Shown: one piece after another, positions 1 through 64,000 of the stretch
Layout: each line of letters opens with the position of its first letter
Position numbering within the stretch: position 1 is the stretch's first letter
Position numbers and translations under genes: made by a program
Notes under the pieces: generated by a model
The model's database searches: none
What the model was told of the DNA's origin: nothing
The model's input: the letters and a program-made list of their open reading frames with translations, nothing else
From: Schizophyllum amplum
Taxonomy: Eukaryota; Basidiomycota; Agaricomycetes; Agaricales; Schizophyllaceae
Direction: 5' to 3'
NCBI GenBank assembly: GCA_007026445.1
Contig: VDMD01000049.1
Span: forward strand, 148,598 to 212,597
Length of the DNA: 64,000 nucleotides

Positions 1-1
1 G

Positions 2-3000
2 AGTACACCCTCCGTCTACTACCGGCAGATAGAGGAGACGAACTCGCCTCGCCTGCAGCTGCGGAGAGCTCTCGGGGCCCTACCGAGCTCAAGGGCCGTC
101 GCGTGGAACCACGATCCAGCGCGCGACCCCGAGCGCTACGTCAACGCGGGATTGAGCGATCTGGTCTCCATCTCGGACGGGATGGCCGACGCCTTCCCGG
201 CTCGCGAACCTGAAGACTCCCCTCCCCTCCTCTTTTACGAGGAGGGAGGTCGAAAGCGAAGTCTCCCGGCGCGTACGACCTTCGATAACCCGCTTGGCTA
301 CACTCCTATGGAAGACTTCGACCCGTGGAACGCGACCGTCGGCCAGGGAGGGGGAGGAGATCTTCCCCCGCGCGGCAGCGCCCCGGGCCCGGAACCGGCA
401 GGTCGAACTGGAGGATCGACGCGCCAGCCAAAGAAGGCCCCCAGACCGTCAGCTTACGGTATGTTCGCCTCGCAGTACCCAGAAGACGACCCCCCGTCAG
501 ACGAGGAGAACGAGTGGGGCCTCAAGGACGCGAAGCCGGTGCCTCCCCCGCGACGAGGTCGCGCCGGAGGAGGTGGAGGTGGTGAGCCCCCCGAGGGAGC
601 CGCGGCGCACGCTCTCCAGCCGCCGTATGGGACGACGATGCCATCCATCAACCCGATCCTCAAAGTCGAATCGCTCCCGACATGGGACGGCAATAAAGAG
701 ACGGCTCTGCATTACTTCTTCATGATCGTGGAGCTGGCCGGGATCGGGGGTTACATACCGGAGGCGCTAGGCGTTTGGCTGTGGTCCCGCTTCACGTCAA
801 ACTCTGATATTCAACATTGGTACATGACGCAGGGGGAGGAGCGCAAGGCCTACCTCAAGCGGAACTACGCCACCTTCATGGAGACCATCCAGAAGTACTA
901 TCTAGGACCGGCGTGGATCGAAGCGCTGGGTACGGAATTCCGTCTACAGTGCTTCCGTGATGTCAAAAACTCGCGAGAGAGTCCTTCTAAGTTCCTGTAC
1001 CGCCGGGTCATGTTCTCGCGCGCGCTGGGATTTGCGCGCGCCAATTCGATCCAGGAGGCGAAGCTGGTGATGAGCGTTGCTCCGCGAGCGTGGAAGCTCA
1101 TGCTCACGTTCACTACCGTTCGAAGCACCGACGAGCTCCTCGACCGAGTTATCGAGTTCGAGGAGGACCTCGTGCGAGCCTTCTACCGCGACAAGAAGCT
1201 GGAGGCGTCGCTCGAAGCTGCGGGCAAGCCCAGATCGGTTTGGCGCCCTACGCCCGCCGCGAAAGCGCAAGCTTTCGACGTCGAGCTCGACCCCGTCCAG
1301 GAAGACCGCGCTCCCGCCGATCCCGTCTCACTCACCATGGAAACGACAGCGCAAGGTGATCTCCTGGCGTCAGCCTACGCGGTAGCGGCGAGGCGCGCAG
1401 GGGAGCGGCCCAAGTCGTATCCCTTCCCGAAGGCGGACAATATCCACTCTCGAGGGAACAAGCCGCCGCCGGGGCCCTGCTTCGCTTGCGGCAGCTCGAA
1501 CCACTGGAATAAGGACTGCCCGCATTGGGACGAGTACGACAAGAAGCGCCGCGCGGAAGGCTTTAGCGCTGAGCTAGATGAGGCCTCGGAACTGGCTTAC
1601 CAGATGGCTTATGTCATGATCGTCCATCAGGGTTTTGACCGGGCATCTCTTCCCTCTGCTACGAGCGAGGACGCAGAGTATAAGTCCCAGGAAGTCGACG
1701 AGGGGGGAGTCGAGAGGGAGGTCTTGATCTCGGAAACGAGACCGTTCGCGGTGCGAGTGGAAGAGATCGAGGAGGAGTATTGGCATAACGGGGAGTGTCT
1801 GCCGGTCGACTCCTTGTACGACATCGAATATATCTATGACACATACGAGGAGGCTGACCGGCTGGAGAACCGAGGTGTAACGGAGGAAGTGAATCGAGTC
1901 GAAGCCAAACCTGCGGAAGAATTCAGCGAGGCGGAAGGGGGAGGCGATATTCCTCCTCCGCTCCCTCGGCCGTACGAGCCTCCGAAGATCAAGGTGACGC
2001 CACGGCGCAAAGCCCAGGACGCGTCCCGAGTCGGCACCTCAGTATTGAGCGTGCGCGGACGGCTGGGGTCGGACGCGAACGAAGAGATCGACCTACGCAT
2101 TGATTCCTGTGCCAGCATATCACTCATGGACGGAGGCCTGTACGACAAGCTAGTCAGCCCCCCGCCTATCACCAAGGGTGCTCCAATGCAACTGTGGCAG
2201 TTGACGCAGAAGAGCGCACCCATTCGAGGAGTGGTACGCTTACCGGTGCTGGTATATGCCGACGACGGTTCGGTCATCGAGGCTAACGTCAATGCGCATG
2301 TGGTCGACGGTATGACAGTCCCGATTTTGCTAGGAGAAGATTTTCAGCAGGCCTACGAAGTTTCGGTCTCACGCACGTTGGAGAAAGGAACCTGCGTGAC
2401 CTTTGGCGGAGCTGATCAGCATCCTATCACGGCCACGGGGGTGACCCGTACGAAGGACTTCGACAACGTCTCCAAGTCATACGTGGGGGAGCTGCCCGTT
2501 CCTCGCTTCGCGCAAAGGGGGCAGAATCGCCGGGTAAAGCGTCGGCGACGGGCGGTAAGGGAACGCGCGGAGGCAGCTGACTCCATGGTACGCGCCGTCC
2601 GGGATGTACGTTTGGCGCCACACTCGGGAGCTAACGTGGAGGTGACCGGGCCTTTCGACGTCGAAGGCGAATGGATCGTCGAGAAACTCCTTTTGTCCTC
2701 GGACGACGACAAATTCCTGGCCGTCCCGAACACGATCATCTCGTCCAGCTGCCCTAGGATTCCGCTAGCAAATCCCTCCGACTCCCCTCGCATGATCCGA
2801 AGAGGGGAGGTGATCGGGCGAGTACAGAGAGCCGACAAGTTCTTCGACAAACCCGGCACGGCAGAGGAGTTGAGCAAGTTCGAGAAGTATGCCTCGCTAG
2901 TGGGTGACCTATGCCGCGAGAGAGCGAAGAGGGAAGAGGACGTCGCCTCGGAGGAGGAAAGGAAGCCAACAGGAGGCGCGCGGCGATCTGGTCGAAGTCG

Positions 3001-6000
3001 CTCTTCTACACGGATGCCAGACGCGGCCAATTACGGCGCGTGGGCTGCTGGACAGCGGCCGGCGAAATCACGTTTCCATATGCCGGATGCGCAGGGTTAC
3101 AGCTCCTGGGCGGACATAGCAGGGAAGCCGGAGGACAACAGCGAAACCATTGACGCGCAAGCCGACGGGCCAGGGGATAGCGAGTTCGGTCCCAAAACCG
3201 CCGAAATGCCTGATGTAGATCCAATTTCCAGCGCGCAGTTCAGAGACGCGCTGGACGTGGGAGCTCTGCCGGAATCCTTGAAGGAGCGGGCATGGCAGAT
3301 GCTGGAGAAACGGAAGGGCGCCTTCGGGTTGGACGGCCGGTTGGGTAACTACCCCGCCAAAGCCACGATCCGCACGCAGGAGGACCAACCCCCAATAGCG
3401 GTCCCTATGCACGGCGCCTCTCCTGCGAAGAGAGCGGTCATCGACGAGCAGATCGACAAATGGTTCGCTCAAGGTGTTATCGAACCGTCTATCAGCCCTT
3501 GGAGCGCGCCAGTGGTGATCGCTTACCGCAACGGAAAACCGCGTTTCTGCGTCGACTATCGTAAGTTGAATGCGGTGACGGTGGCTGACGAATTCCCCAT
3601 ACCTCGCCAATCGGAAATTCTGGCTTCCCTCTCGGGCGCGCAGGTCCTTTCGTCGCTCGATGCTCTGTCAGGCTTCACTCAACTAGAGCTCGATCCAAAG
3701 GACGTGGAGAAGACCGCCTTCCGGACACATCGAGGCTTGTATCAATTTCGACGGATGCCCTTTGGACTGAGGAACGGACCATCAATCTTCCAGAGGGTAA
3801 TGCAGTCGGTCTTGGCCCCTTACCTTTGGATGTTCGCTCTGGTATATATCGACGACATCGTTGTTTACTCGAAGTCGTTCGAAGACCACCTGGAGCATCT
3901 CGACAAGGTCCTAGAGGCGATCGAGCGAGCTGGGATCACTCTCTCGCCGTCGAAATGTCACCTGTTCTATGACTCTATTATCCTCCTAGGCCACAAAGTG
4001 TCGCGCTTGGGGCTATCCACGCACCTGGAGAAAGTCAAGGCCGTCTTGGAGCTAGCACGGCCGAAGTCGAAGTCCGACCTACAGGCTTTTCTGGGGATGA
4101 CCGTATACTTCAGTTCGTTCATCCCCTATTATGCCGACGTCTGCTCACCCTTGCACCGCCTCCTGCGGAAGGACGTCCCTTGGGAATGGGGGGCCGAGGA
4201 AGAGTACGCCTTCCTACAGGCAAAGACGGCTCTGCAACGCGCTCCCGTCCTAGGGCACCCACAGGAAAAACAACCCTACCGGCTCTACACAGACGCGTCC
4301 GACTATGCGCTTGGCTGTGCGTTGCAGCAAGTCCAGGCCATCAAGATCAAGGACTTGAAGGGGACAAAGCTCTACGAGAAGCTGCGGGACGCTCACTCCA
4401 GTGGCCGGCCACCGCCGAGGTTAGTCACGAAGCTGTCCGACAAAATCCAGGACGCCAAGGTGGCCGAGACTTGGGCGCCTGACTTCGAGGACACCGAGGT
4501 ATACGTGGAGCGGGTCATCGCATATTGGTCTCGGTCGTTTAAGGGCGCCGAGACTCGGTACAGCACGACGGAACGAGAGGCGCTCGCCGCAAAAGAAGCT
4601 CTGGTAAAATTTCAGCCGTACATCGAAGGGGAGCAAATTCTGCTGGTGACGGACCATAGTGCTCTGCAGTGGGCGCGCACTTACGAGAGCAGCAACCGGC
4701 GCCTCGCTTCCTGGGGCGCGGTCTTCTCCGCGTACGCACCAGGACTGGAAATCATCCACCGCCCCGGGCGCGTGCACTCCAACGTCGACCCCCTGAGCCG
4801 GATTCCCCGCGAACCCCCTCCAGCGTGCTCTCCTCCTGACGGGAGGGGCCCGGCGCTATCGACCGACGAAGCCACCGCACAGCTGAAGGAGGAGATGGCG
4901 GCCCGCGCGCCAGCGCCACGGGCGTTCGCGACGGCGCATCTGGTCGACTGCCTCGAGACCGTGCCGGAGGCGTATGCGTCTCTCACACGGGCAGCAGCTA
5001 GCCGCCTAGCACGCGGGGGGGCAGCAGCAGGTGTGGAGCAGCAACAAGAAAGCGAGCAGGAGACAGGGCAGCAAGAGGAACACGCGCAAGGCGACAAGCT
5101 GGAGGGTAATGAGCGAGCGGAAAACGAGGCCGAAGAGGACTTCGTACCCTCTCAGAGGGAGATCGCAGATGAGGAGAAGGAAGACCGTCTCGACTTCACC
5201 CCCGCTCCCGGTTACGAAGGTGTCTTCAACCGGCCCCCAGCGATCCTCCTGCACCTTAGCCCGGAGGAGACAGAGGCATTTGTGACGGCGTATCAGGAGG
5301 ACCCGTACTGGGCAACTCGTTGGAACGAAGCCTGCACGCACTCGTCAGCTTGGGTGCCAGGACGGCGGTTCTACAAGTCGGCGGACGGCCTTCTATTCTT
5401 TCTCGATGCAGACTATCTACCGCGCCTATGCGTGCCGAAGGCGAGGATCCCCCACATCTTGCAGATAGCGCATGAAGAGCCAATGGAAGGGGCTCATCCC
5501 GGGCCGGCAAAGCTGTGGTCGCGTCTACATTCGCGTTTCTACTGGCGACGAATGCGGCAGAGCGTAGAGGCGTTCTGTCGGTCGTGCGACATCTGCCAGA
5601 AGGTCAAGCTGGAGAACTTCACGCGCTACGGTACTCTCATACCAAACCCGATCCCCCTGGCGCCGTACGATTCCATTGCGATGGATTTCATCGTGGACCT
5701 GCCGGAGTCCAACGGGTTCACCGCCATCTTAGTTGTGGTCGACCGGCTGACAAAACACGCACAGTTCATTCCTACGCAGACGAAGGTCGACAAGAAGGGG
5801 GTTGCGGAGCTCTTTGTCAAGAACGTAGCGACGCGGTATGGCCTCCCATCGAGCATCATAGCGGACAGAGACCCTAGATGGGTTTCTGGGTTCTGGCAGG
5901 AAGTGGCGAGGGAACTCCAGACGAAGCTGATGCTCTCGTCGTCGCATCACCCTCAGCACGACGGGCAAACCGAGGTCCTCAACCGGCAACTCGAGACGAC

Positions 6001-6763
6001 GCTGCGGGCGTACGTGGCTAGCGATACCAAAGGCTGGTCGTCAATCCTACACCTGCTCGAATTCGCGTATAATGCGGCGACTCACAACACGACTGGGGAA
6101 GCCCCTTTCAAGCTGCTTCTAGGGCGGGTTCCCCGCTCCCCCATGGACACGCTGTACCAAGCGGGAGAGTCACGGGACGAAGGGCGCCGGGACCGGGACC
6201 TCGAGACCTTCCTGCAGAAACTGAAGGTATCCAGGGAGGCGGCCCGGGACGCTATTGCGGCCGCCCAGGACGAACAGGCGAAGGCGTACAACAAAGGGCG
6301 TCGCCCGGCTCCGGACTTCAAGGAGGGCGACAAGGTGCTGGTCAATCCGCACTCGCTCCAATGGGTGGAAGCAAAGAACAAACCCAAACTCAAGCAGCGC
6401 TGGATCGGCCCCTTCGAAGTCGCGCAGAAGATCAATCCAAACGTCTATCGGCTACGGATGAGCGATAAATACCCGGGAATCCCCGTCATTAACGTGCAAC
6501 ACTTGAAGAGGTACCGGGACGACTCTACGAAGGGCGCGGTGGAGCGAGCGACTCTGCCTGAGACGCGGGGCGATAAGATCGAATCGGATGAGTACGAAGT
6601 GGAGGAGATAATCGAGCATCGATGGGATAAGAGGAGGCGTCAGAGGATGTACCGGGTGCGGTGGGTAGGCTACGGGCCGTTCTACGACACCTGGCAGACG
6701 CAGAGGGACTTGCGCAACGCGCACAAGGTCCTCACGGAGTATAAGAAGAACAAGGGCCTCTAG
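2..6763 (+). CDS. Ty3/Gypsy gag-pol polyprotein with chromodomain (5' partial)
   Basis: The frame is open to the left window edge, so the true start is upstream; the first ATG inside is at 182. Counting from base 152, visible domains are: a Gag CCHC knuckle near residues 443-457 (CFACGSSNHWNKDCP), an aspartic protease around residue 650 with a DSCAS active-site segment instead of the usual DSG/DTG, reverse transcriptase with FCVDYRKLN (about 1131) and catalytic YIDD (about 1231), RNase H starting near TDAS (1379), an integrase zinc finger H-H-C-C (about 1773-1815), a DDE core ending in DGQTEV, and a C-terminal chromodomain (about 2147-2190, VRWVGYGPFYDTW). It copies element RNA into DNA and inserts it; the chromodomain probably steers integration to marked chromatin. 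Gag and Pol are one frame with no stop or shift. All catalytic motifs I can find are intact, so the element may be young. Confidence 0.93.
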   Translation, partial: STPSVYYRQIEETNSPRLQLRRALGALPSSRAVAWNHDPARDPERYVNAGLSDLVSISDGMADAFPAREPEDSPPLLFYEEGGRKRSLPARTTFDNPLGYTPMEDFDPWNATVGQGGGGDLPPRGSAPGPEPAGRTGGSTRQPKKAPRPSAYGMFASQYPEDDPPSDEENEWGLKDAKPVPPPRRGRAGGGGGGEPPEGAAAHALQPPYGTTMPSINPILKVESLPTWDGNKETALHYFFMIVELAGIGGYIPEALGVWLWSRFTSNSDIQHWYMTQGEERKAYLKRNYATFMETIQKYYLGPAWIEALGTEFRLQCFRDVKNSRESPSKFLYRRVMFSRALGFARANSIQEAKLVMSVAPRAWKLMLTFTTVRSTDELLDRVIEFEEDLVRAFYRDKKLEASLEAAGKPRSVWRPTPAAKAQAFDVELDPVQEDRAPADPVSLTMETTAQGDLLASAYAVAARRAGERPKSYPFPKADNIHSRGNKPPPGPCFACGSSNHWNKDCPHWDEYDKKRRAEGFSAELDEASELAYQMAYVMIVHQGFDRASLPSATSEDAEYKSQEVDEGGVEREVLISETRPFAVRVEEIEEEYWHNGECLPVDSLYDIEYIYDTYEEADRLENRGVTEEVNRVEAKPAEEFSEAEGGGDIPPPLPRPYEPPKIKVTPRRKAQDASRVGTSVLSVRGRLGSDANEEIDLRIDSCASISLMDGGLYDKLVSPPPITKGAPMQLWQLTQKSAPIRGVVRLPVLVYADDGSVIEANVNAHVVDGMTVPILLGEDFQQAYEVSVSRTLEKGTCVTFGGADQHPITATGVTRTKDFDNVSKSYVGELPVPRFAQRGQNRRVKRRRRAVRERAEAADSMVRAVRDVRLAPHSGANVEVTGPFDVEGEWIVEKLLLSSDDDKFLAVPNTIISSSCPRIPLANPSDSPRMIRRGEVIGRVQRADKFFDKPGTAEELSKFEKYASLVGDLCRERAKREEDVASEEERKPTGGARRSGRSRSSTRMPDAANYGAWAAGQRPAKSRFHMPDAQGYSSWADIAGKPEDNSETIDAQADGPGDSEFGPKTAEMPDVDPISSAQFRDALDVGALPESLKERAWQMLEKRKGAFGLDGRLGNYPAKATIRTQEDQPPIAVPMHGASPAKRAVIDEQIDKWFAQGVIEPSISPWSAPVVIAYRNGKPRFCVDYRKLNAVTVADEFPIPRQSEILASLSGAQVLSSLDALSGFTQLELDPKDVEKTAFRTHRGLYQFRRMPFGLRNGPSIFQRVMQSVLAPYLWMFALVYIDDIVVYSKSFEDHLEHLDKVLEAIERAGITLSPSKCHLFYDSIILLGHKVSRLGLSTHLEKVKAVLELARPKSKSDLQAFLGMTVYFSSFIPYYADVCSPLHRLLRKDVPWEWGAEEEYAFLQAKTALQRAPVLGHPQEKQPYRLYTDASDYALGCALQQVQAIKIKDLKGTKLYEKLRDAHSSGRPPPRLVTKLSDKIQDAKVAETWAPDFEDTEVYVERVIAYWSRSFKGAETRYSTTEREALAAKEALVKFQPYIEGEQILLVTDHSALQWARTYESSNRRLASWGAVFSAYAPGLEIIHRPGRVHSNVDPLSRIPREPPPACSPPDGRGPALSTDEATAQLKEEMAARAPAPRAFATAHLVDCLETVPEAYASLTRAAASRLARGGAAAGVEQQQESEQETGQQEEHAQGDKLEGNERAENEAEEDFVPSQREIADEEKEDRLDFTPAPGYEGVFNRPPAILLHLSPEETEAFVTAYQEDPYWATRWNEACTHSSAWVPGRRFYKSADGLLFFLDADYLPRLCVPKARIPHILQIAHEEPMEGAHPGPAKLWSRLHSRFYWRRMRQSVEAFCRSCDICQKVKLENFTRYGTLIPNPIPLAPYDSIAMDFIVDLPESNGFTAILVVVDRLTKHAQFIPTQTKVDKKGVAELFVKNVATRYGLPSSIIADRDPRWVSGFWQEVARELQTKLMLSSSHHPQHDGQTEVLNRQLETTLRAYVASDTKGWSSILHLLEFAYNAATHNTTGEAPFKLLLGRVPRSPMDTLYQAGESRDEGRRDRDLETFLQKLKVSREAARDAIAAAQDEQAKAYNKGRRPAPDFKEGDKVLVNPHSLQWVEAKNKPKLKQRWIGPFEVAQKINPNVYRLRMSDKYPGIPVINVQHLKRYRDDSTKGAVERATLPETRGDKIESDEYEVEEIIEHRWDKRRRQRMYRVRWVGYGPFYDTWQTQRDLRNAHKVLTEYKKNKGL

Positions 6764-6976
6764 AACGGGCCGAACGGCCGGCGGCCGCATCCGGTTGATG
6801 CCCGCCCTGATACCCGACTGATATCGATCTTTTCATCTTTTTCCACTGACCCTCGTCCTTTCCTCTCTCCTTCTTCATCTTTTCTTTCTCACTCGACGCG
6901 CAGACAGAACGGTATTCGACTGTTCTGCCGCCGAGTCCCGTCTGTGGAACGGTATTCGACTTCAGACGGGTCGAGG
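6764..6976. other. Spacer between pol and the second ORF, with repeated 10-mer
   Basis: A non-coding spacer. GGTATTCGAC occurs at 6911-6920 and 6951-6960, and a one-base variant (GGTATTCGGC) at 10191-10200 near the presumed 3' end of the element. CCCGTCTG (6937-6944) and CAGACGGG (6963-6970) flank the second copy and could pair as a small hairpin just before the first ATG of the next ORF. Function unknown. Confidence 0.45.
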
Positions 6977-9865
6977 ATGGTCTTCTTTCTCCTTCACCCC
7001 AAGCCGGCAGTCATCCCACGCGCCCAAACTCTCGAGATCGAGGAAGACGAGTTCTGGCTCACCCTCGGTGGAACTCTGCAAGACCTCGATTGCAGCCAGA
7101 GGACAGAACGCTGGCTCGCCCCCGACCTGCGCAGTCCCACCCGCGGCCCAGCTTGGTTAGGGCCGGGCCGATCGTGGACTCCGTACACGTCTGTGGAAGC
7201 TCCTCCCAGCCATCACGCCGATGCCCCTCTCTTCGAACCGCTTACGCGGGAACGGCTCATCCAGGACGGCTCAGAGTTCTATCTCGACCCCGATCTAGCC
7301 TTGGAGTTGCAGCGCGCAGCCACCACGTTCACGACGATCGCGGAGACCCTGCGAGCGACGGCTCCAGAGGCGTGTTTCCTGCGCGACTCTCACCCCATAC
7401 GCCCTCGTCCCTGTGATCCGTCATCCTTCTTCGTAGCGGAACCCTCGGAGGCCGACGTCCTACAGCGGGTCACGAGCGCGCGCGACGCCGCTATGGATCA
7501 GGTCGCATTCGTAGCGTGGTGGACGCTGTGCCTTCCGGGCTGGGAGAGACACCTGGACCGCGAGCAGATCAGCGCCATCCGCGTATGCTCGTTCCTACAC
7601 CGGAAGAAGAAGGGGTGCCTGGTAGATCTACTATTCGACTATTCGCAGGTCAATTTCGAGCTCTGGATCAACCACGGCGTCCCTGTCTACTACCTATGGA
7701 ACAAGGCGCTCAACGTCGACCCTCGTTTCTTCAGAGCCAACCCCGCATTCCTGGGGGATTACTTCGATGCTCGCGGCGACGGCGACTGGGACCAAGCCTT
7801 CCTCAACGACCGCTTCAATGAGTGGTTCCTGGAGCAGTGCAAGGAGCAGGACCTGGCCGACATCACCGACTTCGATAACTTCTTCCAGAGCCGTGAAGTT
7901 CGAAGTGCCGTCATCGACACTCCCGTCCGCACGTACGATGCCAGTCATACTTACGCGCTTCAAGCCTTCCAAGGGTGGCGGCCGTACATCTTACGCGACG
8001 AAATCCAGATCAATCGTCTCCTCGCCAACTACGAGATAATCGATCACGGAGGGATGTTCGGGTGTCGCATCACCATCCTGCGCTGGGCACCGCGCCGGAA
8101 GTACATGGGCTCCCCGGACGACGAAGGGTATACGGCCGATGACGGGAGGTGGGAGCTGGAGCCGCGGTTTCAGTCCAGCGTTTACGACAAGGCATCGGGA
8201 TGGATCAGCAACGACGTGCATATCACGAGGGAGCTCTTGAAGCTGGCGTACGCCCCCGCACCCGGCAGGACGTACTCCCCAAGCGGGGCGCTCAGCGAGA
8301 ATTCGCTCACGACTATGGCGGAGCGTCGGAAGTTCGAGGAGAGTATCGTCGAGGATTACGTGCGGGGCTGGCGTAGCATCCCCACGTTCCAGATACCGGA
8401 CCCCTTGGACCCTCGCTGGGGAGAGGGGACGGAGGAACCGTCGGGAGGGCAGCAGACCGGGACTAGCCCCGAGCGTACTTCACCGCTGTCGCTGTTGGAG
8501 AGGATGGGCATTCCGCCGATAGCGGAGCAGACAACGGACGAAGACGGAGCTTTGGGTGCGCCGCACAGCAACCTCACTTTAGCTGAACGACTCTCCAGCC
8601 CGCCGCGCGAGCAATGGCGTGCTCGCCGGCGCCACGAGCGTCACTCCTTCACGGGGCGCTCAACGCCTTCAGACGCAGGTACGATCCCGCGCACCCCCGA
8701 CTTGCCTGTCTTCGCAGTGGACCTGGCGCTGAGGGGTCGCGAGCGTCACCGCGGGACCGAACGACGTAGCCAGTCTCCCCTCGGTGTGACTCGCGCGGCC
8801 GACCCTCGCAACAAGTCGCTGACCCCGTATCACCGAGGCCATCGCGAATTCCAGCCCTTGTTCGCGAATCTCCAGCAGCACCTCAAGATCCTAGGCCGGG
8901 CCATCCTCGATTCGAGTGTTCATCCACTGGCACCGCTGCGTAGGATTGCCCCCTACTGGGACCGGGACTTCCTCGAGAGAGGCTTGGTGGCGCTGCCCGA
9001 GCCGCTGGATCAGCTGCGCGTGTTTCTTCTTCCGAGGCTGTTCCCCGAGCTCGACTCCCCCGTCAAAGTACTGAATCGTATGCTCGAAGGCGGGATGAGA
9101 GTCATCTTCTTGACGCCACGCGACCCCATCCCTCGCCTCTCCATCGACGAGAAAGCGCAGTCGCCCTCGGAGAACAGTTTCGCGGCGGTGCTAACGGGCA
9201 AAGGAGGAGCGGAGCTCTACCGCGCGTGGCTGGCCCTCCTCCAGGGCCTTTGGGAACGCACCCACCTCATCGCCTATCTCACAGAGGGAGGTGTGATCGC
9301 ATACGTCGTGCGTCGTTTCGCGCCGCCGGGCTTACTCATCAAACGGGTTGGGTGCGGCGTGAGTCTGCAGAACCGCGCACTGACCCGCAACACCGATACG
9401 GCCCCGGACGGCAACATCGTCGTGAAGGACGTCATGAGCGAGGAGGAACGGCAGCTTCTGGGCGGCATGGTCGCGGGCGCAACCGGCGAGAGCCAGCCCC
9501 GCTGGATACTCCCGCCGCAGAGCATCTTCGACGGTGACGAATGCGACTGCTGGAATCTCGGCTCGGGCGAGTGGGGTCAGCTGGAGGAGGACTACCTGGA
9601 CGACATCCTCGAGCAGTGGGCCAATGGCAAGGGGGTGGCAAAGACGCGCTCTGAGTGGGTCAGCCATGCTCGTCAGCGCCGTCGGCGGCTCGTCAAGCAG
9701 GACGTCCTCCTTGTGCGCGATTCCATCAACTTCCCGGACCGCACAAGGGCTCGCGGCTGGATGGAACTCTTGCAACCCATGTACGACGGACTTCCTTTGA
9801 ACATTCGCGCGGTCAGCGGGCTGCACTCGTCGGCTGACCCTGCAACCGTGGTGCGCTTCAAGTAG
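6977..9865 (+). CDS. Second long ORF of the Gypsy element, unknown function
   Basis: Starts at the first ATG of the frame (MVFFLLHPKPAV) and encodes about 962 residues without introns. It follows pol by 213 nt on the same strand. I see no signal peptide, convincing transmembrane segment, zinc knuckle, protease or polymerase motif, so nothing supports an envelope protein. The N-terminal half is rich in W, F and Y and includes a stretch reading VDLLFDYSQVNFELWI then VPVYYLW near residue 240; the middle (about 500-620) is S/P/R-rich and probably disordered; the C-terminal third is again globular-looking. Position and strand suggest an accessory protein or captured host gene carried by the element. 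Unbroken length argues for recent selection or recent insertion. Confidence 0.7.
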   Translation: MVFFLLHPKPAVIPRAQTLEIEEDEFWLTLGGTLQDLDCSQRTERWLAPDLRSPTRGPAWLGPGRSWTPYTSVEAPPSHHADAPLFEPLTRERLIQDGSEFYLDPDLALELQRAATTFTTIAETLRATAPEACFLRDSHPIRPRPCDPSSFFVAEPSEADVLQRVTSARDAAMDQVAFVAWWTLCLPGWERHLDREQISAIRVCSFLHRKKKGCLVDLLFDYSQVNFELWINHGVPVYYLWNKALNVDPRFFRANPAFLGDYFDARGDGDWDQAFLNDRFNEWFLEQCKEQDLADITDFDNFFQSREVRSAVIDTPVRTYDASHTYALQAFQGWRPYILRDEIQINRLLANYEIIDHGGMFGCRITILRWAPRRKYMGSPDDEGYTADDGRWELEPRFQSSVYDKASGWISNDVHITRELLKLAYAPAPGRTYSPSGALSENSLTTMAERRKFEESIVEDYVRGWRSIPTFQIPDPLDPRWGEGTEEPSGGQQTGTSPERTSPLSLLERMGIPPIAEQTTDEDGALGAPHSNLTLAERLSSPPREQWRARRRHERHSFTGRSTPSDAGTIPRTPDLPVFAVDLALRGRERHRGTERRSQSPLGVTRAADPRNKSLTPYHRGHREFQPLFANLQQHLKILGRAILDSSVHPLAPLRRIAPYWDRDFLERGLVALPEPLDQLRVFLLPRLFPELDSPVKVLNRMLEGGMRVIFLTPRDPIPRLSIDEKAQSPSENSFAAVLTGKGGAELYRAWLALLQGLWERTHLIAYLTEGGVIAYVVRRFAPPGLLIKRVGCGVSLQNRALTRNTDTAPDGNIVVKDVMSEEERQLLGGMVAGATGESQPRWILPPQSIFDGDECDCWNLGSGEWGQLEEDYLDDILEQWANGKGVAKTRSEWVSHARQRRRRLVKQDVLLVRDSINFPDRTRARGWMELLQPMYDGLPLNIRAVSGLHSSADPATVVRFK

Positions 9866-10263
9866 AGGGAGGCAAGCGAGGAGTGGGGGGCTTTGTGGGG
9901 ATCCCATGGTGGACTCCTCGCTCGCTCCCCGGAGTGAGGGCGGTGCTAGGTTAGGGGGGTATACCTTTTCTTTTGTCTCACGTATCTCTGGACCCGTATC
10001 ATCTATGCGCCACCCCTTAGACGGGTGGCAGTATGTACTCGTGTTTGGTCGTAGTTTCCGCGCGGCGCCCTGACGGGCGCCGCGTGCTCAATATCATCAT
10101 CTTTTCACTCCATCCAACAGCCTCTCGTCGCATACGCGCCGAGTCGGGCTAGCGAGGAGTAGGGATCTCTGAGAATATAAGACTAAGCACGGTATTCGGC
10201 TTGTCTGAGCGTGTCAGCCACGGAATTCGGGCAAAGCACGTTCTATTCTCAAGGAGAACTACT
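9866..10263. other. Non-coding tail of element 1, possible 3' LTR
   Basis: No gene seen. Contains a G-rich segment at 9886-9897, a second (TTAGGGGGG) ending near 9958, an AATATAA-like A/T-rich spot near 10174, and the third copy of the GGTATTCG 10-mer at 10191. These fit a polypurine tract followed by an LTR, but the other LTR is outside the window. Confidence 0.35.
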
Positions 10264-11620
10264 TTACGCCGCCCGCCTCCCGCTTGCAGGTGTCCCTCCG
10301 CGGTACGCAGTCGCCGCACCGTCCTCCTGCACATCGCTGTCCTCCTCCTGGTCGCCCTCCTCCTCCACCTCCTCTTCCTCCTCCTCATCCTCGTCGTCGT
10401 CATTGCTGACCTCGTCGTCCTGCTTCTCGACCTGTCTCCCCTTCCCCTTCTCCTTGAACCGCGCCTGCTGTTGCGTGTGCTCCGGCGTCGCATCATACTC
10501 CTCGTCGTCGCTCAAGTCGACCCACTTCGCCTCCACCTTCGCCTTTGCTGCCTTCCTCTTCTCGCCTTCAACACTATCACCGTCGCTGGAAGCATCGCTG
10601 TCTTCGACACTGGGCTCGGGTGCCTGGGCGGCGTCAATTTTGCTAGTCTTCTTCGAGCCGCGCTTTGTGGTCTTTTTCAGCGCCGCCTTCTTCGGCGCCT
10701 TGCCAGCTGGAAGCGCGATATCATTGTCCGAGTCCTGCACATATCCAGCACAGCGCTCCTCCCCCCAGTATGGCTGCCACTTGTGACGTAGATCCATACG
10801 GTCCTTCCTGTCACGCCTGTACGCCAACGAGCGCTCCCTCCAGGTGATGAGAGGCTCGCCCTCCTCCGTCTCCACTATCGGGTTGAGCGCTAGCCCCTTG
10901 AGGTTGTTGCTGACGCACTGCTCCTCCGGCAACGGCACTACAGCTGGCGCCTTGTGCTTCAGCAAGACCTCGTCCGCTTCTTCGTCACAGAGGCCCCGCA
11001 CGTCAATTTCCTCCTCGGCTTTCCGGCGGCGTTCGAGGATAATGGCCAACTTGGCTCCCCAGCCCTTGCCTTTCGGCTTGTAGAGGTACTCGTCAGGTTC
11101 CCCTATAGGCATCGCGTTCTTCCATTCTTTGGGCCAGCCGGTGACTTTAACGCCCCAGCGGTACGCAATGTCGGGGAACTGCTCGCGAGGGAATTGATGT
11201 GGAATATCACCAGGCTGCGCATTTTTAGAGAAGGTGAATCCCGAGCGTTTCGTTATCATGCCTGCCCGGATGGTCAGTAAGAGTACGCCTTTTGTGCATC
11301 GGATACGCGAGCCAACTTACCAATATCCTCCCGCAAAGCTCCACGCAACAGCCGCATCCCAAGATCCTCCTTGTTGAAGAATTGCCGCGCGGCGTCCTCC
11401 CAGTCCTTCTTGATGAAGTATGGAGTGACCACCTTCATGTCCGTCACCATCTGGCCGTCCTCGTTCAACTTGCTGTATCTGTGCCCAAGGGTTAGCCACC
11501 AATTCCCGAGCTGGAGAGTATAGCTGACCGAAGGATGCGCTCCACAATGTCCAGCCCCCCTGCGAACTCGCTTTTGTACGTATCCAAAATCGTCCTGAAC
11601 GTCGGCCCTCCACCAAACAT
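10264..11620 (-). CDS. Unknown spliced gene with acidic tail, probably 5'-truncated by LTR insertion
   Basis: Three exons on the minus strand: 11620-11529, 11478-11321 and 11261-10264, joined in frame to about 415 residues. The second intron (11320-11262) has a GTAAGT donor and TTACTGAC branch; the first (11528-11479) has a weaker GTCAGC donor but a CTAAC branch. The protein starts MFGGGPTFRTILDTYKSEF, carries a conserved-looking globular part (DMKVVTPYFIKKDWEDAARQ, then FPDIAYRWGVKVTGWP), and ends in K/A-rich and D/E-rich tracts. I do not recognise a named domain. The ATG lies only 7 nt from the end of the LTR at 11628, so earlier exons were probably separated from it by the retrotransposon. 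Present start is therefore provisional. Confidence 0.6.
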
Positions 11621-11627
11621 AACAGCC

Positions 11628-11899
11628 TGTTAGGGCTCGACCAGTTTTGGGGAACGGCGTCGACGACGCGTACGTGGACGGCGAGGTATCTTACTCGGCG
11701 GACAGTGGACAAGCGGGGAAGACGCGCAGTGGATCAAAAGAGAATAGATTGCAGAGAAGCGGATCGTGAACAAGGGGGGTCGAGTAACGAGAATACTAAG
11801 TCTAAGGTATGAGCGTGGGAGACTAAGGCTTATATATGATGGGCGGGACCCCGTGACCCGGTGTGACTAGAGTGGCGTGAAATGTAACGGGTCCTGACA
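11628..11899 (-). repeat. LTR of the second Gypsy element (272 bp)
   Basis: On the minus strand it begins TGTCAGGACCCG and ends GAGCCCTAACA, i.e. canonical TG...CA ends. It is preceded, in element orientation, by the purine tract AGAGGGGGGGGTAC (11900-11913), the expected polypurine primer, and holds a TATATAAG promoter-like box at about 11829-11841. The partner LTR is missing because the element is truncated at its other end. The putative target duplication, CAGCC (11623-11627) at the outer edge, cannot be verified. Confidence 0.75.
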
Positions 11900-12496
11900 G
11901 TACCCCCCCCTCTAGAAAGACTCCCCGAGTCTGTTAGCCGTTTGGACTCCCTTGTTCTACTGAGCTTCCGACTTGGCTTGTGGCAATATTGTCGAGTGTG
12001 TCGGCACTCCGACGAGTTCGGGCCGCTTCCTCCGATTGACTGTCGCGATGGCATGTCTGCCTACGTGCTTGCTATGATGTCGCGTTCGTCTTTCAGCTGG
12101 ACTGGTGCTGGTCGAGGGTTTGCTTGCTTCTAGTTTCGCGATCGGTGCGGGTGCGCGTCCCCGTCGTCGTGCTGATTGCGGTACTTTTCCAGCTGTAGCG
12201 AACAAGGGTCTGCATCGTGCGATCGGGCGTGGGGGCCCTCGGTACTCGCTTAGGGCCTTTCCTTGTGGTCTCAGTGTACGACGGGCGACGGTCTTTTGAG
12301 GTGTCGATAAGAAGGGCCCTTATGGGTTGCTGCTTCTCTCGATGTCCAGGTGCGTTGTAGGACGTACTCGCTTCCGATCACTTTTGGTTGACGTGTCGTT
12401 GTAGGTCTGTCTTAAGGGGCTTGGTCCGACGTGAAATCCAACATCGTCCTTGACGCTTTTCCCCCTCTTCCTCTCTGCAACACACTGCTATCGGAA
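11900..12496. other. Region between LTR and antisense gene
   Basis: No open frame that I trust. Contains the polypurine tract of the Gypsy element (11900-11913) and, toward 12400-12496, pyrimidine-rich sequence directly upstream of the start codon of the antisense gene, a likely promoter or 5' leader. Confidence 0.4.
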
Positions 12497-13463
12497 ATGT
12501 CGTCGCCATCAGACTCCACCCCCTCAACTCCCCTACCCCGTCATCTCGCGATGGGCGCGCTAGTCGTTGTCCCTCAGCTTCAACCGTTCAGCGTGTTTCC
12601 TGCGCGTTTTCGTCTGGCGCCTGGCTCTGGGGTGCGTCCGCGAACGGGTGAGTGTCGGGTTTGCTTTATCCATGTCACTTTGTGATGAGCTTTCTTCCCC
12701 TCAGGTTCCCTTGCCTTGGCTTCCCCTGTCAACTGGCGCTCGCGGTCGGATCTGCTGATGGTGAGAGTCATCGTCCTGTTCTAGTTGTCTGTTTGCTCAT
12801 GCTTTGTCGTCACAGACGGGGTCTCTCCCTGCTCGTCTTGATGGCGCCGCGCTGGCGTTGTCCCAGGCGACTCGTCAGGTGGGGACCCTTCGTCGTCAGT
12901 TGGCCGACCATGAGTTGCTGTCGCGCCGCTCCCACGTAGTCCTCCAGCAACAGCAAGTTCGTAACGAGGAGTTGAGTCTCATGCTGCAGCATGCTGAGAC
13001 AGAGCGGAAGTCGGCTCGGGCGGACGTGTCTCAGATGCGGGCCTCGTTGCTCCACGCCGAGAATCAGCGGGACGCTGCAAACGAGCGCGCGCTCTTCGTC
13101 TTGGGGGAACGGGATGCAGTTCGTGCCGTCCTCGCCATCCGCGTGCAGGAACTCCGCTGGTCTCAGGACGGGTGGCGCGCTGCGGACGCTGCGAACGTGT
13201 ATCTGCGTTCGGGGATTGCGGGACTTCGTCAGGAACTGGAAAGGGAGCTTCCCCGCCTGCGTGGGCTTCTTCGCGAGTTGGAGCAAGATAGCGTGTCTCG
13301 CGTTCGCTACGAGGCTGCTCTTGCGGAATGTGACGCCCTGCGGCGGGAGTTGGGATTACCGGACGCTGTTGGCCCTCCTCCCGCATACGTGGTGCCCGGC
13401 TCTGTGTCTGGCGGTTCCAACTCGGGTGGCGGCGTATTGGGCGTCGGTGTTGGGGCTGTCTAG
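12497..13463 (+). CDS. Coiled-coil protein encoded antisense inside the Gypsy element
   Basis: Three exons: 12497-12647, 12705-12760, 12816-13463, giving 284 residues. Both introns (57 and 55 nt) start GTGAG and end CAG, and the phases match. The first 70 residues are S/P/L-rich (MSSPSDSTPSTPLPRH). The third exon encodes a long, almost uninterrupted alpha-helical segment with leucine/heptad-like spacing (about residues 80-250: ALAECDALRREL, LRQELERELPRLRGLL) and a glycine/serine tail. It lies between pol and LTR of the element but on the opposite strand. A DNA-binding or structural role is possible, but no specific function is visible. Confidence 0.7.
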
Positions 13464-13649
13464 AGACGTCGTGGTATTGATTTTCGCTCATCGTATGTGT
13501 GGTCGTTTCCTGTCCTCCCATGTTTACTTGCTCTCCCCATGCCATTTCTATGCCATATGTCGTTCCGTGATAATTACCTTGCAATGTTATGTTTTCCTCT
13601 TCATCTTCGTCTGTTATAAGTTAAAGTTGTCGTCTCTCCCCCTTTCTAG
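13464..13649. other. Convergent 3' spacer between antisense gene and pol
   Basis: T-rich sequence separating two convergent frames. It probably holds both 3' ends; no further gene seen. Confidence 0.4.
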
Positions 13650-16600
13650 TCACGTCCCCACCCTTCGTTTCCTCGTGTTGACTTTTGGCAGAGCTTCCCA
13701 TTCGGCCGGTGTGCGTGGTTTTCGCGGGTGCTTGGCGTGAAATTCGTCGACCTTCTCCGCTGCGTTTGCTAGGCCCTCCACTGGTTCCCAGGTGCGTGCG
13801 GTTGGTCCGAACCCTACCCAATCAACGAAGTACTTGACCTTACGCTTGTCTTTCCGGCCGAACAATTTGCAGTCGAGGATTTCATTCACTTCCCATTGCT
13901 CCCATCCTTCTTCGTCGATCTCTACTGGGGGTACCGCTTCTGGTGGCCGTTTTGCGAAGGTGTCTGCGGGGACTTCATGCAGGAGTGAGACATGGAAGAC
14001 GTGGTGGAGGCGGGCCATGGTCTTGGGGAGTTTTAGGCGATACGCGTGAGTTCCAACTTTCTTTTCGATGGTGAATGGGCCTAATCGTTTGTAGTCGAGC
14101 TTCTTCGTGGGGCGTTTTGTCTTGACATTCCTCAGATCTAGCATCACCTTCGTTCCCTTGGTCCAGTTCGGGGTGCTGCCCCTCTTCAGGTCGGCGTGCT
14201 TCTTCATGGCGTCACTCGCTTTCCTTACTTCGTCTTTCAGGTGAGCTTGTAGTGCTTGCAGATCTTGGGCGACCTGGTTGACCTGGTGGTTTGGCACGTT
14301 GTCGAAGGCTACTGACAGCCGAGGGTGGTAGCCTTTGTTGGCGAAGAACGGCGTCATCCCAGTGCTCGAGTGAGTGTTGTTGTTGTATACAAACTCGGCG
14401 ATGGGTAATTGCGGGACCCAGTCGTCTTGATCGTAGCTCACAAAAGCCCTCAGGTACTGTTCTAGTGACTGGTTTACCCGTTCGGTTTGCCCGTCGGTTT
14501 GCGGATGGTACGCCGTTGATAGGTTGGACTTTACTCCTAACGCGTCACACAGGGACTGCCAGAACTGGGATACGAAGAGGGCTCCCCTGTCGGAGACGAT
14601 GTCAGCTGGTAAGCCATGTTTGCTGAAGACCTCCCGGATGAATAGGCGTGCGAAGTCGGGCGCTTTGTCGGTCGTATGGCATGGTATGAAGATGGCTTGT
14701 TTCGTTAGTCGGCATACCACTACTAACACCGCGTCGAAGCCCTCTGATAACGGTAGTTCGACGATGTGATCTATTGAGATCGACGACCACGCACGTTCGC
14801 CCACTGGTAGGGGTTTCAAGTCGCCGTACGGTTTATGACGTGCCGCCTTTGAGCGTAGACAGTTTGAGCAGGTCACACAGTAATTATGTATGTCCTTCTT
14901 CATGCCCGGCCAGTAGTACTCACGCATTACCCTCTTCAGCGTTCTCCTCACTCCGGGATGTCCGCTGAGGCGATGGTCGTGTCGGCTGCGTACAATGTCG
15001 ACGCGCAAGTTTTCGTGGTCCGGCACGTATACTCGTCCATCTCTCATCAGTAAGTCTCTCCCCTCATCTACTGAGAATGGTCCCTCTGGTGTTAGTTCTG
15101 CCTCTTGCCGCCCTTTCTTGGCGTGATCGTCGAGCGGTGCCCTCCTTATGCGTTCGAGTTCGACTTCGACATCCAGCAGGTGCGCTGCATTCAAGCGTTC
15201 CGCCGGGATCGCTATCCTCTCGTTGAACTCTTGTGCTTTTGCCTTGAAGGACTCCTTAGGATATACGTCTGGGCGTCGTGTGAGTGCGTTGGGCTTTCCT
15301 CCTAGTCTCCCCGGTCGATAATGGATCACAAAGTCAAAGGTTGACAGATACTCGGACCAGCGCGCTTGGCGTCGACTGAGTTGCTTTGTTGTCGTGAAGT
15401 GCTGGAGATTGTTGTGGTCCGAGTATACCTCTATCCGATGGCGTGCTCCTTCGAGGTATGGTCTCCATATTTTGAATGATTCAACGATAGCTAATAGTTC
15501 TCGGTCATAGACATCGTAGTTGCACTCAGCAGGGGAGCAGGTACGGGCGTGAAACGCGATAGGGTGGATCTCCTTGTCTCCTGGATCGATCTGGGAGATG
15601 ATGGCTGCTATTGCCCAGTCCGACGCGTCACTTTCGACGATGATGGGTAATTCTGGGTTGAAGTGTTGCAAGACGGGCGCCTCCGTGAACGCGGTCTTCA
15701 GTAGGTTGAACACGTCCTCGCATTGTTTGTCCCAGACCCACGGCTGATTCTTCTTCAACAGGCGCGTCAGCGGGTGGACAATCCCGGAATAATTGTCAAT
15801 GAATCGCCTATAGAAGTTGGCAAATCCTAGGAAAGCTTGTAGCTCCTTAATGTTTCGGGGCTGCGGCCATTCAAGGATAGTTTTGACCTTTCGTGGATCC
15901 ATCATCACGCCGTCGGGGGTAATAATCAGCCCTAGGTACTCGATTTCTCGAACATGGAAGGCACACTTCTCCGGTCTCGCGTGCAAGTCGTTCTCCATTA
16001 GCCGTTGCAGCACTCGTCGTACGTGTTCTTCGTGATCACTCTCGTTCTTTGAATAGATCAGAATGTCATCCAGGTAGACGACGACCGACACGTCCAACAT
16101 ATCGTGGAAAAGGTCGTTCACGAATCGTTGGAACGTTGACGGTGAGTTCGTCATTCCAAATGGCATAACCAGGTACTCAAATGATCCGTAGCGCGTTCGA
16201 AAAGCTGTTTTCCATTCATCGCCGTCTGCTATGCGGATGTTGTTATAGCCCCATCGGAGATCAATTTTCGAGTAGACTTTGGCGTCTCGGAGTCGGTCGA
16301 CCAGGGTGCCTATCAGAGGTAAGGGATAGTGATTCTTCTTGGTGATCTTGTTGAGCCCCCTGTAGTCTACGCACAGTCTGAGCTTCCCGTCCTTTTTGGG
16401 CGCGAATAGGACTGGTGCTCCTGCCGACGATGTGGATGATCGAATGAATCCTTTCCCTAGCATTTCATCCAGGTATTCCTTCAGTGCTCCGAGTTCGGTC
16501 TCTGACATGCTATAGATCTTGCCGAAGGGTGGCGTTGTCCCCTCTTCCAACTCGATCTTGTGGTCGTGTTCTCGATGTGGCGGCAGCTCTTTTGCTGAGT

Positions 16601-16655
16601 CTTCGGAAAAGACTGACTTGAACACATGGTATTGTTCGGGTACGTGCTGTCTCAT
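13650..16655 (-). CDS. Ty3/Gypsy Pol: reverse transcriptase, RNase H, integrase, chromodomain (5' truncated)
   Basis: A 1001-residue frame from the ATG at 16655; the same frame is open back to 16727, so the ATG is probably internal to the ancestral Pol. Reverse transcriptase carries LCVDYRGLN (95-102) and YLDD (194-197); RNase H carries ESDASDWA (about 348); the integrase zinc finger ends CVTCSNC (about 645), followed by a DDE core (IDHIVELP ... SDRG ... DGQTERVN) and a C-terminal chromodomain (about 930-985, VDWVGFGPTARTWEP). Upstream gag and protease are gone. This Pol is clearly different from that of the first element (YLDD and not YIDD, different linker), so two Gypsy lineages are present. 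Catalytic residues look intact, but the copy cannot be autonomous. Confidence 0.9.
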   Translation of the reverse strand: MRQHVPEQYHVFKSVFSEDSAKELPPHREHDHKIELEEGTTPPFGKIYSMSETELGALKEYLDEMLGKGFIRSSTSSAGAPVLFAPKKDGKLRLCVDYRGLNKITKKNHYPLPLIGTLVDRLRDAKVYSKIDLRWGYNNIRIADGDEWKTAFRTRYGSFEYLVMPFGMTNSPSTFQRFVNDLFHDMLDVSVVVYLDDILIYSKNESDHEEHVRRVLQRLMENDLHARPEKCAFHVREIEYLGLIITPDGVMMDPRKVKTILEWPQPRNIKELQAFLGFANFYRRFIDNYSGIVHPLTRLLKKNQPWVWDKQCEDVFNLLKTAFTEAPVLQHFNPELPIIVESDASDWAIAAIISQIDPGDKEIHPIAFHARTCSPAECNYDVYDRELLAIVESFKIWRPYLEGARHRIEVYSDHNNLQHFTTTKQLSRRQARWSEYLSTFDFVIHYRPGRLGGKPNALTRRPDVYPKESFKAKAQEFNERIAIPAERLNAAHLLDVEVELERIRRAPLDDHAKKGRQEAELTPEGPFSVDEGRDLLMRDGRVYVPDHENLRVDIVRSRHDHRLSGHPGVRRTLKRVMREYYWPGMKKDIHNYCVTCSNCLRSKAARHKPYGDLKPLPVGERAWSSISIDHIVELPLSEGFDAVLVVVCRLTKQAIFIPCHTTDKAPDFARLFIREVFSKHGLPADIVSDRGALFVSQFWQSLCDALGVKSNLSTAYHPQTDGQTERVNQSLEQYLRAFVSYDQDDWVPQLPIAEFVYNNNTHSSTGMTPFFANKGYHPRLSVAFDNVPNHQVNQVAQDLQALQAHLKDEVRKASDAMKKHADLKRGSTPNWTKGTKVMLDLRNVKTKRPTKKLDYKRLGPFTIEKKVGTHAYRLKLPKTMARLHHVFHVSLLHEVPADTFAKRPPEAVPPVEIDEEGWEQWEVNEILDCKLFGRKDKRKVKYFVDWVGFGPTARTWEPVEGLANAAEKVDEFHAKHPRKPRTPAEWEALPKVNTRKRRVGT

Positions 16656-16753
16656 GCTGTGGTCGAGTTGCTCCGGTGGTTCATTGCTCTTGCTGGTCTC
16701 CTCCCCCCCTTCTGGCGTTGGTTGTCCCTATCCCCCTTATCCGCCGTTTTGCT

Positions 16754-16771
16754 AGCAGAACCGGTTCTGCT
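16754..16771. repeat. 18-bp perfect palindrome at a truncation junction
   Basis: AGCAGAACCGGTTCTGCT reads the same on both strands. It sits 27 nt beyond the point where the Gypsy Pol frame ends. A close copy (core AGAACCGGTTCT) lies at 60176-60187, again right where a coding frame stops. Both are embedded in a CCGC(C/G)GTT(T/C)TGCTAG context, so they look like the end of one mobile or recombining sequence. Confidence 0.6.
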
Positions 16772-17190
16772 GAAAGATGGTTCTGCTAATATTAGGGAAT
16801 TATTTGTCGATTTATTATGGAATAAAGTGGGTGTGGGTTGCCATTTAGGGGGGTCATCCACCCGGTCCACCGGCGGTCGGGGTCATTTTTGCACCCCTCT
16901 TCGCCGGTTTGAACCTTGATGTCGCCTCGCCGGCATCAAATGCTTCCTTTATCCGGACGCACATCCGCTTTTGTGGGGTCCTTTCGGCATGTTTTATCAG
17001 GCGTACACTCTACCGACCACCACCAAACCCACTTTTGCAGTTGACATCAGCTGTGCCGCACATTATTTTGCCTGTTGTGTGACCAACTCCTCGTATCATC
17101 TGGCACTGTGTTGTGTTCATCTCAGTTCTGCTGCGGGTTCGACCCCGGCATCGTTCTGCTTGCCCGGCTGACGGTTTTGCTCACCTAGAC

Positions 17191-18100
17191 CTGCCGTTCT
17201 GCTGGTGTCCATCCGGATCTGCTCGTTCTGTGCTGTGGTTCTGCTAGTACGTTGGGATACGTTGTGCTGCCGTCCGTCCGCATCCTTTTTTGTTCCCGCA
17301 TGACGTGCATTCCTGCCGCTGGCCGCCTGCCGCCGGCCGCCCACCTCGCCGGTGCACGCGCTCACTGCACCCGGACGCCGACACTGTGCCTTCCCTTTGG
17401 TCCGCTTTGGTGTCCGACACCATTGTTCACTTCCACCGGTGGTTCTTCTCGCACATCGTCAAATGTTCTGCCGCGTCACGCCTACTTGCCCTCCCTTGTT
17501 CCCCTCAGGCTGCCGTTCTGCTGGTGTCCATCCGGATCTGCTCGTTCTGTGCTGTGGTTCTGCTAGTACGTTGGGAGACGTTGTGCTGCCGTCCCGCCGG
17601 ATGCTTTTTTGTTTCCGGATGACGTGCATGCCCGCCGCCGGCGGCCCACCTCGCCGGTGCATGCGCTCGCTGCACCCGGGCGCCGACACTGTGCCTTCTC
17701 TTTGTTTCGCTTTGGTGTCCGACGCCATTGTTCACTTCCACCGGTGGTTCTTCTCGCACATCGTCAAATGTTCTGCCGTGTCACGCCTACTTGCCCTCCC
17801 GCTTGGTGCTTGTTCCCCTCAGGCTGCCGTTCTCCTGGTGTCCATCCGGATCTGCTTGTTCTGTGTCGTTGTTCTGCTCGTATGTTGGCAGACGTTGTGC
17901 TACTGTCCGGCCGGATGCTTTTTTGTTCCCGGATGACGTGCATGCCTGCCGCTGGCCGCCTGCCGCCGGCGGCCTACCTCGCCGGTGCACGCGCTCGCTG
18001 CAGCCGCCCGCTGTGGAACTGCGCGCTGTGCCTCCCCTTTATCCCGCTTTCATGTCCGGCGGCCTTGTTCACCTCAACCTCCAGTTCTATTTGCCTCCAT
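17191..18100. repeat. Tandem repeat of about 317 bp, three copies
   Basis: Units begin CTGCCGTTCT at 17191, 17510 and 17824 (periods 319 and 314). The first two are close copies; the third diverges after about 18000. Each unit contains several GTTCTGCT octamers, also found scattered from 16768 onward and in the 16754 palindrome. Frames inside are open but low in complexity and I do not call genes. The stretch 16772-17190 before the array holds only isolated GTTCTGCT motifs. Confidence 0.7.
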
Positions 18101-18230
18101 TGGGATATCCTTGTTCTGCCCTGCTATCTTCCTCATTGATCTCCAGATCTTCTTCCATCCCATAATGTTGGCTTATCACCCTGCAGTCTTTTTTGCCCGC
18201 GCACGGTACCTATCCCTAAAGTTAGGATCC

Positions 18231-18281
18231 GGTTAGTTAGGGTTTGGTTGGTTAGGGTTTGGTTGGTTAGTTTGTTTGGGT
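18231..18281 (+). repeat. TTAGGG-containing, telomere-like short repeat
   Basis: GGTTAG, TTAGGGTTTGG and GGTTGG units follow one another, with TTAGGG twice at about 11-13-bp spacing (after 18236 and 18252). This is not a true telomere array; it is either degenerate interstitial telomeric sequence or a simple GT-rich repeat. Confidence 0.4.
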
Positions 18282-18940
18282 GGCAGGGATGTTGTAATTG
18301 TCTTCCTCGCTGTACTCTGTCCACCATAATTCGCTGCAAGTGTCGCCGGCATCTGTTGGAATGTGTGCCTTGTACCTCAATGTATGTCCGAGTTTCACCA
18401 AGTCTGCTCTCGGTATTGCACCTCCTTCCTTATCCGATTCTGTCGGCCTACCCGCTTTTCGACATTCTCTCATGCGTTATGCCGCCCGTCCCGCCGCAGT
18501 CTTTCCTCCGCTTTTTGTCCAATCATTGTACCTCCGGCCACTGTCAAAGAATGTGCGCTCCACCTCCGCGCGTGACTGATAAGCTGCTCCCTGTTGGGAT
18601 CCGGCTTTTCAGCCTTGCCCGGTTGCACAGAACTCCGGCACAGAACTCCGGCGAGGTATTGAATGCCATGGCACTAGGATTTGGACTGCAGTACTCTTCC
18701 ACTGCCCCGTTCCAGATCTCATTCAGCAACGATTTCAACCCGGCGGGTGCCACAGCCAACCTGCTCTTCCTTGCGCAAGGTTCTCTTACTTGCTCCGCTT
18801 CACGGTAACCTTTGTACGTGTGGGCTTACCTACCCTGTTTGCTGAGCTTCATATAATACACATACACCTTGGTTGCCTGATGTCCTTCATTGGTCGTCCT
18901 GTGGCAGTCCACGGTGTCCGCTCTTGGCTGAAGCATTTTG
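18282..18940. other. No gene recognised; part of a duplicated repeat block
   Basis: No convincing coding sequence. The part from about 18640 (CTCCGGCGAGGTATTGAAT ... CAGATCTCA) is a diverged relative of 19715-19870, i.e. one arm of the roughly 1.05-kb tandem duplication described separately. Confidence 0.4.
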
Positions 18941-19009
18941 AAAAGTCAAAGTCCCGCTCTCAAAACTCGCTCCGGCAAGGTTTTGAATCGCGGGACTCTG
19001 ACTTTTTCA
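18941..19009. repeat. Hairpin repeat, copy 1
   Basis: AAAGTCAAAGTCCCG pairs with CGGGACTCTGACTTTTT across a CAAAAC/GTTTTG inner stem. It belongs to a set of related hairpins (19313, 19997, 20366, 22605, 22748); this copy is nearly identical to the one at 19997. Confidence 0.7.
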
Positions 19010-19312
19010 GTCCCGTGCATGCTTTACCGGAGATTCTCCGTCCGGGTCTAGTTTGTCCCCCATCCCTCTGATAGGGATCATTCACTACGTTGCCGGTGCA
19101 GTTGCTGGTTGGTCTGGACGCCACCATCCCTGCCGTCCTGCTCTTCTCCCCGTATTATACCCTCACATGCCCGGACCGATGGTCGCTATTATTCCTGGCT
19201 GCCTATACACCAGCAAAGGATTGCATAATCCAGAGTTGCCCTGGTCCTATATCTTCCGCAAGGCATGTGTGCCTGTTTCGGTGTTGAGCGGCATTCCCGT
19301 GTCGGATGTTCA

Positions 19313-19380
19313 AAAATCAGAGTCCCGCAGCTCAAAACCTCGGCATGCGGGGTTTTGAGTTGCGGGACTCTGAATTTTCA
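19313..19380. repeat. Hairpin repeat, copy 2
   Basis: TCAGAGTCCCGCAGCTCAAA pairs with its reverse complement around a CCTCGGCATGCGGGG loop. Nearly identical to the copy at 20366; both are followed by the same CCCGTATCCGTCCCGCGTCA segment. Confidence 0.75.
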
Positions 19381-19517
19381 ACCCCTCCAACAAGGATGGC
19401 CCATTTTGGCGTCCCGTATCCGTCCCGCGTCACTGCTTTTGGCACGGACTCAAGGCCCCGCTCTTAAAACGCACCGACGAGGTCTTTCATCGCCCGGCTC
19501 TGAATAGTACACCCTCT

Positions 19518-19736
19518 TTATTGCGCAAAATTCACCCTGATCAAAGGTGATACTGGTGTCATGTAGTGTGGGCGAATACAAGCTGCAGACTGTATCCGCA
19601 CCGGGCATACACGCCTTGCCAGCGCATTGTACATACGCCCCACAGTTGCTACGTGCGGAGCCCAAGGAACAACGCTCGTGTCGTCGCTGATCGATCCGGT
19701 CTCAACCAACTGGCACCGGCAAGGTTTTGAATAGTT
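19518..19736 (-). pseudogene. Duplicated 3' end of the XPG-like gene
   Basis: Reads LVETGSISDDTSVVPWAPHV in frame to a stop at 19518 and aligns with the C-terminal part of the XPG-like gene (FVETGCISEHTSIVPRAPHV, near 20800 to 20640). Roughly 60 residues are similar, with the frame kept in both. There is no upstream nuclease domain here, so it is a fragment generated by tandem duplication. Confidence 0.6.
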
Positions 19737-19996
19737 GGACTCTACGTTTTGAACAGCCGTCCTCGCCCACCGCCCTCTGGCAGATCTCAACCAGTGACAA
19801 TCTCACCCCAGCGGTACGAAAGCCAACATTCTCTTCTTCGTACATTGCTGTTACTCCCACCCATTCACGCTAACCTTTCCGCAGCAGCTTCATATACTAT
19901 GCACTCGCCCTGCCCGCGTCTGTTCAGCACTGCATCTGTCCGTTATTGGCCATCCCACGGCAGTCTTGCACGGCGGCGTTTAGCGGAAGCATTTTG

Positions 19997-20064
19997 AAAA
20001 GTCAAAGTCCCGCTCTCAAAACCCGCGTCCGCAAGGTTTTGAATCGCGGGACTCTGACTTTTTC
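19997..20064. repeat. Hairpin repeat, copy 3
   Basis: Same stem sequence as 18941-19009, followed by the same segment (CCCGTGCATGCTTTACCGG). The spacing between the two is about 1056 bp, the period of the tandem duplication. Confidence 0.7.
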
Positions 20065-20365
20065 ACTCCCGTGCATGCTTTACCGGAGATTCTCCGTCCG
20101 GGTCTAGCTTATCCCCCATCCCTCTGATAAGGATCACAGCGATCCACTACTTTTCCGGTGCTCCAGCTCGTGGATAGGGCAGCCTCTATCCCTCCCATCC
20201 TGCCCCACCCGCCGGAATAGATAGTTGCCTTTATGTCTTGCTGCCTTCACACCTAGCAAATCCTTGCATAATCCACAGTCGTCCTGCTGCTCTCTTCCGG
20301 AACGCATGTGCCTGTTTCGGTGTTGAGCGGCATTCCCGCTTCTCCGCTTTTTTGCTGCGGGATGT

Positions 20366-20437
20366 TCAAAATTCAGAGTCCCGCAGCTCAAAACCTCGGC
20401 ATGCGGGGTTTTGAGTTGCGGGACTCTGAATTTTCAA
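20366..20437. repeat. Hairpin repeat, copy 4
   Basis: Near-identical to 19313-19380, including the flanking CGTCCCGCGTCA segment; spacing about 1053 bp. Confidence 0.75.
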
Positions 20438-20518
20438 AACCTACGACATGGATCACCCGTTTTGGTGTCCCGTATCCGTCCCGCGTCAACGCTTTTGGCA
20501 TGCACTCGATGTCTTGTT

Positions 20519-22402
20519 CTAAGAACGCACAGCGCTGGTTCTATTGAGCTCCCGGACACACTTTACCCCTACCTCTACTGTCATTCTATTCACCCTAACA
20601 CCCTTGTATTCCGCAACATTCACCCAGGGCAAAAGGATTACTGGAGTGATGTAAGACCGGCGGATACGAGCTGCAAGCTTTACACGCACCGGATATACGT
20701 ACCGTGCTAGCACGTTGTACATATCGGCCACAGTTCGCACGTGCGGAGCACGAGGAACAATGCTTGTGTGTTCGCTGATGCATCCGGTCTCAACAAACTC
20801 GAATATCTCGACAGGAATGCCGAACTCGATCATTTGTGGCACCGGTGCGGGAAGCCCACCCGTCACACACAGATCGAGAACCCGTCCCGCTTTGGCCAGT
20901 ACCAGCTGCAACCTAGAATGTATCTGCGCACGCTGATAACGCACGAATGACACCCGTCGGTCGATCCTTGAGTAGTACTTGACGCGCGGAACACGGGTGA
21001 AGATATTGTATGCGAGAACACCCGGCTTTGTCCCGCGCTGCTTGTATGTCAGCACACTGCTGGCACGCGCTAAGCATGCTACGTACATGGAGGACATCCT
21101 GCAAATAGAGCCCGTGCCAGAGCGCGAGGTCAAACTTCTCCATGAGGACACCATACATGAGATGGTGTCTGTCTGCCGGAGACGCACGCACAGGCGTGAA
21201 GGCGGTCCCGCACAGAGAGACGACATCCTTGAGGCTGAAACTGTTCACAGTGAGGACGACACCGCCCGTCCCATGGGAGGTCAGAGGCGCCGTGTATGCG
21301 CGCACGTCGTCAGGCCGAGGAAAGTCAACGGGAACCTGGCTGGCTTTGATATTCCTGTACTTGGACAGCCATTCGATGAGCGAGGCGCGCCAGGCCGGAA
21401 GCTCGCCTTCAAGCTTCGGTTCACGTCCGATCTCCGCAAGTCGGCATCCAATGTCTGCGCGCGCAATACCCGTACCAAGCGACGAATTGGCGAACGGAAG
21501 GCCCTAAGACGAAGGAGTTAGCATCCATGGATGTTGTAAAAGCAATGACCAACTCGCCTTTGGGCCGTACTGACTTCCGCAAAGCAACGCAAAAGCCGGG
21601 AGACCCGCTTGACGCAAACCCATTGCTTCCATGTCCTTCCGGCGATAGACCGTGACGGTGTCGCGGTTTTTCGCACCCACACTGGAACCAGTTGGTACGA
21701 GAAACACTCACATGCGCTCAAAGTACTGACCTGCGCACGATAAGCCTCGCACCGAAAAGAACCACACCGCTGTCGACGGCGAACACAACGTTCACCATGT
21801 TCTCGATGTTGAGGTATGCGAGCTCGGCCTGGCCGTCTGCAGGTGCCTAAGTTTTAGAGTCATTGATTGTGCATCGGACTTTCTCGCGTCAAGCCCGTAC
21901 ATTGTGAACCATGAATCCGAAAGCTTCCGCGAGGGACTTCATGAAGTGCATGATCTCAAGACTCCTCGCCGTCGCTTTCTGCTGTCGAGGTGTCGGGGCC
22001 CCGTCAAAAACCATCACGGTTTCCGTGGGCAGGCCGAGGAGCTGGATACAGAGCTTTAGGATGACGGCCATCTCGGGATTGAGGGCTGGCTCCGAGTAGA
22101 AAAAGCGAGGGGTCGAGATACTCGCAGACGGGCCTTGTCCGATGCATATTGATATCGCGTAGTTGATGAAGCCGCTGCAAACACCAACATCAGCTCGTAT
22201 TCCATACTCTGTCGCAGCCCACACCTCGCATCAACACCCACAATGGGCTTGCGTCCAAGATGTGCCAGCTCGTCGATGCAGACACTCATGAGCGAGCGGG
22301 TGTCGCCGACGGCTTCGATGGCCTGTTGCGCAGCCGTTGTCAGCTCGTACTTACCGATACGCTAGCGGAGCGGCATACCTCCCAAAGCCCGTGGACGCTC
22401 AT
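20519..22402 (-). CDS. XPG/Rad2/FEN1-like protein with degenerate active site
   Basis: Seven exons: 22402-22355, 22322-22225, 22174-21901, 21846-21731, 21681-21558, 21503-21087, 21037-20519, joined in frame to 531 residues. The N-terminus MSVHGLWE matches the MGVxGLW start of the family, followed by IVGVDAS (D47), VFDGAP (D106), the internal XPG signature in altered form (APADGQAELAYLN, 141-153), FAVDSGVVLFGA, and a helix-hairpin-like segment LLCGSQYGPKGLPFAN (211-226). Family members are structure-specific nucleases using about seven acidic metal ligands. Here only D47 and D106 look canonical: the EAE motif reads DGQ, DDxD reads VDSG, and GGDYD reads GSQYG, so it is probably non-catalytic. 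The fifth intron (21557-21504) needs a GC-AG donor (GCGAGT). Other introns are GT-AG. Part of the C-terminal exon is duplicated downstream at 19518. Confidence 0.75.
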
Positions 22403-22604
22403 GATAGTCACGGACAACCTAGCTTTAATAGGAGCCTCACCTTCCCGATCTAGACAAACTGTCCACACGACTACGCCTCCGGCACACCATTTCAAGCTGA
22501 ACCTCGTCCCGTCTCATGCCCGGTGGTACGTTGTGTCCTCGGAATAACCCCATAGCACTCACGCAGTATGCTCCTGTGAATCATGCACACCTTTCTTTGA
22601 CTCA

Positions 22605-22670
22605 ATCTCAAAGTCCCGATTCAAAACGTCAGCTGGCGGGGTTTTGAATTGCGCGACTCTGGAGTTTCAA
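22605..22670. repeat. Hairpin repeat, copy 5 (diverged)
   Basis: CAAAGTCCCGATTCAAAAC ... GTTTTGAATTGCGCGACTCT, followed by the shared TCCGTCCCGCGTCA flank. Stem has mismatches. Confidence 0.6.
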
Positions 22671-22747
22671 AACCCTCCCACGCGGATTCCCAATCCGGTG
22701 TCCCGTGTCCGTCCCGCGTCAGCGCTTTAAGTGTGGCCGAGCTGCAA

Positions 22748-22810
22748 ATCAAAGTCCACATTCAAAACACAAGTCCGCCGGGTTTTGAATCGCGGGACTC
22801 TGAATTTTCA
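22748..22810. repeat. Hairpin repeat, copy 6 (diverged)
   Basis: ATCAAAGTCCACATTCAAAAC ... GTTTTGAATCGCGGGACT, then the CGTGTCCG flank related to copies 2, 4 and 5. Confidence 0.55.
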
Positions 22811-23149
22811 CCACCGTCACGCACGCTTGCCCGTTCCGGTGTCCCGTGTCCGCCCCGTTGCACCGCTTTAAGCGTAGCTGAGCCGACAATCAAAGTCCGG
22901 CATTCATGTTGGGCTGTAGCATCGAGTCCTGTGTGCCTGATGCCCATGACCATGCAGGTGGAGGTGGACGATGTGTGTGGCCGACCTCGTCATCTGCTGG
23001 GTTTGGATGTACGGCGACGACCGGCAGTAGTGCTTTGGCCCTTTCCGCGCCGGCGGTGTCTTCCGCGAGCGGGCGGTGGTTCGTCGGCCTTGCATTGCCT
23101 GCTTTTCCTTATGCCTGTCAGCTCCAGCTTTGCGCTCATGGCAACTCGC

Positions 23150-23356
23150 TCACCACTCCCGCAGCTGCCTCTTCTCCTGCAGGTGGGCTGCGATCATCCT
23201 CTTCAACTCGTCGATTTCCAACTCTAGCTCCATGTAGTTCTTGTTTGAACCATGAGAAGCTGGTGTTTGTGCAACGCACCGACTCACCGATAGCGACAGC
23301 CCTATTTCCATTGTCTCCTTGAGCTTGCACTCGCTCCGGTTGCACTTTTCACACAT
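23150..23356 (-). CDS. MCxxCxxxxC tiny protein, subtype A-like (52 aa)
   Basis: Two exons, 23356-23288 (69 nt, 23 codons) and 23239-23150. The intron (48 nt) runs GTGAGT...CAAG at phase 0. The first exon starts MCEKCNRSEC and goes on KLKETM, as in the subtype A genes at 26967 and 63708. The second exon encodes a short charged helix (NYMELELEIDELKRMIAAHL). Three cysteines in CxxCxxxxC spacing suggest metal binding, possibly shared in a dimer through the helix; that is inference. Shortest member of the family. Unknown function. Confidence 0.7.
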   Translation of the reverse strand: MCEKCNRSECKLKETMEIGLSLSVSRCVAQTPASHGSNKNYMELELEIDELKRMIAAHLQEKRQLREW

Positions 23357-23523
23357 GGGAATGAGAGCCGAGAGCAAGTTCTGTCGCACCTCCACCTTTA
23401 CATTTTATCTTTGGCCCAAGCTCTACCATCCGCAGCCTTTTGTCAGGCGCGTGCCAACGGCCTCTCTGTCCGCCCTTCACCTTCTACATGTTCTTCACTC
23501 TCCACTCCCCTTGTCTTTGATTC

Positions 23524-23817
23524 TTACGCCTTCACGGTAAGCTGCCCTACGTTTCCCTCCTCATCCGTTGCAAAGACCTCTGGGCACAGCTCTTCCAGAT
23601 TTTTCATTCTCAGGTCAAACATTGCCTTTTTCCGGTACTGCTCGTTCAGCGCGGCCAGCTCTGTTTTGTATTCCTCCCGCAGTTCATCATAGGTCTGGAC
23701 CCCGTCAGGTTGTTTGCTCGTCCTTCCAATCATGCTGCCATTCACCTTGCCCGTGCGCAGCACTTCCGTCAGCAGCTCGGCACTTGTACAGTTTGCAAAG
23801 TTGCAGATGCGGCACAT
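23524..23817 (-). CDS. MCxxCxxxxC tiny protein, subtype E (80 aa)
   Basis: Exons 23817-23746 (72 nt, 24 codons) and 23694-23524; intron of 51 nt with a CTGAC branch, phase 0. First exon MCRICNFANC ... LLTEVLRTGK; second exon TYDELREEYKTELAALNEQY then LRMKNLEELCPEVFA and an acidic tail. The frame is also open across the intron, but the intron is supported by the same junction (RTG- / TY-E) in the genes at 28755, 29310 and the right edge. Unknown function. Confidence 0.7.
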   Translation of the reverse strand: MCRICNFANCTSAELLTEVLRTGKVNGSMIGRTSKQPDGVQTYDELREEYKTELAALNEQYRKKAMFDLRMKNLEELCPEVFATDEEGNVGQLTVKA

Positions 23818-24364
23818 GATGAAAGATGCTATCGGCGTGGGATGCAACATGTTGTGTTCCAAAGGGGTTGCTGTCCCAATTAGGCTGTCATCACCCTGTT
23901 TCCCCATGGGGACGCATGCGACCTACGTGGCCGCCACTCTTGCCCGATTATCAATCTTCTCATGATCCGTGTCACATCTCCTTCTATATGGGGTCGCGGT
24001 CGCCGTTCACGATTCGTATGATCTCTCATTCCTCGTACATGGCTTTGACCGCCTTCCCCCCTGTTGCCCCTATATCTCTAGGTACACCATACGCTTATGT
24101 TGCAAAGGAGCTCGCCATTTTGTGTCATCTTTCAGTCGCCCGCAGCTAACACCCTTACGCTTCGGAGGCCGCCGTTGTCGACGCGGATCTGACCAGCGAT
24201 GTGCTTTCCGAGAAGCAGGCAACGTGTGGTGAAGCATGCAGTCTATGGTCATGTTTTCTACTACTAGTATACGTGCACCACCTTTTCCATCGCTCCTTGG
24301 GGCCTGCTAATGATTAAATGCCGTTGCCCAGCCGGATTCGCACACTCACCGTATGTCTTACGTC
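23818..24364. other. Gene-free stretch
   Basis: Probable 5' region of the subtype E gene and 3' region of its right neighbour. I see no further coding sequence or repeat. Confidence 0.4.
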
Positions 24365-24641
24365 TCATTCAAACCCATATTCCGTGTGCGGTTCTCCTAA
24401 CGTCACCTGCGACACCATCCTTCCTGCCGACTGCACATCCTCTTCAGCTGCCTCCAATTCCTTTATGAGGCGATCCCTCCGCTCTTTGCGCTCCTTTAGC
24501 AGGAGAAGCGCATATATGCGCCAGAACTGATACATGTCAGGCCGCCAGTGGCATGAGAGCTTGATCTCGACGTACAGCGGGATTCTCCATCTCCTTGCGC
24601 AGTGCCGTCGCATAGCGTTGGTCATCCTTCTTCGAGTTCAT
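24365..24641 (-). CDS. Tiny two-exon gene without the cysteine motif (75 aa)
   Basis: Exons 24641-24576 (66 nt, 22 codons) and 24526-24365; intron 49 nt, GTACGT donor and CTGACATGTATCAG end, phase 0. Gene architecture, exon size and helical second exon (FWRIYALLLLKERKERRDRL) match the MC family and resemble subtype B (WRKM ... KKREEEE). The first exon, MNSKKDDQRYATALRKEM, has no cysteine, so either the motif was lost or this is an unrelated first exon. Less certain than its neighbours. Confidence 0.5.
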
Positions 24642-25189
24642 TTTTTGGATCAGCGCTGCACGATTGCCGAACGAGGTGATGGTAAGATTCAAGGGGCTCG
24701 CCGGAACTTATTCGCAGTCATTTGCAATGGCCGATCGAAAGCTTCTTCCCGGTGTCCGCTTTGGCAGCATGACAACCGGGTTATGTCTCCTTTGGCCCTC
24801 AATTCCCGGTCGGCAGCGGGACCACCACCACGTGCAATGTGCTCCGTCCGGGCTCATAATTGACCGCTATTAACAGATGCATCATTCGGTCGTGTCCGAC
24901 AGCGCGTGCTGCAAACGCCGGTGACCGCCATCCGGCCTTGCTCTTGGGGGAGGCCAAGCTCACGGAGTGCGCGCGTCCTTTAAGAGCACCTCAGAACCAT
25001 CAAGAGGCATTGGTTAGACTTTCGGAACAAGTATCTGTACCACGTTTATCACCCCCACCCCTTCGTTGACCATCCCGCCGTGAAAAGAGTCCCGCGCTTG
25101 CCGCATGTCGTCCAGTCCTGTGTTATCTGCATTCCGTGAGCTGCGGTGGTAGTATATTGCGTCCCGCGCACGCACCGTCTCCCTCCTTC
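24642..25189. other. Gene-free stretch
   Basis: No coding sequence, repeat or RNA gene that I can support. Confidence 0.4.
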
Positions 25190-25491
25190 CTACGCTTCTT
25201 CTGTCTCAATCCAATCCGCGTTCCACTCGGCGATTGTCTTCCCCCGTGCTTCTGCTATGCTCCATGAGATCACGGCCTTCCGGACATGAGCCAGCCTGCT
25301 TTTTGCGATCTTCAACTCCTCTTCCGTGTCCTGTGCGTACTCCTCCAGCTCCAGCAGCTGTTTCACCTGCTCCATCTGAAGCGTGTGAAATTGGCGAAGC
25401 GCCCGATGTGCGAGATGTAACGTACAAAAGGCCTGTCTAGCGGGTATGATTTTGCCAGAGGGCAGTCGGGTTTGGCGCAAGGGATGCACAT
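25190..25491 (-). CDS. MCxxCxxxxC tiny protein, subtype C (80 aa)
   Basis: Exons 25491-25426 (22 codons) and 25366-25190 (58 codons plus stop); intron 59 nt with GTACGT donor, phase 0. Starts MCIPCAKPDC PLAKSYP; second exon VKQLLELEEYAQDTEEEL, then ARGKTIAEWNADW. Its paralogue at 62450-62151 has exactly the same exon lengths and a closely similar sequence, which supports both models. Divergently transcribed from the subtype D gene starting 139 bp away. The helix probably mediates self-association. Confidence 0.78.
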
Positions 25492-25629
25492 GGTTCTTCA
25501 GCTTGTCTCTTGAGTCAATGGCAGCTGTGGCAGAAGGCAACCTCTGGTGTGCGGTAAATCTTTGTTTACTCATTTCAGATGTGCGTGATCACGTCACGAT
25601 CTCCCCCCTCAGGCCTTGTCCTGTACCTC

Positions 25630-25984
25630 ATGTGCACTATCTGCAGCCAGCCAGCATGCTCCCTCAACCAAGCCCTCTGCTTTATGATGCAGTCGAAAAC
25701 GGTAGCGCGGTCTGTCTCTCTGCCTGTCGTATTCTTCTGACGGCCCCGTCCAGACTGCGTCAACTGTGGCCGAATCCATTATCGTCAAACGCGAACTGAT
25801 CCGTCAGCTGGAGCGGGACCTCCAGGACGCGCGGCAGGCGCAGTACGACCTCGAGCGGCAGTTCTCCCACGTACTTTACTATGCACTGGATCACGATTGT
25901 GAACATGCCAAACAGGCGGAAGAGCAGGAGGAGGAGGCGCAGCAGGAGGAGGAGGAAGACGATGAGGATGCTTCACACAAGTAA
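25630..25984 (+). CDS. MCxxCxxxxC tiny protein, subtype D (100 aa)
   Basis: Exons 25630-25701 (24 codons) and 25754-25984; intron 52 nt ending CCGTCCAG, phase 0. Starts MCTICSQPAC SLNQAL; second exon ESIIVKRELIRQLERDLQDA, a clear coiled-coil candidate, then a Q/E/D-rich acidic tail. The only plus-strand member of this cluster, exactly as its partner at 62556 is in the second cluster apart from the gene at 61734. Confidence 0.75.
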
Positions 25985-26234
25985 GCGCAAGCTGCCATGG
26001 CACAGCGGCTCGCTGTTGGCACGGCGCAGCAGCTGGATGATGTACGGGGCTCATGATACGTGTTCGCTCTCCAAAGCCTTCTCAATATCTTCGCTTTGAT
26101 GCCGCCCGCGCGTCCTGCGTCTGCTTCAACCATCTCTGCCCTGTCCCGGTTTTCACCTGCCGCGAAGCACCGGTCGTGTCCTGTCCGCCGTGAGCTACTT
26201 GCCACGCCCCGTACGAATCGCGGACAACTCACCC

Positions 26235-26498
26235 TTAACCCGTCACCCTCTTCGCGTTCAGGTGCTGCCTGACCATCTTCTTGTAGTACTCGATTTCATC
26301 CCGCAAGTTGCTCTCCTCCTCCTCTCGCTTCTTCCTGATCGCGCGCATTTTCCGCCACTGTTCCTCTGCTTCCATGAACTCCTTGTTCTCTTGTCAGTTT
26401 CGGGCAGCGTTCGGACAGCAGCTTCGCACCCCCATAGTGACTTCTCGTCCTATAAACTGCGCCTGCTCGCACGATGATTCGTTGCACAGCTCGCACAT
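26235..26498 (-). CDS. MCxxCxxxxC tiny protein, subtype B (71 aa)
   Basis: Exons 26498-26430 (23 codons) and 26381-26235; intron 48 nt with GTGCGA donor and CTGAC branch, phase 0. Starts MCELCNESSC EQAQFIG; second exon EFMEAEEQWRKMRAIRKKRE then YYKKMVRQHL. About 45 bp upstream on the coding strand is TTGTCTCTTACCACCACC (26544-26562), shared with the paralogue at 63287. Confidence 0.75.
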
Positions 26499-26670
26499 GT
26501 TGTCCTTCGCTGTTGCCGTTGAGGTTTACTGCTCAGGTGCCGGAAGGTGGTGGTAAGAGACAAAGCCGGATATTTTGATCCCCTACTTATTCTCGTGAAT
26601 GCTCATTTTACGTCATCTTCATTGGTGCGCCTTGAACCGCCTGCTACCGTCCAGGCATTCTGTTCGTCAC

Positions 26671-26967
26671 TCACACCGCGGCGTCCGGCTCGGCTTTCCG
26701 CCCGTGGTCGCTCTCGTTCCTCATCCGGTGCTCCTTGATGCACTTCTTGTACCGCTCAATCCTGATCTCCTCCTCTCCGTTCTCCATTTCTAGTCTTGTT
26801 CTCGCGGCACGTATTTCCTCGAGCGCGTGCACGGCATACACGTAGTTCTTTTCGGCCGATTAGCGTGCGGCCCGCCGCGTATGATGCTTGGAACTCACGT
26901 GGGTCGCTGACGGTCTCTGCAGGGTCTCTCGCAGCTTGCATTCGCCGTTGTTGCATTGGAAGCACAT
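26671..26967 (-). CDS. MCxxCxxxxC tiny protein, subtype A (81 aa)
   Basis: Exons 26967-26899 (23 codons) and 26847-26671 (58 codons plus stop); intron 51 nt, GTGAGT donor, CTAAT branch, phase 0. Starts MCFQCNNGEC KLRETL; second exon NYVYAVHALEEIRAARTRLE, MENGEEEIRIERYKK. The paralogue at 63708-63417 has identical exon lengths. Charged helix, no membrane segment, no targeting signal visible. Confidence 0.78.
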
Positions 26968-27095
26968 TTTTGTGATCAAAAGCCGAAGACGGTGGGCCGC
27001 GCTGGGGTTGATTTCCGACCAGCGATGATGGCCTAAGACAAGCTGTGTGTTCCATCAAAATAAGCAGTCTCGGGCATGCGCCCCGAATGCTTTCT

Positions 27096-28755
27096 CTAGT
27101 CTATGCATTCTTCCTCGTCGTCCGAGCCACACACGTGTAACATGAGTTCCACCTCCGCGTCGCTGTCTTCCCCCCCTTCGTCCCAGTTTTCCCCGCTCCA
27201 GAAGCCCTCGCTGTCGTCGGCCTGATTTGCCTCCGCGTTCTTTTGTTCAGCGTCGTTCAGCATGAGAATGTCGGGGAAGACCTCCATCAGGCTCTTTACT
27301 CGCACAGCCAGCCGGGCCTGCTGTTTGTACTGCTCTTGTAGCGCTTTGTGCTCCGCTCTGTACTCATTCCAGATCTCAGCGTATGTCTGCCTCTGGTTAG
27401 CTCGCTTTATCATCGGCCTTGCATCACTGCTGCTTACCATCCCTGTCCGGAGCACTTCGTTCAGCAGGTCGTAAGGAAAGGCACGGGTTTCGAAAACCCG
27501 CCGGGTCACGGGTAGGATCAGGTCACGGGTACGGGTACGGGTCGCACTCGGCCGACCCGCCAACCCGCCGCAACCCGTGGGAAATCCGCGAAAAATCCGC
27601 CGATAAAAGCTCAAGTTTGAGTCTGTGGACGTCGAATTCGCCAGAGGGTTATCTCATTGAAATCACAGGCATTGACGCGCAAAAAATACGCTCAAAAGCG
27701 GCTACGATTTTGCCAGCGTCAATGCGCGCGTCGGCGGCGGAGCTCGGCAACCCGGTCCGATGTGCCGCCCGCCCGCGTTCAACGTGTCTTGTTCTTCAAC
27801 CACGACCACCCCGACCTCGCGGCTGCCCCCAGGTCGCCCCCCTCCTCTCTCTCGACTTCGCGCACCTCAACGATTGAATAATTCAAGCTTTTCAGCGGTT
27901 GATTGCGGCACAACAAGCTGATTGAGGCGGATGACGCCGCTGAAACGGGCAGGCCTGCGCAGACGCGCCGCAGGTGCGTAGCTGCGCCTTACAGGGATTC
28001 TCTTACTGACAACCTCACGCTACAGCCCTTCAGCGCGAGTGGTGCGAGCGTGCAACGCCACCGTTGCGCCAGCAAAGGCCCCCCACTCACGCCTCTCCGG
28101 CCGTCAATGACGACGCGCGGAGCGCCCGACGTGCATGTCGCACATCCGGCGCTTATCTGCAAGGCGCCCAACCCCCCGCTCACCCTCCTTCCTTCCCCGC
28201 CTCGCACTAGCGCGCAGCCCGCCCTTGACCAAGAGCCAACCCGCTTGAGGACTCACCGCACCGGGACTTCGCGGTGCGGCTCTTGATCAAGGCCCGAGCC
28301 TCTTAGCACGTTCTACAAGGGCGGGGAGGCGTACGCGTACGCTGCGCCGGCGCCGGCCGCCAGCGAACTGCAGTGGCGCGATCGGGCAGGGTGGTCTTTC
28401 GTGCCGCATCGCTCCTGCCTCCACCTTGAGCCCTCGCGGCTTCGAGTGGCCTCCCCTCGCGTCTCTGTTTATGTAGTACATAGAGACACGTACATAGACA
28501 ATATACATGATTTAGATAGTTCAGAAGCAGCGCAAGGCGCTGACATCACCCTCAATGCACCCAAACGTCTCCCGCACGCTCTGAGCCACAACCCGTGATG
28601 TACCCGCGGGTAACCCGTGTACCCGACCCGTGCCGCGGGTACGGGTTTTGCACGGGTACGGGTACGGGTCAGCCTCAGAAACCCGGGGGTAGACCCGTGC
28701 CTTTCCTTAGCAGGTCGCGCATGCCGCAGTCCTGGCTTTCGCAGATGTGGCACAT
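27096..28755 (-). pseudogene. MCxxCxxxxC gene, subtype E, disrupted by a hAT-like insertion
   Basis: First exon starts at 28755 (MCHICESQDC GMRDL) and is interrupted at 28710 by the element 27472-28709. It resumes at 27463 (LNEVLRTGM) to a GTAAGC donor at 27437; second exon 27386-27096 (TYAEIWNEYRAEHKALQEQY, acidic C-terminus). Without the insert and one copy of the 8-bp duplication the exon would be 72 nt, the standard size for subtype E, and the product about 120 residues. As it stands, translation from the ATG runs into transposon sequence, so the gene is probably non-functional. Confidence 0.75.
27472..28709. mobile_element. Non-autonomous hAT-like element, 1238 bp
   Basis: Terminal inverted repeats of 17 bp (TAAGGAAAGGCACGGGT) are flanked by an 8-bp direct repeat GCAGGTCG (27464-27471 and 28710-28717), the target-site duplication size typical of hAT. 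Both ends carry subterminal arrays of ACGGGT/ACCCGT hexamers (about 27515-27545 and 28600-28670), probable transposase-binding sites. The inside has no transposase; it includes an imperfect hairpin around 28222-28290. It would need a transposase from elsewhere. Confidence 0.85.
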
Positions 28756-28910
28756 GGGGATGATCCGTTATGGTTGCAAGAAGCAAGATGCAGTCTTTCC
28801 TAATGGGCGTATAGTATCCGTTTCAAAACTCACACCGGTCATCGCACCCCGTATGCCATTTCATTCCCAACGGCGCGCACTCCGCGCTTGCTGTTCAGTT
28901 AACCCCCCGC

Positions 28911-29310
28911 TTACGGATCGATGCACTCGTCCTCCGCCCACCTGTTCTGGTCTCTATCTATCCCTGTGGTCTCCCCTTCGATTTCGTCCTCCTCGCTGTC
29001 AACATACACGCCTTCGGCACGCATCGCGTCCTCCACTCTCTCCTCCGTGTCGTCGCTGTTCTCGAACATGTCCGTGTATATGTCGCCCCAGCGCGTCCGC
29101 GTCTTGTTGAGCATCACTATCCTGGCGGACGCTCTCTTCCACCGTTCTTCTTCTTCTTCGCATGCCCGCAGCAGCTCATCGTATGTCTGCGCCCATTGTC
29201 GTCAGCCAAGCGGTGCTTTTGGGCGGTCCGACACTTACCATTCCCAACATTATCACCTTCTTCAGCAGCTCGTACACCGGACAAGTGTTGGATATGCATG
29301 TTCTGCACAT
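28911..29310 (-). CDS. MCxxCxxxxC tiny protein, subtype E-related (115 aa)
   Basis: Exons 29310-29239 (24 codons) and 29186-28911; intron 52 nt, GTAAGT donor, CTGAC branch, phase 0. Starts MCRTCISNTC PVYELLKK; second exon TYDELLRACEEEEERWKRAS, then a D/E-rich C-terminal half ending WAEDECIDP. Together with its left neighbour it shows that subtype E members carry long acidic tails. Confidence 0.72.
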
Positions 29311-29796
29311 GCTGGTCGTTATTTGAGCAAATGATGGACGCAGGAACCAAGAGTGTTTACACTGGTGCCTGATTTTATGTGTCCCTAAATTCGCACGCTC
29401 TAAAGTTGCCGGTTTTGGGCTGTCCCATCCTTGCGGATGTCGTCCGGCGTAGATGCGCAACACGCCCATCGGCCTCGCTCGGCTACCCGGTGCTGTTGCA
29501 CAGCCGTTCAAAATTCAAAGTCCGAGTTTCAAAATGTCCACAACAGATGTTTTGACAGCGGCACTTTGTCCTTTCCAAATGTCTCCTCGCCTTTGCTTGC
29601 CACGTGTTTTTTCTTTCTGGCAATGGCGTGGTTTGTGCTTTTTTTTTTGTTAAATATACGGCCATCGACTATTTGCCTTCCCACCATCTCATCCGCAACG
29701 CTCGTCGTCCTTTGGCCCCCGGCCGTCGTTGTCCCCGCCATTGGTACGTACGCGACTTCGTTGTACACAGCAGCAACCCAACACCCTTCGCCGCAG
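29311..29796. other. Gene-free stretch, divergent promoter region
   Basis: Lies between two genes transcribed away from each other. Holds a weak relative of the hairpin repeat (29507-29560) and a T-rich run near 29640. No gene seen. Confidence 0.4.
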
Positions 29797-30719
29797 ATGC
29801 CCAAACGCCAGGCCTCTCCATCGGCACCGGTTTCCACCAAGCGCCGGGGTCTTTCAGCGTCCCTTGTTCGTGTGCCATCCCGTCGCTCTCCGTCTCTCCC
29901 CGTCGACCACCCGGATCAGCCCATTCACCCGATCTTTCAAGAAATCGAGGGCGCGCTGCAGGAGGTATCCCTCCGTGACGGCGCCGAACGCCTGCAGGGT
30001 TCCCGGTCGACTTCCCATGACGACTTTCCACTATCCGCGATCTATGCAGGTGCGTGTCCTCTCCACACGCAGTGACTTCCATGTTCACACCTGACCAGCC
30101 AACGTTCCTAAAGCCGGGCCTCATTCGTCCTCGCCGTTATTCACCCAGCGCCGTCGTTCTTCGCCCTCGGCCTCGGTCGCGTCGGTCTCGCTGTTACGGG
30201 CTGTTCAGCAATCTCCGTGCAGCATTGTCTCTTCGGACGGCTCCGACAGCTCCCTTTGCGAACCGTTGGCGCCCCTCCAGCACGTTGATGTTCCGTTTCC
30301 CGGTGGCGCCCATTCTGACGGCGAGTCTGACTCTGATGATGACACATCCTTTTCTGTTGCCATCGCGCGGTCGTTTGACACTCTGGATGCTCAAGCGAGG
30401 GCTGTCGCCGCACTGCGCGAGGCGATGATTGAAGAAGAAGACATGGTCCGCGAACTTCGCAAGTCGCTTCACGAGGAGCAGGAAAGGTGCAAGGCTCTTG
30501 AGGCGTCCTGCGCGCAGCTCAAGGGTGATCTTGATCGTGCCCTGCATGCAGTCAGTTCGAATTCACGGTATCCCTTGTCTTTTACTAACGGCCACCCTTC
30601 AGCACGGAGAGCTTCAGGAGCGGACTGCGGGTGTCGTGGCCCTTGTCCAAAGCCTTGAACATCAGATCGCAGCCATCGTGCAAACCGGTGCAGGCGGTCT
30701 GCCCGGCAGTACTTTGTAG
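29797..30719 (+). CDS. Coiled-coil protein, unknown function (273 aa)
   Basis: Three exons: 29797-30049, 30099-30550 and 30603-30719. Introns of 49 nt (GTGCGT, CTGAC) and 52 nt (GTCAGT, TACTAAC), phases consistent. N-terminal region is basic and S/P-rich (MPKRQASPSAPVSTKRRG), the middle acidic (SDGESDSDDDTSF), followed by a strong coiled coil at about residues 180-270 (VAALREAMIEEEDMVRELRK, then LQERTAGVVALVQSL). A chromatin or scaffold role is conceivable but not shown. The large palindromic transposon starts 28 nt after its stop codon and may have separated it from its terminator. Confidence 0.75.
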
Positions 30720-30738
30720 TGAGCAAGCTGTCCATAGC

Positions 30739-30747
30739 GGCCTTGCC
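30739..30747. repeat. Target-site duplication, left copy
   Basis: GGCCTTGCC, repeated exactly at 36961-36969 on the other side of the palindromic element. Confidence 0.85.
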
Positions 30748-32135
30748 ACTTAGGGGTACCGCCTACCTAAGCCTCTTAGCATAGTTAGATGGGTACCGAT
30801 TAGTATGCTAAGAGCCTAAGTTGGGCATTTAGTAAACCCTTAAATCGGACTTCTGCCAGACCGGTCTGGGGCACCTCCCAGGGTGCCCAGAGGGTAGTAT
30901 TAGGCCTACTATGGCCATCCTGGGTTGCAGGGGGAGGATGAGGGTGGGCAAAAAAAAGTTGGTTTAAGCGGTGCACTAAATAGTGCCCCGGGCCTTAAAT
31001 CGTACATCGACTTTTGGGTCCTGTAGGGCATCCCTGGACACGATTTGGGTATGCCCTTGGTCGGGTGAGTGGTGGGTATCTGCTGATGGAGTTTGAGCCC
31101 CATCCGATCAATGATGGCTGGGTGACCCTAGGCCTGCCCCCCTTATATTGGTACGCAAATTGCTGCCCAATTATGGCACTTCTGGATATGAAACATATAT
31201 GCCCATGCTCATATAGGTGTGCTGGAGGTACATACCGAGTCTCAAGTGAATCTAACCGTGTAAATTAAAGCTGCAGCTGGGCGGCCCCCCACCTCGTATC
31301 CACCTAGCTGCCTAGGAAAAGTGCCTCTACATGGTTGATTACCCTTCATGACATTTAGTACATACTAGATAGACTATTAGGAGGCCTTGTAGTAGACTGC
31401 AAGGCTCCGAGTCAGTTGTAAACAAGGGTCTTCAGTTAGGTAAATTTACAACCAGTCAGTTGATAATTCTACACCTTTCTTTTGCTTGTATAGGCACCAG
31501 GGATGCTCGATAGAGCCTTGAAGGCCATCGTAACACTAAAGGCATGCAGTGTAATGTTTAAGCTGGGTACTATTTAGTGCCTGCCCTATTTAGTGGCCTG
31601 CTTATTTAGTGCCCACCTTAAATCGGGGCACTATTTAGTGCCCGTCTTATTTAGTGTACATCTTATTTAGTGCACGCCTTAAATCAGGGCACTATTTAGT
31701 GCATGCCTTAAATCTGTGCACTATTTAGTGCATGCTCTAGTCAGTGTGTGTCTTATTTAGTGCCCGCCTTAAATCCGGGCACTATTTAGTGCACACGTTA
31801 AAGGCGGGCACTATTTGCTGTATATCTGAAGAGTGGACATTCATATTATATCTGTGTAAGTCAAGATACACCTATATGGCATGCATCTTGAACCTCTAGC
31901 TCACTATCTTATCATCTGACCAGGTTCCTTTGACAATAAGTAACTATATGCTAAGTCAAAAAATATCGAACAGTGTTGTATTAATTCCATCATTTAAGAA
32001 AACACTTAAGCTAACTGATCGGAAATCTCTGCAGCCGGCAAACGGCGGATTTTCCGGCAGAATCCGACCTTCCTTTTTGGGCGATCTCGTCCTGCCGCAG
32101 GACGACCGCCAGACGACCGCCCGCACGGCTGCCGC
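30748..32135 (+). repeat. Left inverted arm
   Basis: Matches 35570-36960 in reverse complement. Similarity fades after CCCGCACGGCTGCCGC (about 32120-32135). Includes the short-repeat cluster at 31563-31820. Confidence 0.85.
31563..31820. repeat. Cluster of CACTATTTAGTGC-type motifs in left arm
   Basis: About ten near-palindromic units (GCACTATTTAGTGC, or half-forms TTATTTAGTGC) alternate with CTTAAATC. The right arm holds the mirrored cluster at about 35890-36140, and an isolated unit sits at 30973. This resembles subterminal transposase-binding repeats. Confidence 0.75.
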
Positions 32136-33410
32136 TTCGCGGTCGTCGGTCGCTGTTTATTCATTATGAGGCGTATATTGTACACATGTAGTCTATATAT
32201 ACAAAGGGTGAAATCCTCAAAAAAGAAAAGTGCGTGAAAAGAATAGCCCGCGCGTAAGGCGCTCGCTCGGGGTGAGGGAACCGCGAGAGCCCGTGCATGG
32301 ACTTGAATGATAGGGTATGGAATGGATGTACGTACCAGTAGACGCGCTTGCTAAGAAGCCCGTTGTGCTGGCACTGCGCGGCCACGCGGTCAGGCGCAAC
32401 GCACATAGGGCTGATCGCGGCGGTGACGGCAGCGGCAAGCGCATGCAGCGCGCGTTGGGGCCGGGTGGGGGCCTCCTATGACGAGGTGTTGAGCAGACAA
32501 GCCCAGAGGAGGGCCCGCTGCGGGGGACGCGGGATCGTCGCGAGGGTGACCATGCCGCGTGGGGGCGCGGCGCCGGCAACAAGGGGGTGGTCGCGCCTGG
32601 CCTGATGTAGTAGGCAGGGATGTGAAAGCGCGCGACCGGCGGATGCGGGAAGGACAAGGCTGAGTGCTTGAGTGCGCCGTGAGAGAGGCGGCACATGTAG
32701 GGGGAGGGGGGCGCGGGGGCGCGGAGGGCGTAAAATGGTGTGCGCTCATCGCGGGCGAAACGACCGGAGCACGGATTCTGCCTGCTCAGTCTGTGCGAAA
32801 TCGTCGCTTTGTAGGTCCTGCCGTGGTATAGTACGTCATGAATGCGAAGACGGTGGTGTGCGCCGGTGGCTAGCGTAGGCGGGGCACGAACGTGCGGCCG
32901 GGGCGGCCGGGGGTGTGGGCGGGAGGATGGCATAGGCGGGGAAGTGGGCGTGGGCGGAGACGTGGGCGATGATCGCGGTGCGTTGCAGATGCGACGCAGT
33001 GCACCGTGCACCGCTGCGGGTGCGGCGTGAGGTGACAGTGTCCCGGACGCGGCAAGGAGCGCACGGGCGCGAGTGGCTAAGGAGCCCCACGCCGCTCGTA
33101 TGAGTAGCGCAGTGCATCCTCCTCCTCCTCGTCGCCCTTGACGCTTGCTCGCCCATCCTCCCTAGCCGTATAGAGGGCGAGCGTTGGAGTGCCGCCGCGT
33201 CATTGTGGGCTTCGTGGTGCGCGAGCGCCGCCGCATCATTACGGGCTTCGTTGTGCGGCGGCGCGCGGCATCAGCGCCACCTCTCCCTTGCGCGTTACTG
33301 TCTTGGATACTGTGTATATCGCGTCTATCAGCTTTTAGGTCACAGCGCCGCGTGTAGGGGACGTACCTGGGCGGGTGAGCGCTCACAGCGCCTCGCCCGC
33401 CATTTCCACT

Positions 33411-33760
33411 GCAGTGCGCTCTTGAGTCCCTCGTTTTGCGTAAGATTCAAGAGAAAGGTGGGGGAGGGTGTATCGAGGTTGCCGTACGTCCAGAAAAGCG
33501 ATATCGGCAACCACGACTGGCCGGTGTCGTGGTTGCTGGGAGAGAGACGTTGATCGCGGACGGTCGGCGCAGCGGACCGGTGTCCGAATGTCGCCGTCGT
33601 TGCACTCAACGGCCTCGGGAACAGACCGCAGGATGTTTGAGCTCAAGAGCTCTTGAGCAATGTTGTTTAATGTGTACTCTTAGTCGATTCTGAAATTTTT
33701 GTAAGGAGGCGATCATAGGAAGGTATGGAACTTGAGGTCACCTTTTGTATGCACGAAGTC
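33411..33760 (+). repeat. Inner diverged inverted repeat, left half
   Basis: Pairs with 34310-34655 in reverse complement at roughly 70-75% by eye; best-conserved blocks are CACTCAACGGCCTCGG (CGCTCAACGGCCTCGG in the partner) and TTTTGTAAGGAGG. Confidence 0.55.
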
Positions 33761-34309
33761 GAGTGCAAACCACTTGCGCAACCTGTCGTTCGGGTGTCGT
33801 TTCGATGTCCCTCGCACGTATTTTCATGGAATCGTGTCAGTCAAAGCTGGGGCATGTAGTTTGAGTGCCCCCCCATCTACCTATGTAGGTCTTAATGGTC
33901 ATATATGACTAAACAGAATAGAAACAAGCAATGAGTGCACTCAAAGAGCTTACTGATAGCCATGTCATATTTAGGTATATTCGAAGGCCCTGAGACCCAT
34001 CGCACACCCAGATCAATCAATGGATGACCTATCTAGTGAGTACCTATGTTGTTACATGCTCTGGAACGCACCCGATGTCTTACAATCGTGACCGTGTTCC
34101 CCCGGCGGATGCAACTTGATGAACACGATCATGACTTTCTTTACGTTCCAGACCTATGAAGGCATTGTGCAGTACATAGTCATACAGGGGGGACCTCATA
34201 CTACATATATAAGCTTTGACTGTTGTGATAACATGGATTTACGTGTGGGGGACGTCCAAACAACGCGAACACAAAGGGTTCTAAACTGAACTCGACTCAA
34301 GTTCCTGCG

Positions 34310-34655
34310 TAAAACATACGGGCTCGATTTCAACACCTTCCCATGATCACCTCCTTACAAAACTTTCAAATTATACTGAGAACGTTATCTAAATAAGATT
34401 GTCCAAGAGCTTTGGGGGGAAAATGCACTGCGGCATGTTTCCGAGGCCGTTGAGCGCGACGACGGCGAGCCCCGGATGTCGGTCCGAGGCGCCGAGCGTC
34501 GTCGATCAACACCTCTTGACCACCGACCACGACCGCGCTGCGGCCATGGTCGCTCCCTTCCTTTCCGCTCGCCATCTACCACCTCAAGAAACCAACCCCC
34601 TCCCCTCTCCTCAACTCTCACGCGAATCGGTGCGCTCAACAGTGCACAATGGCGG
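34310..34655 (-). repeat. Inner diverged inverted repeat, right half
   Basis: Partner of 33411-33760. The pair is far more diverged than the outer arms, so it predates them or comes from a nested older insertion. Confidence 0.55.
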
Positions 34656-35569
34656 ATATGGCTGGTGAGGCGCTGTAGGCGCTGCCCGCCTTAGGTGCGT
34701 CTTCTACGCACCCCTTCCCTGCTTTAAGCTAAACTATAATCATTCAACAGCTTTATTTACGCTTTTCTGGAAGAGCTGGGAGCGGGAGGGGGCGCGAGCG
34801 GTGGCGGCGGCAGTACGATCGCAGCGGCGACGTTGCCGCGCTCGCGCATCTTCCGCGCAGCTGGGCGCGGGCAGGCAGGCGAGGGCAGGGGAATGACAAA
34901 GGCGAGGAAGTAGTGGAACAGCGCTTCGGCGTTGTTTGCGCTCCCTCGCCGTGTGATCAGCGGGTGCGCGGCCTTCGCTCCTTGCCTGTGCCCCTACTCC
35001 ATAACCCTCACCTGCGATTCCCCGCCCCCGCGCCTGCCCCGCCCTCGCCCTCGCCGCCCTCGCCATCGCCGCCCTCGACATCTCCCTCACTGCACCTATC
35101 CGCCAGCCCAGCCTACCACACTATACCGGCGCCACCCGCCCCTCCATGCCTGCGTGGCCGCCCGAGTGCTTCACTCTAGCCCATGGTGCACGTCAGGTAT
35201 ACCCCCAAGCGTGCACGGCAGGTGAAATCCCAGGAGTCCGCATCGTCGATCACTACGCCCACGCCCATCGCGCGCATTTCCCCGTCGCCCCTCGCACGAC
35301 ACACCCCTCCCCCTCAATGCCCCCTTCCCACACTTCCGCTCTCGAAGTGACCTGGCTGCACGCTAAGCTGTATAGACCATGCTACTCACGCGTGTCGATC
35401 TCGCGCCCCCTTTTGCACTGTGCTCGCGGCGCGCGCTGCGGCGGCCATTTTCTTTACAAGTATGCATATATATATATATATATATTTGATTTTTCATCCT
35501 CGGAACGAAGGGGTGGACACAATGACAAGCACGGCAGCGGGCGGCACATGGCGCAGAGCGCAGGTGAGA

Positions 35570-36960
35570 CCCGAGCGGCAGCCGTGCGGGCGACGTTGGG
35601 GCGCTCGTCCTGCGGCAGGACGAGATCGCCCAAAAAGGAAGGTCGGATTCTGCCGGAAAATCCGCCGTTTGCCGGCTGCAGAGATTTCCGATCAGTTAGC
35701 TTAAGTGTTTTCTTAAATGATGGAATTAATACAACACTGTTCGATATTTTTTGACTTAGCATATAGGTATTGTAAAAGGAACTTGGTCAGATATTTAAGA
35801 GAGTGAGCTAGAGGTTCAAGATGCATTCCATATAGGTATAGCTTGAGTTATTAGGCAGTCTTAAACAGTGCACACTCAACATACATGTACCAAGTAGTGC
35901 CCACCTTCGACGTGTGCACTAAATAGTGCCCGGATTTAAGGGGGGCACTAAATAAGACACACGCTAAATAGAGCATGCACTAAATAGTGCCCCGACTCAA
36001 GGCGTGCACTAAATAGTGCCCAGATTTAAGCTGTGCACTAAATAAGATGTACACTAAATAAGGCGGGCACTAAATAGTGCCCCGATTTAAGGCGGGCACT
36101 AAATAAGCAGGGCACTAAATAGGGCGGGCACAATATAGTGCCCAGCTTAAACATTGCACTGCATGCCTTTAGTGTTACAATGGCCTTTAAGGCTCTGTAG
36201 AGCATCCTTGGTGCCTATACAAGTGCAAGAAAGAGGTAAAACCATAAACAGACTGTCTGTAAATTTACGCATCTAACTACCCTTGCTTACAACAGACTTG
36301 GAGCCTTGCAGGCTGCTACAAGGCCTTATAATGGTCTATCTAGTATGTACTAAATGTCATGAAGGGTAATCAACCATGTAGAGGCACTTTTCCTAGGCAG
36401 CTAGGTGGATACGAGGTGGGGGGCCGCCCAGCTGCAGCTTTAATTTACACGGTTAGATTCACTTGAGACTCGGTATGTACCTCCAGCACACCTATATGAG
36501 CATGGGCATATATGTTTCATATCCAGAAGTGCCATAATTGGGCAGCAATTTGCGTACCAATATAAGGGGGGCAGGCCTAGGGTCACCCAGCCATCATTGA
36601 TCGGATGGGGCTCAAACTCCATCAGCAGATACCCACCACTCACCCGACCAAGGGCATACCCAAATCGTGTCCAGGGATGCCCTACAGGACCCAAAAGTCG
36701 ATGTACGATTTAAGGCCCGGGGCACTATTTAGTGCACCGCTTAAACCAACTTTTTTTTGCCCACCCTCATCCTCCCCCTGCAACCCAGGATGGCCATAGT
36801 AGGCCTAATACTACCCTCTGGGCACCCTGGGAGGTGCCCCAGACCGGTCTGGCAGAAGTCCGATTTAAGGGTTTACTAAATGCCCAACTTAGGCTCTTAG
36901 CATACTAATCGGTACCCATCTAACTATGCTAAGAGGCTTAGGTAGGCGGTACCCCTAAGT
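35570..36960 (-). repeat. Right inverted arm
   Basis: Reverse complement of 30748-32135, with a few small differences concentrated in the short-repeat cluster (35890-36140). Confidence 0.85.
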
Positions 36961-36969
36961 GGCCTTGCC
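36961..36969. repeat. Target-site duplication, right copy
   Basis: GGCCTTGCC, identical to 30739-30747. Confidence 0.85.
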
Positions 36970-37379
36970 CCGCGTAGCCGTTGGCGTATATGTTTCTAGT
37001 ACGCTACACAATGTTACCTGGCTGCCACCGCACTCCCTCTCAGTCCCCAAGAGCAATAGTCCGGCTCCCGTCTGGCTGACAGACAGTCCGGGCCATCGGG
37101 CACTCATTCAACTCATCAACGACTCTGCTGAGTTATGCTCGCACCGCTATCGCCCGGAAGCTTTTCGTGCTCCGGTGTTTCACCTGCAGGTCGCATTCTA
37201 GGACTTTTGCTTCCGCCTCCGGTCGGCGTCCTTTTACATTCGGCTCTGACCCGGTTGTTCCTTCCCTTCCGCCTTTGCTCACGACCTTCCGCCCCGCTCC
37301 AGAATCGTGACGACCGCTGATCTGCATGTCAACCGCAGGTGCGACCACTCGCTCGCATTACCTCCAACGTCCCTTACTA
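36970..37379. other. Gene-free stretch right of the transposon
   Basis: Should be the original downstream flank of the gene at 29797-30719. It has short open stretches but no supported gene. Confidence 0.35.
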
Positions 37380-37930
37380 TTGTATCCGTCCATCTGCTGA
37401 CAGATGTAAAATCCGAAAAAACCTAGTTATGGTTCCAAATTATCGCTTGATCCCTGATAATTGGGTTACAGCTCTCGTGTTTTGAGTGAAATTTACCTCT
37501 GAAGCTACCGAATTTGCCTCGGAGTGATTAATTCCTGTTAATCAACCGCTTTTTCTCACATCTGCTGTCGGTAAAAAATGCGAAATAGTGGGTTCTCAAA
37601 GCAAATTATGCAGAAATCACGCATAATCGAGGCTCTCGTCACCAATGCACTGTGGTATGCACATATCATGTTCCTGATTATCCCTCACATGAGTAAAATT
37701 ACGCAAGTCCCCTAGTTATATCTCCATCTGCTGCCACAGCATCAGAAAACACTGTAATTTGTTCCATCTGCTGACAAGTATTATACACAATATTTTCAAC
37801 CTGAGCTGGGATGCTACATCTGCTGTCGTTTTGCCATAGATGTCTGTGCTTTATACCCGATTTGCTCGCATCTGCTGTCGTTTCAATTATCACAAATTTA
37901 GATCAAATTATAGGTGAGGCAGCCATATAT
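37380..37930. repeat. AT-rich segment with six CATCTGCTG motifs
   Basis: CATCTGCTG followed mostly by (A/T)C occurs at 37391, 37559, 37724, 37765, 37817 and 37869, in clearly AT-richer DNA than either side. Spacing is irregular. No coding sequence. Confidence 0.55.
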
Positions 37931-38029
37931 CCAGTCAAGATGTACCTTCATGTTCAAAGTTACAAATAGATTACGACTTGCACAAGTATACTAGTCTACA
38001 AGCCATGAATCAGATTATGGCTGAACATG
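37931..38029. other. Transition sequence, nothing recognised
   Basis: Short AT-rich lead-in to the satellite. Confidence 0.3.
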
Positions 38030-39400
38030 TCAAAATTCTCTTTACACGCCTTCCTGAAAGTCGTTCCCCCTTCACGCCTGCACTTCTAGGAATGCTACGG
38101 CACGGCTGGTACCTGTGTATACTCTCGAAAATTCCTCCTCCTCCTTTACGATTTGCTTCCTCGTCCGCCGAGTTACAACTCGCTTCACTCGCCCCACCTG
38201 GAAGTTCATTCCCTCGTCACGCCTGCACTTCTGGATATGCCTAGGCATGGCTGATGCTGTGGTCTACACTCAAAAATCCCTATATGACTTCCCTCGTCCT
38301 TGCTTCCTCATCCAACGAGTTACAACTCACTTTGCTCGCTCTCGCAAGAGTCGAGAGACAAAAGTTGGGTTTCTGTTCACACCTGTGCTGCTAGATGTGT
38401 TAGAGGTCATGAGCATCCTTCCCTACTCCCAATATGCTATCTAGGCCTCCTTCTCCTCCTCCCACGGCAGACCCCCACCTTCCCGACGAGTTACGACTCG
38501 CTTTTCTCGCCCTCTCGAAAGTTGATTTTTTTTTCACGCCCACGCTCGTAGACATACTATTACATGGTTATGGCAGTTGTACACTCTCAAAAAGTCATAT
38601 TAAGTCCCCCCTCTCTTCTCCCCCTCCTCCGATGAGTTACGACTCACTCGCCTCACTTGACTCACCCTCTCGCAAGCTGGTTTTTGCTTCACGCCTGCAA
38701 TCGTAGACCTACTATGGCATGGTTATGGCCCTTGTCCACTCTCGAAAACTCATATTAAGTCTCACAGCGCTCCCCGTCCCTCCCGACGAGTTACGACTCG
38801 CTTCCCTCGCATTCTCGAAAGTTGTTTTTTTCTTCACGCCTGCACTCGTACGTGTGTTAGAGCCTGTGTATGGCACTTCTGCACTCTCAAAAACTCATAT
38901 TAAGTCTTACAGCCCTCCCCATCCCTCCCCCCCCCTCCCGACGAGTTACGACTCACTTCGCTCACTCTCTCGAAAGTTGGTTCCCCATTCACGCCTGCAC
39001 TCGTAGACATGTTAGGGCATGGATATGACCCTCCTTCACTCTCCAAAAGGTGTCATCGTCCCCCCCTCCCCCTCCCCCCCCCTCCCCCCCTCCGACGAGT
39101 TACGACTCACTCGCCTCACTCTCTCGAAAGTTGGTTCCCCATTCACGCCTGCCCTCGTAGACCTACTATAACATGGTAAATGCTGTTCTACATTCTCAAA
39201 AAGGTGTCTTCCCCTCCCCCCCCTCCCCCCCCCTCCTCCAACGAGTTACGACTCACTTCGCTCACTCTCTCAAAAGTTGGTTTTTTCTTCACGCCTGCAC
39301 TCGTAGACATGTTATGGTATGGATATGACCCTCCTTCACTCTCCAAAAGTTGTCTGTGCTCCCCCCCCCCTCCCCTCACCAACAGAACTCACTGTCTTAC
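38030..39400. repeat. Minisatellite/satellite array, period about 150 bp, eight or nine copies
   Basis: The marker GAGTTAC(G/A)ACTC occurs at about 38170, 38317, 38488, 38634, 38788, 38943, 39097 and 39243 (intervals 146-171). Units also share TTCACGCCTGCACT, CTCTCGAAAGTTG and a variable C-rich tract. Copies become more alike toward the right end, as expected for unequal exchange. Frames through it are not genes. Confidence 0.85.
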
Positions 39401-39524
39401 TGTCTCACTCGATTATGTTACGCCTTACGATAAATCTGAGGCTCACCATCACCCTCATTCTGGGCTGCAAGAAATCATGCTACGGTCTGCTAGATACATG
39501 CCAAGAAAATATACTAAGGGGCTA

Positions 39525-41390
39525 CTACAGCTTCTCATTCGCCGCCTTCACCAAGTCGCTCAGCTTCGAGAACATCGCGCGGCCACGCGCCCACCTCTCC
39601 GCTGCCGTCTCCTCGTCCTTCTTCGCCTCCTCCGCCGAAAGCGAGGCAAAGTACGCCTCGTCGAGCTGGAAGCCGTGCGCTACCCACCTGAAGATCGCCG
39701 CCGCTGTGTACTGCGTAACAGAGTAGCGGCGCTCAAAGCGCCCAACCCGCGTGTTCGAATGCTTGAGGATGGCGGACGGGATGAGGATCGTCGATCCGGG
39801 CGGGAACCTGATGATCATCTTGCAGTCCCAAAGTACGAGCTCGCCGCCCTTGTCGGGGTCGAAGTCGCCGAGGGCAGTGATGGCGCACCAGCCGAACGCG
39901 AGATTGGCGAAGTCGCGGTGGGGGTAGCAGACGGTGCGGGGCCCGAAGTTGATGGTGAGGCAGGCCCAGACGCTGCGTGGAAAGTTGCGGACAAGGCTGG
40001 GGTCGCTGGCGAGGAGTTGCAGCAGGATGCTGCCCGTGAACTCGTGGACTTGGGGGGCGTACGTTCCAAAGACGCCTGCGAAATGTGAGTATTAGCGAGC
40101 GAGGTATGCGAGCGGACTCACTGGAGCCAAAGTTCATCACGCGGACCATGGCGTCGAGGGCGACAAGGTAAGTCAGAACAGTGAGCATGCTCCCCTGGTG
40201 GCAAAGGTTCCCGGGCTTCGTCTGGCCGCCCCCATGCGATATCCCAATCGCCTGCGCGCCGAAGACTCCGCGTCGGTGCTTGCGACACGGCTTGGGGAAC
40301 GACGTGCGCGAGCGCTGCGCTTCGATCTCCGAGGCGAGGGATGTGGTAGCGGCGTCCCAGCTCCTCTGCGGCGCACGCCCGGAGCCCTCGCCATCGCTCG
40401 GACGCCCGGCGAGAACGCCGATAATGACGTCGGACGTGTCGACCGCCTTGCTGCCCTCCGTCGCGTCAGGCGCGACATTGTCCGTGCACGGGGTGACGAT
40501 GGGGATCGTCTCTCTAAAAGGAATCGTTAGCGCACGTAGGCGGCGCAATCGTAAGGCACCTACTTGCCGTCCCAGGGGAAGTACGTGAACCCCCTCTTCT
40601 CGAGCTGCTCCCGCGTGTGCGTCTGCTTCGACGCGTCCTCGTACAACCCGCAGAAGCCGGTGGACGCGACTGGTGCGTTCTCCAAGTCGAACGAGACGCT
40701 GTGCGCGTTCGAGCGCACGACGTGCTGGGCGTGATGGCGCTCGCGCTCGCGAGGGAGTGGCGCGCCAGAGCTGATTTGCAGCTTGCGTCTTTTGGCGCGA
40801 CCGCGATGCCCATGACGCGTCCCGCGGCGTCGTTTGCCGCCCTTGGCCTTGTTGACGGCATCGATCGGCGACGCCGCGCGCGATGCGATGGGCGAGGGGG
40901 GGACGGACGAGAGGGGCGATGAAGGAGTAGATGAGGGTGGTGACGATGAGGGAGGTGCATGGGTGGGAGGGAGGTCTGCGATGGCCGGTGTCGGGCTGGG
41001 CGGTACAGATGAGAGTGGGGATTCGTCGTCGATGTCCTCCCAGTCGGAAGGCCCGCCGTCTTCTTCGTCCAGGCTCGTCGGCGCGTACTCGTCGTGCTCC
41101 TTCTCCGCCGCGGCGAGCCCGAGGGCATTAAGGTCGAAAGACGCGTTCGGCACGGTATAGAACCGCCCGAAGATCGCGCCGGAGCGCAGGATGCGCGTGC
41201 CGAGAAAGTCCTTGAAGCCTGTAGAATATCAGTACGTATGAGTCGTGCAACTCGTAGTCGGAAATGGACAGACGCGTAGACGAGACGCGCGCATACCTGC
41301 CCCACCAAGAGCGCAACGCGAAGTCCCAGTGCGGTGAGACCTCAAAGCGCGCGCCCCAGGCAGGGACAGGGCACAGACGCGTCGCGACAT
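39525..41390 (-). CDS. TET/JBP-like 2-oxoglutarate/Fe(II) dioxygenase (563 aa)
   Basis: Four exons: 41390-41297, 41218-40564, 40513-40122, 40075-39525; introns 78, 50 and 46 nt, all GT-AG with matching phases. The first exon is the least certain because it overlaps a sequence repeated elsewhere. The N-terminal half holds S/P-rich and basic (GGKRRRGTRHGHRGRAKRRK) segments, then VASTGFCGL and FTYFPWDG. The C-terminal half is the catalytic double-stranded beta helix: YPHRDFAN (H433, D435), ALGDFDPDKGGELVLWD, FPPGSTILIPSAILKHSN (H486) and ERRYSVTQY (R497). These are the iron ligands and a likely 2-oxoglutarate-binding arginine. Basidiomycete TET/JBP homologues oxidise 5-methylcytosine and are often spread with KDZ transposons; I see no KDZ transposase here. 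Frame is intact and the motif set complete, so activity is plausible. Confidence 0.82.
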
Positions 41391-42366
41391 GACGCGCGCG
41401 TGTGGAAGGTGTGTCGAGAGAAACGAGCGTGCTCACCTGTCATAGCCTTGCAAGCGTCGACGGAGATGTACGAAGATGCGAAGATGGTGGTCAAGAGCAG
41501 AAATTCTCGCTGTCGGGACTTAGTTCGGAAGAGACGCGCGTGATCACATGATATCAGCGACGCGTCTGGTCACAAGGCGTGATCATTCTGTCTTTGTTCT
41601 TCCCCCGATTATCACGCGGGCGCGTATAGTTTGTCCGCGCAGGAAGAACTGCCGAGGTGCGTCGCAATAACCTCATATTGCGTTTCATTTTACTGACCAA
41701 TTACTTAGACGTCGCTCTCGTCAACACGAGCGACGCGAGGCGCGCTTCCTCAATTATCGCGCGGACGCGCATGTTTATTCACGTGGGGAGGGCTGCAGAG
41801 GTGCGTGGCGACACCCTGTATTGTATTCTATCTTACTGATGACATATTCAGGCGTCGCTCGTGAACACGAGCGACGCGACGCGCGGACCTCGCAGGCTCC
41901 CCGAGCGAAGACGGTAGGACCGCTCTCCATCTGCGCCAGTCAAGCCGCCACCCCGCGCCTTTCCCCCAACACGCGCTCGTCTCTGGCCGCCGCGACCATC
42001 CCCACCGCGCTCCCGCATACACCGCCGGACCCGCGTCCCGCCGCGCTCAAGACTCCGCGCTAGCCGACGCGCATCGGCCCCCTCATGCCCAACGGCGTCC
42101 TCCGCCCCGCCGGCGTTGCCTCCACCCCATGCGTCGCTCGCGCTAGCGGACGCGCCATCAACACGCCCCCACCGCCTCTCGCGATCCAAACTGCCCCAGT
42201 CCCGTGTTTGAATCTGCACCGGCCGCCGCGCTACGTCTTCGGATCCTCGCCCCCCCTTCGCCATCAAGGCGTGGCGAGCCGTCCGCACGCCACCCCGCCG
42301 CATGGCCACGCCCTCATATACTCGCAGCTCCGCGCTTGCATCTCGCCCCGCCCCTTTGCTTCGCCC
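41391..42366. other. Upstream region with a duplicated exon-intron-like unit
   Basis: Two tandem units (about 41600-41745 and 41746-41895) each contain a GTGCGT donor, a short intron-like stretch with TTACTGA, and an AG end (41657-41711, 41801-41851). The second is followed by a 12-bp perfect hairpin, GCGTCGCTCGTG and its complement (41852-41863, 41866-41877). The frame from the ATG at 42085 is open and continuous with the next gene, so this could also be 5' sequence of that gene. Confidence 0.4.
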
Positions 42367-43421
42367 ATGTCACGCAACAGAGGGCGCGGCTCGCCCAGCA
42401 CGACCGCCCGCCAGGCGCCCGACAACCCGTCCGGGGGGCGTCTTCACACCGTGTCAGCCGCGCAGACCGCCCCCCGTTACCGCCCGCGCGTGCACCTGCT
42501 CCCCTACGAGGCTCCCCTCCGCCGCAATGAGCCCCGCCCCGCGGAGAGGGTCGTCCCAACCTCGATCCTCCCTCGACGCCCTGGCGAACCCCGCCCTGAG
42601 GTTCCCTCGGAGCTTGCCCACCCACCCGACCGCCCCCTCCGCTTCTTCAGGCCGGCGCAGAGGCCGGCGCAGCTGTGGGGGCTGCATAACCTACCGCGCA
42701 CCCTGCTGGAGAATAGCCTTGAGGGGATGCCCTCGCCCTCGCCCTCGCCTCCTGCCTCGCCGCGGTCCCACTCGCCCCGCGCGTCGCCGTCGCCCTCATC
42801 CCCCTTGTCGTTGCAGTACCCCTTGTCGTCGCCATCGCCTCCCGCTGCGATGTCGCGGCCCCCCTCGCCCCCTGAGATGTCGCGGTCTACCTCGGCCCCG
42901 GGTCCTTTGCCTCCCGACTGGCGCCGCTCTGAACGCGGCTCCATCCCGGCCTATGGCGACTTCGACGAGTGGGAGGAGGATGAGCGGAATGAGGACCAGA
43001 AGATAAGGATGATCGCCTGCAATCGCGAGGCGCGTGCGCGCGAGCGCCCTCACGAGGAGTGCATGTCGATCCTGGTGCGTACCTCTCGCCTGCTTTGCTG
43101 CCTCAACTGACCAATCAACAGACCTCTCAGTTCCCTATCCCGCCCGTCGAGGGGACGGAGTACTGGGAGGATGGCCTTACCGCTGAGGAGCGGGAGGCGC
43201 GCGTCCAGCGCTGGCGCGACCGGCTCTTTGCAGTCGCCGTGAACTTCCGGTGCAACCGGGAGCTGTATCCCCGCCTGCCGATGGACCTATATAACCGCCT
43301 TCTGGACCCTGAGCACGACAAGAGCGACATCTACCATATCCGCCGCGAGGCCGCGCACTTCCCCGTAGATACGCCAGGCGAGCGCGAGCGCGTCGAGGCC
43401 CTCTTTCACCCCCTACTTTAG
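42367..43421 (+). CDS. Proline-rich protein of unknown function
   Basis: Two exons, 42367-43074 and 43122-43421; intron 47 nt, GTGCGT donor, CTGAC branch, phase 0. Product 335 residues from the ATG at 42367 (MSRNRGRGSPSTTARQ); an in-frame ATG at 42085 would add 94. Residues 1-210 are P/S/R-rich and probably disordered; the C-terminal third is globular-looking and acidic to neutral (GDFDEWEEDERN, LTAEEREARVQRWRDRL, FRCNRELYPRLPMDLYNRLL). I know no named domain. The conserved-looking C-terminus after a clean intron is the main support. Confidence 0.65.
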
Positions 43422-46400
43422 CCCCCCCCCCCTTACCATAATTTCTTGTCACTCATTACATCGTTAGCTTTTGGTATACTCGTATTGAATACATGTCATG
43501 GCTGTTCTCTACATGTCAAGTGCACAGTGAGATATGAAACAGAAACAGTCGCCTTGAAAGATGTGTGAGGTACGTGGAAGTCGGCAGCATTGTTAGGCGA
43601 CGACCTCGCACGACGTCGACGGCACGGCTTAGCGGCCCGACAGCCCGCTCGCCGCTTCGTTGTCGACGTCGTCGACAGCGACAGAGGAGACGAAAGCTCA
43701 CCTTAATTCACAATTATCCTCGACAGGGCTATAAGTTCGTACCCGAGAACGCGCGAGCGCCGAGGAGGCGTGAGGAGGTATGGATAACGCCGACAGCGCG
43801 CCAGGCAAGATCTGAGCAGACTTTAAGACGGCGATGAGGTCACCGTCCTAAACTCTGCTCAGATCTTGCTTCGCCGGCCCGGCGCTCTCCGCTTCGCAGG
43901 CGCTCTTCCTTCTCGCCCGTCATCTGCTCGCACGACGCCCTCACTGATGCCCGTCCCTCGTCTACTCACCAACCTCCGTCCCTCGTCTACTCTCCCCCGC
44001 CGTCGATGCTATTCAAGCGGACGCCTTCCCTCGTGAAATCCGCGCAGCGCACGCAACCGCCCGGTCAATGCGTTGACGTCTTCAGCCGCGCACGATCGCC
44101 AATTTCCGGCGACGCCTGCCATCGCACAGCGTCGTCCACGGATAATCTATCAGAGGCGTCCTTGAGGTGCGTGCTGCCGCTAACATACGCTGCGCACAAC
44201 TAACTTACCAACAAGGCGCCGCCGATCACATTCGCTGCGCCATGCATGGCATCTCTGACGAGCCCATCTCGTTCCCCGGAGACTCAACGCGAATGAGGCT
44301 ATGGCCCAAAGGTGCGTGATCACGCATCTTCCCCGACGCGTATTCACATTATATGCAGCAGCGCTATACGCCGTCCCCGTGCGTTAGCACTCCCTTCCCC
44401 GTTCGACACGCTCGGCGCAGCTCAACAGCAAACAGCGCATGGTTGTTGGCGCCGTCAAGCCGTGGGGGACGCGAAGGCGACAGCGCCCGTACGTACGCCT
44501 CGCGCCTTCGACGAGAGCTGTCGGCCCGAGTGTGAGGCGGAGCTTTCCCTCAACGCACGCTTACCACCTTATCCACCCACACTGTACGCTTATCCCCCTT
44601 CTCCTCATTCTTCTTCACCCTCGCATCTCCTTCACCGTCGTCGGTCGATGTCCAAGCCCCGTCCATCTCTTGCCTGCGCTCGCCGTTGCCGTTGCGTCTC
44701 GCAAACGTACATACATTTTGTAGTGTATTAATCTAGACAATACAAGTCCTGCAGTCAAATTACGGAACGAAGGCGCATTATAGTACGCAGCGTGAAACTT
44801 CAACGGCCCTCGTCCGATCGCGAGTACAGTTACTCGAATTTCCTGACTCGCTCGATAATTAAGTTAAAGACTACATAAATAATGAAACCCGTATTCTTCT
44901 CTCTCTTCCTACCACCATGAGATTGAGTACTGCAGGCGTGTCTCCAATATACGACAGTATCAGCGGACGACGTACAGGTCAAGAACGCGACCGCGGGCAA
45001 GGACTTCGCGCGACGAGCGTCGCCAGCGGCCCGCCGATCCGGGCCACAGGCTGGCTTATACATTGACGTCAGCGCATGTATAACCTAGCCTGTGCGGCGG
45101 TCTAGCGGGCCGACAGCCCGCTCGACGCTCAACGCGCGCTTGCCTCCCGCCATTGCCTACACCTTCGACATCGCCCCTTGTCCCTCTCATACATGCCCTC
45201 GATGTCCCCCTCCCCTCCCCCTCCTCCTCTCTACGCCGTTGTCGTCAAGGGGGATTCGTTCGCCGACATCTCTCGCACAGTGCCCGCAGCCGAACGATCG
45301 CACCAGCGCCTTCAACCACGCACGATCTCCCACTCCTCCTGCCTGTCGAAGCCGTGTATGCGTTCTTAGAATATGTGTCCCTCGGTGTGTCTTGTTCAAC
45401 GCGCGGTCGCCTCGCCTAACGTCCGTCCCCCAGGCCTTCCTCGATCTCGTTCACTGCGTGTGCATCTGTCCCCGCCCCGCCCATCACGGCTCCCGAAGGC
45501 CCTACACGGATTAGAAGGAAGGCTCTTACGGTGCGTATATATGTCATCCACATTCGTATATGCTCACAGCGCGTTAGATACCTTCGCCGTCGCCCGCGCG
45601 CAGAACGCCCTCAATGCCGTCGACGCCTCCATCCTATCCTCAACCTTGTCGTTGACGGTCCCTTCCCTCCCTGTCTCTGCGTGCCATGCATGAGCAGCGC
45701 GTGCTTGCTGCGGCGCTCTCGCCTGCACCTTCAAAGGTGCACGATGGCGGCTGCCCTCGTCAATCGCCAGTTCACGCTCGAACTCTACGGCATAACTGCG
45801 GGTTCGCTCTCAGCCGCACTCGGATATCCGTTGCCCGTATAGCTACGGGCCCGTGCGGTGCGTATCTATACAGTCAACGTCCATAATTACTCACGGCATT
45901 CATAGGTGCTGCAATGCTCATCTACATGCCCATCGCCTCTCAGGTCCCCCGCGCGAGCCCTTGGGCGGTGCAGCGTCTACGACACCGTCCCTCGAGCCCT
46001 GCCATTCCTCATCGACGAGACACACTTCGCCCATTCCACACAAGAGCGCGGGCAATCGGCGCTGCGGGTTATCGCGTCGGGGCGTTCGATCACGATGGCT
46101 GTCAACGTCCACCATCAAGCAGCCTCGCCCGTGATTGTGCGCTCTCGGCGAGTTCTATACGGTGCGCACAGCTATCATCCCGCGCCCTGCATGTCTGACG
46201 GCGCTATATCCGCAGATATCGTTGGCGCCGCCTGTGCGTTCCTCGGTGCTGCGCTCAGGTCCGCCTGTGCAGGCTTAGCTCAGACGGGGGGTGCGTATAT
46301 GTTCGGTGCGCGTCCATGTCTCCCTCGTCGGCATTTACTCATAGCACACAGTTGCGCTGCCTGAGCATCGATTCCGAAGCCCACCGCAGGGTGTGATCGG

Positions 46401-47968
46401 CAGCGTACCATCGGCGATAGCCCCCCACCCTCAATAACATACTTCGCGAGCACTTCTCCGGTACCACCGCCGCCTTCTTCGAGCAACGCGCGCCGTCGGC
46501 AGGTCGCCCACGGATACGAAGGCTCCCGCTCTTAGTGGTCGCTGCGGCCTCTCGCTCGTTGGGCGTACTTTGAGGTATGTCTATAATGCAGGGTTCGATT
46601 CAGAAGGCTGACACGCTCGTAGACACCGGAGTTCGTCCTTGCAATCCATTTCGACCTTCGCCTGGGATCTGCGCCGTCCACTCCTTCGCGGAGACGACGG
46701 CGCTCGGGCCGCTCCTTCGCGGAGGCGCCCGCCAGTTCGCTTATTCGCGGGGCGACCGCTAGCCCGCTCCTACGTGGAGACGGCTGCCGCCCTCGTCGCG
46801 GCCCTCACTCATGACCCGCGCCCCGCCCTTGCTCGCGCGTCGCGCTTTCGCGGTGCAGCCGTGATTAGACTTCGTAAGTGGCTCTGTTCGTCTATTTGTA
46901 TATTGAACTAACGACGGAATCCTCCAGTGAACAGCGACACATATCGAACTTGGACCCGTGCAACCGCGTTCAACTTCACGGTCTCGTCCATCGACAAGCA
47001 TTGCACCGGTCCGGGAAACAGGTATATCTCCTGCTCCCCCTGCTTCTTCTCCAACTTCAACATTCCTCAGATTGCTGTGTTGACACCAAGGTTTCACGTC
47101 ACGCGCCGTTTCTCCGGACCGGCCAATTATGCAAAATATTTGCATATTTCTGTACACGTGCACGGCCTTCAAACCTGATGCTGTCGGTCTCTTGCCCCAC
47201 GGGGTACACTGACCCCTGCCGCCTTCTGAATGCACCGGCTTTGCGACTGATGGCGGGGCCCGTTCGAGGCCCGTCGCGGACCTTCAGGTTCCCGTAAGTT
47301 CCTCTCCATCTTTGTCGTGCATTCGCTTATCAGTTCGCGAAGTTACAGACTCGCGGAGGAGGGCGCCGAGACAGCTCGAGCTGCGCGCGGAAGCTCGGTT
47401 CGTTTTACGGCGTATACTCATGTTGTTCCAGCTGATCCTTTATTTACATGCCGACTTCTCGCAGCACAATTGCTGACGCTCAATCGTAGCCGATGCAATC
47501 TGGAGGCGGAGAGCGTGGCGTCTACATATGTATCTACCTTACCTAATTATCCCTTGGATATAAATATTTAATGTACGTGTCTGAACCGAATCATCGCATG
47601 CTGATGAATAAACTTTATTCAGCAACTACTGGCTTCTTGAGACACCGCGCGTCTCGGCTAACGCGAGCCCCCATTATTTACGGCCGCGGATGCTGCAGCC
47701 ATCTTAACACCCCTTGCTCGCTTGGCTCCTTTCCAACCTCTGTGCTCGCGCTCGGACGCCTATCGAAGGGCGCAATACATATGCATCAGCCTGCCTCGTG
47801 CCCAATCCCTGACCGTTCGATCACCTTCTTAAGTCTCCTTGGCTCATCCCCCAATTCCCTAGTCTTCTTGCTGTCCTTCTGCCGCGTTTTCTGTCCCCGC
47901 GCTTGAATTCGCTCAAGGTGCGCATGATTCCCTTCTTGTTATGCATCTTGCTCAACGCAACGCGTCAG
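43422..47968. other. Degenerate exon-intron-like sequence; no complete gene recognised
   Basis: At least six stretches look like introns: GTGCGT donors at about 44167, 44313, 45531, 45858 and 46300, a GTGCGC donor near 46161, each ending in CAG or TAG 40-60 nt later. Exon-like segments between them share blocks (for example CGACAGCCCGCTCG near 43640 and 45113). A possible small gene starts at 44006 (MLFKRTPSLVKSAQ, spliced to ISDEPISFPGDS) but ends soon after. A 15-bp-stem hairpin lies at 43806-43868. The pattern suggests decayed relatives of repeat-exon genes such as the one that follows. Confidence 0.35.
43806..43868. repeat. 15-bp perfect inverted repeat (hairpin)
   Basis: CAAGATCTGAGCAGA at 43806-43820 and its exact reverse complement at 43854-43868, separated by 33 nt. 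Not followed by a T run on either strand, so not an obvious terminator. Confidence 0.7.
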
Positions 47969-50900
47969 ATGTACTACACGGCCCGCGACTCCTACACGAA
48001 GGACGCCGGCTTTTCGGAGGACACTGTCGACTACGGCGAGGACGAGGAGGACGGCGTGCATGGCACGAGTAGCACGAATGGGCCATTCCCGCTGACGGTG
48101 AGCATTCAGCTACACCCTGCCCACATCGTGCTCACCAATTCTCCAGCAACCTCGTATCTCTTGGGTTGACCCCGCCCACGAAGACGACGACGACAACGAG
48201 GGCGGCGATGTCAACGATCACGGAAAGGACGATGGTCACGGCGAGGACAACTATCACGGTGCGGGTCATGATGGCGGCGAGGACGACGATCGCGGCCAGG
48301 GCCTCCAGCGTAGCGCGGAAGACGAGACGGTGGGCGGTGAATTGACGGGGACCCCTACGCCGACGGTGAGTGTTCATGTACTCCGCGCGTGTATTTTGCT
48401 CATCTTTTCGTCAGCGGCGCCGCAAGTCTGGGTTCGCCCCCGCCAACGAAGACGACGAGGACGAAGAAAGCGTCGGCAGCCAATTGCTGGGGCCTCCTCC
48501 GTCGACGGTGAGTGTTCATCTACTCCGCGCGCATATTGTGCTTACCCGTTCTTCAGCAGCGCCGCAATGTCAAGTTCCGCGAAGACGAGGAGGACAAGGA
48601 GGACGACGACGAGAGGATTCCAGGGCCTCCTCCATCAACGGTGAGTGTCCGCGTCCTCTATACACGCAGTTTGCTCACCTATTCTTTAGCAGCGCCCGCG
48701 TCGAGCGACGCCCGTCCTCGAAGACGACGAGGACGAGAGCGGCAGGGGTAGATTGGCAGGGCCTCCTCCATCAACGGTGAGTGTACATGTACCCCGCGCA
48801 TGATTTGCTCACCTGTTCTTCAGCAGCGACGCAGGGTCTTCCCCGCCGTCGGATACGACGAGGACGACGATGACGACGAGGACGACGAGGACGACAAGAG
48901 GGTTACGAGGCCTCCTCCGTCGACGGTGAGTGCACATGTACCGCACACATGAACTTCGCTCACTTGTTCTCAGCAGCGCCGTAAATCTAGAGTCGCCTTC
49001 GCCCATGCAGACGACGAGGACAATGAGAGCCGTGCAGGCAGATCAACAGTCCCTGCTTTGTTCCCGGTGAGTTTATACGTACGTTCTTCGTGCGCCTTGC
49101 TCACCTGTCCTTCAGCAGCGCCCTAAGCCCCGGATCCGCTCTTCCGTCGACGAGCGCGTTCCCACAGTTCTCGTACCAGACACCCCCCCTTCTGCTTCGT
49201 TGCCATCTCCCCAGGCCGCCCCTTCGCTGCACGACGAGATCATGCTCTCCCCCGGACCTTCATCTCAGCGCAGCAATGACGATGCCAATATGCGTTCTCC
49301 GGGGGCCATCATGGATAGCGACATGCGTTCTCCAAAGAGCGCTGATACGCACATGCGCTCACCGAACGCGGAGGACGACGCCGGCAGCATCGACGCCATG
49401 ATGCGATCGCCAGGCGGTCACCAACAAGGACACGTCCCTGTCATTACGACGGCTGTCTTGCTCGAGCGTCCGCCCTTGCAGAGAAACCGGGGGCTCGTCA
49501 GCCTGGTGCGTACATCAACTATTGCATGTTCCCCCATTCATACTCATCCATCTCTTAGGCGAACCAGATTCACAACACTGATCCGGCGCCGATGGTCCAC
49601 TTCTTGCCACAGGCCGCGTCGACTCCTCTCTCCAAACAGGTGTGTGAGAATGTACTTATCTCTATTTACAATACTTATGGAACTGCCAGCCTACTCATGC
49701 ACTCTCCAACAAGCACGCAGGACCATCGTCCGGCGGGGGGTCCGTGAGGAACAAGAACGCGATCACCAATAACGGGAGCAAGGGGAGTGACGGCACGGAT
49801 TCGATTGAGGACGACGACGAGCCGATGCCCAAAGACGAAGATCCAATTGAGAATACTGACGGCTCGGTTGACTACGACGACGACAAGCCAATGGACGAAG
49901 AGGACGATGACGAGGACGACGACAAGGACGGCGACGAGGACGACGACGAGGACGACGACGAGGACGAATCAGTTGACGACGCTGATATAGAACGACCCAT
50001 CAAGAGCATGCCCGGACGCGCCACAAACGCAAACCCTTCTCAACCCAGTGCATCGACAACTTCTGGTGCTTCGGTACGTGCATTCCTCGACCTGTCTCGC
50101 ACGGGACTGATACTTCGTCTTAGAAGAGCGACACGAATCCCAGCGAGTGCCCTACCTCAGAGGTAACAGCGGTATGTCTCACTCGCCGCATTGTAGCCCG
50201 ATTTAACGCGTGCTTGCAGGAACAGGATGCGAACGAGCTGTCAAAGGCGTCCAGTGGCAGCGGTAAGACCTCGACAGAGTCGGTGCGTATGCGGGCTTCT
50301 TCGTCTTGAATTTTGTATTGAACATTTCTCAACAGGCTGCAAGGTCGAAGGGCCTTGACAATGCCGCTAACGCGCCGCAGAAGGGCCATGAGGTCAGTTT
50401 TGTGCTTGCTATTGATTCTTGTTCTCATGCCAGCGTCGCAGAGCTCGCGAATGAGTGCTGCAATGGCTGCTCGGGGGGCGCTTCTGGGATACGGGGTTGC
50501 AAACCTTACCGCCCCCCAATGCGGCTTTCCAGACGAGGGCCCGGACATCGCATATGATCCGACGCAACGCGGAAAGGAGGCGCCTCTGTTGGATCGTTTC
50601 ATAGGACACGACAAGGATGGGACGTTCGAGACACGCCTTGTCCAGCATGCGATCGCCGTCGTTGCTCCTGCCGGCTATTTTGGGCCCGGCTCTTTCACGA
50701 CGGACACGAAGGCAGACCCACCGTGGGTCACATTCACAAAGGACTCTCACGGCAACGTCCTCATCATCATCAACGGCAACCACCGTCGCTGGTACCTCAT
50801 CCGCCGCTTCTATCAGGAGAACGACCTCGAATCCTGCGCGCCCGAGGACATCGAGTGGACCGACGAGCTCATAGAGAAGTCTAACGAAACAGGCTCGTTT

Positions 50901-53900
50901 CTTATTGCGGTGTATGACAAAGGTGCGCGGTTCGCGACTAACGTCTCATTACTTGGCTTACTCACAAGCACTTCAGATGTTATCGACGCGTCGGACCAGC
51001 GTGAGCAAATACTGCTCCACCTTGCGTCGAACAATGAACTCTCGAGCGCCCCGGACACACCTTCGACCCAGGTCTGGCGCGTCCTCCGCATCGTCAACAA
51101 GGCTGAACAGAGAATCTCCGACTGCGCGATCAAGGACGCCAAGAAGAACTCGTACCATGCCGATGTCAAGAGCCTCGTCGGGAACTTCAACCCATCCATC
51201 GTTGTTCCTCTTTCCGAGATGTCGGTGCTTGATACATTCACCGGCAACGAGCAGGCGCAGGCGCTCTTCGCCCCCAAGAATCTCATGCAGCACGGGCGGC
51301 ACTCATGGAAGGTATGTACGGGTTTGCCTATTGCGCCTGACCGGTACTAATCTTTGTCACATTAGTTCAACTCGATGCTCTGGAAGGGCACTCGCGCCGT
51401 TCTTCACCTTGCCTTGAACAATGCAGAGCTGGCAAACGAGCTCAACGCCATGTCGCTGGACGACCTCGCCAACCTCCGGCACCCTGATAAAGGTATCACC
51501 GAGCTGTTCCGTGACGCGTACAAGGACAACCCTGACTGGGCGATATTCAACAACATGCGCTTCTCCCCCATCGAGCAAGAACTCGTCGACACCATCCTCT
51601 CTGCCTGCGAGGTTGCGGCTATCGACCTCCTACCGGTCTTCAAGCCGTACGGCTGTCTCGGTGTATGGACGGGCGACGTTATAGATGAGGAGGGAACCTT
51701 CAAATCAGCCATGATGGAGTACTGGACGCGCGTTGCTCACCGTCTACAAGGCAAGCTCGAGGTTCTCGCCAGCCGCCTTGGAGTTCGCGAAGACCATCCG
51801 GATCGCTTCGCACGCCACCTCGTCGACCTCGATATGCTCCCGAAGTTCTTCACAGCGTTCGCGCTCGTCGACAGCGCGGTCGCCAACCTGACGCCTTTGC
51901 GCCTAGGCTACCACCTGCCGCTGTATTCTCCGTCAATCCATTACTACGTACTTTCCATGTGCAGGCCCCTTCACAACGCCCTTCGCTTTGTGAGCATCTT
52001 GTTGTCTTTCTGTTTGATGTGCAGATACTGACGGGTTTCCTGCAGTGCATCTCCCTCTTCGCGCCCGGCGGTCATTACAGTCTGGTGCTTGCCAAGCCCA
52101 ACAAGGAGAGCGATGTGTCCATCCCTTCAAGCCTCGAGCTGTTCGGAATTTGGCAGCATACGGCCATCAAGCGCTTTCGCCCAAAAGCGAAGTCCCTCAC
52201 GCCTTCGGAGGTAGAGGAGCGTGTTGATCGTGTCCTCGTCATGGTGCGTGGCGCCCCTCTGTTGTTTCTAATTACTCTAACACAGTTTTCAGTTCATGAA
52301 CCTCCTACTTCATAACTCTACGATGTTATGTGGTGGCGAGATCGAGCAGGCTCTCAAGGACTTCATGAAAGACACTCCCCCCGCCTTTAACGACCCGTCA
52401 ATCTACGGCCCAGCGACTCACGTCTTCACGTACGTCATGTGCTGGTTGAGCGCTATCGCTCCCAAGAAGACCGACCGCGCGACGGCCAGCGTCAACAGCA
52501 TGCCAAACCCCGGCAAGCGTGTCCTTGACGCGTATCACGACATTATTGCGCGCGGGAACACCCTCTCTTGACAAGAAGGGAGTCCGAGTGCTTCACCAAC
52601 GTCACGAAACTCCTGCGCCTATGGCACGCCGAAGTCGTCAACAACATTGCCGGAGCGAAGTCCGCGACCAACGGACGCGAGCACTACGTCAAGAACATGA
52701 TCCGCTGCCTCGTATGGCTCGACATGCGCGCCGCCGACCATATGTCCCTCCTTCTCAGGTTTCCCCAGCTCAACGCCATACGCATCCACACGATGTCGCT
52801 CCTCTCAGACGAGAAGATCCTTGGCGCGAAGTTCAGGTTCTGGCATGAGCCGTACGCCCTTGCAGCTGGCGTACTGACTACGATTGTGCGCCATCCTCTG
52901 CCGACGATCGAGACGTACAAGGCCTTCGCCAAGGAGAAGAAGGCGAACGACAAGGTTTGGGTCGCCACCAAAACTCTCCAGTCGGCGTTCACTGCTTTCG
53001 TCAAGGCTTTGACGACGCAGAAGGGAAAGCCATCCGCCGTTATGGTTCAGCGCGTCGGAGCGAAGGGCACACTTGTCAAAACACCGGTTCTTAACCTTGC
53101 TCTCGAGCAGCCGCTTGCCGCGCTATACGAGGTGCGCGTTGTATTTTTCTTCTTATTGCGCTTTGCTAACGATATTACAGAAGAGCCTCGAGATCGCCGT
53201 CCGCGAGAACATGACCCCCGCCGGCGACTTCGACGGTGTTCTGGAAGACATGGCGTCCAGATACGCGTTTCGTCCCGAGACAGCTACTGCTGAGGAGCAG
53301 AAGGCTAAGGACGACGAGATTGCGTCGCGCGCCGTGTGCGACGACTCGGACAGTGATTCCAGCGAGGAGGAGGAGGTGGACAACGACTTGGAGGGCCTGG
53401 ACGATGTCGAGGAGGCGCCGAAGCCGGCGAAGACGACGGGTTCGAGGTCGAAGTCGAAGTCGAATCCAAAGGCGACGAAGGCGAAGTCGAACGCGAAGGC
53501 GAAGTCTAACCCGAAGGCGACGAAAGCGACTGCAACAGCATCGGCATCGGCGACGATCTTGACGACGGCGAATGTGTCGAAGGGCAAGGGAAGGGCCACG
53601 GAGCCAGACGATGAGGCGGCGCAGGAGACGGAGATGATGGCGAAGAAGGAGAAGGCGGCGAGGCAGAGGGCAGCGAAGAAGGCGGCCAAGGCGGCAGCTT
53701 CCGATGAGGAGTCGGCTGGAGAGGTGGCGACAGAGGCGGCGGTGAAGGCGCCCAAGAGGGGGACGACGAAGGGGAATTCGGCGCGCGGGACGGCGAAGGA
53801 AGATGGTGTCAGCGAGGAGGCGGAAGACGAGGTGGCGTTTCAGGCGGCGAGGAGGGCGGAGGACGCGTCGAAGCGGAAGGCGAAGCAGGACAGGGAGGCG

Positions 53901-54098
53901 CGGGCGAAGGCGCGGAGGGCAGCTGAGGACGCGGAGGGATCGCAGGCACAGGAGGAGGCGCCGCGTTCGGCGGCCAAGACGACGACGAGAACGAAGAAGG
54001 CCACGCGCGCTGACGACGTCGAGGTCATTCCGGTGGCGGAAGACGACTTGGGGAAGGAGCGGCGCGCTCCGAAGAAGCGTAAGACTACTCATACTTGA
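47969..54098 (+). CDS. Large 19-exon gene: tandem acidic exons, ParB-like motif, K/A-rich tail (two frame breaks)
   Basis: Exons: 47969-48097, 48147-48365, 48415-48507, 48557-48640, 48690-48776, 48824-48925, 48974-49066, 49116-49505, 49559-49639, 49714-50073, 50124-50171, 50220-50282, 50336-50392, 50442-50922, 50977-51311, 51366-51989, 52046-52243, 52293-53131, 53181-54098. All junctions are GT-AG and agree in phase. Exons 3-7 are tandem duplicates (QRR ... EDDEDE ... GPPPST). Exon 8 has four MRSP repeats. The centre (about residues 603-1430) looks globular and contains INGNHRRWYLI (712-722), similar to the GNHR/GERR motif of ParB/sulfiredoxin folds. The C-terminus is K/A/E-rich with KSKSNPKATKA repeats, possibly nuclear. 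Total near 1730 residues. In exon 18, around 52565-52580, the frame moves by two bases through what look like two one-base insertions, so this copy is mutated or the sequence has errors. An ATG at 47924 is an alternative start. Confidence 0.65.
48415..49115 (+). repeat. Tandem exon-intron units, period about 130-150 bp
   Basis: Five successive exons of 28-34 codons, each starting CAGCGCC (CGGCGCC in the first) and most ending CCTCCTCC(G/A)TC(G/A)ACG, are separated by 47-49-nt introns that begin GTGAGTG and end CTCACCTGTTCTTCAG or close variants. Introns and exons were duplicated together. Every unit is a multiple of three and phase 0. Confidence 0.88.
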
Positions 54099-55656
54099 TT
54101 TTCCGCCGGACTGTTGAGCTGCACGCGCATATTTCCGTCGCTACCTTACACATTTACTGTACCGTCTAAGATAATTCACTCTCGCTACACAGAACCTCCG
54201 TCCCTTATGGGCGAGCCTTTCGTATATGGGCGGTTATTGATCTCTGTTTGTCATTGTCGGTCTGATTGTGATCGGGGGACATGTTCCGCCTTCTCCTTCC
54301 ACCACACGCTCTCATTTCGCGCCTCCTCCCACTCCGATCTCCTCATCTTTCTTCCTCGCGAAAACGCTACCAACGCTGCGTCTGGTTGAGTGATACACGG
54401 GGAACTGCGGTGCGTCGCGTGTATTCGCGCAAATGTTGCCGTTGACTTACAGCGTGTTCAGACCACGCGCCCAACGCCTGGCCTCTTGCTACGCCCCGCC
54501 CAGCATTTCACCGCGCGCCAAGGGGGCTGTATCTCCTCCCCCACCCCTCCCCTCCCTCCCCGGCAGAAGCAGGACCCGTTTTGAGTCCTCACCGCACTGG
54601 GAATTCGCGGGTTCTGCTTCGTGCTTGTGGGGGGGGGACAATACTGGCGCCCTCGCCGCCGCGCACCGCGCCCTCGCTACGCTCCCCGCCCAAGAAGCTT
54701 CAGCCCCCACGCGCGGCCTCTTCAACACACGCAGATCGCGTCACCCCGCCGTCCATCTTCGCACGCGCGGCTTCCCTTGCGCTGCACGTCAAGCCTCTCG
54801 TGCATCTCGCGGCACCCGCATTCCTGCGCCTCACGCATAGCGCGTCGCGGCCGCGCGCCTTCCACGCTGCACGCGCCATCCACGCTGCACGCGTCTCCCG
54901 CGCTGCATGCGTCTCCCGCCCTGCACGCGCCCCGCCGCTTCTTGCCCCCCGCCCAGCTCCCTCAAAGCCTCCCTCAGACCGCGCGCCACGCTTCTTGCGC
55001 CTCTCGCACCACGCGCCACGTATCGCCACACCGCGCCTACCGCGCTCTACACACCCCGCGCTGCGTGCCCCTTGTGCTACGCGTCGCGCCCTCCGCCCTT
55101 CGCGCATACGCCGTCATCCCCGCGGTCGCATCCCCTGCGTCTCTCGTACCCCACCCCGCGCGCCTGAAGCACACGCCGGCGAGCCGCACGACCACACGGG
55201 CCGCCTCAATCCCGCGCTCTCGCGCGACGTCCGCTGTCCAAGCACCGTACATCTCCCGCTCCGCCTGCGCCCGCGGAGACAGCACCGACGCCTACCGAGG
55301 CTGCTGGCGGACAAGACAGCCGACGCGCATGTCGCGTCTCGGGATTCTGGAAGGGCAAATACGGGGAGCGCGGGATGCGGGTGGCGTGCGGCCGAGCTGC
55401 GTCCGCGCGCGAGTTCTATATATTGGTGTAGCTACTATCGCAGATCCTGTAAGTACATTTGCTATCCATACTGTGCTGCCCCCAACGCGAGCCCTGCAAA
55501 GGCTCAGGCTGTGATCGTCAAACGTGGTCACAATCGACGTGACACTTCGCCTGTCGTACGAGTTCGTCCTGTGCTCTGCCTTCCACGACCGCTGTTTGTC
55601 GCTTCGCTACAGCTCGCACTGCGCTACGCCGAACGTCTTTCGCAGTCACGCTGATC
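54099..55656. other. Intergenic, C/G-rich low-complexity DNA
   Basis: No supported gene. Long open frames at 54581-55654 are R/P/A/H-rich and come from base composition. Near-repeats of GCACGCG(C/T)C...CCGC at 54855-54940 form a short minisatellite. A segment at 54574-54600 resembles parts of the hAT-like element (28243) and of the first TET exon (41347). Confidence 0.5.
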
Positions 55657-58600
55657 ATGGATTATAATATGCTGTCCTCGGTGCGTCGCAGGTCGCGAAA
55701 GCGCTGCTACCACGATATCTGACCGCGTTCGCAGAGCCTGTCCGAACCGGAGCCAACTCAGCTGACACCTACGGAACCTGCAACCTCCCAGCCTACGCAG
55801 CAGACGCCGTCCGAACCAGCAACCTCACAGCGCTCGCAGGCTACTTCGCAGCCGCAGAACGATCCCTCTCTCCAGTCCGACCTGCTCACAACGAAGCTGC
55901 TCAAGGCATACGACCTTGTTGTTAACACCATCGACCACGTCATCATCTGCATTAGTTGCCGCAAAGTCGTTGAACCTTGCCGGCCTTCCAGCTCATATGC
56001 GTCGCGAGCACGGCGCTGGCTCTCGTACCATTGGAGCCGAGGACGCGGCTTCGATACAGCGCCACCTACTCAAGCTCGGCGCATCCGCCGATTCCATACC
56101 CTTCGTCCCGTCCGTTGAGCCTCGCCTTCCAGTCAAGGGAATCTCCTCGCCCGTCCCGGTCTTCGGCTGCAGCAAATGCGCTTTCGTCCACTCCCGCGAC
56201 ACCGAAGTAAACACTCACTGCAAGGACGACTGCGAAGAGGGTGGTAGCCTCCTTCCTCACCCCGGTCTTTGTACAACGCCCCAAGAACCCTGGACCATAC
56301 ATTCGCGTTATTTACGAGGCTCCGACGAATTCTCCCGCCCCTACTGCACCACCACTGCACTCGGTCCAGAGCGAGCTCGACGCGTTTCACGCAGCCCTTG
56401 CAGACGAGAACGCCAGTGCCCCTTGTGATACGCGTCGTATTAGCGCGTTTCTCATGCGTATGCAGTGGCCGCAGCTCGTCAGCGACAAGCCCAAGCCTGC
56501 GATCAGGAACGCTGCGCGCTTTCCTGAAGACACCGAGTTTCCTGGGCTGCGAGAGGTCATCACGGCTTATTTTGATGAGACGACGGAGTCTATCAACAGC
56601 GTAGACCTCCTTGGGCAGCAGCTTCTCAATACGGCCCATGCAAACGCGTACGTGGTCATCCCTCAATTATTGCCTGCTCATCCATAATTCACTTTCATCC
56701 ATCTGCGAGTCCCTGTGCACCTCATCTATAGTCATCCCAATTTTGTCCCGCCTCCTCATAATGTGGTTCGGGCCTCCGTTGATATTCTTACAGGCCGCTC
56801 AATCACGTACCAATCCACAAGCACCACCAGCACGACACTACGATACTCGACTACGTCCGTCACCCCATCCGCTTGATGGCTACACTTATGCGCGGTGATA
56901 CCGCATTCGAGATTCCATCCTCGGACGCCCTGACGGCTGCGGTAGACAGCCTCCGTTTGAAGATACGCGACGGCGACGAGCTGCTCGTCTCCGACGTTCA
57001 CGCCGTCACCCGAGCGCTCTGGCTTCACGAGTGACGGCGCGACAGTACAGTGCAGACCCTCTGTGACCCAACGGTGGCTTACCTCGCCATGATCTCGGTG
57101 AAGGCAGACGGCGGCTATATGGATGCGCCAGCTTTGACGGGTATTCTCGCTCGGCTGAGTCGGGCAATCCAGCTCACCGTCGTCCACGAATTACACGACT
57201 GCACCCAAAATTCGACCTCGGGCGACCAGATGGCTGCACTCGAGCCCCTCCTCATGTTCGTGCAAGAGGATCATCTCACCACGTTCGCCACACTTCGTTC
57301 CTTCCAGCACTATGCATCCCAGATCTCGTATAGCACGCTGTCTCTCCCTCGCATATGGTGGCTCGATCTTGTTAACCACAGGTCGCTGCTATATCTTGGT
57401 CGCAGAGTTTCGATAGACGACTTTCACACAATTATCGTCGACGTCCAGAAAAAAGCGGTTGAGGCATTCGAGTGGCTCACCGGCGGGGCAGACACGACAA
57501 TCGATTATAGCCTGTTCCCCGATAATTTGCGCAACACCACCAACGGCTACAGTGTCATCGACTCCTCCTCGCCGATTGTGCAGAAGGCCCGCCACGACTT
57601 CACCGCTGCTCTACTTGCAAACCAAGAGTTGAAGCTTGTCGATCCTACAACTGGCGAACTCTCGATGCATCACGCACGACGTTGGATGTTGGTCCTCTCG
57701 CAGCTCGAGGGCTACCTTATGGTCCTCACGCAGCTGACCAGTGGTGGTCCTGCACGAGGAACAGAGCTGACATCCATGATCTATCGCAATACACCCGAAC
57801 GCCAACGCAACTTCTACTTCTTTGGTCCGCGCGTTGGCTTCGTCCGCGAGTACAACAAAACATCCAACATATTGCAGCACGATCAGGTCATTCCAAATGC
57901 CTACGACGCGTTCACGGGAGATATGATCACACGGACATACTGCTTCCTCCGTCCGAACTCCTGTTTCTTCGCCGTCAAATTGTGGCCGGAACGCAGCCCG
58001 CAGATAGCGCACGACTACAACACACTCATGTTCATGGATTGCGGAAAGCAGTTCACGTCAGGCCGTCTCAGCCAGCTGCTCGGTGCCGAGTCTGTCCGTG
58101 TCATTGGGTGGGAGATGACCATTATTCCCGTACGCCACATCTTTGCCGCCACAAATCGTTACCTCGCCCCTTCCCCCGAATGCGAGGAGAATGCGGGTCG
58201 CGAATCAGATGACCTCAACAGTGCTCAGTCCGGTCATACCCCCGTCGTACACAACCGTATCTATGGTGTTTCCTACACTGCTCTTAACGGTGCCGACGAG
58301 AGAGTGTGCCTTCGATTTTTCAAGAACAGTGACCGTATGGCGAACGTATACGGTGCTTACGCTGGTGGAGAAGGCAAACCGTACACAGAGGTCATGGCAG
58401 CGACATATGACTCAGCCCCAGTACCTTCGCCAAAAGTGCACCAGCCTCCTGCACCTCCCTCGCATGCACACTCCGAAGGCCTTCCACCATCTATGGAGAA
58501 TGTGATGTCGCACTTCACGACTCTGATCACGACCTCATTGGGTGATGTCTCGAAAAAGCTTGAAGACGTCACCGCAAAGCTTGACGAGATGAGTGCTGCA

Positions 58601-60163
58601 CAGCAGAGCATGAAGGATGAGATTGTACGTCTGCAAAGCGAACTGCGGGAGAGACCAACATGTGCGTAACTTGTCCTAACATGCAAATTTTGATAAGGCT
58701 GACGATAATTTAGTGCCAGATGTCGACATGCCTTATGTCTCTCCTACTGCACCTCCATCACCTTTGCCTGCAAAAGCGGCTGACATAGGGCCTCCCCGAG
58801 TAGTGTTTGGCAAAGGTGAGCCATCCAAATTATGGGAATGACTTGGATAATTGACATGAACCGCAGGTGGCAGCATGACAAGCATATCAACAGCTTTCCG
58901 TATGTCTTACGCAAATGCTACTTCTGCACTGAACTGAACTCACTACAGCCTCGAGGACAACAAAGCCATTGCCACTACGCGCACACGAAACAACTCGGGT
59001 GACAAACGGTATGCAGGAGCAATATTTGTGCACAAGATTATACTCACATCGTTGATAATTTAGATGCCGCAAAGGTCATCCACAAAAGTCCTACACAGCC
59101 TCAGATCAACGGATACGAGAGTGACGATAGTGATGCTCTATACCGAGGACCGAACAGTCCCCCACCACGAAAGCGTCAAAAACTCGGAACAGCATCTACA
59201 AATTTCACTGGACATCTAGAAAGTGAACAGGTTGCAGGTTCCGTCCCCGATTATACGACCACTCCTCATAATTGTGAAGCAAGTGCTGTGTTGGAAGCGC
59301 CCGCGCCATGTGTGTATCCGTCTACAGAGTTGTCTTCTTTTACTGACTATCGATAGACTTCGAACCAGTGCAAGGCATGGAATGCATCCGCGATAAGCCA
59401 TACCCCGTTGGGCAACCTCCCGATTCAACTGATGTTGTCCTTGGTCTACAAACCCTTATGCGTGACACCTCCGCTAAGTGGAAGTCCCTCGAGCAGCGCG
59501 TAGCAGTGGCCATGATGATGGAACTGAAGCGGGACATGATTGTCAGCGTGCGAACCGGTGGAGGAAAGTCCATGGTCGTACTTGTCCCTACCCTCTATGA
59601 GCGTGGTTCAGTGTGCATCCTAATGGTTCCTTTGCATGCCCTGCAACAAGATTGGAAGCGACGGATGGACGACATGGACGTCCGCTACGAAGAATTCCTA
59701 GGATCGAAGCATAAAGGACCGCCACAACGCCTGACGGGGGAACATGGAATCATCATTGTCTCCGTTGATGTTGCACGAAACCGACTGTGGAAGGAGGCTT
59801 TGGGCGAGCTGATAGGATCGGGAGTCACAATTACTCGCACTGTCATTGACGAAGGTCACCTCTTCCTCACTTCGCAGTTCCGTCCGAACCTCAACGACGT
59901 CTACGAACTGCGGATGGTAGAATGCCCACTTGTCATTCTCTCCGCAACTATGCCGCCTGCTTCTATACCGTGGTACACCTCCGCCTTGAATTTGGAACAC
60001 CCACTCGTAATTCGCGGCTGCACTGATCGTCCGGAGCTTGTTTATCAAGTCCAAAAACCCTGGAGCAGAATAGCCGACATCAACAATCGCATTCGCAGGA
60101 TCATAGCGGAGAAGGTCTTAGCTCCTGAAGACCGCTACATGATCTACTATCCACCTTACCCGC
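55657..60163 (+). pseudogene. Degenerate zinc-finger / RecQ-type helicase gene, telomere-linked-helicase-like
   Basis: Exons: 55657-55680, 55735-56647, 56794-58661, 58714-58815, 58867-58899, 58949-59008, 59064-59309, 59357 to about 60163; junction phases agree. N-terminal zinc-finger-like part: ICISCRKVVE, LPAHMRREHG, then CSKCAFVHS ... HCKDDC. The middle (56794-58661) carries GGPARGTELTSM and a Q-rich helical tail. The C-terminal exon has helicase motif I RTGGGKS (about 59555), motif II DEGH (about 59850) and motif III SATMPP (about 59941), i.e. only the first RecA lobe. Such zinc-finger plus RecQ proteins in fungi are often subtelomeric. Defects: one-base frame shifts near 55975 and 56240, an in-frame TGA at 57032 where tryptophan is expected, and loss of the second helicase lobe where the AGAACCGGTTCT repeat begins. 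Assignment of the zinc-finger family (DUF3505-like) is from memory of the pattern. Confidence 0.68.
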
Positions 60164-60190
60164 GGTTCTGCTAGGAGAACCGGTTCTGCT
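60164..60190. repeat. Second copy of the AGAACCGGTTCT junction
   Basis: CCGCGGTTCTGCTAG then GAGAACCGGTTCTGCT, closely matching 16741-16771. The helicase frame ends within this segment. Confidence 0.6.
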
Positions 60191-61136
60191 TCAGCCTGGC
60201 ACTGCTTAAAAATAGATTATTCCGAAATTTAACCGTCTGACGTCTGTCACCCGTCAAGCCGGCTGTTCCCTCACCCCCTTTCTCGGCCTTACCTCGGCTC
60301 TTCTGATCGCTGTCGGGGCCGTCTCGTCATCGCTCAACGTGGTCCGGACGCTTGCTGCCGCCCGATAGGCATCTCGCGGGTCCGAATCGGGGTATCCTCG
60401 CACGCACTCGATGAGCATCTCAAAGGGGTGTATTTGGCCTGGCTTGGCATGCGTACTGGATCTGCCTCCGTCAGCCAGGGTGTCGCTCATTGTACTGCTT
60501 ATAGCAGTACTCATTGTACTCCTTACAGTACCGCTTACGGTACTGCTTACAACCTCGGCACTACTGACACGTATATGGCTTTGGCACTCCTAATCATGCA
60601 TTGTGCGCATCCGACTAGCCAGCCGTCAACATAGTATTAGCGTGTGCGCTTGAAGTCAATATACACCATTCAATAGCCTTTCTCGCTGTTGCCATCTAGA
60701 TCTTGCAGTCAAAACCTGCTTATCTGGGTAGCATCTATCAGCCGACTGATAGGCGTCTTGCAGGTCCAGATTGGGTCATCTGATGATTGCTCGGCATCTC
60801 AAATGTACGCTTCCCGATATGCTTCATCAACACCTCACCCTGCATATCACGCTTATCTGGGTACCCAATCTGCGTCTATGAGCCTAACAGCGACTCTGTG
60901 CCTGCTGATGTGCGGTACTCATGCACAAGCTAATCATTCAGGCTAATCATGCGCTGCTGTACGTCTACCATGTTACTGCTGATAACCTGCTAACGGAGAT
61001 GATGTCTATGTGCATCCCATGTACGCCAGTCAATGTTCAGCTGATGCGCTTATGCAGCAGATACCGAAGGGCTGCCGATGTTGACGCTTGCGCCGAGCGC
61101 TGCCTGATGTTAGCGCACTAATGAGCAGCTGTTGGG
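60191..61136. other. No gene recognised; short repeats and a possible gene fragment
   Basis: Contains GTACTGCTTA/GTACTCATT/GTACCGCTTAC repeats at 60495-60550 and two related GATAGGCATC/GATAGGCGTC segments (60365, 60750). At 61008 a plus-strand frame starts MCIPCTPVNV, like the first ten residues of the tiny-gene family but with valine for the third cysteine; it ends after 36 codons and may be a decayed first exon. Confidence 0.4.
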
Positions 61137-61598
61137 CTAGACGCACCATAGCCTTGTCGTCCGCCGCTGCTGCCAAATGAGATGCCTTCCAGTCGGTCGT
61201 GGTAATTCCGTGGCACTTGGCCGAGTCCAATGTCTCTGCAGCATCCTGGTTCCCATTAGCGCACTGATGAGCTGCAATCTGCGGAGGCGCACCTCGCCCG
61301 TTATCATTTCAGCTAACGAAGATGTCTTCCATTCTGTCGTGGTGATGCCTTTGCGCCTCGCTGACTGCCACTCCTTTACTGTGCTGATGGCCTTCTCCAT
61401 GCGCTCCCGCAGCACATGCCACTCCTTCTGCTTGCTCCTCCTTTCCTTGAGCTCACGGCGTAGCAGCTCGGCTTCGATGTCCTGAGAGGCGTGAGCTTGT
61501 GATCCCAGCAGGAGGAGGACACGAACAAACGACTTGCGGTTGGGGTGGTTGAACGCTTGCGCGAGCGCGCAGTCCGGGGCAGCACAAGTAAGACACAT
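61137..61598 (-). CDS. MCxxCxxxxC protein, subtype C-like with extended tail (138 aa)
   Basis: Exons 61598-61527 (24 codons) and 61481-61137; intron 45 nt with unusual GTTCGT donor, phase 0. Starts MCLTCAAPDC ALAQAFNHP, most like the subtype C genes. Second exon DIEAELLRRELKERRSKQKE, then ARRKGITTTEWKTSSLAEM. The C-terminal 60 residues come from a second, out-of-frame copy of the GTTAEW-coding DNA, so the natural end was probably lost. Upstream on the coding strand lies TTACCACCAT (61611-61620). Confidence 0.65.
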   Translation of the reverse strand: MCLTCAAPDCALAQAFNHPNRKSFVRVLLLLGSQAHASQDIEAELLRRELKERRSKQKEWHVLRERMEKAISTVKEWQSARRKGITTTEWKTSSLAEMITGEVRLRRLQLISALMGTRMLQRHWTRPSATELPRPTGRHLIWQQRRTTRLWCV

Positions 61599-61733
61599 GA
61601 GCGCCGGGGGATGGTGGTAAGAAGCAACCTGGGAGGCGTGAGAAAGCAGCCACACGATTATTTAAGCCATCAAGCCTTGATCGCATACGCTACCTGCCTT
61701 TATCATCCCACCATCACCACAACCCATCCGCCA

Positions 61734-62065
61734 ATGTGTGTTATCTGCACGAATCGAAAGTGTGAGGTCATTCGACTATTGAAATGCATGCTGCGCGCTG
61801 AAAAGGTGCGAGAACATGTGCGCGCTACAAGCTCAACACTAACGGTGTCCCTTAGACCCCAGCCAGTGTTGCCGAAGCCAGGCAGAAGGAACGCGGGAAC
61901 ATGGAACGGCTGGACCAGGAGCTATGCGAGATGCGCAAGGTCTTTAACGACCTTCACACCAGGTATCCCCGAGCGTTTTACGACACTGAGGACACGGATG
62001 CGAGGGACGCGGAGGAGAGGGCGGAGGGCGCCATGGCTGATGAGCCGCAGGGGCAGACCGAATAG
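61734..62065 (+). CDS. MCxxCxxxxC tiny protein, subtype E-like (93 aa)
   Basis: Exons 61734-61805 (24 codons) and 61856-62065; intron 50 nt, GTGCGA donor, CTAAC branch, phase 0. Starts MCVICTNRKC EVIRLLK; second exon EARQKERGNMERLDQELCEM then an acidic tail (DTEDTDARDAEERAEGAM). Divergent from its left neighbour, 135 bp apart. The upstream region has CCCACCATCACCAC. Confidence 0.75.
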
Positions 62066-62150
62066 CATTAAAGGTCATGTAATCCTGTATGCTGCGCGCG
62101 TCTGCAAACAATCAGCTGCTGCTGCCAAGCGAGGTTCACCCACGCACCTT

Positions 62151-62450
62151 TTACGCCCCACCAGCGTTGAACCACTCCTCATTCCACTCGCTTATCGTCT
62201 TTCCCTGCGCCTTTGCTGTCTCCCACGAGCTGGTGGCCTCTCTCAAGTTCGCAAGCACGCTTTTTTCCAACTCGTACTGCTCCTGCGTCAGGCGCAATTG
62301 CTCCTCGAGCTGCAGCAGCTCCTGCACCTGTCGCATGCAGCACAGGTCAGATAAGCGGATGCTCCCCACGCAAAGAACACGCACAAGGGATGCTTGCATT
62401 GGATACGCTCTTGCCAGATCGCAGTCGCGTTCGGCACAAGCAGGGCACAT
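62151..62450 (-). CDS. MCxxCxxxxC tiny protein, subtype C (80 aa)
   Basis: Exons 62450-62385 (22 codons) and 62327-62151 (58 codons plus stop); intron 57 nt, GTGCGT donor, CTGAC branch, phase 0. Starts MCPACAERDC DLARAYP; second exon VQELLQLEEQLRLTQEQYEL then AQGKTISEWNEEW. Exon lengths are identical to its paralogue at 25491-25190, a strong check on the model. Confidence 0.78.
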   Translation of the reverse strand: MCPACAERDCDLARAYPMQASLVRVLCVGSIRLSDLCCMRQVQELLQLEEQLRLTQEQYELEKSVLANLREATSSWETAKAQGKTISEWNEEWFNAGGA

Positions 62451-62555
62451 GGTGGCGCAAGGCAGAATGTGGCGAGCGGTGTCATCTTATTGGCAATATG
62501 CGACCGACGCACGCCCCTTTTCCCGATCGTCCATCTCATCCCCCTGGCTTTCACC

Positions 62556-62901
62556 ATGTCGACGTGCGCTGTCAACCAACAACTGCGCTCTATGATCCAG
62601 TCGGGCACGGTAGAAGCTCCCTGCCTATCCTACCTGTTACACCTCTGACAGCCTTGTCCAGCCTCTCTGCCATGTGGCGCAAGCCATCATTGTAAAGCGC
62701 GAGCTGCTCAAGCGGCTGGAGCAGGACCTGGAGGATGTGCAGGAATCTGTGAACAACCTCGAGAGAATGTACTCGGATGTGCTGTATTATCCTCTGAATT
62801 GTGATTATGACGAGGAGGAAGACGGCGACAGCAACGAGGAGCAGAAGGAGCAGCATCAGATTGTTCGGGAAGAAGACAGGGTGGCGGACGCGCAGGTGTA
62901 A
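62556..62901 (+). CDS. Tiny two-exon gene, subtype D, cysteine motif eroded (97 aa)
   Basis: Exons 62556-62609 (18 codons) and 62662-62901; intron 52 nt ending TTGTCCAG, phase 0, as in the paralogue at 25630. Second exons align well (IIVKRELLKRLEQDLEDVQE against the D1 version). The first exon, MSTCAVNQQLRSMIQSGT, is 18 bases shorter than that of the paralogue and lacks MCxxCxxxxC. The frame is otherwise intact, so either the cysteines are dispensable or the protein has changed role. Confidence 0.68.
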
Positions 62902-63025
62902 ACATTATGTATCTTCAACATCGCTTACAGCGTGTATATCTGCATCGCATGCGGGTGAGCGCGCTCACTCTCTGGTCGCCCGTCAGCAGCGTGCTTGCTT
63001 TCGGACAAGTCACTCACAGCGGATG

Positions 63026-63287
63026 CTACGAGCCCTTCTTATCCACGTACTCCCTGACCGCCTTCTGGTAGTAGTCAATCTCATCGCGGACGTTGGCCTC
63101 CTCCTCCTCGCGCTTCTTTCTGGTGGCCTGCATCTTGCGCCACTTGTCCTCGACGCGGACGTATTCCTGATCTTGTTGTCAGCTGCGCACCCAAGATCCA
63201 CGCGCGCCCTCTACGCACGCTGATGTGCACTTGCGGTCCTATGAACTGCGCCATCTCACACGTCTTCTTGTCACAAAACTGGCACAT
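63026..63287 (-). CDS. MCxxCxxxxC tiny protein, subtype B (69 aa)
   Basis: Exons 63287-63219 (23 codons) and 63166-63026; intron 52 nt, GTGCGT donor, CTGAC branch, phase 0. Starts MCQFCDKKTC EMAQFIG; second exon EYVRVEDKWRKMQATRKKRE, YYQKAVREYV. Paralogue at 26498. The coding strand has CTTGTCTCTTACCACCACCA 44 bp or so upstream of the ATG (63331-63350). Confidence 0.77.
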
Positions 63288-63416
63288 GCCGGAGGTCGCG
63301 GTAGCTGCGATTGCTGTTGGTCCGACGCGATGGTGGTGGTAAGAGACAAGATGGGTTTCACGTTGCATCCTTCCTTATATATTCGTGCTCCCCCTCCATC
63401 CCGATCTGTCACTGGT

Positions 63417-63708
63417 CTATGGATCGGCGCTCGAGGTGCTTTCAGCGCCGACACCCCTCCTGTTCGCAGCCTTCCAAGCCTTGATGCGCTCCTTATACAT
63501 CGCAATCTTGCTCTCTTCCTCCTTGTTTTCCATCTCTACACGGGTTCTGACTTGGCGTATGCCCTCGAGGGCGCGCATGGCGTACACGTAGTGCTGCGCT
63601 GCCCATCAGCAGCGTACAGGCAACCTTTCGGCCACGCACATAAAGGCTCACGGGTTCCGTCATGGTTTGCTGCAGCTTGCATTCCGCGTCGTAGCATTGA
63701 TTGCACAT
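63417..63708 (-). CDS. MCxxCxxxxC tiny protein, subtype A (81 aa)
   Basis: Exons 63708-63640 (23 codons) and 63593-63417 (58 codons plus stop); intron 46 nt, GTGCGT donor, phase 0. Starts MCNQCYDAEC KLQQTM; second exon HYVYAMRALEGIRQVRTRVE, MENKEEESKIAMYKE. Exon sizes equal those of the paralogue at 26967-26671. The upstream coding strand has GCCTTAGACCACCATC (63724-63741). Confidence 0.78.
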
Positions 63709-63770
63709 CTTTGACGGCTCGAGATGATGGTGGTCTAAGGCAAGATGGAGCTCAAGTGCACTCCTCGATA

Positions 63771-64000
63771 TCAGGGACCAACAGCATGCCTTCCACCCTC
63801 GGCCTCCTCCTCCAGCTCTTCGGCTTCCTCGTCATCTCCCTCTCCCGACGCAAACACCTCTGGACAGAGCTCTGCCAGGTTTTTTCATTCGCACCGCCAA
63901 GTGGCCCCGCTCCAGGTACCGCTCGCACAGCGCCTTCTTTTCTGCTTCGTATTGCTCCCAGAGCTCGGCGTACGTCTGCGCTGCGTTAGGAGTCACCCAG
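63771..64000 (-). pseudogene. MCxxCxxxxC gene, subtype E, second exon with frameshift (5' part outside window)
   Basis: The second exon starts at 63975 after an intron with a CTAAC branch and CAG end (63976 to beyond 64000). It reads TYAELWEQYEAEKKALCERY ... LAVRMK, and then an A6 run (near 63892) shifts the frame; one base fewer would continue with a match to NLAELCPEVFA as in the gene at 23817, then a D/E-rich tail and a stop at 63771. Exon length 205 nt is not a multiple of three. The first exon with the cysteine motif should lie just right of the window. Confidence 0.62.

Follow-up and report, generated by a model that had tools for sequence, protein, structure and literature searches.

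A subtelomeric family of two-exon genes with an N-terminal Met-Cys-x2-Cys-x4-Cys tag in Schizophyllum amplum

The window analysed here, a stretch of 64,000 nucleotides from the genome of Schizophyllum amplum (Agaricales), a species related to the split-gill mushroom, contains thirteen short first exons which begin with Met-Cys-x2-Cys-x4-Cys (MC genes; Table 1). They had been noticed in a first-pass annotation, and all 13 were recovered, each in its place. A chance origin of the tags can be discarded, since 100 dinucleotide shuffles of the window gave a mean of 0.05 matches and a maximum of 2. The genes had been described as one continuous range (23150..63975); instead, they form two arrays, at 23.1-29.3 kb and 61.1-64.0 kb, with approximately 32 kb of other sequence in between. 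They fall into six paralog types, A-F.

Table 1. MC genes and adjoining features in the window.
Feature	Positions	Strand	Tag start	Structure and remarks
D-type MCEKCNRSEC	23150..23356	-	23356	exon 1 23356-23288, intron 48 nt, exon 2 23239-23150
E-type MCRICNFANC	23524..23817	-	23817	exon 1 23817-23746, intron 51 nt, exon 2 23694-23524; identical to P0004
A-type MCIPCAKPDC	25190..25491	-	25491	exon 1 22 codons, intron 50 nt (59 possible), exon 2
B-type MCTICSQPAC	25630..25984	+	25630	divergent partner of A at 25491, 139 bp between ATGs; acidic tail
C-type MCELCNESSC	26235..26498	-	26498	exon 1 23 codons, intron 48 nt, exon 2; exon 2 start as in deposited model P0010
D-type MCFQCNNGEC	26671..26967	-	26967	exon 1 23 codons, intron 51 nt, exon 2; splice as in P0010
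E-type MCHICESQDC	27096..28755	-	28755	split by insertion; exon 2 ~27386-27099
Insertion (hAT-like)	27472..28709			1,238 bp, inverted ends, 8-bp direct repeats GCAGGTCG
F-type MCRTCISNTC	28911..29310	-	29310	exon 1 24 codons, intron 52 nt, exon 2 with acidic tail; identical to P0003
Gene G, multi-exon	29797..30720	+		adjoins F; basic and Ser/Arg-rich at the start, coiled-coil-like farther on; outside the MC family
A-type MCLTCAAPDC	61137..61598	-	61598	exon 1 24 codons, intron 45 nt, exon 2
B-type MCVICTNRKC	61734..62065	+	61734	divergent partner of A at 61598, 136 bp between ATGs
A-type MCPACAERDC	62151..62450	-	62450	exon 1 22 codons, intron 57 nt (63 possible), exon 2
Degenerate B-type	62557..62900	+		divergent to A at 62450; exon 2 recognisable 62674-62877
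C-type MCQFCDKKTC	63026..63287	-	63287	exon 1 23 codons, intron 52 nt, exon 2
D-type MCNQCYDAEC	63417..63708	-	63708	exon 1 23 codons, intron 46 nt, exon 2
E-type exon 2 (HVC subtype)	63755..63975	-		three frame pieces; exon 1 past contig end

At least two of the window genes are damaged. The gene with the tag MCEKCNRSEC belongs to the family as proposed, but its second exon is shortened to 29 codons. Likewise, the tag exon MCHICESQDC is present, while the gene behind it is broken in the window copy by an insertion which, judged by its inverted ends and 8-bp direct repeats, is hAT-like; uninterrupted copies without this element exist on contigs C30 and C291. In the second array, a degenerate B gene near 62557, missed by the first-pass annotation, has kept a B-type exon 2 and lost the first two cysteines. 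The truncated E gene at the contig end has counterparts of the same HVC subtype, with exon 1 present, on C164, C243, C249 and C301. Between the arrays, near the second one, lies a RecQ-like helicase ORF (59347-60174), the surroundings of which match a telomere-bearing contig. It is a neighbour and not a member of the MC family, and it marks the region as subtelomeric.

Across the S. amplum genome the tag pattern occurs 167 times, versus 68 times for the reversed control. We counted 104 tag-bearing first exons on 11 contigs, a copy number that is uncertain because contigs which are nearly identical might represent dikaryon alleles, and obtained an automatic two-exon model for 101 of them. An additional F gene (C291:25878), located just beyond the examined stretch, is outside the 104. 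From this material 34 distinct paralogs were curated, leaving out copies without a clean frame, and used for the analyses of introns, dN/dS, tail charge, conservation, heptads and donor phase. The gene family itself is secure, while its mechanism is what we infer below.

In the curated paralogs an intron of 43-57 nt follows codon 22, 23 or 24 and precedes one helical exon, which confirms the proposed first exons of 22-24 codons: most A genes have 22, C and D have 23, and B, E, F and two A genes have 24. Introns of 45-59 nt had been suggested for the window, and an intron of 45-57 nt fits 12 of the 13 genes. Our gene-model scripts imposed phase-0 donors, and as a check an unrestricted scan for GTRNGY donors was run at nt 50-99 of the 34 paralogs. 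It revealed 24 phase-0 donors, two phase-1 donors and no phase-2 donor, in agreement with the phase-0 intron described before; the curated donor itself corresponds to the GTRNGY consensus in 21/34 paralogs, and the acceptor choice could move by a few codons in some models. The spliced predictions are identical to four deposited proteins (P0002, P0003, P0004 and P0006).

When exon 2 alone was used as query at loci chosen for their MC clusters, 102 of 118 matches had a tag no more than 190 nt upstream; these counts refer to match pieces and not to genes, and the queries came from tagged genes (A_LTC as residues 25-81). Among the 16 untagged matches, 15 were truncated, displaced or fragmentary, or represented copies of a single decayed gene. 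In the genome-wide searches the queries included exon 1; a match on C209 was dismissed as a truncated copy of an A-gene tail. The genes and their splicing pattern are established from the sequence together with the deposited models. Upstream of the genes, the heptamer CCATCAT is present in 10 of 40 120-mers versus at most five in ten shuffles, which is suggestive of a shared promoter motif.

The order of the types is conserved: a divergent A/B pair followed by C, D, E and F is seen in the two arrays of the window and again in a diverged third array on C275. A divergent B is found at a distance of 115-217 bp for 23/29 A genes, the other six all being copies of a single A gene, the neighbour of the degenerate B, and just one of the 24 B genes (C275:129414) is without an A partner carrying the motif. 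The family is also linked to telomeres. On C275 the outermost F gene starts at a distance of 0.5 kb from the first TTAGGG/CCCTAA dimer, with the terminal array 2.8 kb away, and segments of the window match the telomere-bearing ends of C172 and C240. Five contigs have a long TTAGGG match; among the four ends examined, MC genes were found only in that of C275. Types that keep their order near chromosome ends suggest a heteromeric set and not only homodimers, although the fixed order and the paired genes could also follow from block duplication alone.

The MC genes might also be passengers, small ORFs multiplied only through blocks exchanged between chromosome ends and of little or no function for the fungus. 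In line with this, long blocks are approximately 95-99.6% identical between contigs, they lie amid transposons, and several genes are broken (28755 by the insertion, C30:5061 by a frameshift, and the degenerate copy at 62557). However, the conserved intron position and the pattern of substitutions make such an origin improbable. In the listed within-type pairs (identity above 30%, many with dS above 1) NG86 omega was 0.15-0.59 where dS was measurable, with the exceptions 0.03 (a saturated pair) and 0.69 (a very recent one). Over 22 pairs with identity above 45%, B_VTC2 being left out of this comparison and of that of residue conservation, third codon positions differ most (0.29/0.26/0.43 at positions 1/2/3). 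Among recent copies, too, coding sites are less variable than introns: in the six near-identical copies of cassette 2, the share of variable sites is 0.7/1.7/2.7% at codon positions 1/2/3, while it amounts to 3.6% for introns and 3.9% for intergenic DNA. The corresponding ratio of nonsynonymous to synonymous rates is 0.31, based on 12 and 10 changes, respectively. It is A_LTC (5 synonymous, 1 nonsynonymous) and D_NQC (2 and 0) that account for the shortage of amino-acid changes, which is not seen in B_VICN (2 and 6), A_PAC (1 and 2) and C_QFC (0 and 3). The family is under purifying selection, which dominates.

The database searches agree with the earlier remark that no described family of this architecture is known. 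In Pfam, with 22 members and E values up to 1, nothing below E 0.0029 appeared among 25 of 30 families listed, and the three matches of the first member fall below the cut-off scores. Candidates from PDB were mostly coiled-coil chains with E 0.047 or worse and were rejected, as were folds retrieved with the E-type model (nothing below E 6.7); for the A-type model Foldseek returned no chain. No RNA family reached its gathering score. A convincing match was found neither among the Pfam families listed nor in PDB nor among proteins of other species. Protein searches matched S. amplum only; they need shared 5-residue words, so that distant relatives, including any in S. commune, could be missed (with P0007 as query, P0003 was found at 67% identity and no other F protein). 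Three non-exhaustive searches returned at least 12 clusters of proteins with 21 member sequences in all, and no fewer than six of the clusters are fused or late-starting models. S. amplum is also called Auriculariopsis ampla, and a developmental transcriptome under the latter name was analysed in PMC8893723. Among the papers listed by the literature searches, none names the MC gene family.

A range limited to one species would suit selfish or conflict genes, for example in meiotic drive or nuclear non-self recognition, with the types as interacting partners. The clustered, multi-type, subtelomeric arrangement would fit as well, and so would two near-identical B genes which differ in 5/24 residues of exon 1 and in 1/93 of exon 2. 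Nevertheless, purifying selection prevails and no known driver domain was found among the 25 of 30 Pfam families listed for 22 members, and we consider this explanation very unlikely.

The predicted products of approximately 70-120 residues are composed of three parts: the loop with Met-Cys-x2-Cys-x4-Cys, a helix that begins immediately behind Cys10, and a further helix of 35-50 residues. Only M1, C2, C5 and C10 are invariant (34/34 paralogs for residues 1-24; whole chains were checked for 22), and therefore no fourth ligand is visible. AlphaFold models of an E type (loop 1-10, helices 11-22 and 26-60, pLDDT 81) and of an A type (helices 11-16, 19-67 and 72-86, pLDDT 78) both place the third Cys at a helix start, with modest confidence for the Cys loop (block means 68 and 67, respectively). 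By eye, the chains open with Met-Cys and a mixed loop and have no hydrophobic leader; the products are apparently unsecreted and would be intracellular. For the coiled coil proposed for the helical exon the heptads give a divided picture: all 20 paralogs of the types B, C, D and F share one best register, but taken one at a time no more than 13/34 paralogs, and 0/9 A types, beat shuffles at p<0.05. Since so few pass this test singly, it argues only faintly for a pairing of A with B via coiled coils. The original picture of a two-exon family with a fixed intron and a helical second exon otherwise holds.

Acidic tails, noted before as an occasional feature, are strong on B, F and three of five E paralogs, with mean net charges of -9 to -12.5 for the B, E and F tails (only the first 81 residues of A_LTC entered the computation). 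The other two E paralogs and the types A, C and D lack such tails, and the helices of C and D are net basic on average. Such tails bring to mind telomere-linked regulators working like Candida albicans TLO, i.e. variable or acidic-tailed subunits which feed into the transcription machinery. A weak Pfam match to Med30 (E 0.0029) points in the same direction; however, it is limited to one of 22 members and may be coiled-coil noise, and Med2 is absent among the 25 of 30 families listed. TLO proteins are not known to carry a Cys tag. We regard a TLO-like role as unlikely, even though the short N-terminal module with variable tails and the subtelomeric amplification resemble the TLO family as outlined in PMC9713401.

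What could the cysteines do? A Met preceding Cys is normally removed, which results in a free N-terminal Cys. This expectation and the invariance of M1 and C2 would be compatible with a lipidation site or a redox/oxygen-sensing N-degron instead of a metal ligand, the CxxC acting as a disulfide switch. Yet neither lipidation nor an N-degron needs the three cysteines and their spacing, all of which are kept, and the third Cys at the helix start in both models also speaks against this role, which appears quite unlikely to us.

We tentatively prefer, as a real possibility, that the MC genes are a young, lineage-restricted subtelomeric family encoding intracellular coiled-coil proteins, which would form a heteromeric set with N-terminal cysteines binding metal, probably zinc. 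The unit would be a cassette of the six paralogous types in fixed order, the divergent A/B pair and then C, D, E and F. The types may assemble with one another via their long helices, A with B being a first guess. After removal of Met, the three N-terminal cysteines of each chain would bind a metal ion, most likely zinc, and the N-terminal amine or a cysteine of the partner could serve as a further ligand, so that the metal clasps the rods. A joint action of the subunits might be the reason why exchange between chromosome ends maintains sets that are complete. The acidic tails could indicate regulatory or chromatin work. A more specific version is doubtful, namely a heteromeric coiled-coil complex of six dedicated paralogs, in which Cys3 half-sites complete a metal centre only between chains and the complete kit moves between chromosome ends. 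If the cassette reading is true, S. amplum, so far as the one species, harbours a compact, naturally occurring set of helical proteins that interact and have a metal clasp, and a kit kept at chromosome ends would be a testable case of the birth of a multi-subunit complex. Moreover, the fused or late-starting deposited models illustrate how poorly such tiny genes are annotated.

Among known systems, the fungal Zn2Cys6 (Gal4-type) domain combines in one chain two halves with three cysteines each (C-x2-C-x6-C), after which come a linker and a coiled coil. A dimer of MC chains, with three cysteines in each, would likewise supply six; in contrast, the MC spacing is x4 and not x6, C2, C5 and C10 are the only invariant cysteines (34/34), and Zn2Cys6 is not among the 25 of 30 Pfam families listed. 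The zinc knuckle, C-x2-C-x4-H-x4-C, shares the C-x2-C-x4 spacing with the tag, but the third ligand position is Cys in 34/34 MC paralogs and residues 11-24 contain no conserved ligand. The TLO family of C. albicans has a MED2 domain and joins Mediator, and no Cys tag, cassette of different paralog types or divergent pairs belong to it in the sections of PMC9713401 that describe it; MED2 was not found in 22 MC members among the 25 of 30 Pfam families listed. Both families are subtelomeric, amplified and lineage-specific, combine a conserved N-terminal module with variable tails, and have copies that move between chromosome arms, and the subtelomeric amplification is seen here in the C275 array reaching TTAGGG repeats and in the matches of the window to the ends of C172 and C240. 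Finally, subtelomeric RecQ helicases are reported from fungi, as in the part of PMC7473861 on Agaricus bisporus, and a RecQ-like ORF (59347-60174) lies in the window as a neighbour of the MC genes.

The small two-exon genes starting Met-Cys-x2-Cys-x4-Cys (MC genes) form a real, spliced-looking, constrained and subtelomeric family, which is arranged in ordered sets. A six-frame scan of the window returned the same 13 starts that the first-pass annotation had listed, and no others. At the DNA level, these 13 occurrences compare with an average of 0.05 over 100 dinucleotide shuffles that never reached 13, and in the whole Schizophyllum amplum genome (49.65 Mb) the motif was matched 167 times versus 68 times for the reversed pattern. 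The motif is therefore enriched, and among the matches listed its excess lies in clusters. First-exon matches, 104 in number, were found on 11 contigs (C30, C164, C223, C242, C243, C249, the window's own C254, C275, C291, C300 and C301), and an automatic two-exon model was obtained for 101 of them. Since near-identical contigs could be alleles, 104 is not the count of loci per haploid genome.

In each of 34 distinct curated paralogs, codon 22, 23 or 24 is followed by a GT-AG intron 43-57 nt long. Phase 0 of these introns was imposed by the gene-model scripts; when consensus donors (GTRNGY) at nt 50-99 were counted in any phase, 24 fell in phase 0 and two in phase 1, phase 2 having none, and the curated junction coincides with such a donor in 21 of the 34 paralogs. 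The deposited protein models P0002, P0003, P0004 and P0006 are identical letter for letter to predicted spliced products, and the D-type splice of the window is present in P0010. Neighbouring genes are merged in the deposited models P0001, P0009 and P0010, and late starts are found in P0008, P0009, P0011 and P0012.

We distinguish six types. Type A is near neutral and has a W in its C-terminus. Types B, E and F have a first exon of 24 codons, with an acidic tail in all B, all F and three of five E genes. In types C and D the first exon has 23 codons, the helix is net basic on average, and Y25, E43, I53 and Y56 are common to both. The order of array 1 is given in the table below. Array 2 is interrupted in the window by the contig end; its complete order on C243, C301 and C164 is F, E, D, C, A with a degenerate B, then B/A. 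A third, diverged array on C275 reads A/B, C, D, E, F, then B, C, E, F, its first E being backed by an exon-2 match and its second by exon 1 only. Of the 29 A genes, 23 have a divergent B at a distance of 115-217 bp; for the remaining six, all copies of a single A gene, the B alongside is the degenerate one. One of the 24 B genes (C275:129414) is without a motif-bearing A partner.

Features of the window (array 1 listed from right to left)
Feature	Position	Remarks
MC gene, F	29310	array 1
MC gene, E	28755	array 1
MC gene, D	26967	array 1
MC gene, C	26498	array 1
MC genes, B/A	25630/25491	array 1
MC gene, E	23817	array 1
MC gene, D	23356	array 1
Insertion	27472-28709	1,238 bp; inverted ends, 8-bp direct repeats (hAT-like); inside MC gene
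Gene G	29797-30720	adjoins F; basic Ser/Arg-rich start, coiled-coil-like stretch
Inverted-arm element	30745-36963	6.2 kb; arms 1,091 bp (94%)
Ty3-type element	13650-16727	1,025-aa open frame (RT, RNase H, integrase, chromodomain)
Direct repeat	38462-39380	164 nt, five copies
Acidic repeats	48081-49074	5-6 repeats of ~140 nt
RecQ-like helicase ORF	59347-60174	DEAD, E 1.2e-14; helicase Q5 chain, E 4e-7; WRN chain, E 6e-7

A search with the second exon only gave 118 matches in the fetched loci, 102 of them with an MC-x2-C-x4-C start no more than 190 nt upstream, which is a local test because the loci were picked for their MC clusters. The 16 remaining matches comprise seven truncated where the fetched sequence or the contig ends, six that represent a single degenerate B gene in several copies, the window gene that the insertion has divided, a fragment of an A gene and a weak match on C301. 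When the first 24 residues of the 34 curated paralogs are compared, M1, C2, C5 and C10 are the only ones shared by all. Two B-type genes (L049 4792 and L046 4014) differ at one of 93 residues in exon 2 and at five of 24 in exon 1, which may reflect gene conversion or a rapidly changing cysteine exon.

NG86 omega was 0.15-0.59 in the listed within-type pairs with measurable dS, except for one saturated (0.03) and one very recent pair (0.69); single values are rough, since many dS exceed 1. Differences by codon position over 22 pairs (0.29, 0.26 and 0.43) are consistent with these values. Six near-identical copies of array 2 vary at 3, 7 and 11 of the 409 sites in the first, second and third codon positions, at 9 of 250 intron sites and at 56 of 1443 intergenic ones. 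Their nonsynonymous to synonymous rate ratio of 0.31, from 12 and 10 changes, is due to the paralogs A_LTC and D_NQC and is absent in B_VICN, A_PAC and C_QFC.

All 104 first exons lie within ~41 kb of a contig end, in itself weak evidence because many contigs are short. On C275, the outermost F gene starts at 131413, with the first TTAGGG/CCCTAA dimer 0.5 kb away and the terminal TTAGGG array at a distance of 2.8 kb. Window positions 55370-60147, which fall in the RecQ-like helicase region 55370-60174, are 92% identical to a stretch of C172 that stops 1.7 kb short of the telomere array of that contig, and 16726-20028 align at 98% with the beginning of C240, where a telomere lies. Subtelomeric RecQ helicases have been described in Agaricus bisporus and other fungi (PMC7473861). 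Other results argue against a subtelomeric position: no TTAGGG pair was found in the window, and of the five contigs with a long TTAGGG match (C7, C172, C240, C248 and C275), four were fetched, C275 alone carrying MC genes and the ~10 kb obtained from each of C7, C172 and C240 having none.

The hAT-like insertion is missing from the C30 and C291 copies of the MC gene, and the inverted-arm element, whose 314-aa ORF has no Pfam match, is missing at the same place on both contigs. Relatives of gene G adjoin the arrays on C30 and C291, with one match on C220, and G may be a further partner of the MC proteins. Each acidic repeat consists of a GAC/GAG stretch followed by GGCCTCCTCC...GGTGAGTG, and the unit resembles a small exon that has been repeated together with its intron.

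In the AlphaFold models of an E type (P0004, pLDDT 81; loop 1-10, helices 11-22 and 26-60) and an A type (P0005, pLDDT 78; helices 11-16, 19-67 and 72-86), the helix begins directly after Cys10, with modest confidence in the loop. The break between helices corresponds to the splice junction in the E-type and not in the A-type model. In the best heptad register, the second residue of exon 2 occupies position a in all 20 B, C, D and F paralogs (these are not independent of one another), and the heptad signal exceeds its own shuffles (p<0.05) in 13 of 34 paralogs and in none of the nine A types. We infer that the types come together as heteromeric bundles of helices; pairing of A and B is the first guess, given their common promoter region. 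Metal, probably zinc, would be bound by the three cysteines, and the missing ligand would come from the N-terminal amine or from another chain of the assembly. The combination of acidic tails with basic helices would suit complementary association, or work on nucleic acid or chromatin.

Protein searches with the family matched only hypothetical S. amplum proteins (BD626DRAFT models; Agaricales, Schizophyllaceae) and none outside this species; since they are insensitive to distant relatives, such relatives may exist elsewhere. Pfam gave no convincing match, the PDB none by sequence or by fold (no solved structure is similar to the E-type model, and Foldseek yielded none for the A-type model), and none of the papers listed in literature searches names the family. 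Subtelomeric, lineage-specific families are already known as a kind, for example the TLO family of Candida albicans (PMC9713401). In comparison with these, the new features of the MC family are its three-cysteine tag, the cassette of six types and the divergent pairs.
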